Assembly: GCA_032622095.1 (NCBI GenBank) | Contig: CP136066.1 | Coordinates: forward strand, 174,095,164-174,159,163 | DNA: 64,000 nt | Direction: 5' to 3' | Source of the DNA: Siphonodentalium dalli | Taxonomy: Eukaryota; Mollusca; Scaphopoda; Gadilida; Siphonodentaliidae | Shown here: positions 1-64,000 of the stretch, piece after piece | Layout: every line of letters starts with the position of its first letter | Position numbering within the stretch: position 1 is the first letter of the stretch | Position numbers and translations under genes: made by a program | Notes under the pieces: generated by a model | The model's database searches: none | Told to the model about the DNA's origin: nothing | What the model saw: only the letters and a program-made list of their open reading frames with translations

Positions 1-165
1 AATAATTTTTTCCAGAAATTTACCTCAAACATTTGACATGGGTTTCTGTGCATCATTGTTACAAAGTTTAAAATGAGAAATTTCACAAACAGAGAGCAAA
101 ATTCCGAAAATGTTGAAGAAAACTTACGAAATTTACTGCAAACGTGCTAATTTCCTCAGAATTTT

Positions 166-584
166 GCAGAATGAGGTCCCCAGATGGTGAATTTAGTGAC
201 GCTATCCCACATAGCGGGCTAGCATCACTAAATTCACCCTCTGGGGATCTCATTCTGCTTAGGCCTCATCTTCTCTGGAAAGTTTCTTTATTATCAAATT
301 TCTAAAGAAACTTCTTCACACAGTTTCTATTTCATTTTTAGTTTAGTTTCTCTATATCTCCAAATTGGCAGACTACACAATGCATAATCGAGGTTCTCAA
401 TGGGTGTACACCATTTGGGAACTTCAATCTGAGTCTATGTCTCCCATAGCAGATGAGGCCATACAGAATGAGGTTCCCAGAGGGTGAATTTAGTGATGAT
501 AGCCCGCTATGCGGGATAGTCTCAATAAATTCACCCTCTGGGGACCTCATTCTGCAAATGACAGGCACACTAAACTCAGGCTTG
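166..584 (-). mobile_element. HP8 element, left terminus missing
   Basis: HP8 is a short element whose full copies have ends CAAGCCTG...CAGGCTTG, then on each side a 90-95-bp hairpin starting GCAGAATGAGGTCCCC, then GGCCTC and a 200-250-bp interior. This copy begins at the left hairpin, so the first 30 or so bases are lost; its right end is complete. 'Minus' means the interior runs opposite to the copy at 26154. Confidence 0.85.
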
Positions 585-1147
585 CATTCCAGACTGTTCC
601 AGATCTGATCATTTGGGGGCGTAATTCTATTTATATATATATCTATATGCAAAATTACCCCCAACACCGGTGAAGATGTTCAAGTGGAAATTATTCTGTT
701 CTCAAAGTGAGTGGGATAAAAATTATATTAAAACTTAAAAGCATCAATCTATAATTCATTGATATTGCATGCATCAAAGAACAAAACAATCTCCCGTTAC
801 ATGAGCTAACGGCTCCAAAATGGTAAGATGACATCAAGTCCTATTCTGGGAGACGGAAAAAATGTTTTCATTACAAAATCAATGAGGGAAAAAATTTTGG
901 TGATTAATCTTCACAAGACAGTCGAGAATGCTTTGGGGTGACTGGTCGGCAATGTGTGAATCGGTCTGATGGTAATCGATAGTCCGCCCCCATAATGCAC
1001 ATAAAAGGTAACGACATGGTGATAAATTATCACTAGATAAATGGATTCTTAATTATTTGATTGATCAGGTTATAGAGACGAAGATTCTGATTATTCTTGG
1101 ATAAATAAACTCTAGGTGGTTAACCTCGCTGTGATACATGTATTGCA
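585..1147. other. Unassigned AT-rich DNA
   Basis: No gene, tandem repeat or recognised element seen. Confidence 0.5.
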
Positions 1148-1568
1148 CAAGCCTGATTATAGCGTGTCTGTCATTTGCAGAATGAGGTCCCCAGAGGGCG
1201 AATTTAGTGATGCTATCCCGCATAGCAGGCTAACATCACTAACTTCACCCTCTGGGGACCTCATTCTGCTTAGGCCTCATCTTCTCTGGAAAGTTTCTTT
1301 ATTATCAAATTTCTATGGAAGCTTCTTCACGCAGCTTCTATTTCTTTTTTAGTTTAGTTTCTCTATATCCCCAAATTGGCAGACGACACATTGCATAATC
1401 GAGGTTCCCAATGGGTAATCGAGGTTCCCAATGGGTGTACATCACAATATTCACCATTTGGGAACTTCAATCTCAGTTTATTGTCTCCCATAGCAGATGA
1501 GGCCATGCAGAATGAGGTCCCTAGAGGGTGAATTTGGTAATGCTAGCCCACTTGGTAATGCTAGCTTG
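1148..1568 (-). mobile_element. HP8 element, right hairpin truncated
   Basis: Left terminus CAAGCCTGATTATAGCG and left hairpin are intact. The right hairpin breaks off after its first arm, and ggtaatgctag is duplicated before a closing ...GCTTG. The interior contains a short local duplication of 'aatcgaggttcccaatggg'. Confidence 0.8.
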
Positions 1569-2830
1569 TATGTGCAACACAATCAAATATACATTGTTTC
1601 TTAGATTAAGCCTGGCATATACCTACTCATTAAAACCTTTCTTTGAAGATGCTCATTCTATTCCAGTTAAAATAAAACAAATTTATACCAATCACAAAAA
1701 CACAGTGAAAACATCCGGTGCTACACAAATTTAACATGAAATTTAAAAAAAAAACAGATGTTCAATCAAAAATATTGTATCGCTCCACTGATGGTTTTAA
1801 AAATAATAACAAAATCAGTAAAACAATTAATTCGGGAGACAGAAGCTCCCTTCTTGTCTCTTAGACTCAGAATTATTATTTTATACTGCTGAATCAATAC
1901 AGAAAGTTCAGGGAAGAGACACATCTTTCTATTAAAAAAATATTGTTTTTTTTTTTTTAATTCAGTCAAAACTAGAGGTGGGCTGTCCAAATGGGACTAA
2001 GAATACCCCCATGGCAGTCGAGAAAACCTCAAAATTTCCCAATCGGCCTCTGTGCCAAGTTTAAAAAAATGACCAGAAAATGAAGGAATAAAAGCTCGGA
2101 CAAAATTATGCATCTTTAGAATAAAGGGGGAAAACTCCACAAAAAAATCGGATAGACCTCATAATCGCAGGTGTACAGGTTCCCATGGTAATAAATATCT
2201 GTGCCAAGTTTTAAAAAAAATAGACAGATAAATGCAGAAAAAAAAAGCTAAACAAAATTGTTTTTTTCCCCTTTGTTATGTAAACAAAAGCAAAAAAAGT
2301 TACCTGGCTTTTGTTTAGATCCGGATATGGTAAACATAAAGAGCGTTATTTGTTACTGTTTTCCTGATATGGAAATAATAAAGAGCGTTTAAATCATTTT
2401 TGTGTGATTAACCAATAGAATTGCGCTGTGTTATGTAAACAGAAGCACAACTTCTGTAACACAAACAGGCTCTTGTTTACGTACACCATCGTACATCTTG
2501 ACGACAATATACTGTTTATGCGCTGATTATGAACAAAACTATATATATTTTGGTGTTCCTTCTGTTGATGGTGCTTTGAACAAATATAAATATTTCTGCA
2601 ACGAACACGGCCCGTGCCTTTAAGGGATATATGAACTGTTGCTATTGGGTAAAAGTCATAAAAGCGTATGACCTGATGTTTAATTAATACTTCAGCATTG
2701 GAATATTGATTTTACAGGCGTTATTAGACAACACGAAAACCCATTTATGTTCGTAGAACAATCAGTATACAGCAATTAATCCTTCTAGTTACATTGTTTA
2801 TGCATTGTTTCTTTCATGTTGGAGAATATA
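1569..2830. other. Unassigned DNA with weak repeat traces
   Basis: Faint family-N-like text around 2030-2220 (gtgccaagtttaaaaaaa). 'ttatgtaaacaaaagc' and 'ctcttgtttacgta' at 2277 and 2470 are roughly inverted. No coding signal. Confidence 0.45.
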
Positions 2831-2925
2831 TAGTGGGCTAGCATCACTAAATTCACCCTCTGGGGACCTCATTCTGCTTAGGCCTCATCTTCTGGGAAGT
2901 ATCTATTGTCTCAAATTATACACTG
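2831..2925. mobile_element. HP8 fragment
   Basis: Only the second half of a left hairpin (gggctagcatcactaaattc ... ctcattctgc) plus the adjoining taggcctcatcttctgggaag remains. Confidence 0.75.
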
Positions 2926-2988
2926 GCGTATTTCGCTGCACCATAGCAATTATTATAGAGGGAGAAGTGACACCTTTAAGGGAGAAAT

Positions 2989-3209
2989 TACAGTAATGCC
3001 CTAAATAATCGACGCCTTTATAACCACATCATAATTATGGGTAATTTTTCAGGATTTAGATGGAAATATGGCTTGTTACCATTCATCGGAAAGCTCTCAC
3101 TGAGAGCTTTCCGATGAATGGCAACAAGCCATATTTCCGACTAAATCTTGAAAAATTACCCATAATTCTGCTGAGGTTAAGGAGTCGATTATTTAGGGCA
3201 ATACTTTAA
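2989..3209. mobile_element. TA-1 palindromic MITE
   Basis: TA-1 has ends TACAGTAATGCYCTAAATAA and complement and is a near-perfect 215-bp inverted repeat throughout (ttatgggtaacttttcagga, gcttgttgccattcatcgga, apex around agctctcactgagagct). TA flanks every complete copy, so a mariner/Tc1-type mover is likely. This copy has several substitutions; the right end is caatacttta. Confidence 0.88.
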
Positions 3210-3260
3210 CTCCTATATTTTCCTGTATGCTGGTCTGTAAAACATCGGCCTGCCAATCTA

Positions 3261-3505
3261 TTAACCCTTCCATGACTGGAGCTTCCTGAAATTTTGCAAA
3301 AACCTTGTGCCAATGCATTCTCTTATATATGCATATATAATATAAGAGAACACATTGGTCTAACTATATTTATCTTGACCCTGTAATACAGTGCATTCTC
3401 TTATATATGCAAAGCCCCATATGGGAGATTCAGATATATAAGAGAATGCACTGGCACATGATCTTTAATGCTGAACCAGCGCAGCTGCAGTCATGAAATA
3501 GTTAA
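3261..3505. mobile_element. TT-3 element (TTAA, two hairpin cores)
   Basis: Left end TTAACCCTTCCATGACTGGA, right end cagtcatgaaatagTTAA. It contains two diverged relatives of the 66-bp hairpin core (3310-3360 and 3400-3465), separated by a 'cttgaccctgtaa' linker. Confidence 0.82.
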
Positions 3506-4144
3506 AAGGGACGAATGGCTCTCACAATGGGTAAATTTGCACAAAAAAATGAAAGTCTGTAAAAACATCATTCACATGGCGGAATAGATCAAATTTATTC
3601 TTATATTCATTATTGATAGTTCTCCAATGATGAAATTTTGTGTATGTTATGTAAACAGTTCAAATATTTTAGTCTGAATATTATTATCAGAATATTTTTC
3701 AATGTTTTAACCTTTTCGTGAAATTTTTATTAAACTTTGGTATCTTATTGGATTAATTGAACTTTCGTTAATTCCACTGTAACAGTAGTAATTACATAAC
3801 AATGATTATGATATGCAAAATCTTATTATTGGAGAGTTATTGATAATGAAAATAAGAACAATGTCAATCTTTTTTTCATGTACTTGTTGAACGTAATAGT
3901 TAGCATATTGCATTCCAAGAAGGACTATATCTCCTGAAAAATATAGAATCAAACATTACATGTATATATAGCTTCAAATCTTACAAACACCCCACAATTA
4001 TAGTGTCAAATCACAAGGTTAAATTCTGTCAAGATAATAAACTCAAAGTAGGCTTTGAAATATATTAACTGCATTCCTGCTAAAGAAACATTAACAGGGT
4101 AAACAAGGTAAATTATAAAAAAAAAATTCAATCGAAACATTTCC

Positions 4145-4505
4145 TAATTACCCCAAGGTTAATAGATAACCACCACATGGTTAATATGTGTCAATACCCA
4201 GGGTTGATATGTGTCAAACAGAATGTCAATATGTGTCAAGCAGAAGGGTTAAAAGGTTTTAAGCAGCATGGTTAATATTTCTCACACACCAGGGTTAATA
4301 GGTTTTAAGCGCCAGGGTTAATATTTCTCACACACCAGGGTTAATATTTCTCACACACCAGGGTTATAAACATCTATGAAACCGAAAGGGTTAGGAACCT
4401 GATATGTGCCAAACCCTAAGGTTAAAACATGTCAACCAGAGTTAATAGGTGTTAATCCACAGGGTTAATAATAAGTATAAAACGCAGGGTTAATATGTGG
4501 CATTT
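4145..4505 (+). repeat. Degenerate tandem repeat around 'agggttaata'
   Basis: About fifteen imperfect units of 20-25 bp of the type cagggttaatatgtgtcaa or cagggttaatatttctcaca. Old array with variable spacing. Confidence 0.75.
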
Positions 4506-5011
4506 CGTATGCTTAGCAAGGACTTGGTAATACATCATTAATCTTAATTTTCCAAAAGTAGTTGATGATGATAATATAATATGGAATAAAATTAAATTAA
4601 TATAGAAGAATTAAACTCTTTATAGACATTATTATTTTTAATCAAACTCAATTGATGATGAAATTGAATGAACAAAATACAAACAATTCACTGTATTTGT
4701 AGACTGATGATGGTGATAGAAAAAACGGCTTGGGGTGGGATTACGTGATTTTGGTTTTATGCATATTCGGTTAATTTGCATAAGAAAAGCCATGCACCTA
4801 TGGTTTGCATTAAAGCAAAATAGACTTTTTCTTCTATATATTTAACAGAAAATTATTTTTTGGCTATAAATTACTATAACAAAAGTTTGAACACTATGTG
4901 TGACCAGAGACCAGCCCAGAAGTTACAATATGAAATTATTGCCTTGTCCCTCCCCAGTAGTTAGGGAGAAGTGGACTGCTATAAGATGGAAGTCATACTG
5001 TAAACTTTCAT

Positions 5012-5412
5012 TTAAAGGTACTCAATCCGATCAGAGGGTCCCCATATCATCAAGATACAATAACAACAACAACATTTCTTCAAATTACGCTTTAGTTATC
5101 AGAATTGATTAATTGCAACAAAATGATGCTAACCACTGTCAATTACGGTATCAAATTTCCCAAAACATGTTATTTATCAACATTTTGTTCAACGAAATAT
5201 GGCCGACTTGAGTATTCACGAAATTTGGTGGTATTTACCACTTGTTTTTAGAGTTATCCATCTTCATCCGCAATTTTGACCGAGACCATTCGTTGATGGT
5301 GTGTTTCTGGGCCACAAACAATTGAAATAACACACTTCAAAAATCGATATCTGATCACTTTGAGCTTTGATGGGTCGATTCCTCGACTCAAATTAAATAT
5401 AAGTACCTTTAA
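5012..5412. mobile_element. TT-6 element (TTAAAGGTAC ends)
   Basis: TTAAAGGTACTCAATCCGAT at the left and aagtacctTTAA at the right. The interior has caacaacaacatttcttcaa, then a central ttagagttatccatcttcat block, then gagctttgatgggtcgattc. Five copies of the family are seen. TTAA boundaries suggest a piggyBac-like mover although the ends are AGGTAC rather than CCC. Confidence 0.78.
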
Positions 5413-5676
5413 TAACTCAACTTCAGCCTCTATCAGTATTCTCACGCGATGCCAGACACCATTCATAATTCACTTACAATCGGTCAAGATACACTAATTT
5501 CTAAATTTCTAATTTCTAGGCTGGTCGCTGTACAGTGTGGCATTAACCTAGCAATATGTGCAACATGTGACCAACATATATTCATATATTCTTGTAAAAA
5601 AAATAGATTATCAGTGAGATGTGAATTAAGCATGCAAAGGTAGTGGGATTAATAACCAAATCCAGAAAATTAAACC

Positions 5677-6052
5677 TTAACCCTTCCATGAGAGAATACA
5701 TTGGCCTAACATTATACAGTAATGCTCTAAATAATCGACTCCTTAACCCCAGCAGAATTATGGGTAACTTTTTCGGAAATATGGCTTGTTGCCATTCATC
5801 GGAAAGCTCTCCCTGAGAGCTTTCCGATGAATGCAACAAGCCATATTTCTGACTATATCCTGAAAAATTACCCATAATTCTGCTGTGGTTAAGGAGTCGA
5901 TTATTTAGAGCATTACTGTATACCTTGAACTTGTAAGCCAGTGCATTCTCTTATTCTCCCATAGGTAGACTCACATATACATGTATAAGAGAATGCACTG
6001 AAACAGGGTTTTTAATGCTGCACCAGTGCAGATCCCACCATGAAAGGGTTAA
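5677..6052. mobile_element. TT-3 element split by TA-1
   Basis: TTAACCCTTCCATGA at the left and caccatgaaagggTTAA at the right. A TA-1 palindrome (5715-5920) is inserted after the left arm, and most of the first hairpin core is missing. A 28-bp direct repeat (taaccaaayccagaaaatt type) flanks the element at 5649-5680 and 6049-6080. Confidence 0.82.
5715..5920. mobile_element. TA-1 inside TT-3
   Basis: Ends TACAGTAATGCTCT and AGAGCATTACTGTA; a small deletion in the left arm (aactttttcgg). Inserted into the TT-3 element at 5677-6052. Confidence 0.9.
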
Positions 6053-6401
6053 TAACCAAACCCAGAAAATTAAACCTTAAAGTGACTCCTGATCTTCAAT
6101 TGTCCGATTTGAAATCAAATCATCATTAACACATTTTATATACCAGATAATAATTAAATTGGACCCATGAGCCAGGAAATTTTGTTGGCCAGATATTGAC
6201 TAAATGTTTCACACGTTTTCAATTTTTGTCAGCCCAGCAAAATTCCAATGATCACCTCTTTATATAAAGAGCATTAATTTAACATATTTAATGACCTGTT
6301 TTGATCCCTGGAGCCGAACCAAAAGCAAGCATAAATTTCAGGAGTCAAACCACCATGGGGCTGTATTGTGAGGATTGAAGATCAGGAGTAGCTTTAAAAC
6401 C

Positions 6402-6607
6402 TTAACCATTTCAGTGCCAAGTCCGATTTTTGTATCAACCCATATTTCCTTGATCATTTTTCAAATTTATTGATTATAATAATGTGATACATTGATGGAA
6501 AGAGCTCTTTCCATCAATGTATCACATTATTATAATCAATAAATTTGAAAAATGATCAAGGAAATATGGGTTGATGCAAAGATCGGACTTGGCACTGAAA
6601 GGGTTAA
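6402..6607. mobile_element. TT-4 element, almost perfect palindrome
   Basis: TTAACCATTTCAGTGCCAAG at the left and its complement at the right. The whole 206 bp folds on itself around aaagagctcttt with only a few mismatches. Its right TTAA (6604-6607) is also the left TTAA of the TT-6 element. Confidence 0.9.
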
Positions 6608-7070
6608 AGGTACTCAATCTGATCAGACACTCCTAAATTACTATTTCTTTGGCTTCGGCGGTAAAAAATATTTGATTCGAGTCGAGGAACCCACCCATTA
6701 AAGCTCAGAGTGATCAGATATCGATTTTATAAGATTGTTATTTCTCGAGATCTGCAGTAACAAGTGGCCTAGAAACATGTGGGCAAACGGATAGTCTTCT
6801 GGATGAAGATGGATAACTCTAAAATCAAGTGGTTATTATTACCACTTAATTTTAGAGTTATCCATCTTTATCCGCAAGACTGTCCATTTGACCACGTGTT
6901 TCTGAGCCACTTATTACAGCAGATCTCGAGAAATAACAATCTTATAAAATCGATATCTGATCACTCCGAGCTTTGATGGGTGGGTTCCTTGACTCGAATA
7001 AAATATTGTTTACCCCCGAAGGCGAAGAAATAGTAATTTAGGAGCGTCTGATCAGATTGAGTACCTTTAA
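6604..7070. mobile_element. TT-6 element, long palindromic form
   Basis: TTAAAGGTACTCAATCTGAT and complement; 467 bp that fold into a long hairpin around taaaatcaagtggttattat. Both arms carry the gagctttgatgg block that other copies have once. It shares TTAA 6604-6607 with TT-4. Confidence 0.85.
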
Positions 7071-7584
7071 CCAGTGCCATGCAAGCAAGTGAATATTCAT
7101 ATGACATACACATTATAAGATCTGCTATCTGTAATGCTGGAACTGAAGCAAAATAAAAATTAGCATTATAAATCACACGATATCAATCAGATTTCGCAAA
7201 TAATAAATGTTGCAACAGCTGAGTCGATAAGTATCGGAGATTTGCACAAACAAGCCACAAAATTGTGACGACTAATAGCTGCATAGCAGAGGACATGGCT
7301 ACATCAACAGTGACATATATATATGTAAATCATTCTTGGGAGTGTATTATTGCTTTTTCTCATGAATATGCAAATCAAGTAAAGACACAATATAGACTAC
7401 AATATCGATTATATGAAATATCAAGAGAGAGTTGTTTGATAATTTGTGTAGGAACTAATTCGAAGCAGAGAAGGTTGTAAGAAGTAAATGACAGTCTATG
7501 TTATAGACATTGAGAGGGGATGTTTAATAAAAAGATATGTCTGGAACAAAATCAAATGAGACCTGATAGTATTCGGGCATTGGG
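7071..7584. other. Unassigned DNA
   Basis: Nothing recognisable; the longest frame is 71 codons and has no motif. Confidence 0.5.
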
Positions 7585-7592
7585 TTTATCAG

Positions 7593-8019
7593 CAAGTCTG
7601 AATTTATTGTGTCTGGCATTTGCAGAATGAGGTCCCCTGAGGGTGAATTTAGTGATGCTATCCCGCAAACTTCACCCTCTGGGGACCTCATTCTGCTTAG
7701 GCCTCAACTGCTATGGGAGACCTAGGATCAGATTGAAGTTCTCCAGTTGAAGTTGGTGACATTCACCCATTAGTCACCTCGATTATGTATTTTATCTTCT
7801 GCAAATTAGGGGATATAGAAACTCAGCAGAAGGGAAAAAGTAACTAAAAACAATGTTAATTTAAAATTATAGATACTTCCCAGAAGATGAGACCTAAGCA
7901 GAATGAGGTCCCCTGAGTGTAAATTTGGTGATGCTTGCCTGCCATGTGGAATAGCATCACTAAACTCACCCTCTGGGGACCTCATTTTGCAAATGTCAGA
8001 CACAATAAATTCAGACTTG
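7593..8019 (+). mobile_element. HP8 element, complete, with 8-bp duplication
   Basis: Ends CAAGTCTG and CAGACTTG. Target duplication TTTATCAG at 7585-7592 and 8020-8027, perfect. The left hairpin has lost its apex (gctatcccgcaaacttcaccc); the right hairpin is complete. No coding potential. Confidence 0.92.
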
Positions 8020-8067
8020 TTTATCAGAGTGGGTTTCCTATGTTCCCCAGATATTATCCATTTCCAT

Positions 8068-8297
8068 ACTAAAAATACTCATTGATGAGGAGTTATTCCT
8101 TAGGAAATGTTCAGATAAAAAGTTCAACAAACGAACATCTGAACATTCCCCTCCCATAAATAGTACTCATTCTATGCTTGTATTATCTGTCGTCTGCTCA
8201 TTTTTCTGAAAACCCCTCCAGATGAATAATAGACCATTCCAATGTATACTGTTAAGACTGAATGGGAGAATCCATTTACTATAAAGATGTATTCAAG
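8068..8297. mobile_element. TT-5 element, right end lost
   Basis: tactaaaaatactcattgat ... aatgggagaatccatttact. Contains ccattccaatgtatac and a facing pair of gttcagata/tctgaac blocks. Neither TTAA survives. Confidence 0.72.
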
Positions 8298-8360
8298 GTT
8301 ACCGGTGCTTTGTATACTGTTACAAATATAAATGAAAATATTGAGCAAAAATTCTATAAA

Positions 8361-8602
8361 TTTTACCCTGTGCCAATGCATTCTCTTATATATGCGAGTC
8401 GACCATAGGTCGCCTCGCATACATAAGAGAATGCATTGGCCTAACAATTTTTTACAATTTTAATAATTTTTTCTTGTATTCTTTAACAATTTTATAATTT
8501 CACCCATAGAGCCCCAGACAAACATGAGCAGACGACACTCTTCTATATGCTTCTATATATGTGTGGGGCTCCCTGCAGGGTAATGGATGTTTTTTTATTT
8601 TA
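8361..8602. mobile_element. Hairpin core plus 170-bp tail, paralogue of 61268-61509
   Basis: ttaccctgtgccaatgc, a hairpin core (8373-8440), an AT-rich stretch, then agccccagacaaacatgagc and gtggggctccctgcagggta. The same order occurs at 61268-61509 with few differences. It lacks the gacccgcc outer arm of that copy. Confidence 0.75.
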
Positions 8603-8791
8603 TTGGAATCTCGATAGGTTCTGGTAGTGATTCTACATTACTAAATTTCATTGCATTTATATGTACATGTAATAGTAACTCCTGAGATCTAAAGTTGTCA
8701 TCTGGAAACAAAAAATTACTGGACAGATGGATGGATCGACTAATAGACCAAGAACATAGTTAGTATGCCATCTTGTTTTTAAATGGGCATA

Positions 8792-9029
8792 TTAACCCTT
8801 TGAGTGCCAGGGAACGATCTCATCGGCCCTAAACCTACAAAATAAGTCTGTTAAAGAATATAAGAATAAATTATTAAAATTGTAAAAAATTGTAATAAAA
8901 AAAAGGTTAGGCCAATGCATTCTCTTATATATGCGAGGCGACCTATGGTCGACTCGCATATATAAGAGAATGCATTGGCACAGGGTATATGGGTTGATAC
9001 AAAAATCGACCTGGCACTCAAAGGGTTAA
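8792..9029. mobile_element. TT-2 element (TTAA, 238 bp)
   Basis: Ends TTAACCCTTTGAGTGCCAGG and complement, with a single 66-bp hairpin core (8911-8980) and AT-rich spacer. Outer arms share 'tttgtatcaacccatat' with TT-4. Confidence 0.88.
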
Positions 9030-9108
9030 AAATAATAACATTTATTGTAAAATTTATTATGTTTTACCAGAGAATATATTTGAAACGTTCAGGAAAAAGA
9101 ATGCATAA

Positions 9109-9484
9109 TTAAAGACATATTATGTACTTGTTCGGGTGCGTGAAACTGATCAGTCAGTATTCAGGAGCTATGCCAACTGGAAGAATGTAGCATTCTACTG
9201 ACATCGCCGAAAATTTCAAGCAAATCGACAGTATGACTCTATAGGAAACATCAACCGAACTATGCTCAATTGTAAATATTTATTTCTCGATTCGGGACGC
9301 AACTATTGGTGATAAACTAACAAAAATGATTTTGCCACCAAGAGTCACTGCGTTTAATTAATATATAAGAATGATGGTGTGTGTTGTCAATTTGGATATA
9401 ATATTTGTAAAAACAACTACTTTGAGCAAGATATTCTCAAATTCTATTTGAAAAACCCTACCGGAGTGTTTCACATCACTTTAA
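9109..9484 (+). mobile_element. TT-7 element (TTAA-bounded, two copies in window)
   Basis: TTAAAGACATATTATGTACT at the left and tttcacatcactTTAA at the right. Most of its 376 bp matches, inverted, the sequence at 57524-57918 (e.g. ccaactggaagaatgtagca, cgattcgggacgcaacta, catcactttaa). Similarity stops at TTAA on both sides in both copies, which defines the element. Apart from TTAAAG the ends are not repeats of each other. No coding capacity. Confidence 0.65.
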
Positions 9485-9685
9485 GCTCACAAGTAAAAGT
9501 ACACAATTTCATTCCAGACACGGAATTGATGGGAACGAGACGATAATACGGTTTCACAATGTCAACAATATACAAGATAAACTTCCAGACTGATACATCG
9601 AACCAGAGGATTGTCAGGATGACATCGTATAAAAGATCTACGACGATCAGATCAAGTCTACACTTGGTATTACCCATAGTGTACA

Positions 9686-9902
9686 TACAGTAATGCCCAA
9701 AATAATCGACTCCTTAACCACAGCAGAATTATGGGTAACTTTTCAGGATTTAGTTGGAAATATGGCTTGTTGCCATTCATCGGAAAGATCTCGGGGAGAG
9801 CTTTCTGATTAATGGCAACAAGCCATATTTCCGAATAAATCCTGAAAAGTTACCCATAATTCTGCTGTGATTAAGGAGTCGATTATTTAGGGCATTACTG
9901 TA
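9686..9902. mobile_element. TA-1 copy
   Basis: Complete, with ends TACAGTAATGCCC and GGGCATTACTGTA. Confidence 0.92.
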
Positions 9903-10200
9903 CTATAGCAATATGTCACAGTGGTTGATGATCATAGGAAGAAATTAAATTCACGTTCAATGGGTATTACTTTTTGTCAGGGGAAGTAACCGAGCTAATA
10001 AATAAACATGCCGGAATATAGCGAACCCTCGGAGGGAGGAAAATAAGATATAGAAACGTAGTAGCAATCAGTCTTCGCTGGAAAATAAGAGAATTGTCAT
10101 TCGGGAGACCATATTAAAAGAGTGCGTAGAAATTTATGTTTGTCAATGAGTTTTAAGTTCTAAGGGCTTCGGTTTCAATCTACGGGCCAATAATAATTAG

Positions 10201-10400
10201 TTAACCCTTCCATGACTGGAGCTTCCTGATATTTTGCGAAAACCCTGTGCCAATGCATTCTCTTATATATGCGAGTCTCCCATAGGGAGCCTCGCATATA
10301 TAAGAGAATACATTGGCCTAACAATATTTACTTTGACCTTGTAAGCTAGTGCATTCTCGTATATATGTGAGGCTTCCTATATAAGAGAATGAACCGGGCC
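10201..10400. mobile_element. TT-3 left half
   Basis: TTAACCCTTCCATGACTGGA followed by a good hairpin core (10250-10316) and the first part of the second. The matching right end may be the fragment at 11402-11475, with about 1 kb of other sequence between. Confidence 0.78.
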
Positions 10401-10859
10401 TTTAGATTGGAGTAATTTGGGCACATTAGGGTGAAGCATTGTTCAGCCTGGTAGGAGAATATTTAAAAATTGGGACCAAATTTTTGTTTGCATTTTATTT
10501 CCAAGAATGATAGATTCCGAGATAATATTTCATTGATATCAATGGCATATTATTTAGTGTTTTTCAGTAATACAAGAGGTACGCTGTCGCGTGGCATTTG
10601 CCCCCGACCGTATCAATTCGGATTAAGCATGGACGAAACTGCGGATATCTGAGGAGGTCTATATGACCATTCCAAAAGAAGTTCGTACAGAAATGTTGAC
10701 TAAAAACCCACCGACTAAAGTCAGGAGGCATATCTTTTGAGTGCACAAAGGCCAAAACTCTCTTTGTTTATACTGAAACATTTCACACCACTTTAGTCTT
10801 TACCAATACCATTGGAAGTGTGAGTCATGTAGTAAAATTGTATATAAAATTATAAAAAC

Positions 10860-11297
10860 AAGCGATCCGGAAACCAAAAAACAAGCGAAAATTCAAATTT
10901 TCTAAGTTGAAAAAAAAGCCATAACTCTGGCAAAAATCATCAGATCATACCCAAATTCGCACTTGACATGTATTTTCATATAACTGATCCACAAAAAAAC
11001 GGGATTTGCAATCGTACCACCAAAGCTCACGCTATCATCTGGAAACCAAAAAAAACAAGAGAAAAATTGAATTTTCTAAGTAAAAAAAGGGCCACAACTC
11101 TGGTGAAAATGGGTGGACGAAAACCCGCGCTATGCATGTAGCTGTTCCCCCATGCTGCTCTATCACCATACCAAATAACAGCTAAATCTGCCAAGCGGTT
11201 GCTGAACAATAATGCAAAATGTTTGTACGGACGTACGGACAGACGTACGGACGGAGACGTCGACTATATACCCGCCGACTTCAAGTCGGGGGCATAA
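10860..11297 (+). repeat. Family-N repeat with microsatellite and terminal hairpin
   Basis: Two units around gccataactctggcaaaaat, then cggacgtacggacagacg and the hairpin ccgacttcaagtcgg followed by ggcataataaa. Non-coding. Confidence 0.7.
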
Positions 11298-11401
11298 TAA
11301 ACCTAGCTAAGCAATGACAAAAATAGCATTTTCATGTTTATTTTGGGCACTTTTCCGTATTTTGGGCACAACATTTACCAACTTAAATTTGGAGGAATAC
11401 A

Positions 11402-11475
11402 TGTATAAAGGCCTGATGAACTGGCATAGGATCTTTAAGGCTGCTCCAGCGTTGCTCCCATCATGAAAGGGTTAA
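11402..11475. mobile_element. TT-3 right end
   Basis: ctggcataggatctttaagg ... cccatcatgaaagggTTAA, the usual right terminus of TT-3. Possibly the partner of 10201-10400. Confidence 0.7.
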
Positions 11476-11552
11476 AGATGCTCCGTCTCTCCCGTTATCA
11501 CTTTCAACAACAACAAAATTTCTGTGCAACTCCTTTTCAAGGCACATTTCGA

Positions 11553-11894
11553 CTATTACATGTATTACCAAAAAACACCAACTATTACATGTATTACCAA
11601 AAAACACCAACTATTACATGTATTACCAAAAAACACCAACTATTACATGTATTACCAAAAAACACCAACTATTACATGTATTACCAAAAAACACCAACTA
11701 TTACATGTATTACCAAAAAACACCAACTATTACATGTATTACCAAAAAACACCAACTATTACATGTATTACCAAAAAACACCAACTATTACATGTATTAC
11801 CAAAAAACACCAACTATTACATGTATTACCAAAAAACACCAACTATTACATGTATTACCAAAAAACACCAACTATTACATGTATTACCAAAAAA
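11553..11894 (+). repeat. 28-bp minisatellite, about 12 units
   Basis: Unit ctattacatgtattaccaaa-aaacacca, nearly identical throughout. Because 28 is not a multiple of 3 and the unit has no stop in any forward frame, all three frames stay open (up to 146 codons); these are not genes. Confidence 0.95.
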
Positions 11895-12508
11895 ACACAA
11901 TAGAAATGTCTTATGTTGCACACATTTCATTGAAGAGTGTTTTGATAAATAGATTTCTTGTAAAAAATATTGTAATGTTCTAAAAATAGCCACATTTTCT
12001 GTCCCAGTTTATAGAAAATAACGAGAGACTCTCTGAATCAAATTTGCTATTGTATACCCTCAAATATATACAGAAAGTTCAGAAAAGAGTAGTTACTTGA
12101 TAGTATTTGTTCATTTGTAGCTATATTAAACCTATTTAGCAGAACATCCCTACAAATGAATACAACAGGGTTTCTATGCCTGTTGTCTGCTTATATAATC
12201 TGAACATGATGATAACTACAAATGAAGAATTGGTTATCCAATTGTCTCGACTTGAAAATAAGCTTTTTATCTAGGGGCTAAAGAGTTTGTAAAAATTCAT
12301 GCTTGTCAAATGAGTTCTAAGTTCAAATCATTCTTTCTTGTGGGTTTCCTTTCCGTCTGAGGGCAAATAGAATTTGTTAATCCTTTGATAACTGAATATT
12401 TTGTGATGTGTAGTTTATACTTTATTCCCAGTCTTTTGTAAGGATGTTCAGCTGATAAGTTCAAACATAAAACTTCAGGATGTTCGCTGAAGGATGACCC
12501 CCTTAACC
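11895..12508. other. Unassigned DNA with possible TT-5 traces
   Basis: Short TT-5-like pieces (gcagaacatccctacaaatg at 12140; gatgttcagctgataagttc at 12444) in otherwise featureless AT-rich sequence. Confidence 0.4.
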
Positions 12509-12953
12509 TTAAAGGTACTCAATCCTATCAGATGGTCCCCATATCATCAAGTTACAACAACAACAACATTTCTTCAAAATACGCTTTTGTTATCAGAATC
12601 GATTAACTACAACCAAATAATGCAAACCGCTGTAAACTATTGTATAAAATTTCCCAAAATGTGTTATTTATCAACATGTTGTTCAACGAAATATCATTTG
12701 AGTATCACAAAATTTGGCCATTATTATCACTTCATTTTAGAGTTATCCATCTTCATCCGCAATTTTGTCCGAGACCGTTGATTTGATGGCCACAAATAAT
12801 TACTCATTTCAAGAAATAGAAAATTTCAAAAATCGATATCTGATCACTCTGGGCTTTGATGGGTGGGTTCCTTGACTTGAATCAAATATTTTGTACTCCC
12901 GAAGCCAAATAAATAGTAATTTGGGAGCGTCATTTCAGATTATGCATCTTTAA
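12509..12953. mobile_element. TT-6 element
   Basis: TTAAAGGTACTCAATCCTAT at the left, gattatgcatctTTAA at the right; same interior order as 5012-5412 plus the ggagcgtcatttcagat tail. Confidence 0.8.
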
Positions 12954-12957
12954 CATT

Positions 12958-13170
12958 TTAATCCATTCTTTACTAAATACTCATTGATGAGTAGTTATTC
13001 CATAGGAAATGTTTTCTGAACATTTCTCCCCTAATAAATAGGACTCCTTCTGTACCGGTTGTATTATCTACTAACTGCTTATTTTTCCTGAAAACCACTC
13101 CAGATGAATAATAAACGATTCCACTGTATACTTTTATAACAGAGTGGAGGATCCATTTAGTATAGACAGG
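12958..13170. mobile_element. TT-5 element, inverted
   Basis: TTAATCCATTCTTTACTAAA...ccatttagtatagacaggga. The left TTAA is 4 bp from the right TTAA of the TT-6 element ending at 12953. Confidence 0.78.
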
Positions 13171-13522
13171 GATGAACAGATAAGTGGTGGTTATATATGG
13201 ATATGTTGTGGTGTCGACAGAAGTCATACATTATTTTGTGTCTTCTGGGATTCCGTGTAAGGATAAGCCTGTTGTTGTATAATGAATAAATGAGTGTCTT
13301 CAGCAATCATAGGAATGGCTAACAGTCCCCGCCATAAGACTATTGGAAATCTGATGTTGGTTCATAATGAAATCTGCTCCACCCGTTTCTCATATTAACC
13401 CTGTGACTTCCAAATGGATTCTCCCATCCAGATCTAGCAGTCAGTCCTTCCCACGAGAAAAACACAGTGAGAGCACTTATTTGCTCTCGCATTTCAGAAG
13501 GCGGTGTTATTGCTCCAATAAT

Positions 13523-13903
13523 CAAGCCTTGAAATAGGGTGTCTGTCATTTGCAGAATGAGGTCCCCAGAGGGTGAATTTAGTGATGCTACCCCGCATAG
13601 CGGGCTAGCGTCACCAAATTCACCCTCTGGGGACCTCATTCTGCTTACACCTCAGCAGAATGAGGTTCCCAGAGGGTGAATTTGGTGATGCTAGCCCGCT
13701 ATGCGGGGTAGCATCACTAAATTCACCCTCTGGGGACCTCATTCTGCAAATGACAGACACCCTATTTCAAGGCCTATTTCAGCAGAATGAGGTTCCCAGA
13801 GGGTGAATTTGGTGATGCTAGCCCGCTATGCGGGGTAGCATCACTAAATTCACCCTCTGGGGACCTCATTCTGCAAATGACAGACACCCTATTTCAAGGC
13901 TTG
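13523..13903. mobile_element. HP8 variant with three hairpins, 8-bp duplication
   Basis: Ends CAAGCCTTG...CAAGGCTTG with the target duplication CCAATAAT (13515-13522, 13904-13911). It lacks the usual interior: the left hairpin is followed by a short spacer and the right hairpin with its tail (gacagacaccctatttcaag), and that unit is then repeated in tandem. Confidence 0.92.
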
Positions 13904-14456
13904 CCAATAATATATTTGTAAGTTGGGTTTTTCTCAAACAAAATGTCATTTTGGAATAGACCTATTTCCAGTTAAACTTTCAAATGCCAATATTTAACTG
14001 AGATGGGAAAGGTTCTAAATATACCTTCAAAAAGTTCAATAATGTATCAACTATTGCAGTGACCATGAAAATTTTGACAAGAGGGACGAGTGCAAATTTT
14101 AGCACCCGTGAATTAAAAATTGCGAGTGCATACGGGTGCGAGAGCAATCGCTCCCGTCTCATGGGAAAGACTGAGCAGTCCTCGAAATTGGCTATGGCAA
14201 TAAGCAATGCAGTGGGAAATACTGTGGCAACACTGCTAGTGGAATCTGACATGCCACAGCATTAAATTTTAAAGGCTTATGGCTTGTTATCCAATCCTCA
14301 TTTGAACTATTTGTTTTTCTATATGTATAATTGTCAATGTGATGTTCTGCTCTTAATTTCAAATAAATATTGTTTACACTGAATTTTCCGTGGGTCATTT
14401 TTCCTAATTTTAAGGGCTAGATCTAGAAAGTAGGGCCCTGCGAATCTACCAGTGAG
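13904..14456. other. Unassigned DNA with a GC-richer patch
   Basis: 14085-14265 is richer in GC and open on both strands, and part of it resembles 16100-16190. No known domain. Confidence 0.4.
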
Positions 14457-14720
14457 TTATCCCTTTCTATACTTAATGGATTCTTCTGTCAATTAAAAAG
14501 TATAGATTGGAATGGTCTAATATTCATTTGGAGGGGTGATAAGGAAATATGAGCGGGTGACAAAGAGAACAACAGACAATACAACGTAGAAGATTCCAAA
14601 CCATTGGTGGGAAATGTTCAGATAATAAGTTCAACAAATGTTTATTGAACTTATTGTCTGAACATTTCCTATGGGAACTACATGTACTCATCAAAAAGTA
14701 TTAAGTATAGAAAGTGTTAA
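14457..14720. mobile_element. TT-5 element, near full length
   Basis: Begins ttatccctttctatacttaa and ends aagtatagaaagtgTTAA. The central palindrome (gaaatgttcagataataagt ... and complement, 14610-14672) is intact. Confidence 0.82.
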
Positions 14721-14749
14721 CATTGAATCAAACAAGAGATCAGGCTGCT

Positions 14750-14997
14750 TTAACCCTTTGAGTGCCAGGTCCGATTTTTGTATCAACCCATATACCCTGT
14801 GCCAATGCATTCTCTTATATATGCGAGTCGACCATAGGTCGCCTCACATATATAAGAGAATGCATTGGCTTAACAATTTTTTTTAAATTTTTTTTTACAA
14901 TGTTTTACAATTTTAATATATTTTATTATATTCTTTAACAGACTTATTGTGTAGGTTTAGGGCTGATAATATCGGCCCCTGGCACTCAAAGGGTTAA
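14750..14997. mobile_element. TT-2 element
   Basis: TTAACCCTTTGAGTGCCAGG...TGGCACTCAAAGGGTTAA, hairpin core at 14799-14870. Its right TTAA (14994-14997) is also the left TTAA of a TT-5 fragment. Confidence 0.88.
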
Positions 14998-15089
14998 CAA
15001 TTTCTTTATGAGAGAACCCATCAGTTATAAAATTATACATTGGAATGGTCTGTTATTTAGGGATGTTCAGGAAATATGAGCATGTTACA
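14994..15089. mobile_element. TT-5 left fragment
   Basis: TTAACAATTTCTTTATGAGA then gttataaaattatacattgg. Starts on the TTAA that ends the TT-2 at 14750-14997. Confidence 0.65.
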
Positions 15090-15417
15090 AGTTCATATGG
15101 CTAACCCAAGTTAATTATAATAAAATATGATAATAAACTGATATAACTCTATTTGCTCATTATGCTCAAAATGGACTATAATATAGTCAGATTAGCACAA
15201 GAGGCTGAGACCTGTTAAAGCTTTTTGGCATTGTATGATAATTGATAAACATGCTGTCAAAACATCACAACAGCTAGCAATACAATATCAAGGATTAACA
15301 AGTAAAATTCAACAAGCAAATCAGTAATGACAGGTTGAAGTTGTTTGAAACCTGTCATTTGACAGGTACAATAAGCACAAATATGAATGCATAATTCTAA
15401 GAAGGCATAAATTCAGT

Positions 15418-15712
15418 TTTGGTTTCCATATGACAGGCAAAAACTCAGTTTGTGATTTCCATATGACAGGCAAAACTCAGTTTGTGATTTTCATGACAGG
15501 CAAAACTCAATATGTGATTTTCATATGACAGGATAAACTCAGTTTTTGATTTCCATATGACAGGCAAAACTCAGTTTGTGAATTTCATGGCAGGCAAAAC
15601 TCAGTTTGTGATTTTCATATGACAGGCAAAACTCAGTTTGTGAATTTCATGACAGGCAAAACTCAGTTTGTGATTTCCATATGACAGGCAAAACTCAATT
15701 TGTGCCTGTCAA
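15418..15712 (+). repeat. 29/32-bp minisatellite, about 10 units
   Basis: Unit tgtgatttccatatgacagg-caaaactcagtt; some units lack 'ata'. It ends 57 bp from TMEM63 exon 2, on its downstream (intron 2) side. Confidence 0.92.
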
Positions 15713-15769
15713 TTTGACTGTTATCATATCGTGAGACTTGGATGAAAGATACATGTAACATCAACTTAC

Positions 15770-15852
15770 TTTTCCTCGTTCCTGCTGACCAGCGCTATTC
15801 TCCCATAATCCCATGCTATCTTCCGTAAAATTGTGAAGAGAATGAGAAGTAG
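15770..15852 (-). CDS. TMEM63: TMEM63/CSC1-like channel, second coding exon
   Basis: Internal exon of 83 bp. On the minus strand an acceptor (cattgcag) precedes it and a donor (GTAAGT) follows it. Entering in phase 0 it encodes 27 residues plus two bases of the next codon: a hydrophobic stretch LLLILFTIL, then RKIAWDYGRIALV, then SRNEE. TMEM63/OSCA proteins carry this arrangement right after the first membrane segment (R-[KR]-x-AWDYGR-x-ALV), which is the basis of the call. The family forms osmo- and stretch-sensitive, calcium-permeable cation channels in plasma or lysosomal membranes. The exon joins in frame to the exon at 20640-20753, completing the membrane helix. Intron 1 is about 4.8 kb and carries HP8, TT-1, TT-6 and other repeats. 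The next exon was not found at lower coordinates, so the gene probably runs off the left edge or continues after a long intron. TMEM63 A, B and C paralogues cannot be told apart from this fragment. Confidence 0.82.
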
Positions 15853-15874
15853 CTGCAATGAAAACATGGCACTA

Positions 15875-15950
15875 TTAACACTTTCTATAATAAATGGATT
15901 CTCCAAACAAGTTATTAAAGTATTTATTGGAACGGTCTATTATTAATCTG
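15875..15950. mobile_element. TT-5 left fragment in TMEM63 intron 1
   Basis: TTAACACTTTCTATAATAAA, then gttattaaagtatttattgg. It starts about 20 bp upstream of the TMEM63 exon 2 acceptor side. Confidence 0.7.
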
Positions 15951-16249
15951 GGGTTATTATGCATTTATAACTGAAGTAAAGCCATAACTGCACCGCAATT
16001 AACGATTATGTGACTGCTTTTAAAAATAATTTAATTTAATTATTGTATTAGACTCAGCCCTTTTAATTCAGATTGTTTGGCTTCCGTAATCTGCTACGGC
16101 AACCCTTTACTGTGGCCCAGTTTGTTTCAGCAAATGGCTTCGGCATTACCGATTGCCATAGCCAATTATGAGAGCTGTAGACTGTTGACTCAATTTAACC
16201 AAAAAATTTAATAAAATTTAATTTAAACAAAAAAATTTAAATTAAAAAA

Positions 16250-16385
16250 ACATACACTGTTATATCATCTGCCAGGGAACCCCGAGTCACCACACCAAAT
16301 TTAGTTGAAATCGGTCCAGGGGTCTGGGAGAAAAATCGCGAACAGACAGATCCTACTCTTTTATATACATACCGGTACACAGGTA
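16250..16385 (+). repeat. Family-N2 repeat
   Basis: ctgccagggaaccccgagtc, accacaccaaatttagttga, aatcggtccaggggtctggg, then gaacagacag. An inverted relative is at 53460-53600. In TMEM63 intron 1. Confidence 0.65.
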
Positions 16386-17020
16386 GTTACACCAGAGAAC
16401 ATACATTCTTTTTGCCTCTAATTGCGAAAATTATGACAAGTGTCATGCAAAATGAAAATATATGTTAAAACCATGGATAAATTTCCAACATCATGGCGCA
16501 AATAGAAATTTGAGTACATTATGATTTGAAAACAAAAATGTTGTTTGAATATAGCCAATTTAACACTGAATGTATGCATGGATATCCAAATTTGGGTGAA
16601 GAAAGATGGAATCAGAATATGTATGCAGCCAAAGACTGCCTCAGTCGCTGATTCGTCGAAAATATCTGCTAATAATTATTTGACAGTTGATTGACAGTTG
16701 TGGAAAGGTCCATTAAATGAAGAAAAGGAACACCGGTGATATTCCTTGACTGCCGATACACTGTAGCTAACTGCTGACTGTTTCATTTGTATGCATATAT
16801 AAATTTGTTGGAGCTCAATTCTGCTGGAAGTTACTGTTTCATACTAGTTGATGATTACAAGCGATTTAACCACACAATCCTCTGGTTATCTTCTTGCAGT
16901 TTATAACCGTGTTTAAAGTCTAACCAAAATGTGGTCTAACTGGGGTGCCACCCCGGGTCGATATGTCATTTACTTTAATAGGGCAGTTAGTAAAGAATGG
17001 ATTAAAATAGTAGGCAGAGA

Positions 17021-17478
17021 CAAGCCTGAGTTTAGTGTGCCTGTCATTTGCAGAATGAGGTCCCCAGAGGGTGAATTTAGTGATGATATCCCGCATAGCG
17101 GACTAGCATCACTAAATTCACACCAGGGGACCTCATTCTGCTTAGGCCTATTCTTCTCTGGAAATTTCTTTATTATCAAATTTCTATAAAATCTTCTTCA
17201 CATAGATTCTTCTTTTTTTTAGTTTAGTTTCTCTATATTCCCAAATTGGCAGACGACACATTGCATAATCGAGGTTCCCAATGGGTGTACATCACAATAT
17301 TCACCATTTGGTAACTTAAATCTGAGTCTATGTCTCCCATAGCAGATGAGGCCTAAGCAGAATGATGTCCACAGAGGGTGAATTTAGTGATGCTAGCCCA
17401 CTATGTGGGATAACGTCACTAAATTCAGCCTCTGGGGACCTCATTCTGTAAATGACAGGCACACTAAACTCAGGTTTG
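17021..17478 (-). mobile_element. HP8 element, complete, in TMEM63 intron 1
   Basis: Ends CAAGCCTGAG...CTCAGGTTTG with perfect target duplication GGCAGAGA (17013-17020, 17479-17486). Both hairpins are present; the second arm of the left one has lost a few bases. Confidence 0.92.
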
Positions 17479-17670
17479 GGCAGAGACATGTGTTACAATC
17501 AATCTCATCGGCATGGACATTTCCATTCAGCTGGAAATAACCTCTCCCATAAATAGACTCCATATTTGCTGGACTATTTTATAAATCACATGATTGATCA
17601 TGTGCATAATACCGGGAAAAACGTGTTAAACTTGGAACTAATTTTTGCTATTTATAATTATTATCACTAT

Positions 17671-18070
17671 TTAACCCTTTACCCAACAAACCGGCCAAAA
17701 CCGGCCAAATAAAGCTTCAACAGCCTAAAATATCTTCGGTCTGTCTCAATAGAACCATACAAATATGCATATCATTGGAATCGGCTCATTGACCACATTG
17801 TGATAGTTACAGTTATGCCCTGTGCCAATGCATTCTCTTATATATGCGAGTCGACCATAGGTCGCCTCGCATATATAAGAGAATGCATTGGCCTAAAAAA
17901 AATATTTTTTTAACACTTTTTACCATTTTTTCTTACATTCTTTAACAATTTTATAATATTTAATGTGTTAAGCCAATGCATTCTCTTATATATGCGAGGC
18001 GACCTATGGTCGACTCGCATATATAAGAGAATGCATTGGCACAGGGTCGTTCTGTTGGGTAAAGGGTTAA
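17671..18070. mobile_element. TT-1 element (TTAA-bounded, 400 bp)
   Basis: Ends TTAACCCTTTACCCAACA and its complement. One flank carries ccggccaaaaccggcc and about 150 bp of unique interior; the other is short. In the middle two 66-bp hairpin cores (accaatgcattctc...gagaatgcattgg type; 17822-17890 and 17972-18040) face each other across an AT-rich spacer. TTAA with CCC-type ends fits piggyBac-like MITEs. It sits in TMEM63 intron 1. Confidence 0.88.
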
Positions 18071-18294
18071 TGCATGATCAAGTTTGGTACGGCCATGCAG
18101 TAAATAAATTCTGCTCCATTCACATCTATGCGCTCAACGAGTTAAAGGTCATTCATTACCTTATTAACAGGGCCATGTATTATATCATTGTGCAAATATG
18201 GTTTCTATTTATGGATGAGGTTATTTCTGAGCGAAAGTGGAAATGGCCGACATGATGCAAATGTGATTACAATGAGTATCTATCAGTCAGAAAT

Positions 18295-18347
18295 AAACGA
18301 GAGGCCGATCACGATCGGCAGATGTTTAACCCATACCTTGGCGATAG
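18295..18347 (+). repeat. 53-bp conserved block, copy 1
   Basis: AAACGAGAGGCCGATCACG ... CCATACCTTGGCGATAG. Identical over 53 bases to 58295-58347 and 61540-61592, while the flanks differ. Includes a perfect stem GCCGATC-ac-GATCGGC. Role unknown; it lies in TMEM63 intron 1 next to a decayed family-N repeat. Confidence 0.85.
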
Positions 18348-18763
18348 TGATCAGCTATTTTCAGTTTGGACGTAAAAATCCATAAGCCATAACTCCGTTT
18401 AAAAAAAAATGGATCAAACCCAAATTCGAACTACAAAAATCCATACAAGTGAAGGGGATATAATAGGAGAATGATTACATGAAAAATATACAAAAGCATA
18501 AAGTTGATGACCAGGGTTAACAATTTTAACTCTATAAAATTAGGGGACTGTACCAGGTATGTCACTTGAATACTGCATTGATAGGCTAAACCAGAGAGCT
18601 ATGTGGGAGTTGATAAACTCTGGCCAACACTGTCCACACACTATGGAAATGCAATAAACAACAGATGGCTATTAAGTCATTTTATATGTGCAGCAGTGAG
18701 CATCAGATATCATATTATAGGACTTTGTAACTTTAGAAAAATAGTGCTACTAAATGGGGTTCT

Positions 18764-18871
18764 CTTTGTCTGCTCAAATTCTGAGAACATCCCTACAAAT
18801 GAACAGTAGACTATTCCAATTTATACTTTTACAACTGAATGGGAGAGTCCATTGATTCATGAATGGGTTAC
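18764..18871. mobile_element. TT-5 right fragment
   Basis: ttgtctgctcaaattctgag ... actattccaatttatacttt ... aatgggagagtccattgatt. Inner and outer ends missing. Confidence 0.65.
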
Positions 18872-19039
18872 ACCTTTCACTGCTGTGCTGAACATATGAT
18901 GGCTAAAAATAACTCTAATTCAATAATACAGGTTTATCTCTTGTCTCTCTCTTAGAGCTAAACTGATATCACAGGTAATTAATTGTAAGCTGCTATGGTT
19001 ATATTGTATATAAAGCATAAAAATCTCAAATCTGTTCAA

Positions 19040-19577
19040 TTCTTAGTTAAAAAGGGGCCATAACTCTGGTATAAAAAATAGGATCTAACCCATATACAAA
19101 CTCGATCTGTATTTTGAGTTGAGAAACTCACATACCAATTTGGTTCCTATCAGATGAAAACTGGTTGATTTATCGAAGCATGTATGAATTCTATGTCAAA
19201 GGACCATAACTCCGTTAAAAATAATCTGATCAAACCCATATTTGAACTTGAACTGTATTTTTGGTGGAGAAACTCACATACCAAATTTGGTTCTGATCAG
19301 ATAATTTTTTTTAGTTATTGTAGAATCCATAAATTCTAAGTCGAAAAAGGGCTATAACTCCATAAAAAAAATTCGGATCAAACCCATTTTCGAACTCGAT
19401 CTGTATTTTGGGCTGAGAAACTCACATACCAAATTTGGTTCCGATCAAATTGAAAATGTTTCAGTTATCGCATTATGCGTAAAGTGTCTATGGACAGACA
19501 GACAGACGAATGACGAGTGTTCAATCCGGACAACGACAATATGTGTACCATACTATGGTATGGGTACACATAAAAAG
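19040..19577 (+). repeat. Family-N repeat array, complete right module
   Basis: Three units of about 125 bp (ccataactc-g-taaaaaa, tcaaacccatattcgaact, cacataccaaatttggttcc), then gacagacagacagacg, caatccggacaacgac, the hairpin tgtgtaccatactatggtat-gggtacaca and AAAAA. Confidence 0.8.
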
Positions 19578-20142
19578 GTCCTCGTTATATAAATAATCCA
19601 AGTTTATATTCATCTATATTCAGGATACGGATATATGAAGAAAATTATCTGTTTGTCATGCAACATATCTCCATGAACATATAAGTTTACCTTTGATCAC
19701 AAACTTTATTTATATCTATTGAATAAATTGTACTAAAAAGATTACTAAATTTTATTTTAAAAAGTATCCCTTTGATGTGCAATGAAAGCCATGTTTTTTT
19801 TATTTTGTGGTTTGCATACATTTTCGACCAAACTGGGATAGGGTCGGACGAAGAAAAAAAGTTATGATATTGGGACAAGTAATATGTTTTTTGCATATTT
19901 GGTGCAGGCAATTCTGTATGATTATTTACATGAAAATAGCCCAAAATAGTCTGGATTTGGAATCGTTTGTCAGATTTGAATCGAAATTGGCTATCCTGAT
20001 ACAAAATTTATCGACTTATGCATAAGATCTGTGGATTTTTACTCTCTCAAATGAAATGGTTATGGTTCACAGCAGTGAAAGCCACTTGACTCTATAAAAT
20101 TTGGCAAATTTTATGCCACTTAAAAATAAACGGACAATGCCT

Positions 20143-20590
20143 TTACAGGTACTCAATCCCATATTATCAAATACAACAACAAAATTACTTCAAAATACGC
20201 TTTAGTTATCAAAATCGATTAATTGCAACAAAATAATGCCAACCACTGTCAACTATGGTATAAAATTACCCAAAACGTGTTATTTATCAACATTTTGTTC
20301 TCAACGAAATATGGCCATATTATCACTTGAGTATCACAAAATTTGCCCATGTTACCATTTGATTTTAGAGTTATCCATCTTCATCTGCAATTTTGTCAGA
20401 GACCATCCGTTTGACGTATTTCTGGGTCACATATAATTGCACATCTCGAGAAATAACAAACTCCAAAAATTTATATCTAATCACTCTGAGCTTTGATGGG
20501 TGGGTTCCTCGACACAAATAAAATATTTTTTACTCCCGAAGCCAAATAAATAGTAATTTAGGAGCGTTAATTCGGATAATGCATCTTTAA
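20143..20590. mobile_element. TT-6 element just downstream of TMEM63 exon 1
   Basis: Left end mutated (ttacaggtactcaatccc), right end ggataatgcatctTTAA. It occupies intron 1, about 50 bp past the exon 1 donor. Confidence 0.8.
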
Positions 20591-20639
20591 CCTTTAACTA
20601 CACACACCATCTAACTGAAGGATTAGTATAAATACTTAC

Positions 20640-20753
20640 CACCCATGTCACAACATTTATGATTAGATTTTCTGGGATGCCAGCATATACATCCTGTAGA
20701 AAATGGACTGTAGAATTCTTCGTGTACGTTCCACACTTGTCCAGCTCACCCAT
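20640..20753 (-). CDS. TMEM63: TMEM63/CSC1-like channel, first coding exon
   Basis: 38 codons from ATG (20753-20751) to a GTG followed at once by the donor GTAAGT (20639-20634), phase 0. The peptide begins MGELDKCGTY, has a likely N-glycosylation site (N-S-T) and ends YAGIPENLIINVVTWV. The order short extracellular N-terminus, one Cys, 'GIP-x-x-L-x-x-N', first helix is typical of TMEM63 proteins. The helix continues without a break into the exon at 15770-15852. The ATG is the first in-frame Met after an upstream in-frame stop (TAG about 48 bases upstream), which supports this start. Whether the upstream bases are 5'UTR in the same exon or intron is unclear: a weak acceptor (cttgccag) lies 12 bases before the ATG. 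No convincing core promoter is visible nearby, so non-coding 5' exons may lie at higher coordinates. Identification rests on the two exons together. Confidence 0.75.
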
Positions 20754-20937
20754 TTCTATAAATAGCTGGCAAGATTCTCTATAAAGGTACTCGTCATGTC
20801 TCTATCACCAAAGCAGCATTATCCTCTCAGTATCATTTTTTCTCTTTGTTATTCAACTTGAAAAATAAATAAAATTATTTGATAAAATAACATAGAAACA
20901 TTGACATTGTGCCTAACGAGACAAATCTTTAGATATC

Positions 20938-21167
20938 TTAACCCTTTCATGACGAGAGCTGCGCTGGGCAGCATTAAATATCATGTGCCAGTGTATTCTC
21001 TTATATATGTGAGTCTCCCATAGGGAGCCTCGGATATATAAGAGAATTCACTGGTTTACAAGGTCAAGGTAAATATTGTTAAGCCAATGCATTCTCTTAT
21101 ATATGAGAATGGGAGACTTGTTTATAAAAAAGAGAATGCATAGGCCCAGGGTTTTGTCATGGAAGGT
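20938..21167. mobile_element. TT-3 element, right TTAA lost
   Basis: TTAACCCTTTCATGACGAGA at the left; two hairpin cores (20988-21055, 21084-21146) joined by cttaca-aggtcaaggtaaat. The right end stops at tgtcatggaagg. It lies upstream of the TMEM63 start exon. Confidence 0.78.
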
Positions 21168-22520
21168 GGTGCAGAGGTGTCTTGTTTCCATATTAGTTAG
21201 CAATGGAATATTTTTCAAAAAACTAAATGTTCGATAAACCAGTTGTAAACACAAATGTTATCAAATATGGTAATCAGAAAATAGCCATTACGCATGCAAA
21301 ATTCATTGCACCAGACCCATATTCAAACCTGAGTATTTTTGACTGCTAAACACACATACCAACTTTGGTTTCAATCAAATAACTCAAATTGGAGTTATCG
21401 ATAAAAAACTGAATTGTTAAGACAGACAGACAGAAAGATGGACGGATAGAGACTGATAACATAATACAAATAAAAGGCATAGAAACATTAATCTTGTTTT
21501 GTTATTGCATCATGTTCTTTATTTAGTTCTCTGAATGTTCCCTTCCTCAGCTTCCTGTAGGTTACAGTGAAGAAATTTGATTGGTAGCGCCCTCCAATGG
21601 ATTTTGGGCTAAGATGCAGGTATAGAATTAAAAACATTCTGACCCCTGGTTGGTTAATAGTAGCTTTGATGTTTAAACATATAAAATACATGCAATCACT
21701 CCTCTTGAAATTTCAGACCACAAACAAAACATTGTCACATTGTAAAGCATGTGGTTCCAAGTTTCAATTTGTTTGGTGTGAGGTAAAAAATGTCAATATT
21801 TTTTTTATGCAATTCTGACTCTAGATTATAAATCTGAAATTTAAAGGTACATTACCCAACTATATGATTTTTTTTCATGCAGAAAATTTGCTGCGGATGC
21901 CAATCCTGGTGATCATGTAGTCATTTATCACAATTTGTGGATATTCAGGGCTGCAGGTCTATGTGATATAATTACTTCACTGTAACATGTATCAATATAG
22001 CTAGCTCAGTTGTAACACTGAGACTCTGTAGATAATCATCTCTTACAGCCGCAGCTGATAATTATCCACTGATTGTCACCGAGGTGACCCATAATTTGTA
22101 TCAACAATACATGGTTACGACCGATCTATATCAGCTTACCCTGGGAATTTCCATAAAACAACTGTCCCTGCGAAAATCTAATAACAACCACATGAGAAAA
22201 TCAATTGCTCAAACACAGATACCATGAATATTTCATCACAGTGAAACCACAGACCATATTGTTGTATTTGCAATGGTGCTAGCATGTTTTATGTTTAATT
22301 GACAAAGCAATCAATTTGTCACATACAGCTTCTGTTCTGCATTCTGGTGTATCGGTTATGTACGAGGTACATACGATTGCTAAATTGATCCCACCAAGTA
22401 TACATTAGAACGGTACATTCTATATTTGTAGGGATGTTCAGATACTAAAAGCAGACCTATGGTAAACAGAGAAACAATCAGACCTCGAAATATGGTCCTG
22501 GACATTTGCAGACATTAATA
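21168..22520. other. DNA upstream of the TMEM63 start exon
   Basis: Family-N remnant at 21300-21450 (accaactttggtttcaatca, gacagacagacagaaag). A possible small exon at 21717-21785 (see findings). Repeat-like ttaaaggtacattacccaac at 21840. A TT-5 fragment around 22385-22470. Confidence 0.45.
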
Positions 22521-22737
22521 TACAGTAATGCCCTAAATAATCGATTCCTTAACCACAGCAGAATTATGGGTAATTTTTCAGGATTTAGTCGGAAATATGG
22601 CTTGTTGCCATTCATCGGAAAGCTCTCACTGTCTGTGCTACTCTCATTCCAATGAATGGCAACAAGCCATATTTCCAACTAAATCCTGAAAAATTACCCA
22701 TAATTCTGCTGTGGTTAAGGAGTCGATTATTTAGGGA
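22521..22737. mobile_element. TA-1 copy, right end cut
   Basis: Left end complete. The right arm ends at gattatttaggg without CATTACTGTA, and part of the apex is replaced by tgtctgtgctactctc. Confidence 0.88.
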
Positions 22738-22763
22738 ATTAATCACTGAATTAATATACAAGA

Positions 22764-22908
22764 TCAGGGTAAATATTGTTAGGCCAATGCATTCTATTAT
22801 ATGTGCGAGCCTGCCAGGCTCCCTATGGGAGACTAGCATATATAAGAGAATGCATTGGCAAAGGATCTTTAATGCTACACCCGAGCAGCTCCTGTCGTGA
22901 AAGGGTTA
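22764..22908. mobile_element. TT-3 right half
   Basis: Starts at gatcagggtaaatattg, has one hairpin core with a longer apex (22785-22858) and ends cctgtcgtgaaagggTTAA. The left half is missing, apparently removed together with the right end of the TA-1 copy at 22521. Confidence 0.75.
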
Positions 22909-22917
22909 AAGGGTATA

Positions 22918-23135
22918 TACCGTAATGCCCTAAATAATCAACTCCTTAATCACAGCAAAATTATGGGTAACTTTTATGGGTAACTTTTCGAAATATGGCT
23001 TGTTGCCATTAATCAGAAAGCTCTCAGTGAGAGCTTTCCAATGAATGGCAACAAGCCATATTTCCGACTAAATCCTGAAAAATTACACATAATTCTGCTG
23101 TGGTTAAGGAGTCGATTATTTAGCACATTACTGTA
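22918..23135. mobile_element. TA-1 copy
   Basis: TACCGTAATGCCC ... CACATTACTGTA; left arm contains a short duplication (gggtaacttttatgggtaac). Confidence 0.9.
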
Positions 23136-23564
23136 CTATATTAACAAGCGCTTATCTTGTAGGATGTGATTAAATTAGTACGAAAATAAAATGAAGCAAA
23201 CATAATGTAAATTAGTTAATCAGATTTACATCTCCAGTTTTATATGGTACCGTGAGATTACAGATTGTTCGGACAATTTCATCAGGGTGTTGTTTTTATT
23301 TGCGAACATAATACATGCCTTTAATTGAAGAGTTCTGACTGTGTGTGGAGGTCCGCCTGTCTAGTGCTACTAATGAAATCTAAAGGAAGGTGCGTAGGAA
23401 ACGATCAGAAATATTCCTGAATATATGAACTGGGCATTTCGATAAGAACTGAGAACATGTTTCAAAATAACGAACAGTACATTTTGTACGAATTCTGTTT
23501 GTTGGACTTTATTAATATTGGCTAAACTATCCTGACGATGAACCAATAAGAATCAAGTAACTAC

Positions 23565-23784
23565 TACAGTAATGCTCTATAAAATAATCGGCTCCTTAAC
23601 CACAGCAGAATTATGGGTAACTTTTCAGGATTTAGTTGGAAATATGGCCTGTTGCCATTCATCGGAAAGTTCTCAGTGAGAGCTTTCCGATGAATGGCAA
23701 CAAGCCATATTTTCGACTAAATCCTGAAAAGTTACCCATAATTCTGCTGTGGTTAAGGAGCCGATTATTTAAAGCATTACTGTA
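23565..23784. mobile_element. TA-1 copy
   Basis: Complete; TACAGTAATGCTCTATAAAA ... AAAGCATTACTGTA, arms over 95 percent complementary by eye. Confidence 0.92.
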
Positions 23785-23956
23785 ATCAGTCAGTATTCTG
23801 TTATCAAACAGTTATGTGACACAAGGCCCATGTTATCGGATACTGAGGGTGCGTGCTATCCAGACTAATGAACGAGCAATTGATCTTCTATCACCACTCT
23901 TTGGTATCACACAGTTCAACAGATTTATCTATCCAGTGATTGGTTTCTCTCTGCTC

Positions 23957-24083
23957 CAAGCCTTGAAATAGGGTGTCTGTCATTTGCAGAATGAGATCCC
24001 CTGAGGGTGAATTTAGTGATGGTATCCTGTTCAGTGGACTAGCATCACCAAATTCACTCTCTGGGGACCTCATTCTGCTTAGC
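23957..24083. mobile_element. HP8 left-end fragment
   Basis: Left terminus CAAGCCTTGAAATAGGG and one full hairpin, ending at ctgcttag. The interior and right half are missing. It abuts a decayed family-Q repeat. Confidence 0.8.
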
Positions 24084-24089
24084 CAAAGA

Positions 24090-24380
24090 ATTTAGTCATG
24101 CAAAGAATAAAATCCAAGATGGCTGCCAGAGTGCTGGTAGCCATGTTTTTCATCGAACATTGTTCTAATTTGATACATGTACCTCCCATCTATAGGTGAT
24201 CCTAAACATGCCTATTAATTTTCAAAACAATTCTCAATAAATCCAAGATCGCTGTTTGCGGCCATTTTTTTTTACGAATTTCGATAAAAATTGATAAGTC
24301 CCGTCTCGAGGTCAACCCCGAAGATCCAGATGAAGTTTGGTGACGATCGGATGAGAGATGTGACCTATATGGTGTGCTAA
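24090..24380 (+). repeat. Family-Q repeat
   Basis: aatccaagatggctgccaga, gtagccatgtttttc, atccagatgaagtttggtga, cgatcggatgagagatgtga; about two units. Confidence 0.7.
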
Positions 24381-24474
24381 AGGAAATTGTTTTATTTATT
24401 TGTTTCCATTTTCAATAACCCTCCAGTGACAAGATTCCACCACACACTTTTTAGAAAACAATGTTTACATAATA

Positions 24475-24856
24475 TCTCTTATATATTTTGAAGACCTCTG
24501 TTTGTCTGTCTGTATGTCCTTTATAGAATCGAAAACAGGTTGACCGATCGAGACGAAACTTGGTACGTGTGTGTAGTTTGACCAGGCGGTCGTCGTTGTC
24601 GTATTGGCGAGCCCGTGCGACGCCCGTGCAGCGCATGCGCAGACGAGATCTCGGAAACGGGTGGAAACGGGTGGAGCTATCGACTTGAAATTTGCTATGT
24701 GAATGTATCTTGCCCCGGATACAAATTTTATCGGGTCGCCGAGCCCGTGCGACGCCAGCTTCGCGCATGCGCAGACCAGATCTCGGAAACGGGTGGAGCT
24801 ATCGACTTGAAATTTGGTTTTTGAATAGCCCGGACAACGTCGGGCTCATCGGCTAG
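24475..24856 (+). mobile_element. Helitron-like element 1
   Basis: Starts A|TCTCTTATATATTTTG and ends in a short hairpin (GCCCG...CGGGC, 24828-24845) followed 8 bases later by CTAG (24853-24856) and then T. No inverted termini and no target duplication are seen. This is the standard Helitron architecture (5' TC, 3' hairpin plus CTRR, between A and T). Internally a roughly 90-bp GC-rich block (cgagcccgtgcgacgcc ... cgcatgcgcag ... ctcggaaacgggtgga) occurs twice. It has no Rep/helicase gene, so it is non-autonomous. Confidence 0.65.
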
Positions 24857-25468
24857 TCTATTATATATTTTGGGAAATCTGTGTGTGTGTGTGTCTGTTC
24901 GCGATGAACTCGAGAACGGCTGAGCCGATTTCGATGAAACTTGGTATGTGGGGGTACTTTCGGCCGGGAGTGGCATGGGCCTATTAATTTGCCCGTACGA
25001 TGTGACCTTGACCTTGAAATCGGGTCATTTCAAGGTCGAACGCCCGAGTATCACGGGATTTCGATGAAAATTAGTGTCTAGGGATACTTTCGTATGGGGA
25101 GTATCGTAAGCCTATTCGTTTGCCCGTGCAATGTGACCTTGACCTTGAAATTCAAGGTCAAATCGCGAATTATGATGGGATTTCGACGAAATTTGATACG
25201 TAGGGTTACTTTTGTCCACTGAGTGTTTTGAACAGGTCAAATTGTGACCCCAACCTGACATTGACCTTCAAAATGATCAATTCGAGGTCAAATCGGGTAA
25301 AACCGGATGGATTTCGACAGGTACTTTTGTCCGGGCAGTGTTTTGGATGGGTCAAATCGTTACCCCACCTGACCTTGACCTTCAAAATGGACAATTCAAG
25401 TTCAAATCGCGCAATTCGCCGAAAAGCAGAGGGGAAACAGCCCGGACGAAGTCAGGTCCACCTGCTAG
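24857..25468 (+). mobile_element. Helitron-like element 2, head-to-tail with element 1
   Basis: Begins TCTATTATATATTTTGG directly after the CTAG of element 1 and ends with an imperfect hairpin (cccggac...gtcaggt) plus CTAG (25465-25468) and T. The first 17 bases resemble the start of element 1. The interior carries several degenerate repeats of 'gaccttgaccttgaaat' and 'gatttcgatgaaa'. A (TA)n run follows. Non-autonomous. Confidence 0.6.
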
Positions 25469-25528
25469 TATATATATATATATAGAAAGGCCAGACACCT
25501 TTCGGTTTCCGATTCCCTAAATTCGTGG

Positions 25529-26030
25529 TATTTCTGACTCACTGAACCGATTATGGCCGAGTAAACGGCATTGTCGCTTGTTTTTCTTCTTCCAAAAGTG
25601 AAAGAAAACCTCCTTATACACTTTCAAATGCAGTGGAATGTCCAAAAACAACTTTTGTATACTTTGAAGTGAGAAAATTGCTTAGAATTGAAGCATTAAC
25701 ATGAACTCTACAGCTACCCCTTTCTCATTGGTCGATATTTAATATACATAATGTTTTTTTTCTGACTGTGTTTTCGTAAAACAAAGCCACGTGAGTCATC
25801 AGTTGATATCGACAAATCAGAAAGAGGGTTATATTTTCCCCACGTTAATGAATCAGTCATGTTAATTGTTCACGCAGAAAGATTTCTGCCACTTGAAAGT
25901 ATAAAACAAGTTTATATCGGCATTCTACAGCATTGTACATGGTAAGGATGGTTTCTATCACTTTTGGAAGTAGCAATATACGCGACAATACCGTTTACCC
26001 GACCATAATCAGTGCAGTGAGTCAGAAATT
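25529..26030. mobile_element. 500-bp imperfect foldback element
   Basis: The left half (tttctgactcactgaacc, gattatggccgagtaaacgg, cattgtcgc) and the right half (gcgacaataccgtttacccg, accataatc, cagtgagtcagaaat) are complementary over roughly 200 bp each with about 25 percent mismatch by eye. Old foldback element or decayed MITE; no family assigned. Confidence 0.6.
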
Positions 26031-26153
26031 CAACATTGACGGCTGTACTATGCTATTCCATACCAAATAGCGACACCCCTGTGGTATGTATATAAGGTAT
26101 ATTTTGAAATATTTTTTCTACAAGCTCCCGTGGATTCCACATGTTGAAGCCAT

Positions 26154-26595
26154 CAAGCCTGCAAATAGTGTGTCTGTCATTTGCAGAATGAGGTCCCCAG
26201 AGGGTGAATTTAGTGATGCTATCCTGCATAGCGGGCTAGCATCACTAAATTCACCCTCTGGGGACCTCATTCTGCTAAGGCCCTCAACAGCTATGGCAGA
26301 CCTAGGATCAGATTGAAGTTCCCCAGTTGAAGTTGATGTTCACCCATTGGGCACCTCAATTATGAATTTTATCTTCTGCAAATTAGGGGATATAGAAACT
26401 TCTTAGAAGGGAAATGTAACTAAAAACAATGTTAATTTGATACTATAGATACTTCCCAGAAGATGAGGCCTAAGCAGAATGAGGTCTCCAGAGGGTGAAT
26501 TTGGTGATGCTAGCCCGCTATGCGGGATAGCATCACTAAATTCACCCTCTGGGGACCTCATTCTGCAAATGACAGACACGCTATTTGCAGGCTTG
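26154..26595 (+). mobile_element. HP8 element, reference copy
   Basis: Complete: CAAGCCTGCAAATAGTGTG at the left and its complement at the right, both hairpins full length with the CCCGC/GCGGG apex, and interior with gacctaggatcagattgaag. Target duplication GAAGCCAT at 26146-26153 and 26596-26603. The stems are nearly perfect, suggesting recent activity. Confidence 0.94.
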
Positions 26596-26747
26596 GAAGC
26601 CATTGTTTACCAACAACCATAACAGGGAAGCTAGTGTTGCGTGTTCAGGACGGGATAATAACTTTAAAATACAAATATCATTGATCAGATTAGTTGCATT
26701 GAGCTGAGTATTTCCTTATTACATTACATTAACAGCACTGGCGCCAC

Positions 26748-27147
26748 TTAACCCTTTACCCAACAGAAGGGCCCTGTGCCAATGCATTCTCTTATATATG
26801 CGAGTCGACCATAGGTCGCCTCGCATATATAAGAGAATGCATTGGCTTAACACATTAAAAATTATAAAATTGTTAAAGAATGTAAGAAAAAATGGTAAAA
26901 AGTGTTAAAAAAAGATTATTTTTAGGCCAATGCATTCTCTTATATATGCGAGGCGACCTATGGTCGACTCGCATATATAAGAGAGTGCATTGGCACAGGG
27001 CATAACTGTAACTATCACAATGTGGTCAAGGAGCCGGTTCCAATGATATCCATATTTGTATGGTTCTATTGAGACAGACCGAAGATATTTTAGGCTGTTG
27101 AAGCTTTATTTGACCGGTTTTGGCCGGTTTGTTGGGTAAAGGGTTAA
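26748..27147. mobile_element. TT-1 element, reverse orientation
   Basis: Same structure as 17671-18070 and also 400 bp; the long unique flank (ccggttttggccggtttg) is on the right. Two inverted 66-bp hairpin cores at 26768-26845 and 26925-26994. TTAA on both sides. Confidence 0.9.
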
Positions 27148-27481
27148 ACACAAGAAAACATTAGTTTATAGTAAAATTTGGACATCTCAAGAAATAGGTA
27201 TGATTTTAGGTGATATACCGATATGATATCATTCGTAGAAGTTGTTATTTATTAGTTGAGCGACGAAATTCCAATAACTTGATATCGACGTTGCGAATGC
27301 ATTGCGGGGCATTAATTATTAGAAAAGTACATTTGAGTTGTTCATTGGTAGGTCGTAAGTGAAATATCAGAGATAATGCAAAATTTCTCATTTTCCCATG
27401 GCACGGGTTCAAACTGGCATCCAATAGCTTGATTTCATAACATGCACGCATATAAATGTGTAACATAATTATGTTACTATT
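27148..27481. other. Unassigned DNA between TT-1 and HP8
   Basis: A 79-codon minus-strand frame without recognisable features; probably not a gene. Confidence 0.45.
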
Positions 27482-27918
27482 CAAGTCTGATTATAGCATG
27501 CCTGTCATTTGCAGAATGAGGTCCCCAGAGGGCGAATTTAGTGACTCTATCCCGCATAGCGGGCTAGCATCACTAAATTCACCCTCTGGGTACCTCATTC
27601 TGCTTTAGGCCTCATCTTCTCTGGAAAGTTTCTTTATTATCAAATCTCTATAGAAACTTCTTTACATAAATTCTATTTCTTTTTTAGTTTTATATAATAG
27701 TTTCTCTATATCCCCAAATTGGCAGATGACACATTGCATAATCGAGGTTCCAAATGGGTGTACACACAATATTCACCATTTGGGAACTTCAATCTGAGTC
27801 TATGTCTCCCATAGCAGATGAGGTCATGCAGAAAGATGTCCCCAGAGGGTTAATTTGGTGATGCTAGCCCACTGGGGACCTCATTCTGCAAATGACAGGG
27901 ACACTAAATTCAGGCATG
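27482..27918 (-). mobile_element. HP8 element with shortened right hairpin
   Basis: Left end CAAGTCTGATTATAGC, right end ...CAGGCATG. Near-perfect target duplication TTACTATT / TTGCTATT (7 of 8). The right hairpin lost its apex and one arm (gctagcccactggggacc). Confidence 0.88.
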
Positions 27919-27973
27919 TTGCTATTACCAACAAAGTCAACTGAAAGCGACAACATGTCCATGGTAATGTATC

Positions 27974-28544
27974 AAAGCCTTGAAATAGTGAGTCTGTCAT
28001 TTGCAGAATGAGGTCCTCAGAGGGTGAATTTAGTGACCCTATCCTGCACAGTGGGCTAACATCACCAAATTCATCCTTTGGGGACCTCATTCTGCTTAGG
28101 CCTCATCTTCTTTGAAGTATCTATAGTCGTTTCATATTTTATTGAGCATCCCATATATACATTTCAAACAAATTTGTTTATAATAGACTAATGCAGGATG
28201 AACAAATGGGGATTGGAGCATAAGTTATAGAATCTTAGGTGGAGCTCCTCTTAAATTAAAATTGTTTTTAGTTACTTTTTCCCTTCTGTTCAGTTTCTAT
28301 ATCCCCTAATTTGCAGAAGATAAAATGTATAAATAATCAAGGCGACTAATGGGTGAACATCACCCACTTCAACTGGGGAACTTCAATCTGATCCTAGATC
28401 TCCCATAGCAGTTGAGGCCTCAGTAGTATGAGGTTCCCAGAGGGCAAATTCGGTGATGCTAGCCTGCCATGCCGGATAGTATCACTAAACTCACCCTCTG
28501 GGGACCTCATTCTGCAAAAGACAGACACACTATTTGCAGGCTTG
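27974..28544 (-). mobile_element. HP8 element with extra interior sequence
   Basis: Ends AAAGCCTTG...GCAGGCTTG with target duplication AATGTATC / AATGAATC (7 of 8; 27966-27973, 28545-28552). The interior is about 130 bp longer than in other copies owing to AT-rich sequence around 28110-28250. Confidence 0.85.
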
Positions 28545-28620
28545 AATGAATCTTGTGGCAATGAGCAATAATCCAATCTTCAAATAACTGAGGATAAAAT
28601 ATTTCAATGGCATACAGTCT

Positions 28621-28988
28621 TTAACCCTTTACCCAACAGAAGGGCCCTGTGCCAATGCATTCTCTTATATATGCGAGTCGACCATAGGTCGCCTCGCATA
28701 TATAAGAGAATGCATAGGCTTAACACATTAAAAATTATAAAATTGTTAAAAAAAGATTTTTTTTAGGCCAATGCATTCTCTTATATATGCGAGGCGACCT
28801 ATGGTCGACTCGCATATATAAGAGAATGCATTGGCACAGGGCATAACTGTAACTATCACAATGTGGTCAAGGAGCCGGTTCCAATGATATCCATATTTGT
28901 ATGGTTTTATTGAGACAGACCGAAGATATTTTAGGCTGTTGAAGCTTTATTTGGCCGGTTTTGGCCGGTTTGTTGGGTAAAGGGTTAA
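28621..28988. mobile_element. TT-1 element, shorter spacer
   Basis: As 26748-27147 but about 30 bp are missing from the AT-rich spacer between the two hairpin cores. TTAA on both sides. Confidence 0.9.
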
Positions 28989-29142
28989 TGCTGCACCCTT
29001 GCTGCACCAATGCAGCTGCCACTACCAGTTAACTCATAGTAAACGGTTCCATGGGGACTGCTACTGAGGTTAAGTCATAGTTTTGTGCATACCACATACA
29101 TGTATGTAACAACAGAAACCACAAGCCACATTGGTTTATGCG

Positions 29143-29562
29143 CCAATACATACCCAACGATCCCATTGATCGGTTGTATATGTATAATTAGAATGGCTTC
29201 AGATACAGCGCTTTCCGCATCCCAATAAAGGGGAGGGGTGAAGTTTGATATCTTGCAAGGACACTCCAGTTCACCCGGACCTCTTCCATAGTTGGCACCT
29301 GGGACGGAATTTACTAGTGTTCATTGCTGGTGCCAGCTATTAAAGAGTTATCTCGTAGGTAAATCGCTATTACATTAATACATTTGTGATGTATTAGATC
29401 ACGTAGATATAAAAATTTATTTACCGTGTCCTATACATGATATGCATGCACCTGTATAGCATACGTTGTCATCTATGTCGTAGAAAACATCATTTTCTGT
29501 ATCTGAAGCCATTCTAATTATACATATACAACCGATCAATGGGATCGTTGGGTATGTATTGG
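29143..29562. repeat. Identical 66-bp inverted repeat arms (290-bp spacer)
   Basis: 29143-29208 and 29497-29562 are exact reverse complements (ccaatacatacccaacgatc ... ggcttcagatacag). A second block (gggacggaatttactagtgt; 29301-29334) also has an inverted partner at 29560-29595, but its order relative to the first block is swapped. A 68-codon minus-strand frame (29417-29623) crosses the right arm; see findings. Confidence 0.85.
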
Positions 29563-30128
29563 CACCAGCAATGAAACACTGGTAAATTCCATCCCAGTTG
29601 CTGACTAATGAGCCTTGTGACATGTTTCAGCGCCATATAACCCGATATTGGTCATGAATCACTCATACCTACATGTACGTCAAATATCAACTACTATCAG
29701 CATAACATGCATTCCCTTGTTGGCATACGGGATGAAATTACGTGTTAAGCCAATTGACCATATGGATAGCAATACCATAGTACTTAACAGATGTAACAAC
29801 CTATATGTAATCACAATAAATGACAATAACTTACACTTTTTTCTTTACAGTGGGCTATTCAACTGAGTTTATATCTATAAATGTGTAGTTTTGGTGGCCA
29901 TCAATTCAGGTAACTCTTCCGCCAGCTGCTTTTCTAAAGCAATAACATAGTAGTTACAAGTGCAACTAAACCTAGCTATTAACCCTTTCTATACTAAATG
30001 GATTCTCCCACCAAGTTAAAAAATTGTACATTGGAATGGCCTATTATTGATTTGTATGGTAATATAAGCAGAAGACAGACAAAATGTTTATGGTCGATTT
30101 GTTGAAGTCATAATCTAAACATTTCCTA

Positions 30129-30387
30129 TTAACCCTTTCAGTGCCAAGTCCCATTTTTGTATCAACCCATATTTCCTTGATCATTTTTTTTCAAATTTAT
30201 TGATTATAATAATGTGATACATTGATGGAAAGAGCTCCAATTGATTATAATACTGTGATACATTGATGGAAAGAGCTCTAAGAGCTCTTTCCATCAATGT
30301 ATCACATTATTATAATCAATAAATTTGAAAAATGATCAAGGAAATATGGGTTGATACAAAAATCGGACTTGGCACTGAAAGGGTTAA
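30129..30387. mobile_element. TT-4 element inserted in TT-5
   Basis: TTAACCCTTTCAGTGCCAAG and complement. Near the apex a segment (gatacattgatggaaagag) is duplicated, lengthening one arm. It lies inside the TT-5 at 29979-30505. Confidence 0.9.
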
Positions 30388-30464
30388 CACATTCACTGCC
30401 GACTACGAGTTATCCTGTACTTTTTACATGTAATTGAATGGGCGTTGGCAGTGAACATGTTAAA
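30384..30464. mobile_element. Short TTAA element sharing a TTAA with TT-4
   Basis: 81 bp: TTAACACATTCACTGCC ... GGCAGTGAACATGTTAA. The inverted ends are about 17 bp. It shares its left TTAA with the right end of TT-4; seen only once here. Confidence 0.6.
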
Positions 30465-30599
30465 AATATAACTACTCATCTATGAGTAATTAGTATGGAA
30501 AGGGTTGACACTCAGGTGCCATCTTACATGTACATGTATGTCACATGGGTATATTCTGCTCTCAATACAATATATAACAAGTCTGTGTCTGTTGATGCA

Positions 30600-31024
30600 G
30601 GGACCAGCCTAGAGGGCGACTTGGGAGACAGGGACCAGCCTAGAGGGCGACTTGGGAGACAGAGACCAGCCTAGAGGGCGACTTGGGAGACAGAGACCAG
30701 CCTATAGGGTGGCTTGGGAGACAGAGACCAGCCTAGAGGGCGAGTTGGGAGACAGGGACCAGCCTAGAGGGCGACTTGGGAGACAGAGACCAGCCTAGAG
30801 GGCGACTTGGGAGACAGGGACCAGCCTAGAGGGCGACTTGGGAGACAGAGACCAGCCTAGAGGGCGACTTGGGAGACAGGGACCAGCCTAGAGGGCGACT
30901 TGGGAGAGGACCAGCCTAGAGGGCGGCTTGGGAGACAGAGACCAGCCTAGTGGGCGACTTGGTAGAGGACCAACCTAGAGGGCGGCTTGGGAGAGGACCA
31001 GCCTAGAGGGCGGCTTGGGAGACA
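30600..31024 (+). repeat. 31-bp minisatellite, about 14 units
   Basis: Unit gggaccagcctagagggcga-cttgggagaca, with shorter variants (ttgggagaggacc) near the right end. A lone unit at 32300-32545 hosts a TA-1 insertion. Confidence 0.95.
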
Positions 31025-31344
31025 TCTTCTCCCTGAATTGTGCCACTTCTCCCTATTTTTGTCACAGGGAGAAGTGACTTAATTCTCTTTCATATACCAG
31101 TATGCATATGTCACAACAGCATATTTAAACTGTATAAATTTCCTGATAATAATGATGTTCTAACTCACTGTAATGGTTTTATAAATGGGCTCTTGTGTTG
31201 CATAATACTTATTGGATCATAGAAGGGTGATGTTGGGGTGTAAATTGAACTTCAGCCATTTTTACATCTCACATATGAAAGTCCACTTCTCCCTAATAAT
31301 CAAGCAGGAGGGAAAAGTGACTTCTCCCAATTTGAAACATCTAG
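31003..31344 (+). repeat. Local direct duplication, left copy
   Basis: ggcttgggagacatcttctc ... cttctcccaatttgaaac matches 32530-32827, about 80-85 percent by eye. Shared segments include tattggatcatagaagggtg. The right copy has a G10 run where this one has gggg. Confidence 0.8.
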
Positions 31345-32307
31345 TCTGGTCACTGAGTTGATACAATGCATTTTGCAAATTTCTTTTTCTTGCCATTGTA
31401 ATAAGAATACAAGGGCACTTTATGTTTTTTATGTCAATTATGACAAAGCGGATGTCGGATCTAGTAACTTCACATGGGGAGCACAACGCCAGACTGGCTC
31501 ACCGGACTGGAAGATAAAAACCAGTATGATAAGTCAATTGACAACTGGAAGGTGTGAAACCACGGCTATCTACAAGTCAACAAAGGAAGACACAATAGTA
31601 AAACGGCTGACTGTTCTGTCATCATATACTTTTTTCACATGATAAGAGTATAAAATAGGTGAATTTGTACAGGTACTTGTATACTGGTTTCCTCGACACC
31701 ATGATAGATTTTGTGAGGCATGATCCAGGAGCGGTTTGTAGAAATTTGGAAAAGAGATTTGGAACGTACATACCAAAGTAAAGTTAAATAGCCAAAATTG
31801 ATAATTTTGAATAGTTAAAAAAAGTTTTCCACATTTTGTAAAGGTCGAAATGACATGGATAGTGTCATCAGTTGATATATGACTCCTTAAACGGTTGCCA
31901 TATTAATCCTTTTCGGCACCTATGTTGATACATGCATTTTGCAAGTTTGTTTTTCTTACCATTGTAATAAGGATACAAGGGCACTTTATGCCCCATGTGC
32001 TCTCCCCACTCTCAGTGCCCCAAGGGGCCTCCCCATCAATGTTGCCCTCCCCACATATTGACTTCTGGCACCCCTGCTAATGAATAAGCTCTGACTTCTC
32101 TAACTAATGAGTAAGCCCTGTCTCGACAGTGAGTCATACATGCATGGCTGTCAGTACATGATGACGATTGCCGATATGTCAGAAAGTTTTATGTTGGATG
32201 AGTTGTTTTAATATGTACAATTGCAATCAATAACCTGCCTGAGAATCATGGAGTAATATTGACAACGTTAATGGAGTGCATGAATTTATCACACCCAGGG
32301 ACCAACC

Positions 32308-32530
32308 TACAGTAATGTCCTAAATAATCGACTCCTTAACCACAGCAGAATTATGGGTAACTTTTCAGGATTTAGTCGGAAATAAGGCTTGTTGCCATTC
32401 ATCGGAAAGCTCTAACTGAGAGCTTTCCAATGAATGGCAACAAGCCATATTTCCGACTAAATCCTGAAAAATTACCCATAATTCTTCTGTGGTTAAGGAG
32501 TCGATTATTTAGGGCTTTATAATTACTGTA
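32308..32530. mobile_element. TA-1 inserted in a 31-bp repeat monomer
   Basis: TACAGTAATGTCC ... AATTACTGTA. The flanks are gggaccaacc and gaaggcgacttggga, i.e. the two halves of the minisatellite unit found at 30600-31024, so the insertion site (TA in ccTAgagg) and the TA duplication are directly visible. Confidence 0.92.
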
Positions 32531-32827
32531 GAAGGCGACTTGGGAGATATTTTCTCCCGAAATTGTGTCACTTCTTCCTTGTTTAGACCAAGGGTGAAGT
32601 GACTTCTCTCTCACATACCAGTATGATTATATACAAACAGCATGTCTGAGGTGTAAATTCCTGAATATAACGATAATAGTTTTATAGATGGGGCTCTTGT
32701 ATTGCGTAATACTTATTGGATCATAGAAGGGTGATGTTGGGGGGGGGGGGGTGTAAATTGAATTTCATACATTGACTTCTCCTTAATAAACAAATATGGA
32801 GAAGTGACTTCTCCCAATTTGAAACTT
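32530..32827 (+). repeat. Local direct duplication, right copy
   Basis: Partner of 31003-31344. Between them a shorter pair is also repeated (tgccattgtaataagaatac at 31391 and its relative at 31960). Confidence 0.8.
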
Positions 32828-32993
32828 CCAGGCTTGGCACTGATTGCACCAGTTCAGTGCTTCAGTGTAAACATATTTTTATTTCCAAATCCAAACAAAT
32901 AACATGATATACAAATGACACATAGAGAGTTAATTAATGTATGGAAACGAGGATCAGACAACAAGGCGAGTGCTTATATGAAGTCTTTTCCTG

Positions 32994-33255
32994 GTTCAGT
33001 TCAGTGCTTTGGCAGTATATGAATTTATTATACCAGTTCCATTCCTTGGCAATACATGAATTTATTGCACCAACTCAGTGCCTTGGCAATAGATGGTATG
33101 GTGCATGTATTTATTGCACCAGTTCAGTGCCTTGGCCATACATGAATTTATCGCACCAGTCCAGTGCTTTGGCAATACATGAATTTATCGCGCCAACTCA
33201 GTGCCTTGGTGGTACATGGAATGGTATATGTATTTATAGTATGGCAAAGGAAGCT
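32994..33255 (+). repeat. About 40-bp degenerate tandem repeat
   Basis: Units of cagttcagtgccttggcaat-acatgaatttattgcac, with two longer variants. It keeps a 106-codon frame open (32941-33261), which is a repeat artefact. Confidence 0.85.
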
Positions 33256-33340
33256 TGGTAGTCCAGTGGTTACAGTGTTCACCTTGTAGTTCAGTCAATA
33301 CAGCAATGTTTTCACCGCACATTTGAATTTCCAACAGTGG
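33249..33340 (+). repeat. Possible decayed tRNA-derived SINE
   Basis: Contains TGGTAGTCCAGTGGTTACAG (33256-33275), close to an A box and D-arm (TGGNNNAGTGGTTA), and 50 bases later catttgaatttcc, a weak B-box match (GTTCGAATTCC). No cloverleaf fold, so not an active tRNA gene. Body and tail not defined. Confidence 0.35.
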
Positions 33341-33599
33341 CTTGGTTGGAATAGGCGACATATTACAGTCAAGTTGTATGCTGTTTTTAATCTCAAGCTA
33401 AGTTGTGACTCTTGAGCAAGTCATAATCCTATTGCTTTGACACACTTTCTTACTTGTTTCTGCTTGAGTAGACCATTACTTGATTAAACTATTATTATAT
33501 CCGTGACTATCATTGAATCATCTATGTTGAAACCGAATCGTTTGATCTGATATATTTAGAGTGTTGCTAAAATGCCGGGTCATTTCAAGTGTTACCTGC

Positions 33600-33917
33600 G
33601 CAGAGGGTGAATTTAGTGATGCTATCTCGCAAGGCTGGCGTGCATCAGCAAATTCACTCTCTAAATCAGATTGAATTTCCCCCGTTGAAGATGGTGATGT
33701 TCACCCATTTAGTCACCTCGATTATGCATTTTATCTTTTGCAAATTAGGGGATATAGAAACTGAACAGAATGGAAAAGGTAACTAAAACAATGTTCATTT
33801 GAGACTATAGAAACTATAGAATGATGTCCCCAGAGGGTGAATTTACTGACGTGGGGTAGCGTCACTAAATTCACCCTTTGGGAACCTCATTCTGCAGAAA
33901 CACTATTTCAAGGCCTG
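33600..33917 (+). mobile_element. HP8 element, degraded
   Basis: Left terminus lost and left hairpin diverged; the interior and a shortened right hairpin remain, ending in cactatttcaaggcctg. Confidence 0.8.
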
Positions 33918-34347
33918 TACCAGGGTATAGTGTGACAACTATTGTTATCCCTAAACAATCAATGATATTTGATCTGACCTGGTTTAAGTGTGTAGAGTAC
34001 CTACATGATTGCAATGCTATTGAATGCAATTTTGCTGACTACGGTATATTCAACAAATTACACACAACAATGTCACTAAGATTCAAAATAGATGCAAAAT
34101 ATCACAAGTATCGACCTTCTCCCTTCAAAGAATAATAATGGATCAAAACTGTAGGATGCAATGTATGTAAGAAATGCATTGTTGTCAGAATACAACAGCA
34201 TTGATATTCTCTTCGCATGCGCACTCTCCCTGGGATTTTATCAAAGGAAATGATAATCATCATTCAATGACTTCTCACTAGACTGAAGATAACAATTACA
34301 AGCGGACGTTTGGAGTCAATTCTGTAGATGATACCAGCATTGGTACG

Positions 34348-34552
34348 TTAACCCTTCAACGACTGGTACTTCCTGAAATTTGTTGAAAACCCTGTGTCAA
34401 TGCATTCTCATAGGGAGCCTCGCATATATAAGAGAAGACATTGACCGAACAATATTTACATTGACCTTGTAAGCCAGTGCATTCTCTGATATATGCACTG
34501 GCACAGAATCTTCAATGCTGCACCAGCGCAGCTCCCTTCATGAAAGGGTAAA
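34348..34552. mobile_element. TT-3 element, degraded
   Basis: TTAACCCTTCAACGACTGGT at the left, ttcatgaaaggg at the right with the final TTAA mutated to TAAA. Both hairpin cores have lost an arm. Confidence 0.78.
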
Positions 34553-35305
34553 ACAGACATAGCTCGTTTGAACCCAAAAATTATGCTCATAAATAATTTG
34601 CAAGGATGGATTTCAAAACATACCTATGCAGAATATTTCCAAACAAATTCGTCGATGTAGCTGTTATTACATGTTTTGTTTCTTATTATTTTTCGGTAAA
34701 TTTGAGATCGTATCTTTTGTTCCAGTTCAAATCAGGGGTCTTGTAAAAATTGCGCCTGTGGACCAAGGGACGAATATCTAGAGCAGTCGTCGCTCTGAAA
34801 CATTTATGGTACTATGAAGAGAAAGCAGTTCGTGAAGTTTCATGTTAAGATAACGCAATATACCATTTCCGGACAGTACATGTTATTCCGTTTCCAGATT
34901 CCAGAATTTCAATGAATATAAACAGTACAGTATTTGCAAAAGTCCGATTTTAGTGTTGAAAGTTGTATTTTTATGACCTTCAATGCATCTTTCTGGGACA
35001 TATAATGCTCGTATAAATGTAATTCAGGTATTTATCAACCTATTTGGACACCAAGAAAAATTTAAAAGCAAATATTATTATTTGTATTTTGGAGCGCAAA
35101 CTGCTGTTTGGCATTAAGATGACGGTTTTCATATTTTTAAGCAGTTGAAAGAAACAACAACAAAATTAAAGAGATTTGTGCATTACAGAAAGCTTTAAAT
35201 CAACGTCACATAACATGGAAATGAGAAAAAACTTATGTATTGCTTAAATTTTATTTCTAGAATCGACGGGTGCCGCTATTTTGTTGCAGAAGTAAATGGA
35301 GGATG
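34553..35305. other. Unassigned DNA
   Basis: No repeats or coding signals recognised. Confidence 0.5.
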
Positions 35306-35415
35306 TACAGTAATGCTCTAATTAATCGACCCCTTAACCACAGCAGAATTATGGGTAACTTTTCAGGATTTAGTTGGAAATATGGCTTGTTGCCATTCAT
35401 CGGAAAGCTCTCCCC
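35306..35415. mobile_element. TA-1 left arm only
   Basis: Left arm through gccattcatcggaaagctct; the right arm is absent. Confidence 0.85.
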
Positions 35416-35494
35416 TGAAATATTCATGGCACACTGTGAGGTACAGTAATGCCCTAAGTAATCGACTCTTTAAACACAGCAGAATTATGGGTAA

Positions 35495-37771
35495 GGCCAA
35501 AAAAAACAACTTATTTGTTTCCTATTACGGTGCCAAAAAATTCCAGGTAGGTAGGTAGGGATTTTTTTTTTTTGGTAATATTTTTTTATTTTTTCCCCGA
35601 ACAGTTAAGAAGTACATTAAGGCTTACTCTTTATACTTGTGTTAAGGCTGTCCATGTATATTGCAAGTAAACAGTTAATGTAGTACAAAAATATGATAAG
35701 TATTGTCAATGTGAACAAACAAATGCCTCCCAGGCACTCAATTATGCAGCTTTCTTGTAATTATTCTCTCAGTTTAGATTGTGGTGGCACATCTTCCTCA
35801 GAGCACAATATTGACACATCAACAGGCCCAAGACATACACCATAATAGGGCTTTTCTATTACTTTATAATAACATAACTTGTAGGATATTAATTCAAACC
35901 TCACTTAAATATTTGGTCATACACCTCAGGACCTAAGACACATATCTCACATTAGAGATGGGCGGTTTTGATTTTTTACGTTCGGTTTCGTTTTTTTTGG
36001 GAGAAAAAACCTCGGTTTCGGTTCGGTTTTCGTTTTTTTTTTCACTAGATAGTGAAATTATACTGAAATACATACAATTTGAGTATATACTTTCAAAGTA
36101 ACCGTAATTAGAGTCAATAATGTCCCAATAACGTTGAATAATTGAGGGAGGAACTGCGATCACCGGTAAACAACGGGACAAAATGCCAACGCAAAATGAA
36201 TCCAATGCGATAAGATCATAAAGATGATACAATTCGGTATTTAAAAAAATAAACACCCCCATCTTCACTGTTCAATGTTCATCCCTTTCTGACATGTTTA
36301 AAACATATTTATTATATTATATGCATTATAGTATCTGAGAATTCAACCGCAAACAGCAAATTCACAAACAGTGGGCGTCCTAGCTTGACGTGACTGTGTA
36401 ACAATTCTTGACACGTGCATGATTGACCCACATTCAATGACTGCGGTGTGATCTCTTTGATGTTGCGACATAGTTTACAAGCTGCACATGGTTTGCCCAG
36501 ATTACGTCACATCGGAATGTCCAGACGATCAAAGTGTTCATACCATTTACTTGGTTTAGTTTTCGACTGTCTGGCCAGGTTGCTGGTATTTGCATGCTCT
36601 GATACGTTTTTATGACATATTAAGCAGGGACATTTTTTGGAGTCGTCTCCAGTTAGACGCGTAAAATAACTTCAAACAGGGCTTTTTGTTGAACCCTGTT
36701 CGTTATTTTGTTTAGGCAATGTTTTGAAAAAGAACAAAAACAGTCGCCTACGATATTATAACAACACATATCTGAGACGAAATGGACACATTCCGATATA
36801 ATATTGATCAGAGAGGCCGATAATTTGATAACAATATCAACTAATAAGTACCTGGGGAGGTATAATAAGTAGATTTAAGTGAAAAATAAACATAATGTAA
36901 TGTCGGTTTGAGCAGAATCGCGTCGGTCGGTTTTCGGTTTATTGTCAAAAACCGAAACCGAGTTGTTTTCTCGGTTAACCGCCCATCACATGCACCTCAG
37001 ACACATTGCACAGGGTGTAAATGTTCCTCAGACACCCCTCAACTGCACTGAAATATAAAGTCCCACACCACACTGAAAATGGAACCACAGGCCACACCTT
37101 GACTGAGGTAACACACCTCACTATTCAAATTGGTCCAACTTTGAAGTTCCTTATACACACTGGCATATGCATGCTTGTAAGTTTGATACACCCAAACAAA
37201 CCAGTAGATAATTTCATGTGCTTTTTTAGTGCCCATCCCAGAAGGGTGTTTGATATGGTAGACATGCAGTCATCTTTATACTGTCTGTATACATACTAGT
37301 AACTATATAATGCATGAACACTATGAATCCTTGATTGACTGGGGAGAGGAACTATAAATTCTGATATAGAAAGTCTTCTACATGTATATTGCTCTCTAAC
37401 AGATAAGACTTCTTCCCACAAGACATGGGAGTTGAACAAACAAGATTACCACAGGCAGGTTTTAAAGACTGCAGATTTATTGGTGAGATTGGGATTCATC
37501 CGCAACCATAAATGGACATGTATTTTAATAGAAGTAAATTGTTTTTGAAAATTCCATCTAAAATGATTGCTGTTTAATGTAAACATAGTATATAGTATAT
37601 AAATAACGATATAGATGTGTTAATTTACATGCCAATTACATGCATTAAAAATAAATGTTAAATTTTTTTAATTTTTTTTGGGTTGAAATTGAAGGAAAAA
37701 AAAGTCCAGGTCGGCCCAATTTCGGCAGGTCGGTTGGGTAACCGGAAACACAGATGTTTTTTTTTTTGGCC
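35495..37771. mobile_element. PIF/Harbinger-like element, 2.3 kb, nested
   Basis: Begins GGCCAAAAAAAACAACTT and ends with the imperfect complement (...ATGTTTTTTTTTTTGGCC). It splits a TA-1 palindrome at the site gggTAActtttcagg, duplicating TAA (35492-35494 and 37772-37774). The intact TA-1 sequence elsewhere shows the empty site, so boundaries are exact. A 3-bp TWA duplication with GGCC-type ends fits PIF/Harbinger. No transposase domain is recognisable; one plus-strand frame (37021-37299, 92 codons) is unassigned. It contains a hAT element (35953-36987). Confidence 0.8.
35953..36987. mobile_element. hAT element, second copy, right end eroded
   Basis: Starts TAGAGATGGGCGGTT and ends AACCGCCCATC, with the same CGGTTTCGGTT-rich subterminal ends as the copy at 48054-49160; the interiors differ. 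The last bases of the right terminus are missing: the left flank is tctcacat, while the right side reads ...CCCATC then acat, as if about 8 bp spanning the element end and the target duplication were lost. A 111-codon minus-strand frame (35933-36268) crosses the left end; I do not recognise it. The element lies inside the PIF-like element at 35495-37771. Confidence 0.75.
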
Positions 37772-37899
37772 TAACTTTTCAGGATTTAGTCGGAGAGCTT
37801 TCCGATGAATGGCAACAAGCCATATTTCCGACTAAATCCTGAAAAGTTACTCATAATTCTGCTGTGGTTAAGAAGTCGATTACTTAGAGCATTACTGTA

Positions 37900-38468
37900 C
37901 CGGTACATGATTATATCACTTACAGCTGAAAGGATTTGTTTTTTTAAATTGCACAAAAAAAAAATCCCTGCCTGTCTGAAATTTTTCCCAATGTTATGGC
38001 CTAGTTTGTTGTTTTAGCCTAATACGTATACTAGTATATCTGAACATTTTAAGATGTGATTGATAATGTGATGCAATGCAAAAATTCATGACTTTGCAAT
38101 AAACTATTGCAAGAGATTGTACTAAACATTTGCTGACTGAGCTGGAATGACCATTTATTCAAAGAGTTTTAAAACACAATGTCACTTGGATTAAAAAGAG
38201 GTTGACAATGTCACTGGCTCACTGCATATTGATGACGATCATCCATTTAAAGAACAATATCGGACGAAAACTCTATCAAGCAGTGTATGTAAGAAATGGC
38301 ATTGTCGTCACGCTATAACGTCATTGATGTATTGCTCGATCGGCATTGTGCGTTAATCTTGAATAACGGCAGGTACTCTGGTCCCCAATGGACCGTATCT
38401 CCGGGTCCGGCACTAAGGATTGTTGCTAATTAAAAAGGTATTGATTAATCTTGGCACACTTATGAATC
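37900..38468. other. Unassigned DNA with a diverged repeat
   Basis: 38178-38350 resembles 34066-34220 (acaatgtcact, then gtatgtaagaaatg-gcattg). Otherwise nothing. Confidence 0.45.
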
Positions 38469-38644
38469 TACAGTAATGCCCTAAATAATCGACTCCATAA
38501 CCACAGCAGAATTATGGGTAATTTTTCAGGATTCAGTGAGAGCTTTCCGATGAATGGCAACAAACCATATTTCCGACTAAATCGTGAAAAGTTACCCATA
38601 ATTCTGCTGTGGTTCAGGAGTCAATTATTTAGAGCATTACTGTA
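38469..38644. mobile_element. TA-1 copy, left apex deleted
   Basis: Both termini present; the left arm jumps from caggattcag to tgagagctttcc, leaving the right arm unpaired. Confidence 0.9.
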
Positions 38645-39153
38645 GATGCATATACTGTTGTTTATTAGCTAGTGACTATGTGAATCTGTGTATGGCCGCC
38701 CCAGTCAGTAAGGTGCATGTCGTATCAGGCCGACATAAACACATCCAGCTATGACGAAGCTTGTTAGTATCCCGATAATCGCGGATTTGTGATCCATGCA
38801 AAGGGAAGATAATTTGATTCATGCATCTAGGCAAATTAACCCTGTGTCCGATCCTCAGAGCATGAAATTTGGGGCAAACGGAACAGTTATGGTCACCTTA
38901 AATTTCCATGGGAATACAATCACAGAAGTGAGAGCTCCAGACTGGAGCCGTGTATGTCTGGTTCCCACCCAGGACCCCCAGAAGATGTAGCACCTTTATA
39001 ATAGACTTGGATGCCATTTCCTGCATTTGTAGATGATTTTCCATAAGTTTTCTCAAAACGTGAGGTTTTTTATCTGGAATTTTTTTTCACTCATTTCACT
39101 CAAATTTTTTTTTCACTCAGTTGTTTTGATGGCTCAGTCTGAACTCATCTGAA

Positions 39154-39245
39154 CACAGGTCCCCAGAACAAAAATTGACCCCACCCCAATAGTACTTAAT
39201 CCTATAGGATTTGGGTGGGGTCAATTTTTGTTCTGGGGACCTGTG
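39154..39245. repeat. Perfect 33-bp inverted repeat hairpin
   Basis: Left arm 39154-39186 (cacaggtccccagaacaaaa...) and right arm 39213-39245 are exact complements across a 26-base loop. No other copy in the window. Confidence 0.9.
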
Positions 39246-39388
39246 CAACTGAACTGATTAGTTTCCGGTTCCCTGATATTTTAAAGGAAAGATGAAGGAG
39301 AGGGTAGAAATAAGAATTTTTGATCATACCATGTATCTTATAGGACTGGTACTCCAGATAGTTACTAATTAAAATGTACTGATTTATC

Positions 39389-39600
39389 TTAACCCTTTGA
39401 GTGCCAGGTCCGATTTTTGTATCAACCCATATACCCTGTGCCAATGCATTCTCTTATATATGCGAGTCGACCATAGGTCGCCTCGCATATATAAGAGAAT
39501 GCATTGGCCTAACAATTTTTTTTTTTTTTACAATTTTAATAATTTATTCTTATATTCTTTAACAGACTTATTTTGTAGGTTTAGGCACTCAAAGGGTTAA
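39389..39600. mobile_element. TT-2 element, shortened right arm
   Basis: TTAA at both ends, hairpin core at 39440-39510. The right arm lost part of the inner repeat (ggtttaggcactcaaaggg). Confidence 0.88.
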
Positions 39601-40656
39601 CACAGTTATCACTCCAGATGCAGATATTGTTCACAGCTAGAGCTCTTACATTTTAGTTGTTGATAAAACAGGACCTTTACTGTTTATCTCATGTCTTAGA
39701 ATAGGAGGGTGTGGATGGTTGTCTTCCTTTTATCAAGTCACGCATGAAACTACCAGAGCACACCAGCCATATTTAGCGCAGGTTTTTCCAGACAAATTGG
39801 TGAAACCGATCGACCCAAGTCAAATTTCCTATGTGCTTTGAGAACAATTCCCACACTGAAAACTTATTGAGAGAATGGAGGATCAGAGCGGTAGTTTTGT
39901 TGATGATTTTTGCATGCTCCTTAGCAAAATGGCAGCAAATTAGAACTCTTGTCTTTGACTTGCCATGAATGCTATCGTCCATGTGCATTTAGACTTTTGT
40001 GTTGATAAAATAATTGGAAAACCAAATCACACCGTTTCACAATATAGTTCTTTGGTTCTAAGAGGGACTTTACCTTTCTTATGGTACGAAATTACACAAA
40101 TTTTGGTCGATATTTTGTGTGCTAAATAAGCACAAATGTTGCTCTGTTCGCGTGGTATATATAATAATATTGCAGAAGTCCACCAAATGTGGGTAAAATG
40201 TCACTGGTAGCAGCGGTAAACCCTGCATGGAGTTTGGTAATAAATATTAAAATTAATAACTTTTAGCCTGGATTATTACTATATATAAAATATATTTTTT
40301 TGTATAAAAATGGATAATTCTGGAAAATAATTGAGGTGGGGATCGAGGGCTATAGTAAGAAGTTTAGACTGTACCTCGGGACTCTGGGACTCCAGATTGA
40401 TGCTAATGTTAATTAAAATGTATTGATTTATCTTGGCACAGTTATGATTCTAGATGTAAACTTGTTTACAGTGTATACTCAGTTGTTAATGAACCAGTGA
40501 CCTCGACAATCTGCTGCCATGAAATATCAGGTCACAAACATCATTAAGAGGCTTAAAATTAGAAAATAACCGAGATACATGTATCTAGGATATGGCAGTA
40601 ATTGTTCTGTAATAGAAAATGCAGCAGCTCAGGAAAGTCAGAAAGAATTTTAACTT
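39601..40656. other. Unassigned DNA
   Basis: A 71-codon minus-strand frame (39773-39988) has no recognised motif. A short repeat (gggactctgggactccag, ttaattaaaatgtattgatt) resembles 39343-39388. Confidence 0.45.
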
Positions 40657-40923
40657 TTAACCCTTTCATGACAGGAGCTGCGCTGGTGCAGCATTAAAAA
40701 TCATGTGTCAGTGCATTCTCTTTATATATGTGAGTCTCCCATAGGGAGCCTCAAATATATAAGAGAATTCACTGGCTTACAAGGTCAAGGTAAATATTGT
40801 TAGGCCAATGTATTCTCTTATATATGCGAGGCTCACTGTTGGAGACTCGCATATAAAAGAGAATGCATTAGCACAAGGTTTTCGCAAAATTTCAGGAAGC
40901 TCCAGTTTATATGGAAGAGTTAC
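40657..40923. mobile_element. TT-3 element, inverted
   Basis: TTAACCCTTTCATGACAGGA, two hairpin cores (40709-40775, 40804-40872), then ttcaggaagctcc. The right terminus has decayed to ggaagagttac. Confidence 0.8.
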
Positions 40924-41202
40924 GTTCTGACCCTGCTCTTCCTTCAAACTGGGCACATTATTTACCACCTTGAATTTCATTCAATTATTAGCATACAAAA
41001 TTGGACGTAATAGATAACAAATATGAAAATATAAAATCAGTCTTAATTTATGTTGAAATTTGTTTTGTAGGCTCTTTTTGAAAAGTTGGGAGGGCCTGGG
41101 GGGTGAGTGATTACTTAAATTAAGTTTGAAATGGACACTCCAAGACATCACCCTGTGTTTTGGTATCTGAAGAAGGGTTACATGTATGTGTTAACAATGA
41201 CG

Positions 41203-41335
41203 TACAGTAATACTCTAAATAATCGACTCCTTAACCACAGCAGAATTATGGGAAACTTTTCAGGATTTAGTCGGAAATATGGCTTGTTGCCATTCATCGG
41301 AAAGCTCTAACTCGATTATTTAGAGCATTACTGTA
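41203..41335. mobile_element. TA-1 copy, most of right arm deleted
   Basis: Left arm full; then the sequence jumps from aaagctctaact to cgattatttagagcattac. 133 bp remain. Confidence 0.9.
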
Positions 41336-41506
41336 AATGAGTCCTCTGCACAGTTATTAACTGTTACTTTCTCGGATACCAGTATGTTTCATGATTAAGG
41401 AGAGAGTAGGTGTGTTTGCAGAATCAGAAATTCCACTCTCGTAACGCTCCATATGAAATAAATATCACTTCAGATTAGGAAATCAATATGTCTAGACAGT
41501 TATCCT

Positions 41507-41900
41507 CAAGCCTGCAAATAGCAGAATGAGGTCCCCAGAGGGTTAATTAAGTGACGCTATCTCGCATAGCGGGCTAGCATCACTAAATTCACCCTCTGGG
41601 GACCTCATTCTGCTTAGGCCCTCAACTGCTATGGTAGACCTAGGATCAGATTGAAGTTCCCCAGTTGAAGTTCGTGATGTTCACCCATTGGACATCTCGA
41701 TTATGGATGTTTATTTTCTGCAAATTAGGACATATAGAAACTTCCCAGAAGGGAAACAATGTTAATTTGATACTATAGATACTTCCCAGAAGATGAGGCC
41801 TAAGCAGAATGAGGTCTCCATCATATGCGGGATATCATCACTAAATTCACCCTCTGGGGACCTCATTCTGCAAATGACAGACACACTATTTGCAGACTTG
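41507..41900 (+). mobile_element. HP8 element, shortened
   Basis: Left end CAAGCCTGCAAATAG runs straight into the hairpin, lacking the tgtgtctgtcattt spacer. The right hairpin has lost most of its first arm. The 8-bp duplication GTTATCCT lies at 41499-41506 and 41904-41911, with three extra bases (ctg) between the right end and the duplicate. Confidence 0.85.
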
Positions 41901-41914
41901 CTGGTTATCCTTAT

Positions 41915-41983
41915 TCAACCCTTTACTGCCAGAATGGATTCTCCCACTCAGTTCTAAAAGCATGCATTGGAATAACCACCCGT
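41915..41983. mobile_element. TT-5 left fragment
   Basis: caaccctttactgccagaat followed by ggattctcccactcagttct and gcattggaat. It follows immediately on the HP8 copy at 41507. Confidence 0.55.
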
Positions 41984-42627
41984 GGTCAAGTGGTCCTGTT
42001 AATGTACTATGATGCATTGGGTCCTGCTGAATTGATATGATGTTGTTAGGGCAAACTGATGCTGTTAGCAAATAGTACCATTATATTTTTTTAATTTGCC
42101 TTTTTTCGCGGTGTTCTTATAATCTTAACATATACAGGAAAAGCCATTCATATCAAACATTCAAAAACATATTTATTGCAAAATATTTTTAATGTTTGTA
42201 TTAGTTGTTGAAAATTTACTATAATCAAGATTGTTATTCATGTCCTTTTAGAAATACCAGCACAGCTATGTTCTTGAATGCTTCGTACACTCACTGTGGT
42301 TTTTTTCTCAAATGCTCGGATTAACCAACCACCGCGAAAATGACAACTTTAAAAAAAACTAACGGTACTTTTTCGTAATGGCAGCAGTTTGCACTACCCG
42401 CATCATAGCAATTCAGCAGGACCACCAGTATCATAGCATATTAGCAGGACCACTTGACCAGGGGTGATAACATGGTGAGGAATCACATGGTTTTGAGGTT
42501 GGTGAGTACCATGTATTCAAAAACGTAATATATAAAAAACATATCATTTTGACTCTTATTTTTAAAATAAATTGATATCTTCTTTGTTCGGAAATAACTT
42601 CCTGACATCATCTATCAATTAGTCTGC

Positions 42628-42714
42628 CGGTAGCCTCGCATATATAAGACTCGCCTATATATGAGAAGGCACTGGCACAGGATTTCAACACTGCACCTGT
42701 CACGAAAGGGTTAA
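42628..42714. mobile_element. TT-3 right-end fragment
   Basis: A collapsed hairpin core followed by ggcacaggatttcaacact and the terminus cacgaaagggTTAA. Confidence 0.7.
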
Positions 42715-42847
42715 GTTACTAAGGTAGAACAATTCATCAACCATTTAGGACAACAGGTAATTTATGAACAGTGTCAAAAAACAACAGAAATAACAGGAAA
42801 TAATGGGAGATTCCTAAATTATTTCTGGTCTTGCAAATTATTGAGGT

Positions 42848-43282
42848 TTAAAGAAGCATAATCCGATTAAGCGCCCCTCAATTACTATTTATTTGGATAT
42901 GGGGTAAAAAATATTTTATTCGAGTCAAGGAACCAACCTATCAAAGCTCAGAGTTAATAGATATTCGATTTTTGAAATCTATTATTTTTCGCCATCGAGA
43001 ATTATTACTGGCCCAGTAAACAGTCGATGGTCTCGGACCAAATTGAAGATGAAGATGGATAACTCTAAAACCAAGAGGCTTTCTGTTGATAATAAGGCCA
43101 AATTTCGTTGAACAACATGTTGATAAATAACACGTTTCGGGCAATTTTATACTATAGTTGACAGTGGTTAGCATTATTTTTGGGCAATTAATCGATTCTG
43201 ATAACTGAAGTGGCATTTCTAAAAATGTTCATGTTGGAATCTGATTATATAGGGACCATCGAATTGGAGTGAGTACCTTTAA
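42848..43282. mobile_element. TT-6 element, inverted
   Basis: TTAAAGAAGCATAATCCGAT at the left; ttggagtgagtacctTTAA at the right. Its right end is 150 bp from the 73-bp array. Confidence 0.8.
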
Positions 43283-43435
43283 TAATATAATGTTGTACAA
43301 CATGGTACAACAGCAATTATGACAACAACTGCAATATAATTGCGGAACGGTGTCAGAAAACAAAGGCGTTGTGAGGCAAGCACAATCTGTGATAAAAATC
43401 AATGCAAACCTCATTAACAAAAATAATCAGGTAAA

Positions 43436-44958
43436 TCACCTCAGGCGCGTTGAGTCCTGGTCGACACCAGATCGTTAACCAGATGGAGGATTCTCAACAA
43501 TAAAGGTACATCTCAGGCCTGTGTGAGTCCTGGTTGACAGCAGATCATTAACCATACGGAAACTTCACAATAATAAAGGTACAGCTCAGGCCTGTGTGAG
43601 TCCTGGTTGAAAGCAGATCGTTAACCATACGGAAACTTGACAATAATAAAGGTACATCTCAGGCCTGTGTGAGTCCTGGTTGACAGCAGATCATTAACCA
43701 TATGGAAACTTCACAATTATAAAGGTACAGCTCAGGCCTGTGTGAGTCCTGGTCGACAAAAGATCGTTAACCATATGGAAACTTCACAATTATAAAGGTA
43801 CAGCTCAGGCCTGTGTGAGTCCTGGTTGACAAAAGATTGTTAACCAAATGGAAACTTCACAATTATAAAGGTACAGCTCAGGCCTGTGTGAGTCCTGGTT
43901 GACACCAGATCGTTAACCATACAGAAACTTCACAATTATAAAGGTACAGCTCAGGCCTGTGTGAGTCCTGGTTGACACCAGATCGTTAACCATATGGAAA
44001 CTTCACAATTATAAAGGTACAGCTCAGGCCTAAGTGAGTCCTGGTTGACAGCAGATCATTAACCATACGGAAACTTCACAATTATAAAGGTACAGCTCAG
44101 GCCTGAGTGAGTCCTGGTCGACACCAGATCGTTAACCATATGGAAACTTCACAATTATAAAGGTACACCTCAGGCTAATGTGAGTCCTGGTCGACACAAG
44201 ATCGTTAACCATACGGAAACTTCACAATTATAAAGGTACAGCTCAGGCTAATGTGAGTCCTGGTCGACACAAGATCGTTAACCAAATGGAAACTTCACAA
44301 TTATAAAGGTACAGCTCAGGCCTGTGTGAGTCCTGGTTGACACCAGATCGTTAACCATACAGAAACTTCACAATTATAAAGGTACAGCTCAGGCCTGTGT
44401 GAGTCCTGGTTGACACCAGATCGTTAACCATATGGAAACTTCACAATTATAAAGGTACAGCTCAGGCCTGAGTGTGTCCTGGTTGACAGCAGATCATTAA
44501 CCATACGGAAACTTCACAATTATAAAGGTACAGCTCAGGCCTGAGTGAGTCCTGGTCGACAAAAGATCGTTAACCATACGGAAACTTCACAACAATAAAG
44601 GTACACCTCAGGCATGTGTGACTCCTGGTTGACACCAGATCGTTAACCAAATGGAAACTTCACAATTATAAAGGTACAGCTCAGGCCTGTGTGAGTCCTG
44701 GTCGACAAAAGAGCGTTAACCATACGGAAACTTGACAATAATAAAGGTACATCTCAGGCCTGTGTGAGTCCTGGTTGACAGCAGATCATTAACCATACGG
44801 AAACTTGACAATAATAAAGGTACAACTCAGGCCTGTGTGAGTCCTGGTTGACACCAGATCGTTAACCATATGGAAACTTCTCAATTATAAAGGTACAGCT
44901 CAGGCTAATGTGAATCCTGGTCGAAACAAGATCGTTAACCAAATGGAAGATTCTCAAC
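43436..44958 (+). repeat. 73-bp minisatellite, about 21 units
   Basis: Unit runs from gtgagtcctggttgacacca through gatcgttaaccatacggaaa to cttcacaattataaaggtac and agctcaggcctgt. The first and last units share a variant (gattctcaaca) missing from the middle, as expected if the array grew from within. It abuts an HP8 right half. Confidence 0.95.
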
Positions 44959-44967
44959 ATTACAAAT

Positions 44968-45109
44968 AGAGACTACAGATACCTCCAAGAAAATGAGGCC
45001 TGAGCAGAATGTGAATTTGGTGATGCTAGCCCTCTGTGCAGGGTAGCATCACTAAATTCACGCTCTGGGGACATCATTCTGCAAATGTCAAACACTAAAT
45101 TCAGGCTTG
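44968..45109. mobile_element. HP8 right-end fragment
   Basis: Right hairpin (first arm shortened) and terminus ...TTCAGGCTTG. It follows directly on the last monomer of the 73-bp array, so the array occupies the place of the missing left half. Confidence 0.8.
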
Positions 45110-45392
45110 CCTTCAAAAGTTGTTAGTCCCTGCATGACAGAGCAAGCTGCATTAAAACTAAGTGTGCAAGTGGTGTGTTAGTCGATATTGTCTGAATAAA
45201 ACAAGATAATGATCCATGTGAGATCAATGTGTGAATTTTGTATGGTGGCGTTCTCCCGGCCGGGCCTCAATACACGACACATGAATATTAAAAGTAAAAT
45301 TGTTCAACGCAAAGGTGGACAAGTATAGTTCAATATTTAAACACAAAATATGGCCATCATTGAATTATTGACTATCAATTATAAATGTGTTC

Positions 45393-45820
45393 CAGTCGAT
45401 GCATAATAAAATGGCACATCTAGGATCCTGTCCAGTCAATGCATAATAAAATGGCACATCTAGCATCCTATGTGTTCCAGTCAATGCATAATAAAATGGC
45501 ACACCTAGGATCCTGTGTGTTCCAGTCAATGCATAATACAATGGCACATCTAGGATCCTATGTGTTCCAGTCAATGCATAATAAAATGGCACATCTAGGA
45601 TCCTGTGTGTTGCAGTCAATGCATAATAAAATGGCACATCTAGGATCCTGTGTGTTCCAGTCAATGCATAATAAAATGGCACATCTAGGATCCTGTGTGT
45701 TCCAGTCAATGCATAATAAAATGGCACATCTAGGATCCTGTCCAGTCAATGCATAATAAAATGGCACATGTAGGATCCTGTCCAGTCAATGCACAATAAA
45801 ATGGCACATCTAGGATCCTG
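45393..45820 (+). repeat. 45-bp minisatellite, about 10 units
   Basis: Unit tgttccagtcaatgcataat-aaaatggcacatctaggatcctgtg; three units are 36 bp (tgtgttcca lost). Both lengths are multiples of 3, so long frames stay open on both strands (105 and 120 codons). No start context or homology supports a gene. Confidence 0.95.
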
Positions 45821-45941
45821 CGAACATTCAAGATTCAATTTGATGAGAAACACAAAAGGTTCGATTTGAAATGATAGCAGAGATTCGATAAATTTTCAAA
45901 CCATCATGTACATGTATCGGGAGACTCATGTGAGTGTCTAA

Positions 45942-46109
45942 TACAGTAGTGCTCTAAGTAAGCGACTTCTTAACCAGCAGAATTATGGGTAACTTTTCAG
46001 GAGAGAGCTTTCCGATGAATGGCAACAAGCCATATTTCCGACTAAATCCTGAAAAGTTACCCATAATTCTGCTGTGGTTAAGAAGTCGCTTACTTAGAGC
46101 ACTACTGTA
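45942..46109. mobile_element. TA-1 copy, left apex deleted
   Basis: TACAGTAGTGCTCTAAGTAA ... CACTACTGTA. The left arm jumps from ttttcagga to gagagctttccg; the variant ends match each other. Confidence 0.9.
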
Positions 46110-46349
46110 TGTATAAACGAAAAAGACCTTAAAACATTGATCTCGTTGTGTATGTATGTCCACATCATCTTCATTCTATATTTGTTTTCTGAACAAAAAA
46201 TAAATAAAATGAAAGTGTCAATGACACTGTAGCTAAACTTGGGTGGGGATAATTTCATGTGTTACAGTCAATGGAGTGATTAGGAATGTGGAAAGTTGAA
46301 ATGTCTAAGTAGTACTAGATTATTAACATGAAGAGATACATGTATATAT

Positions 46350-47110
46350 AAAGTAAAATACAAGATGGCCACTGGCAGCCACGTTTTCAAATGAAATTCC
46401 AAAATAAAAAGATTGCTCCCATCTAGTGGTCACCCCGAAGATGAATATGAAGTTCAGTGATGATCGGATGAGGGATGTGGTCTGTAGGGTGTGCCAAAAG
46501 ATTTAGTCATCCAAAGAGTATAATGTAAGATGGCTGCCGGCGGCAATGTTTTTTAACAAAATTTGGAAAAATTTGATGACTCCCATCTAGTGGTCATCCC
46601 AAAGATCCATATGAAGTTTAGTGATGATCGGACAAGGGTTGTCATCTGTTGGGTGTGCCAAAGGATTTAGTCATACAAAGAGTAAAATCCAAGATGGCCG
46701 CAAGCATCCATGTTTTTCAAATATGATGGCTTCCAACTAGTGGTCACCCAAAAGATTCATATGAAGTTTAGTGACGATTGGATGAGGGATGTGGTTTGTA
46801 GGGTATGCCAAAGGATTTAGTCATGCAAAGAATAAAATCCAAGATGGCAGCTGGCGGCCATGTTGTTAATCGAAAATTGTTCAAATTAGAAAGCTCCCAT
46901 CTGGAGATGATCCTAAACATGCCTCTACATTTTCAAAACAATTCTCCAATAAATGCAGGCTGTAGGGTGTGCAGATGGATTCAAATTTGAAATACAAGAT
47001 GACTGCTGGCGAACCATGTTTTTAAACAGAAGATCCATATGAAGTTTGGTCATGATCAGGTGAGAGATGTGAGCTGTAGGGTGTGCTAATGGAAACTGTT
47101 GACAGATGCA
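46350..47110 (+). repeat. Family-Q tandem repeat, five units
   Basis: Units of 150-165 bp: caagatggc-gc-ggcggcca, tgttttt..aaaat, ctcccatctagtggtcaccc, aagatccatatgaagtttag, tgatgatcggatgagggatg, gtgtgccaaaggatttagtc. Diverged, non-coding. Confidence 0.8.
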
Positions 47111-47335
47111 AGCAGGCGGATGGATGACAGATGCCAACCCATGGCAACAGCTCAAACTTGACTTGGTCAAGTTGAGCTAAAAATCCTATGATTTTTATTT
47201 ACAGCAAGCCCAACTTCCCAAATGAAGGTTGTTTGTTGAACTTATTGAATATTTCAATGAATAAATGGGAATAAATATAGTGTTTCTCTAACAAGCGGCT
47301 ACTTATATTTTATATTATCAGAACATCCCTGGAAT

Positions 47336-47893
47336 TAACCCTTTCTATACTAAATAGATTCTCCCATCAAATATAAAAGTATACATTGGAATGTTCTATT
47401 ATTAATCTGGAGGGATGTACAGCAAAAATTACCAGACGACAGACAGTTGAATAGAAAATAGAAGTGTAGAAGGACACATCTTCATTGGAGGGAAAAGTTC
47501 AGATAATAAGATCAACAGAAAGAATTTCAGAACAAAATTGATGGCTCCCATCTAGATGTCACCCTGAAGATCCATATGAAGTTTGGTGATGATTGGATGA
47601 GGTACATGTATGTCGTCTGTGCCAATCCTTTAAATTTGATAGCTCCCATCTAGAAATGATCATAAACATGCCTGTAAATATTCACAACATTTCTCTGATA
47701 AATGCAGGCTGCAGGATGTGACGATGGTTCAAATTTGAATCAGATAAATTCAAATAAGATATTAACTTATTATCTGAACATGAGGTAACTAGTCGTTAAC
47801 GAGTATTTAGTAAAGAAAAGATTAAAGAATAGACCAGTCCAGTGTACACTTTTGGAACAAAATGAAGAATCCATTCAGCAAATAAGGGGTTAA
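47336..47893. mobile_element. TT-5 element interrupted by a family-Q repeat
   Basis: Left half TTAACCCTTTCTATACTAAA to about 47510 and right half from about 47755 to the final ggggTTAA (47893). Between them lies about 230 bp of the 'aagatccatatgaagtttgg' repeat. Confidence 0.7.
47515..47730 (+). repeat. Family-Q unit inside TT-5
   Basis: aaaattgatggctcccatct, aagatccatatgaagtttgg, tgatgattggatgagg; splits the TT-5 element. Confidence 0.7.
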
Positions 47894-47910
47894 TTAAAAC
47901 AAATACAATG

Positions 47911-48028
47911 CTGCAAATAGTGTGTCATTTTCAGAATGAGGCCCCACTGTGTGAATTTAGTGATGCTATTCCCGCACAATGGGCTAGCATCACCAAATTC
48001 ACCCTCAGTGGACCTCATTCTGCTTAGA
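47911..48028. mobile_element. HP8 left-end fragment
   Basis: ctgcaaatagtgtgtcatt and one full but diverged hairpin ending ctgcttag. The hAT element at 48054 lies just beyond. Confidence 0.75.
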
Positions 48029-48053
48029 CTATTTACTACTGTTATATTGTTAT

Positions 48054-49160
48054 TAGAGATGGGCGGTTAACCGTGGAATCAGTTCGGTTTCGGTTGTCGG
48101 GAAAAACCGGAAATGACAACCGTGGTAAGTTGGAAAAACCCGTAGTTTCGGTTGTCACAACTTCCTGTAATCATGGCAGAACACGACGAACAAACGAGTC
48201 CTGTGTGGAAATATTTTTCAAAGAAAGATAAGAAATCTAAGTGTGCCGAAAGGAGAAAGGAGAAAGGAGTTCGCATGGTGAAATCGCGCGACGAATTAAT
48301 TACGTTGCTTCCGTGTACACCTATTTTCGCCGTAGTACTAGTAAACACAACACAAGTCAGTTTATTTCTCATGTTATTTTAATCATTAAGGCCGTACAAA
48401 TACTCTGAAAGGTGAATTTGATAACGAGGATACGATATCAAAAGGTATCAATGATTGTTACCCGCATTCCCTATCAGTTTTTATCACTGTTTGGATGTTA
48501 AATCGTCAAATATATTTGTGCACCGTTGATTAAAAATGTTATGCCGGAATCGGAGCCGGAATGAATTATACCGTTTGTCGGTAAACTGTTGAGAAATAGC
48601 ACTCATTCAGGTGACTTGTATTGGATGCATGTATACTGTATAGTGTGTACAATATTATGTTCCCTAAATATGGTAATAGGCATATAGCCAGATAATGTGA
48701 TTGAGAGATTCTAGTCATGTTTTATTTTCATTTTGTTGTTTATTTCAAATTTTATTTTTCAAATCATATATACACATATATCTAGTCACACACATTAGTT
48801 TTATGCCAATAAAAAGGATCATTATATTATTTCACACTTATGATCATATGATGCTGAATTGCAGTCATACATAATACACAGACTCACTTGCATTCTAGCA
48901 CTGCCACTCGACATGGACATTAACAATATACATGTAATAGTAACAATATGATACATAATTTAATATTATAAAAGGACATGTACCTCACAAGTTATGGTGA
49001 TACAATTGGTGTGTTTTCTTTGTAATATGATGAAGCATAATTAGATTTTGTTCACATTAGTAATTTTTATTAATAAAAACCGAAACCGAAACCGAGACTC
49101 AACTCTTTTTCCACAACCGAAACCGAAACCGAGGCAAATTTTCACAACCGCCCATCTCTA
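48054..49160 (+). mobile_element. hAT element, internally deleted, 1.1 kb
   Basis: Ends TAGAGATGGGCGGTT (48054) and its complement AACCGCCCATCTCTA (to 49160). A perfect 8-bp target duplication ATTGTTAT sits at 48046-48053 and 49161-49168. The subterminal ends are rich in repeats of the form CGGTTTCGGTT/AACCGAAACCG, likely transposase-binding sites. The 8-bp duplication and TAGRG-type end are diagnostic of the hAT superfamily. It retains only a BED-finger fragment and is non-autonomous. It inserted 26 bp beyond an HP8 fragment (47911-48028). Confidence 0.9.
48173..48382 (+). pseudogene. N-terminal BED zinc-finger remnant of a hAT transposase
   Basis: A 70-codon frame inside the hAT element at 48054-49160. 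After MAEHDEQTS it reads PVWKYFSKKDKKSKCAERR, close to the start of the BED zinc finger of hAT/ZBED transposases (S-x-VWKYF ... K-C-x-x-C). The second Cys of the expected CxxC is replaced by Arg and the following His/Cys ligands and RNase-H-like catalytic domain are absent, so this is a decayed remnant of a deleted autonomous element. Its position just inside the left terminal repeat fits the 5' end of a transposase gene. An alternative in-frame Met lies 7 codons upstream. Not expected to be functional. Confidence 0.6.
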
Positions 49161-49426
49161 ATTGTTATGTGGAATCCGACCTTATGTTATTGACTATTAT
49201 CAAGAATTATTATATGATCATAAACTTTCTTCCAAAGGTCCCATACTAAATCATTCGAAAAAGGAATTGATAAATCACGATATCTACTGGATCTTCTTAT
49301 AAATATGAATGATGGGTTAATAACAAGCTCATTCGATGTCATGAATAATTAAATTAAATTTGACTTGTTGAATCACATTGTTGTGCATTTGATGGTTAAT
49401 GTAAATATATACATGGGTCAGTCAGT

Positions 49427-49608
49427 TACAGTAATGCCCTAAGTAATCGACCCCTTAACCACAGCAGAATTATGGGTAACTTTTCAGGATTTAGTCGGAA
49501 ATATGGCTTTCCGATGAATGGCAACAAGCCATATTTCCGACTAAATTCTGAAAAGTTACCCATAATTCCGCTGTGGTTAAGGAGTTGATTACTTAGGGCA
49601 TTACTTTA
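49427..49608. mobile_element. TA-1 copy, left apex deleted
   Basis: TACAGTAATGCCC at the left; gggcattacttta at the right. The left arm jumps from aatatggc to tttccgatgaatgg. Confidence 0.88.
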
Positions 49609-50170
49609 TTTCAGGCCCAATGGACTTTATAACATTTGGTAGATCATATAACGAAACATGATATGAGCCTGCGGTCTCGGTGAAAATTAACTTCCTTAGG
49701 TTGATAAATCCAACGCCAACCTCGAAACAATGCAATAAATGTATAAAATTAAATATTATCAACAGATCATTTCTTTAAGTTTATGCAGAATTACACAGTG
49801 AACTAATTTCCCCATGACAAAAAAGCTGCTCCGTGATAGAGACATACCAGTGACTGAAGCAGGAAATTAGTCCATATGGATGATCCGGAGTATAAACCGA
49901 TAACCACGGAACACACAGACGCACTGAACAAACTTAATAAATCAACAGCTACCGGTCAGTGGCGCAACCAACAGGTGTATCAGACGTATCAAACAGCCTG
50001 AGCCACTGACACAGCAGTTACCACATCCAATCAATATACTGCGATCTGTAGAAGTTCGCGGCTTAAAAATGGGCAATAGCAATGTGTGGCGTGACATATT
50101 AAGCTGAACCCGATCACGGAGACCTAACATGGTTAAAAGCATGCATCAAACCAACTCTAAATGTCAGAAG

Positions 50171-50344
50171 AAGTTACTGCGAACCCATGTAATTATTCAA
50201 GCAGGATATTCCGATAGTGACAACATGTTGCCGTGGAGCTGTATCACGGGAATGTCACTCTGAGAAAATAGCTCCAGACAGAAAGAGGATTTGGTATTTG
50301 ATTTAAATGCTGGGGGGAGGTGTCTTGTTTAAAGCTCTGTTTTA
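50171..50344 (+). repeat. Direct repeat pair, left copy
   Basis: aagttactgcgaacccatgt ... ggatttggtatttgatttaa, about 90 percent similar to 51442-51607. A 1.27-kb spacing holds TT-5, TA-1 and the 28-bp array. Confidence 0.85.
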
Positions 50345-50571
50345 ATCATTTTCTCTACTAAATACTCATTGATGAGTAGTTATCACATGGGAAATGTTCA
50401 GTCATGTGTTGAACTTATTATCTGAACATTTCCCTACAATAATTAGGACTCCTTCTGTACTTTTATGTTGTCTCAGTTTGTCTGCTTAATTTTCCTGAAA
50501 ACCCCCTCAAAATGAATGAGACCATTCCAATATAACTGCGTGGGAAAAACCATTTTTATAGAAAGGGTTAA
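50342..50571. mobile_element. TT-5 element, inverted, complete ends
   Basis: TTAATCATTTTCTCTACTAA ... tatagaaagggTTAA with a central facing pair gttcagtcatgtg / ttatctgaac. Follows directly on the repeat at 50171-50344. Confidence 0.8.
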
Positions 50572-50595
50572 TATCAAGGTTTAGTTGCATATACA

Positions 50596-50746
50596 TGCAG
50601 TAATGCTCTTAAGTAATCGACTCTTTAACGACAGGAGAATTATGGGTAACTTTTCAGGATTTAGTCGGAAATATGGCTTGATGCCATTCATCGGAAAGCT
50701 CTCCCCGAGAGCTTTCAGATGAATGGCAACAAGCCATATTTCCGAC
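50596..50746. mobile_element. TA-1 copy cut by a 28-bp array
   Basis: Left arm and apex present; the right arm stops at catatttccgacta, where the array of atatgtcaaattacatgt units begins. Confidence 0.85.
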
Positions 50747-50750
50747 TAGA

Positions 50751-51162
50751 TATGTCAAATTATATATGTCAAATTACATGTCGAACCATAGATATGTCAA
50801 ATTACATGTAGGACCATAGATATGTCAAATTACATGTAGGACCATAGATATGTCAAATTACATGTCAAACCATAGATATGTCAAATTACATGTACATGTA
50901 GGACCATAGATATGTCAAATTACATGTCAAACCATAGATATGTCAAATTACATGTACATGTAGGACCATAGATATGTCAAATTACATGTACACTGTAGGA
51001 CCATAGATATGTCAAATTACATGTAGGACCATAGATATGTCAAATTACATGTAGGACCATAGATATGTCAAATTACATGTACACTGTAGGACCATAGATA
51101 TGTCAAATTACATGTAGGACCATAGATATGTCAAATTACATGTAGGACCATAGATATGTCAA
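50751..51162 (+). repeat. 28-bp minisatellite, about 14 units
   Basis: Unit gaccatagatatgtcaaatt-acatgtag, with variants carrying an extra acatgt or acactgt. It replaces the right arm of a TA-1 copy. Confidence 0.93.
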
Positions 51163-51187
51163 TTGCATTTACATCGACTTTATCCCA

Positions 51188-51352
51188 ATGAAAATGAATC
51201 TTTCTGCACCTGTATTATCTGTTCATCCTGGTTCATCTGCCTGTTTTCTGCTTATATTTCCTGAACATCCATCCAGATGAATAATAAATCATTCCAATGT
51301 ATACTTTAATAACTGAATGGGAGTATCCATTATTCAGTAAAGAAAGGAATAA
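51188..51352. mobile_element. TT-5 right half
   Basis: aatctttctgcacctgtatt ... ccattccaatgtatacttta ... agtaaagaaaggaataa. Lies just beyond the 28-bp array at 50751-51162. Confidence 0.7.
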
Positions 51353-51441
51353 ATGCCAGAGTTATATAATTTTTAATTTTTTTACACTGTGAAATTACTG
51401 AAATCTGGATAGAGAGACGTTGAAATAGACAAAGTCAAAAC

Positions 51442-51607
51442 AAGTTACTGCAAACCCATGTAATTACGATATTGCAGGATATTCCGATAATGACATCATG
51501 TTACCGCGGAGCTGTATCATGGGAATGTCACTCTGAGTAAAGCTCCAGACAGAAAGAGGATTTGGTATTTGATTTAAATGGGTGCGTCTTGTTTAAAGAT
51601 ATGTTTA
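51442..51607 (+). repeat. Direct repeat pair, right copy
   Basis: aagttactgcaaacccatgt ... gtcttgtttaaagatatg. Partner of 50171-50344. Confidence 0.85.
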
Positions 51608-53215
51608 AAGGGTCGTGGCGGTTTGCAATCTCAAATTTTACCTAGTAATTCCCCCCCATACTCTGCAATACCGAGGTCCAAAGTACATGTAGGTCAATTA
51701 TGGCAACTACATGATCTACATTTATATCAAATTTATAAGCCAGAATATTATAACTTTTTGTCTTCGGTAAATTTGGTTAATACTTGGGTTAAGAGAGTCC
51801 AATTTAAGTTTACAATAATAATGTGTCCTAGTATACAGATAAGCAACCTCACCACTGACCCATTAATATCAATTATATAGCAGAGCTGTCAAAATATCAC
51901 AGGAATTGTTTATGTTGAACACTGACCTCTCTATTAAACCAATAACAATTATAACTAGAATGCACTCACTGGAGCTGCCTATACTTGCGCCCATCACACA
52001 TTTGACATGTTTTGTTTTGTCTTACCAACACCACTTTGAACCACGGGTGTTGGCTCCTCGTTTGAGAGATCGATAAAAACAAATCTAGATATCAAATCTC
52101 AGTTCATTCATCGCTGAAATATTTGTGTTTACGGACAGACTATTTCAAGTTGATCTATTAAACTAATGATACGTAGGAGTTGTTTGACATATTTATAGAA
52201 CAATAGAGACATCGTTTACATGAAGAGTGTGAAGATGATTGATTGCCGATGATGCTAATATATATTATATACCAATTGGGTTAAATTACTAGTTTGACTA
52301 GAATGATGTCAAGCGTGTATGCCATAGCACTTCAGCGGCAAAAAACGTCAAAGTAAGTTACAAATACCGACACAAATAAATAAAAGACATGCGACCACGC
52401 GAACAGTGTGTCAATGTGAGCATGCCCTTATAGCGACTGATCTATACAGTCTTCGGGAACATATCATCAAAATGTCTATTGCATTGAAAATGAGAAAGGT
52501 TGTTTTCCCAGTTAATTAATAGGGCATTTAATAATCCGATTGTTTCAACATTCACATTTTTCAGTGCAATTGTTTCTCAATTGAACCACGCGCTCGACTG
52601 TTGGCCGGACATGATTTATATGTACCATGATCTTTTGAAAATGTTTTGAACTTCAAAGAAACTTTCGAGAAATATGTTCGCACCTCACTGTCTCTGCGAA
52701 AAAAAAACTATTCCGCGCGCATCTTTTAGACATGATCTAAACACATTTCCCGTGTTTCAAGTTACATAAAATAGGCTTCTAATGGGCAGTACTATTGCCC
52801 ACTTTTATTTTTCATGCAGTATATATATATTTATAATAATAGAACACGAAGTTGTTGGCAGTTAGAATGGTTTAGCCTGCCCGTGCAATACGGGTCTCTG
52901 CTGTCTGGACATCGACGCGAAAATGTCTGGTGTTTTGCGCGCCCATGTAGCTTGTGACGTCCTGATGTGCATCATGACGTCATTGCGTCTTGATCGGTTT
53001 CCAGAAAGAAATCATTCAATATTGTTCATTTATGAACGATTTATAACCAAAATAAAACCAGATAACAATGCAAATTAAGTATATATGTTGATATAAATTA
53101 CAATTGATGCAACCATTTCATATTATTCCGTGTGCATAGTTTACAGTATGTACTTCCGGTATGACGTAACATATTCACGGAAGGACAGACAACAGACAAA
53201 GATCCGCACCGAAAA
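51608..53215. other. Repeat-poor DNA with CRE-like sites
   Basis: The longest repeat-poor stretch in the right half. It contains TGACGTCA at 52975-52982 and TGACGTAA near 53163, and a GC-richer patch at 52875-52995. No exon recognised. A regulatory role is only a guess. Confidence 0.35.
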
Positions 53216-53252
53216 CATTACTTGCGTCCAGCATGGACTGGCGCAAGTAATG
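53216..53252. repeat. Short hairpin with CATTACTTGCG ends
   Basis: CATTACTTGCG-t-CCAG...CTGG-CGCAAGTAATG, a 15-bp stem with one bulged T. Single copy here; purpose unknown. Confidence 0.6.
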
Positions 53253-53459
53253 ATATCAGACCATCTGAAGATATAACTCTGCAGCACAGATGTCCAAGTC
53301 TACTGCTAATATCATGTGATGTTTATTGTTGAATCTTTATTTTAAATTAGATGCCATAGCCTTATGTATCAGATTATTTGCACATTGGCATAAGAGACAT
53401 CAGAAAATAATATAGCCTTATCAATAGCTAAGTAGTCCAAAGGCAATTGGTGAATTGGA

Positions 53460-53600
53460 TTTAATGTTGCTCCAAACAGATTTACCAGTACATAACACAA
53501 GATTTTGGACCGATTTAATCAAATTTGGTGTGGTGATTCGGGGTACCCTTGGCAGAGTTATAATGGTGTTAGTTTTCAATTTTTTTTAACTTATTTAAAA
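53460..53600 (-). repeat. Family-N2 repeat, inverted
   Basis: Reverse complement of the block at 16250-16385 (ggaccgatttaatcaaattt, ggtgtggtgattcggggtac). Confidence 0.65.
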
Positions 53601-53764
53601 AAATTAAAGGGACACATTGGAAATCTTTTTATCATAATCATCAATATCTAAATGAAAACAAATGACAATGTCAATGACATTTTTTTTTATTATTATTATA
53701 AAAGTTACAAATATTTTTTTTTTTAAATCAATTTTTTTCCCCAATTTTTTTCTCCTTTAAAATT

Positions 53765-54127
53765 AATCGGATCAAACCCATATTCGAACTCGATGTGAAA
53801 CTCACATACCAAATTTGGTTCCAATCAGATAAAAAATGTTTGAGTTATGGCAGAATGCGTGAATTCTAAGTTGAAAAAGGGCCATAACTCTGTAACAAAA
53901 TCTCGGATCAAACCCAAATTCGAACTCGATCTGTATTTTGGGCTGAGAAACCCATATACAAAATTTGGTTTCGATCGGATAGAAAATGTTTGAGTTATCG
54001 CATTACTTGTAAAGTGTCTGCAGACAGACAGACAGACGGACAGACAGACAGACGGATGAACGACGAGTGGTCAATCCGGGCAACGACACTATGTTTACCA
54101 TACTATGGTATGGGTAAACATAAAAAT
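53765..54127 (+). repeat. Family-N repeat with complete right module
   Basis: Two units, (GACA)n/(GACG)n run at 54022-54055, caatccgggcaacgac, then hairpin tgtttaccatactatggtat-gggtaaaca and AAAAA. Confidence 0.8.
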
Positions 54128-54418
54128 ATTTATTCAGCAAGAAACTGAATCTAAAATTTTTTTTAGTTTTAAATGTTTTTTTTTTAATTCAAATATTTAA
54201 ATGATCAAAATGCGTGCAAAGCACACAAATGGGCCGCCGCTGAATCAAGGCTATATCTAAGATCAAAATCACACACAGGGGCCACAGGCCCCTAATGCCC
54301 CTTTGTGCAGCAGCCACAGACCCCTCTGATGCTGAATAAAGGCTCACCAAGGCCTGTTTCAGCTAGTGAGTAATATTCCATTTCAATGTATACTTTTATA
54401 AATGAATGGGAGAATCCA

Positions 54419-54884
54419 TTAACCCTTTACCCAACAGAACGGCCCTGTGCCAATGCATTCTCTTATGTATGCGAGTCGACCATAGGTCGCCTCGCATATA
54501 TAAGAGAATGCATTGGCTTAACATATTAAAAATGATAAAATTGTCAAAGAATGTAGAAAAATATTATAAAAATTGTTAAAAAATGTAAGAAAAAATTATA
54601 AAATTGTTATAGAATGTAAGAAAAAATGGTAAAAAGTGTTAGAAGTTAAGTGTTTATTTTAGGCCAATGCATTCTCTTATATATGCGAGGCGACCTATGG
54701 TCGACTCGCATATATAAGAGAATGCATTGGCACAGGGCATAACTGTAACCATCACAATGTGGTCAATGAACCGGTTCCAATGATATCAATATTTGTATGG
54801 TGTTATTGAGACAGACCGAAGATATTTTAGGCTGTTGAAGCTTTATTTGGGCATTTTTGGCCGTTTTGCTGGGTAAAGGGTTAA
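54419..54884. mobile_element. TT-1 element inserted in a TT-5 fragment
   Basis: TTAACCCTTTACCCAACA...TGCTGGGTAAAGGGTTAA. The spacer between the hairpin cores is expanded by a repeated 'gaatgtaagaaaaaatta' motif. The left flank (54368-54418) is the end of a TT-5 element (tatacttttataaatgaatg), so TT-1 inserted into or beside it. Confidence 0.85.
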
Positions 54885-55413
54885 AAGCTTGCATTAAATG
54901 GTAATTTCAAAAGTCCCTTGTTAGGAAATTGTTAACGACATGATAAAGATTTGCTATATATATTAAAGATAAATTGTCTTGGTTGTAACAGTAGGCCTGG
55001 AAACGTGAATACATATACGTTGTAAACTTTGCCAGTTCTTAGCTAAACATCCATCCATTCTTCAAGCTATCATAGCCACAGGTTAATTAAATAAGACTGA
55101 AGTCAATATGGAAAAGATGCTATCGATCTGATGACGGATGATAACTTCATAACTGCCATGGAAACTGGTGCAGCCAGCTTTATCAATGGCCATATGGGGC
55201 CAGTAAATGGCCAACTTACTCAATTTACCAGTGTTTACAGATGAGTATTGGATAATGGATGTGAAATTCCACCACTAGACTGATCCATTAAATATATCTA
55301 ACATTATTTACACAAAGGATTAATGCTATCTGACAAGACCTATTACCATAAAATGGAAGCAATGAGCTGCAGAACAAAAATTTTGCTAGATGATGACGTA
55401 AATTAGAAACAAT
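54885..55413. other. Unassigned DNA
   Basis: No repeat or coding signal seen. Confidence 0.5.
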
Positions 55414-55584
55414 TACAGTAATGCTCTAAGTAATCGACTCCTTAACCACAGCAGAAATATGGGTAACTTTTCACACCGAGAGCTTTCCGATGAATGGCAA
55501 CAAGCCATATTTCCGACTAAATCCTGAAAAGTTACCCATAATTCTGCTGTGGTTAAGAAGTCGATTACTTAGAGCATTACTATA
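55414..55584. mobile_element. TA-1 copy with repeated flank
   Basis: TACAGTAATGCTC ... GAGCATTACTATA; left apex deleted (ttttcacaccgagagc). The next bases repeat the left flank (gatgatgacgtaaattagaa) and end again in attactgta at 55617. Confidence 0.88.
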
Positions 55585-57523
55585 GATGATGACGTAAATT
55601 AGAAACGATTACTGTATACACCCATCAGTAAGCCCGGGGGGGGGGGGGGAGGCTTTGACACATAAACTTGGGACTGAGCTTACCTTAGAGGACCCCCACA
55701 TGCAAAATCACAGTTTGCATTCATAGTGCCAATCTAATTTCGTGTATTATATGAATCATTATGTATATTATGATGTTTAATGAAAATAATTTATTTTGTG
55801 TTTTATTATGTTAGATAAATATTTAAAATAAGACACAAAGATCATTTTATATTGAAATACAGCATTTTGTGTTTTGTGAAACACAATGGGGCAGGTTGAA
55901 TTAATGAGTTTGCAATGGAAGTTATCCAGAGTAATGATATTTTTGTGCATGAATTTTTTGTAATCTTCATTCAGAGTTAACCTGACATCAACCTGACATA
56001 TAAACGCGAGAGCACAAGACCTCGACTCACTTACTCAGAATTTTTTTTCGATTGCTGATCGTGACAAACACCTGAAGAGCTTAACCCAAGCGAAATCAGT
56101 AAACCTACTAAACTATAAACATAGTGAAGTGTACCAAATACTCATTACCTAAGTTATCATACTTAACAAGCAATTTACTTACGAGACTCAACTCTACAAA
56201 CGCTATACTAAGACAGTTAGGCTTCCCTTGCCAAATTTTAATCTTGTAACTAATCACCCCGACTACTAAGTTACTATATGACTACACAAATCACACCCGC
56301 ACAATCATCCAACGATTTACGGCTCACCACAGACACAAAAGTCGGAAAAATCCGACACAGGTGAACCAAACTCGAACAAGGATAATAGGAACGCAAAACG
56401 AAGGCGTGTCCTATCACATCACGCCAGAAAACATGATACACCTCCACACATGGAAACCAATATCCCCCTTCACAAAATTCCTTCATACAAGGCCAGGACC
56501 CATCACCTATCTTTTTAAACTCTTACAACAAGAATCCAACAACACATCAGGGATATACTAAATGCTCACTAAAGCTAGCCAGCAAATACATCTACCACTC
56601 ACGTCATGTCACATGTCTCAAACACTGACTCAGACATGGAGCACAATACTCGACGTCCGCGAAACAATATAAAACTGGATGTTCCTACTAAGGACAATAT
56701 ATCCAGAGGGCATGAACAGGTCAGACACCTTATGGTGAATAATATTAATCTCTGAGATAGAGAGAGCTCTAAAGTTATTATTTTGACTTATGGATAATAA
56801 CTTTATATAGTATCAACTGGATAACATGTAATTTTGGTATTTGGGTATACTATATACAGAGACAGGTCGGGTCCATATTCTGGGACCGCTGGCCAACTTC
56901 GACCATATATAGCTATGGCCCCATTTTGTTGGTATTCTCTCCCTTGTTCATCTCCCTATGAGGTGTTTGGTGGGTTCAACTGAATTGGCTGGAATTTGGT
57001 CTGGAAATTTACTGGACTAATAAACGGGTAAAGTTAGGATTTGGAATCCGCCCGACCAATTTTAACATGAGTTATACACGTTGTTGATTCGTTTCCGGCG
57101 AATATGCCACATCATGGATAAAGAGCGTCTGCGTTTTTAGTTGGTTTTTATACGAGAATATGATAAAGAGCGATTAATCCAAGGTAGTCTAGACTGGTAT
57201 ATTCTATGTTTTTGTTACTCTTATCATGACATTTGTAAACTGCCGCAAGGTAGACTGCTCTGGATACCATTAGTGATGTTCCACTACCGGAATCCAAGAC
57301 AGGGGTGCCTCAACTGTGGAACCGGGATACGAGCATCCCTCTGCTCATATGTTTATGGGTATCACAAAAATAATATTAATCTCTGACATCAATGTATAAT
57401 CGCCCTCTAAGTTCTAAAAATGGGGTGGGCTTATCTTCAGGGATGGGATTACTGATGAGTGTACACAGTATGAAAATTCAAGCAAGAGCAAGAATGAAAA
57501 CATGGGATTTATCAAGTACATAT
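55585..57523. other. Unassigned DNA including a G-poor block
   Basis: A G13 run near 55637. 55980-56700 is C/A-rich and G-poor on the plus strand, with tatataaacgcgagagc-like sequence at its start. 'ataatattaatctctga' occurs at 56740 and 57370. Open frames of 66-81 codons are unassigned. Confidence 0.4.
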
Positions 57524-57918
57524 TAAAGTGATGAGAAACACTCCGGTATATGGGTATATGTTGATAAAATAGAAATGGAGAATAATCTTTCTCAAAGTAG
57601 TAATTTTTACAAATATTAATTCCAAATTGACAACAAGCACCGTCATTCTTATGTATTAATTAAATACAGTGACTATCGATGGCGAAATTGTTTTCGTTAG
57701 TTTATCGCAGATAGTTGCATCCCGAATCGAGAAGTAAATATTTACAATTGTGCGCAGTTCAGACGATGTTTTCTATGGAGTGGTAAGGTCAATTTGTTTG
57801 GAATTTTCGGCGATTTACTAGAATGCTACATTCTTCCAGTTGGCATAGCACATGAATACTAACTTATTAGTTGCATGGACCCAAATACATAATACACAAG
57901 TACATAATATGTCTTTAA
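57524..57918 (-). mobile_element. TT-7 element, inverted copy
   Basis: TTAAAGTGATGAGAAACACT ... gtacataatatgtctTTAA. Pairs with 9109-9484; roughly 80 percent similar by eye with several short indels, so both copies are old. Confidence 0.65.
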
Positions 57919-58059
57919 TATGTAGAGAGAGAGGTGACTAAAAGTCATTCTTAGAGGACCTAGCATTTCCAGTTCAAAGACCGAGACATAATATTGATGA
58001 TTTGGTACATGTGTGTCAGGTTGGGTATACTGTGGTCGAGTAGATTAAGGTGGAAATTG

Positions 58060-58460
58060 ACCAAATTCACTGAAACTCATGCATGCAAGCATTGATTTAA
58101 TTTTTAATAAGGATAGCTTTTTTTTTAACTCTGTAAAAATTCGTCAGAATGTGACCAAATTCAAACTTGGCCTTTGACTTCTGAAATTTGAACACATACC
58201 AAATATCAAGAGATTCAGTTGAATTTAAAAACAATCAGATAACTAAACCAAAATAATCTGCACATTTTAAGTCGACAAGGACCATAACTCTGGGAAACGA
58301 GAGGCCGATCACGATCGGCAGATGTTTAACCCATACCTTGGCGATAGTGACTAGCCATAACTGATAATTTGTCAAAGATATGATCACAGGAATTAATCCA
58401 TATATCAGTACCCAACTTGAAATCAAAAGCTCAAATAATTTGTCTTAAGAAAGGGTTAAA
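58060..58460 (+). repeat. Decayed family-N units around a 53-bp block
   Basis: Partial units (accaaatatcaagagattca, accataactctggg, gataatttgtcaaagata) with the 53-bp conserved block in the middle. Confidence 0.6.
58295..58347 (+). repeat. 53-bp conserved block, copy 2
   Basis: Identical to copy 1; embedded in a decayed family-N unit just after accataactctggg. Confidence 0.85.
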
Positions 58461-58899
58461 GTATTTGGGTTGGGGGAGGAGTAGTTTTAAATCTCATAAC
58501 TCTGTCCCTATTCACACAAGGACCTCTCACTGTGAGATCCAATGGTTTAGTGATTTCAGAGGACATGTTTAGGAGTTTAAGTTAATTCATTGGAAGCAAA
58601 AGTGATAAATCCCTATTTTTGCCACTTTTGACATGCCAGATATTCAAAATTTATTATTCACTTCTAAAGAGAAATTATAATTGTTGACAAGCCAGACTGC
58701 TTAGAACGACATATATGTATGGGATTCCATCTCGTATTTAAATGGTACTTTAATTACCCCCCCCCCCCCTTCCCGCATTCTCCCCAGTTATTTGTTTATC
58801 AAACATGGACAGATATAAGATCAGATCTGACCTGTGTATTAAATAAGATTAAGTTTTTCATAACAGGGGTGTATGTTTTTCAAAAATATATGTAGTTTA

Positions 58900-59460
58900 T
58901 ACAATTCAAAAGTATTATCTATATAATGTTATACAGACATAATATGATGGGGATGACCACTAAATCGTTCATATAAAAGAAAGTAAGTTAGCCCTCATTT
59001 GAATGGTTTCACACATTACAATGTTTTACAAGTAGCTTGGGCACTAAAGCCACAACCTTCAATGTTAATCTTCTAAGTGCTCTGTGGCCCCTAAAATCAA
59101 TCAACCATGAAAATGTGAACAAATGGGAAAATAAGGTTCCTGGAATACTAACATCTACCATATTGATTTTCAAAACAAGTCATCACTTACAATAGTCATG
59201 TATATTTATCTGCCTGTTTCCCCATTGCATAGATAAATCAAATTGGCTATCAGCTGTTGTTTTAATTTTGAAAGCACGTGTCTGAAGGGTTAATATATTT
59301 TTCAAAAATCAATTAATCAGTCAATACCAAAATTGATAGAAGTGTGCAAAGATACCCAATATATATTAAGAGATATGAGGAAGAGTCCATGTACATTATA
59401 GCATGTGTCTATGGAAACCTTGGAAAGGGTTAATTATTTTTGAAGCAAATTAATGGAATT
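58900..59460 (+). repeat. Decayed satellite-like units
   Basis: Motifs cagtcaataccaaaattgat and catgtgtctatggaaacctt-ggaaagggttaat recur in weak form; related to units at 61960-63600. Confidence 0.45.
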
Positions 59461-59984
59461 TAGAAGACACTTATATAGGTGAGGGGGCCCTTATCTCATC
59501 CTGTAATGAAATTTCAAGAATAGGAAAAACACCTGTCTTGTGCTGCCATTAATCAATTTGACAGTTAGAATAAACAAACAGCCAGCCACCAGTGTTGTTT
59601 ATCTTGCTTGACCCACCAGAGCTCTGTATCATATGTCATCACTCATTTCATAACAGATTTCACTTGGAATGACAACATCTATAAAAATCCTCTGATATAC
59701 TCTGGATGTTGGATTACATGGTAATTTATTGATATCATTATATTACATGAAACTATTGCAATAAAATCTTCATATTTTCAAAACAGGATATCACACGGAT
59801 TCACACCTAATTAATCGTATAAAACTAAAATAAATGAAAGTGTCAATTTTTTTTTATTATTTAAATTTTTTTTTTATTGTTATTAAAGTTCAAACACAAA
59901 ATTTAATATCTGTATATGCTAAATTTAGCAAGGAGCTAAATCTAAAAAAAATGAATTTAAAAAAAAAAAAAAAATTCTCGAAAA

Positions 59985-60310
59985 AGGGTCATAACTCCTT
60001 TAAAATTAATCGGATCAAACCCATGTTTGAGTTATGGCAGAATGCGTGAATTCTAAGTTGAAAAAGGGCCATAACTCTGTAACAAAATCTCGGATCAAAC
60101 CCAAATTCGAACTCGATCTGTATTTTGGGCTGAGAAACCCATATACAAAATTTGGTTTCGATCGGATAAAAAATGTTTGAGTTATCGCATTACTCGTAAA
60201 GTGTCTACGGACAGACGGACAGACGGACAGACAGACGGACCAACGACGAGTGGTCAATCCGGGCAACGACACTATGTTTACCATACTATGGTATGGGTAA
60301 ACATAAAAAT
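59985..60310 (+). repeat. Family-N repeat with complete right module
   Basis: Nearly the same sequence as 53830-54127 (gccataactctgtaacaaaa, tctcggatcaaacccaaatt), then microsatellite and hairpin with AAAAA. Confidence 0.82.
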
Positions 60311-61122
60311 GGGCGGACCAAATCCAAATTCGAACTGTATCATCATGTGGTTAATCCACATACCAAATTTAAAAACAATCAGATTACAAAAACTTAAATT
60401 ATCATCCGGAAATCAAAATAATCGGCAAATTCTAAGTCTACAAGGTCCATAACTCTGGCAAAAATGGGCGGACCAATCCCATATTCGAACTTGACCTGTA
60501 TTATGAGCTCATAAACTCAAATTTGGTTTCGATCTGATAATCCAAAATAAAGTTATCAGGAAACTTTCCGAATGGATGCATGGCCAGACAGATTATAAGT
60601 CGAAAAGGTGCCGTAAATCCGGCAAAAATGCGTGGACCAAACCCATATCCGAACATAACCTGTGTTTTGAGCTGATAAACTCACATACCAAATTTGGTTT
60701 GATCCAATAGCTCAAAATAAAGTTCTCATCTGGCAACTTTCTGCATGGACGCACAGATTCTAAGTCGAAAAGGGCCATAACTCCAGCAGAAATGGGGCAA
60801 ACTTATATTCAAACTTGACCTGTGCTTTGAGCTCATAAGCTCACATACCAAATTTGGTTTCGATCAGATAGCCCAAAATAAAGTTCACATCCGGCAACTT
60901 TCTGCATGGACGCACAGCACAGATTCTTAGTCGAAAAAGGCCACAACTCCAGCAAAAATTCGCGAACCGAACCCATATTCGAACATGATCTGTGCATTGA
61001 CCTGATAAACTTACATACCAAATTTGGTTTCGATCCAATAGCCCAAATAAAGTTCTCATTCTGAAACTTTCCACATTGACGGATGGACACCAGACATTTT
61101 AATAGTCATCCACAAAAAAATT
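60310..61122 (+). repeat. Family-N units of about 150 bp, five copies
   Basis: Units containing ccataactc-ggcaaaaatg, aacttgacctgt, gagctcataaactca, ccaaatttggtttcgatc, aactttctgcatggacgca. The frames here (60-90 codons on the minus strand) are repeat artefacts. Ends at a G18 run (61123-61140). Confidence 0.75.
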
Positions 61123-61539
61123 GGGGGGGGGGGGGGGGGGAAATAAACTACCTTAGTGAGATAACTGAAAAACAATATTGATCAGCTTGCAGTTTGCTAT
61201 GAATGCTACAACAAGTCTACTGCATATGTGACCCGCCATATCAAATCCAGTCGGAAGTCGGGATATTTTTACCCTGTGCCAATGCATTCTCTTATATATG
61301 CGAGTCGACCATAGCTGGCCTCGCATACATAAGAGAATGCATTGGCCTAACAATTTTTTACAATTTTAATAATTTGTTCTTGTATTCTTTAACAATTTTA
61401 TAATTTCATCCATACAGAGCCCCAGACAAACATGAGCAGACGCCACTCTTCTATATGCTTCTATATATGTGTGGGGCTCCCTGCAGGGTAATGGATGTTT
61501 TTTATTTTATGTCCTAAAAATTGTAAGAAACATTTATTT

Positions 61540-61592
61540 AAACGAGAGGCCGATCACGATCGGCAGATGTTTAACCCATACCTTGGCGATAG
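61540..61592 (+). repeat. 53-bp conserved block, copy 3
   Basis: Identical to copies 1 and 2; embedded in AT-rich sequence inside the composite at 61229-63845. Confidence 0.85.
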
Positions 61593-61959
61593 AGATCTTT
61601 TTATGAGTGCAAGAATTTCAACAATTCACAGCGTACTATTATTTATTAGTTTCATAGTGGAATCAGACATATTGAGCAACTTGCTCATTTAAACACAATA
61701 GGAACATGGATATGACATTCAATTTCAACCTATTCGGTCACTCCAACAGAGATACATGTATGTGTGATAGATTGATAAAGATAATTATACCCAAACACAG
61801 TCAGACAGATGCACCATAGCTGTTAAAGATATAATTGTTACAATATTAACATCATAATAACTCTATTTATTTACTTCTTACAATGGAACCTGAGTCATAA
61901 CAGATTATGTTGTTGTGTTAGCTGCATAGTAAAAGTTATGGGATGATTGAGATTAGAGA

Positions 61960-63707
61960 CCAACAAACACCTGAACATCTATATAAGTGAGGGGTGTATA
62001 GACCTTGATATAAAATTTAGTTTGATAATGGTTGGATATAAAATATTTTAATACAGAATTATCAGATAACTAAAGGAGAGATATGAGAAGGGTCAAATTG
62101 AAAATATTAGAGTCATAAAATTGGATCGCGTACAGTATACATGTACCTATGGTTAATTTTATTCTAAGCTGATCATTGGAAAGATACAATGTCTGTAACA
62201 GCAGAAATATTATTAAATATTGGGTTAATATTCTCAAAACCATTCAATCAATACCAAAATCTATACACATGAAGAATGTGTCACAATCAACCTGAATGAG
62301 ATTATAACAGTGATTGGGTGAAAAATATTTGACCAATAAGTCAGCTTCAAGAATACCAGAACCATTATTATTATCCTGCAGCCCAAATGCAATAGAGGGA
62401 ATTTCAAAATAAGATATATCCTCAAATGATGAATATTCAATTGGTGGCTTATAATTAATAGAAATTCTTAGTGAACCTGGCCCAAGGCGAAAGAGATAAT
62501 TTAAAATCTGCCTATCAGATATGATGTGTCTATGGAATAGGTTAATTTTAATCCTGAAATACATGCAAGTGAAAAGTGGATCACGATCAACCTGGACATA
62601 GAATAGGAGAATGAACATATGATGTGTGGAGAGTGTTAATCATTTTCAATGACATCATATGATGGAACTAATGTGTGGATAAATTTTTTTCTCAAAATAA
62701 GACAACAGTGTCTCTGTAAACAACAATTCTCTAACAGCCATGCTCCAGAACATCCTTCACATGGACAATGGACTATTTGTATTAATGCCATGAACATGTT
62801 TCAACAGGTTGGGTTAAATTACTATTGCACACAAACTGGAGTAAAGTATCATCAATCACTTAAATTTGACAGCTCTGTGAGCAGCAGTGGTTTAGCAAAG
62901 AGTATCCAGTGTCATTTTCTGATTCCAATAAAGCAGATTACTGTGTAAAGTTGTTTGTCTTAAATTCTCACAGGGCATATACAATAGGTAGTAAATTACT
63001 TGAATTATAAAGGGCCATAACTCTGTTAAAATATATCGGATCAAACCCAAATTTGAACTTGATCTGTATTTCGGGGTGAGGACCACATGTACCAAATTTG
63101 GTGTAGATCAGATGAAAAATGTTTTGAGTCATAGCAGCTTACGTGAGTTCTAAGTAAACATAAGTTTGAAAAGGGTTAATTAAACGATACCAAAAACCAT
63201 ACAGATAAAGAACGTGCTAAGAAAAACCTTGGTAAGAAATATGAGGCATATCAGAAGAAAACAGTTTGACTTAGATGCATCAGATAGCATTTGTGTGCAG
63301 GGTTAATTATTTTCTAAACCGATCAACCGATCGATACCAAAAACTATACAGGTGAGGGGTGTGTCATTATAAACCTACATATCAAATATGAAAACAATCG
63401 GACAAAAACTACTTTGGTTACAGCATCGGATAGCTCATGCCTATGTGCGGATGCAAAGTGTTAATAATTTCTAAACCAATCAACCGATCGATACCAAAAA
63501 CTATACAGGTGAGGAGTGTGTCATCATAAACATGCACATAAAATTTTAACAAGATCCGATAAAAAATATTCAAGTAAATGAATCGGATAGCAAGTGTCTA
63601 CGGACAGACGGACGGACGGACAGACAGACGGACGGACGAACGACGGATGGTTGATCCGGACGTCGGCATTATGTGTACCATACATGGTATGGGTACACAT
63701 AAAAACA
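61960..63707 (+). repeat. Tandem satellite-like units ending in hairpin module
   Basis: Units of about 150 bp with caaccgatcgataccaaaaa, ctatacaggtgaggggtgtg and ggatagcatgtgtctatg-gg, best preserved at 63180-63600 and weak before. A family-N unit interrupts at 63000-63140. The right end is a GACG/GACA run, tccggacgtcggcat and hairpin tgtgtaccatacatggtatg-ggtacaca plus AAAAA. Confidence 0.6.
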
Positions 63708-63845
63708 TGATAAAAAATTGTTAGGCCAATGCATTCTCTTATATATGCGAGGCCACCTATGGTCGACTCGCATATATAAGAGAATGCATTGGCACAGGGT
63801 AAAAAAATCCCGACTTCCGACTGGATTTGATATGGCGGGTCTCGT

Positions 63846-64000
63846 ATAACACAAAGTTACAATAGCAATTTTTCTAGCTAATTACTTTATCAAATTTCAA
63901 GAGCTCTTAATAGTGCCATGACTCAGCATTCCAATGTTGTATTCAATTCCATGGTTTAATAGATATCCATGATTAACTGCTAGATATCTTGGTCAAAGTT
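63846..64000. other. Right edge, unassigned
   Basis: AT-rich sequence with no feature seen. Confidence 0.5.

Follow-up and report, generated by a model that had tools for sequence, protein, structure and literature searches.

Non-autonomous DNA elements are usually classified by their ends, and their interiors are regarded as leftover filler. The CMITE families of the coral Acropora, as far as their published description goes, combine TTAA duplications with CCCT-type ends that differ by family, and an internal region of 75 bases is more conserved between the families than the ends are (PMC2872659). Among the TTAA elements themselves, piggyBac carries a palindromic 19-bp internal repeat that is reported to be bound by a dimer of the transposase C-terminal domain (PMC7351741, PMC8086355). 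Here we describe a window, by which we mean the whole 64-kb stretch of DNA analysed, in which three families of TTAA elements (TT-1, TT-2, and TT-3) have a palindromic core in common.

These elements share with the CMITEs the TTAA duplication, the family-specific CCCT-type ends, and an interior that varies less from family to family than the ends do, but CMITEs are described as about 100 bp long, their whole interior being taken up by the conserved region, whereas TT-1 and TT-2 measure 212-466 bp and hold a subterminal 69-bp palindrome once or twice; unlike in the CMITEs described, the palindrome is found in an element lacking TTAA ends as well (PMC2872659). The terms "hairpin" and "palindrom" are absent from the available text of the CMITE paper, and the likeness drawn here is one of description (PMC2872659). 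The coral CMITEs are a close precedent, and what is found here is a distinct form of an already known phenomenon. The likeness to piggyBac, on the published accounts, is that a TTAA element carries a palindrome just inward of its end; however, the core is 69 bp long instead of 19 bp, begins at a distance of 30 to 153 bp from the element end, and lacks the binding motif TGCGT, TGCGA being present (PMC7351741, PMC8086355). A conserved central piece in elements with different ends is also reported for MER6 and the SINE highly conserved domains, where SINE domains are concerned and a mariner-derived MITE has captured one such domain, whereas here a palindrome is shared among DNA elements (PMC6887750). 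KolobokP of bivalves is likewise described with TTAA duplications and a composite-like layout, but with long terminal direct repeats and 5'-RR termini, in contrast to the facing modules and CCC termini found here (PMC9587614); the termini of TT-1 and TT-2 are CCC...GGG, contrary to the 5'-RR and YY-3' of Kolobok.

The palindromic core and its carriers

The core is a near-palindrome of 69 bp (GCC...GGC), 65 bp of which run from CAATG to CATTG. It occurs in 27 copies within the window, 20 of them alignable and seven degraded, distributed over TT-1 (eight), TT-2 (three), TT-3 (13), the GACCCGCC element (two), and a block at 8361-8603 (one). A 20-base arm of the core finds 46 matches (23 per strand, with at most three mismatches), whereas 100 dinucleotide shuffles gave 0.02 on average, and chance is excluded as their origin. 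This bears out the sequence-only reading, made before this analysis, that one hairpin core lies in TTAA elements with different ends. Core placement likewise confirms two facing cores in TT-1, one in TT-2, two in TT-3, and the core's presence in a composite. The length of 66 bp given there has to be corrected to 69 bp, and its figure of more than 25 copies holds with the degraded ones counted, but not for the alignable copies alone. The range proposed for them, 8792-54884, does hold copies, but more lie at 61230-63841 and at 3261-8603, the latter including the copy at 8361-8603 that has no TTAA ends.

The 27 loci were picked out, by reading the sequences, from the 138 rows up to E 0.5 returned by a covariance model built from the 20 alignable copies and run with filters off. 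The remaining rows are reverse-strand readings or other palindromes, and were not taken as cores because the model scores unrelated palindromes too. The carriers are listed below.

17671-18070 (400 bp), reverse strand: TT-1 copy a, with TTAACCCTTTACCCAACA ends; cores 17824-17892 and 17972-18040
26748-27147 (400 bp), forward strand: TT-1 copy b; cores 26778-26846 and 26926-26994
28621-28988 (368 bp), forward strand: TT-1 copy c, with a shorter spacer; cores 28651-28719 and 28767-28835
54419-54884 (466 bp), forward strand: TT-1 copy d, with a longer spacer and the most diverged arms; cores 54449-54517 and 54663-54731
8792-9029 (238 bp), reverse strand: TT-2 copy a, with TTAACCCTTTGAGTGCCAGG ends; single core 8911-8979
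14750-14997 (248 bp), forward strand: TT-2 copy b; core 14801-14869
39389-39600 (212 bp), forward strand: TT-2 copy c; core 39440-39508; its joined flanks match 40384-40471
3261-3503, forward strand: TT-3 element with TTAACCCTTYCATGACNGGA ends; cores 3302-3366 (left, degraded) and 3380-3462 (right, including flanks); right end approximate
5677-6052, forward strand: TT-3 element broken up by another palindromic repeat; single core match 5930-6009
10201-11475, forward strand: TT-3 element; left half with cores 10242-10324 and 10338-10405, right end separated, near 11475
20938-21168, reverse strand: TT-3 element, right-type arm first; cores 20980-21062 and 21076-21152; far end approximate
22740-22909, reverse strand: discordant TT-3 half, combining an outer arm of the right type with an inner flank and a core of the left type, the core with an 8-nt insertion
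34348-34552, forward strand: TT-3 element; two cores, both degraded
40657-40915, reverse strand: TT-3 element; cores 40700-40783 and 40797-40879; far end approximate
42620-42714, forward strand: TT-3 right-end remnant; core degraded
61230-63841, no strand assigned: GACCCGCC element with 137-bp inverted end repeats, 96% identical; cores 61278-61346 and 63725-63793; interior holding other repeats
8361-8603, forward strand: block with one core, lacking both TTAA and GACCCGCC ends; identity to 61267-61510 of 96.7%

Autonomous partners of the TTAA elements would encode PF13843 proteins and would have TTAACCCTTTACCCAACA, ...GAGTGCCAGG, and ...CATGACNGGA ends. The block common to the families exceeds the core: it includes CCCTGT on the outer side and, on the inner side, GGCYTAAC and a portion of the AT-rich spacer. 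Of the 11 cores in TT-1 and TT-2, seven are identical over 65 bp and the other four differ by one base, and they are therefore too similar for an in-window tree. Those of TT-3 form a diverged variant with a different inner stem, set apart from all others by two-sided pair changes; five pairs show changes in both members, a number reached by 32 of 500 shuffles, and the number of further pair types (12) was reached by 375 of 500. The 8361 block holds another small hairpin, which is not special on folding (z -0.29 and 0.16).

Two core patterns gave no exact match in a genome-contig collection, and in viral contigs none was obtained with two core patterns, one satellite motif of the window, and one P1 pattern; both collections contain few eukaryotes, so that missing matches say little. 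The letters of the core were not found in the open-access literature searched.

Class membership and mobility

TTAA is present at both ends of 4/4 TT-1 and 3/3 TT-2 copies; the GACCCGCC element and the 8361 block lack it, and the copies of TT-3 are partly degraded. The ends of TT-1 and TT-2 carry TTAACCCTT, in agreement with the terminal motif CC[C/T]T as described in PMC2872659. No transposase was found in the 10 long reading frames tested out of the many in the window. When the flanks of the elements were joined and used as queries, one of 15 matched a paralogous site across the junction, and the other 14 gave no junction-spanning match within the window. The matching query was that of TT-2 copy c, which shows that TT-2 moved as a whole unit.

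40384-40471, forward strand: paralogous near-empty site for TT-2 copy c, with TTGG in place of TTAA; 76% identity

Core, outer arms, and spacer

Cross-family comparison was performed on chosen representatives (two copies of TT-1, three of TT-2, two of the group formed by 8361 and the left end of the GACCCGCC element, and one of TT-3). The outer 30 nt beside the core are 58-81% mismatched between families, whereas the cores of TT-1, TT-2, and the 8361/GACCCGCC group differ on average by only 0.8-2.5 of 69 positions, and by 5.3-6.5 from TT-3. The claim of one and the same core throughout holds for the first three, at about 1-3 differences in 69, but not for the TT-3 variant. Among those three groups the inner spacer is 22-31% mismatched, plus gaps, and the difference from the core is significant in each comparison (p = 1.1e-6, 0.0018, and 0.0006, calculated from rounded averages). 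The spacer, which had been taken to be often the same as well, is so only in the part that lies in the common block; it aligns poorly, and its best 35 nt, between TT-2 and the 8361 block (2/35), do not differ from the core (p = 0.26). Pooled within families, variable columns number 6/276 in the core and 38/544 outside it (p = 0.003). Between 8361 and the left end of GACCCGCC, the core is no slower (2/69 against 5/173).

The outer boundary of the common module is sharp and lies directly outside CCCTGT in TT-1, in TT-2, in the left ends of TT-3, in the GACCCGCC element, and at 8361, whereas the inner boundary differs from family to family. The left outer arm of TT-2 also occurs in TT-4, a family without the core.

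6402-6607, forward strand: TT-4 copy 1, with a TT-2-like left outer arm and a different palindromic interior; no core
30129-30387, forward strand: TT-4 copy 2

The two families have about 44 bp of the left arm in common, up to ...CAACCCATAT, and then diverge. The description of TT-2 as TT-4 arms around the core is accurate for this arm, but the right arms match less well. Nine TT-3 halves can be typed at the core as well as at the outer arm, and one of them is discordant (22740-22909, a single degraded copy): its outer arm is right-type (3 mismatches versus 15), its inner flank left-type (2 versus 12), and its core left-type. Alternatively, inversion of the spacer that separates the facing cores of a single element could account for this half.

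Origin of the shared module

With moderate confidence, we regard TT-1, TT-2, and TT-3 as modular non-autonomous piggyBac-like elements between which a subterminal palindrome, slow-changing and probably cis-acting, has been passed. They would be short elements with TTAA duplication and CCCT termini, each family presumably mobilised by a transposase recognising its own outer end. The module, which comprises CCCTGT, the 69-bp palindrome, and GGCYTAAC in one or two copies per element, would not be co-inherited with the outer arms. Homologous or gap-repair exchange at the module itself may have carried it from one family to another, and also into the GACCCGCC element, with active lineages holding it nearly unchanged. 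We infer exchange at the palindrome, and constraint over conversion as the reason for its slow change. By analogy with the palindromic internal repeat of piggyBac, the likeliest role of the module would be a cis-acting one in mobility or replication, for example as a docking site just inside the end; a docking role restricted to piggyBac does not cover the GACCCGCC element, because there are no TTAA ends there. Exchange of ends around a common core, as the sequence-only reading had suggested, is supported by the divergent arms, the near-identical cores, the sharp boundaries, and the one discordant TT-3 half; its alternative suggestion, that the core itself had moved, is not supported: no 69-bp core with a target-site duplication was found in the window, and the 8361 copy, the one outside recognised ends, is part of a 245-bp block in common with 61267-61510. 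As a whole, that interpretation is partly supported.

A possible, though doubtful, explanation is that the core has no job, and that the palindrome often breaks or stalls replication, so that ectopic gene conversion spreads it, holds the cores alike, and attaches new ends. Palindromes of such size are known to be break-prone, most cores are near-identical in three groups despite differing surroundings, and the discordant TT-3 half would fit. However, 14/14 cores of TT-1, TT-2, 8361, and GACCCGCC retain a T.C mismatch close to the tip, although correction of one arm by the other should remove it, and the break lies constantly just outside CCCTGT instead of being placed at random. What few changes there are in young copies fall on one arm only, and correction is therefore not fast.

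Simple descent, in which a single ancestral TTAA element kept its core while its ends drifted apart, is unlikely. The plan of TTAACCCTT, variable arm, CCCTGT, and core is common to the three families, and CMITE ends are likewise described as less conserved than the interior (PMC2872659), but as far as the boundary itself the outer arms are no more alike than unrelated sequences, the left arm of TT-2 recurs in the core-less TT-4, and the GACCCGCC element has no TTAA end. Somewhat less probable still is a module that is a mobile element in its own right, starting with (A)CCCTGTG and inserted into several older elements: the identical outer boundary in five contexts and the 245-bp block lacking the GACCCGCC arm would be expected of it, but not the absence from the window of a solo module with target-site duplication, the inner boundary that changes among families, or the comparison of TT-4 with TT-2, where the interior is replaced and not cleanly inserted. 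Retention of the hairpin as a small-RNA or microRNA-like precursor is very improbable: as RNA the core folds to -54.3 kcal/mol (z about -14) and relaxed Rfam matches are hairpin precursors, with microRNA families in 19 of 21 rows, but any such palindrome should fold comparably, a search of the window gave no Rfam match at the gathering score, and the relaxed matches stay far below it (the best at 39 versus 90 bits).

The hairpin tip and the P1 family

A further family in the window, P1, has palindrome arms unrelated to the core and the same tip, TC-NNN-CATAG-N'N'N'-GC.

26154-26595, no strand assigned: P1 element with the 8-bp duplication GAAGCCAT; two facing 93-bp palindromes of core-like tip architecture

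Its 8-bp target-site duplication was found by BLAST in 6/6 facing end pairs, four exact and two with 7/8, as in a putative hAT-like family. Homology of the arms to those of the core was not supported (score 5.5 versus a shuffled mean of 7.0, with 1492 of 2000 shuffles as high), also with flanks included (17.0 versus 15.1; 663 of 2000), as was structural constraint within P1 copies (one pair changed on both sides versus 2.4 in shuffles). The covariance model is non-specific here: the best P1 palindrome reaches 47.4 bits, and examples from TT-4 and P2, at 41.9 and 39.7 bits, come close to it. Reading direction does matter for the four best P1 copies, whose ATA reading scores about 9-15 bits above the reverse one.

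Tentatively, and with a rather low probability, the conserved functional part could be the tip (T.C mismatch, 5-bp C-NNN-C stem, and ATA triloop) and not the arm sequence. It would then be a portable structural signal across transposase superfamilies, recognised in the extruded or single-stranded hairpin by a protein of the host or of the element. Its carriers would be the TTAA piggyBac-like elements, the hAT-like family with 8-bp duplications, and the GACCCGCC element, with a slightly mutated tip, while arms and inner stems differ.

Implications

Should the tip really be recognised in several superfamilies, DNA transposons would have in it a cis-signal not bound to one transposase. The arrangement found here suggests that short elements of this kind are built from swappable parts, in a manner similar to the one report on corals. 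An interior that outlasts the ends, in corals and here with a well-defined palindrome, makes the function of the interior a testable question.

The core and its copies

The complete core unit is a 69-bp palindrome, GCCAATGCATTCTCTTATATATGCGAG-T-CGACC-ATA-GGTCG-C-CTCGCATATATAAGAGAATGCATTGGC, forming a hairpin with a single T.C mismatch and an ATA triloop and a predicted fold of -54.3 kcal/mol. Its 20-base arm occurs 46 times in the window, against 0.02 occurrences expected. The sequence-only reading had proposed a 66-bp hairpin, in more than 25 copies, common to TTAA elements with different ends. The sharing was confirmed, but the palindrome is 69 bp long, and the 27 loci in the window comprise 20 aligned copies and 7 degraded ones. 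Among the TT-1 and TT-2 cores, 7 of 11 are identical over 65 bp, the other four being one base off each.

Element families carrying the core

As had been described, individual copies show two facing cores in TT-1 (four copies), one in TT-2 (three copies), two in TT-3 where its otherwise degraded copies are complete, and further cores in a composite, here found to lack TTAA ends. TTAACCCTT-type ends are found in TT-1, TT-2 and TT-3 alike. TT-2 had also been read as the outer arms of TT-4, a TTAA family without the core, with the core replacing the TT-4 palindrome; the interiors do differ, and about 44 bp of the left arm is shared. Two further stretches carry the core:

61230-63841: GACCCGCC element, 137-bp inverted end repeats with 96% identity, one core in each; its interior holds other repeats of the window
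8361-8603: 8361 block, 245 bp, sharing 96.7% identity with the left part of the GACCCGCC element, whose outer arm it lacks

Core conservation between and within families

The comparison between families was made on an alignment of selected representatives from four groups: the TT-1 right units a and b; the three TT-2 copies; the 8361 block with the GACCCGCC left unit; and one TT-3 left unit. In these representatives, the 30 nt outside the CCCTGT bordering the core differ by 58-81% between groups. Among the first three groups, the core differs at 0.8-2.5 of 69 positions, and the inner spacer by 22-31% plus gaps (core against spacer, p = 1.1e-6, 0.0018 and 0.0006, computed on rounded averages); against the single TT-3 unit, the core differs at 5.3-6.5 of 69. 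With the spacer cut down to its 35 best-aligned nt, the difference between core and spacer remains significant in the TT-1 comparisons alone (p = 0.006); in the comparison of TT-2 with the 8361 block it is not significant (p = 0.26).

Within families, 6 of 276 core columns are variable against 38 of 544 outside (pooled, p = 0.003). In TT-1, where copy d is the source of much of the rate signal, the core varies in 3 of 138 columns, the right arm in 14 of 153 (p = 0.012 against the core), the ungapped spacer in 8 of 47 (p = 0.0009) and the left arm in 2 of 30. TT-2 has one variable column among the 69 of the core, none among the 50 of the left arm and nine among the 91 of the remainder. The 8361 block and the GACCCGCC left unit show no difference in rate (2 of 69 core positions changed, 5 of 173 outside).

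Across 19 distinct cores, 96.1% of pairing cells pair, against 92.9% in shuffles, and 17 cells are altered on both sides, against 5.5 (neither matched in 500 shuffles). Five pairs carry two-sided changes, against 3.0 in shuffles, 32 of 500 of which equal or exceed that count; the 12 further pair types are not raised over shuffles (375 of 500 at least as high). Selected pairing in the core is only suggestive, since these cells tally sequences rather than events and most two-sided changes are the few that set TT-3 cores apart from the others.

Proposed exchange of parts, and mobility

The sequence-only reading had proposed that ends were exchanged around a common core, or that the core itself had moved. 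Its observation stands with corrections, and its interpretation is partly supported by the divergent outer flanks beside a nearly constant core and by one TT-3 half. Diagnostic strings, compared by substitutions alone, were used to type thirteen TT-3 halves; leaving out three untypable at the outer arm through indels and one without a core, nine were typed at both, eight concordant and one discordant. In the discordant half (22740-22909), the outer arm is of the right type (3 mismatches, as opposed to 15), whereas the core (1 against 2 on either side) and the inner flank (2 against 12) are of the left type. Exchange between elements could have produced it, but so could inversion of the spacer that lies between two facing cores.

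For each of 15 elements or blocks that carry the core, the two flanks were joined and used to look for an empty site within the window. For TT-2c this gave a paralogous site that matches across the junction (40384-40471, 76%) and reads TTGG in place of the TTAA of the filled copy; none of the other 14 had a junction-spanning match in the window.

A tip motif common to the core and P1

P1 is a family whose facing pairs carry 8-bp target-site duplications in six of six cases (four exact, two with 7 of 8 bases), and whose elements hold 93-bp palindromes with the core's tip architecture.

464-584, 1148-1272, 7593-8019, 13523-13903, 17021-17478, 26154-26595, 27482-27918, 27974-28544 and others: P1 copies, ends CAAGCCTG...

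The copy at 13523-13903 has three palindromes in tandem. Of the 20 occurrences in the window of the strict tip, TC-NNN-CATAG-N'N'N'-GC, 16 lie in core copies and 4 in P1 copies, which leaves none elsewhere. In some P1 copies C.C replaces T.C, and both GACCCGCC cores fall short of the strict form through tip mutations. Under a naive model, the probability of the full tip in a random one-mismatch triloop palindrome is about 7.6e-6, and that of ATA with the mismatch position alone about 0.003, both figures being too small because the pattern was chosen after being seen. The likeness between core and P1 arms is not above chance, and no covariation was found in P1 copies. The tip is absent from the window's other palindrome families, TT-4 and P2, the latter having no ATA tip.

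P2 is palindromic throughout, with ends CAGTAATGCCCTAAATAATCGACTCC (9686-9902, 32308-32524, 23570-23790, 49424-49608 and 3010-3190), and is possibly mariner-like, since it apparently adjoins TA.

Sequence setting

The 64-kb window is about 64% A+T; none of its reading frames exceeds 187 aa, and no Rfam family reaches its gathering score. Inverted repeats are dense (171 pairs, 30 nt or longer, within 3 kb). The longest palindrome (6602-7072) has 235-nt arms that are 91% complementary and separated by 1 nt, and it lies immediately beside a TT-4 copy at 6402-6607. A repeat of 56-59 bp, found at three places (61539-61597, 18294-18352, 58295-58350) with 98% identity, carries TTTAACCCATACCTTGGCGATAG beside the short palindrome GCCGATCACGATCGGC. 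Some tandem repeats of the window are reminiscent of molluscan ones. Among its tandem repeats are these long arrays:

43440-44948: 73-bp unit, 20.7 copies
11552-11894: 29-bp unit, 11.8 copies, 100% match
45386-45820: 45-bp unit, 10.0 copies

Comparison with known systems

In the coral report (PMC2872659), the Acropora CMITEs are described as TTAA families with differing CCCT-type ends and a 75-base interior better conserved than the ends, which its authors propose takes part in transposition. The core-bearing families are, on that account, the same kind of thing, although here the core is palindromic, subterminal and often doubled, element size differs, and the core also occurs in an element without TTAA ends. 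In rice, internal sequences are reported to affect mPing transposition. A docking role for the core is plausible by analogy, because the palindromic internal repeat of piggyBac is reported to be bound by a dimer of the C-terminal domain; the piggyBac motif TGCGT is absent from the core.
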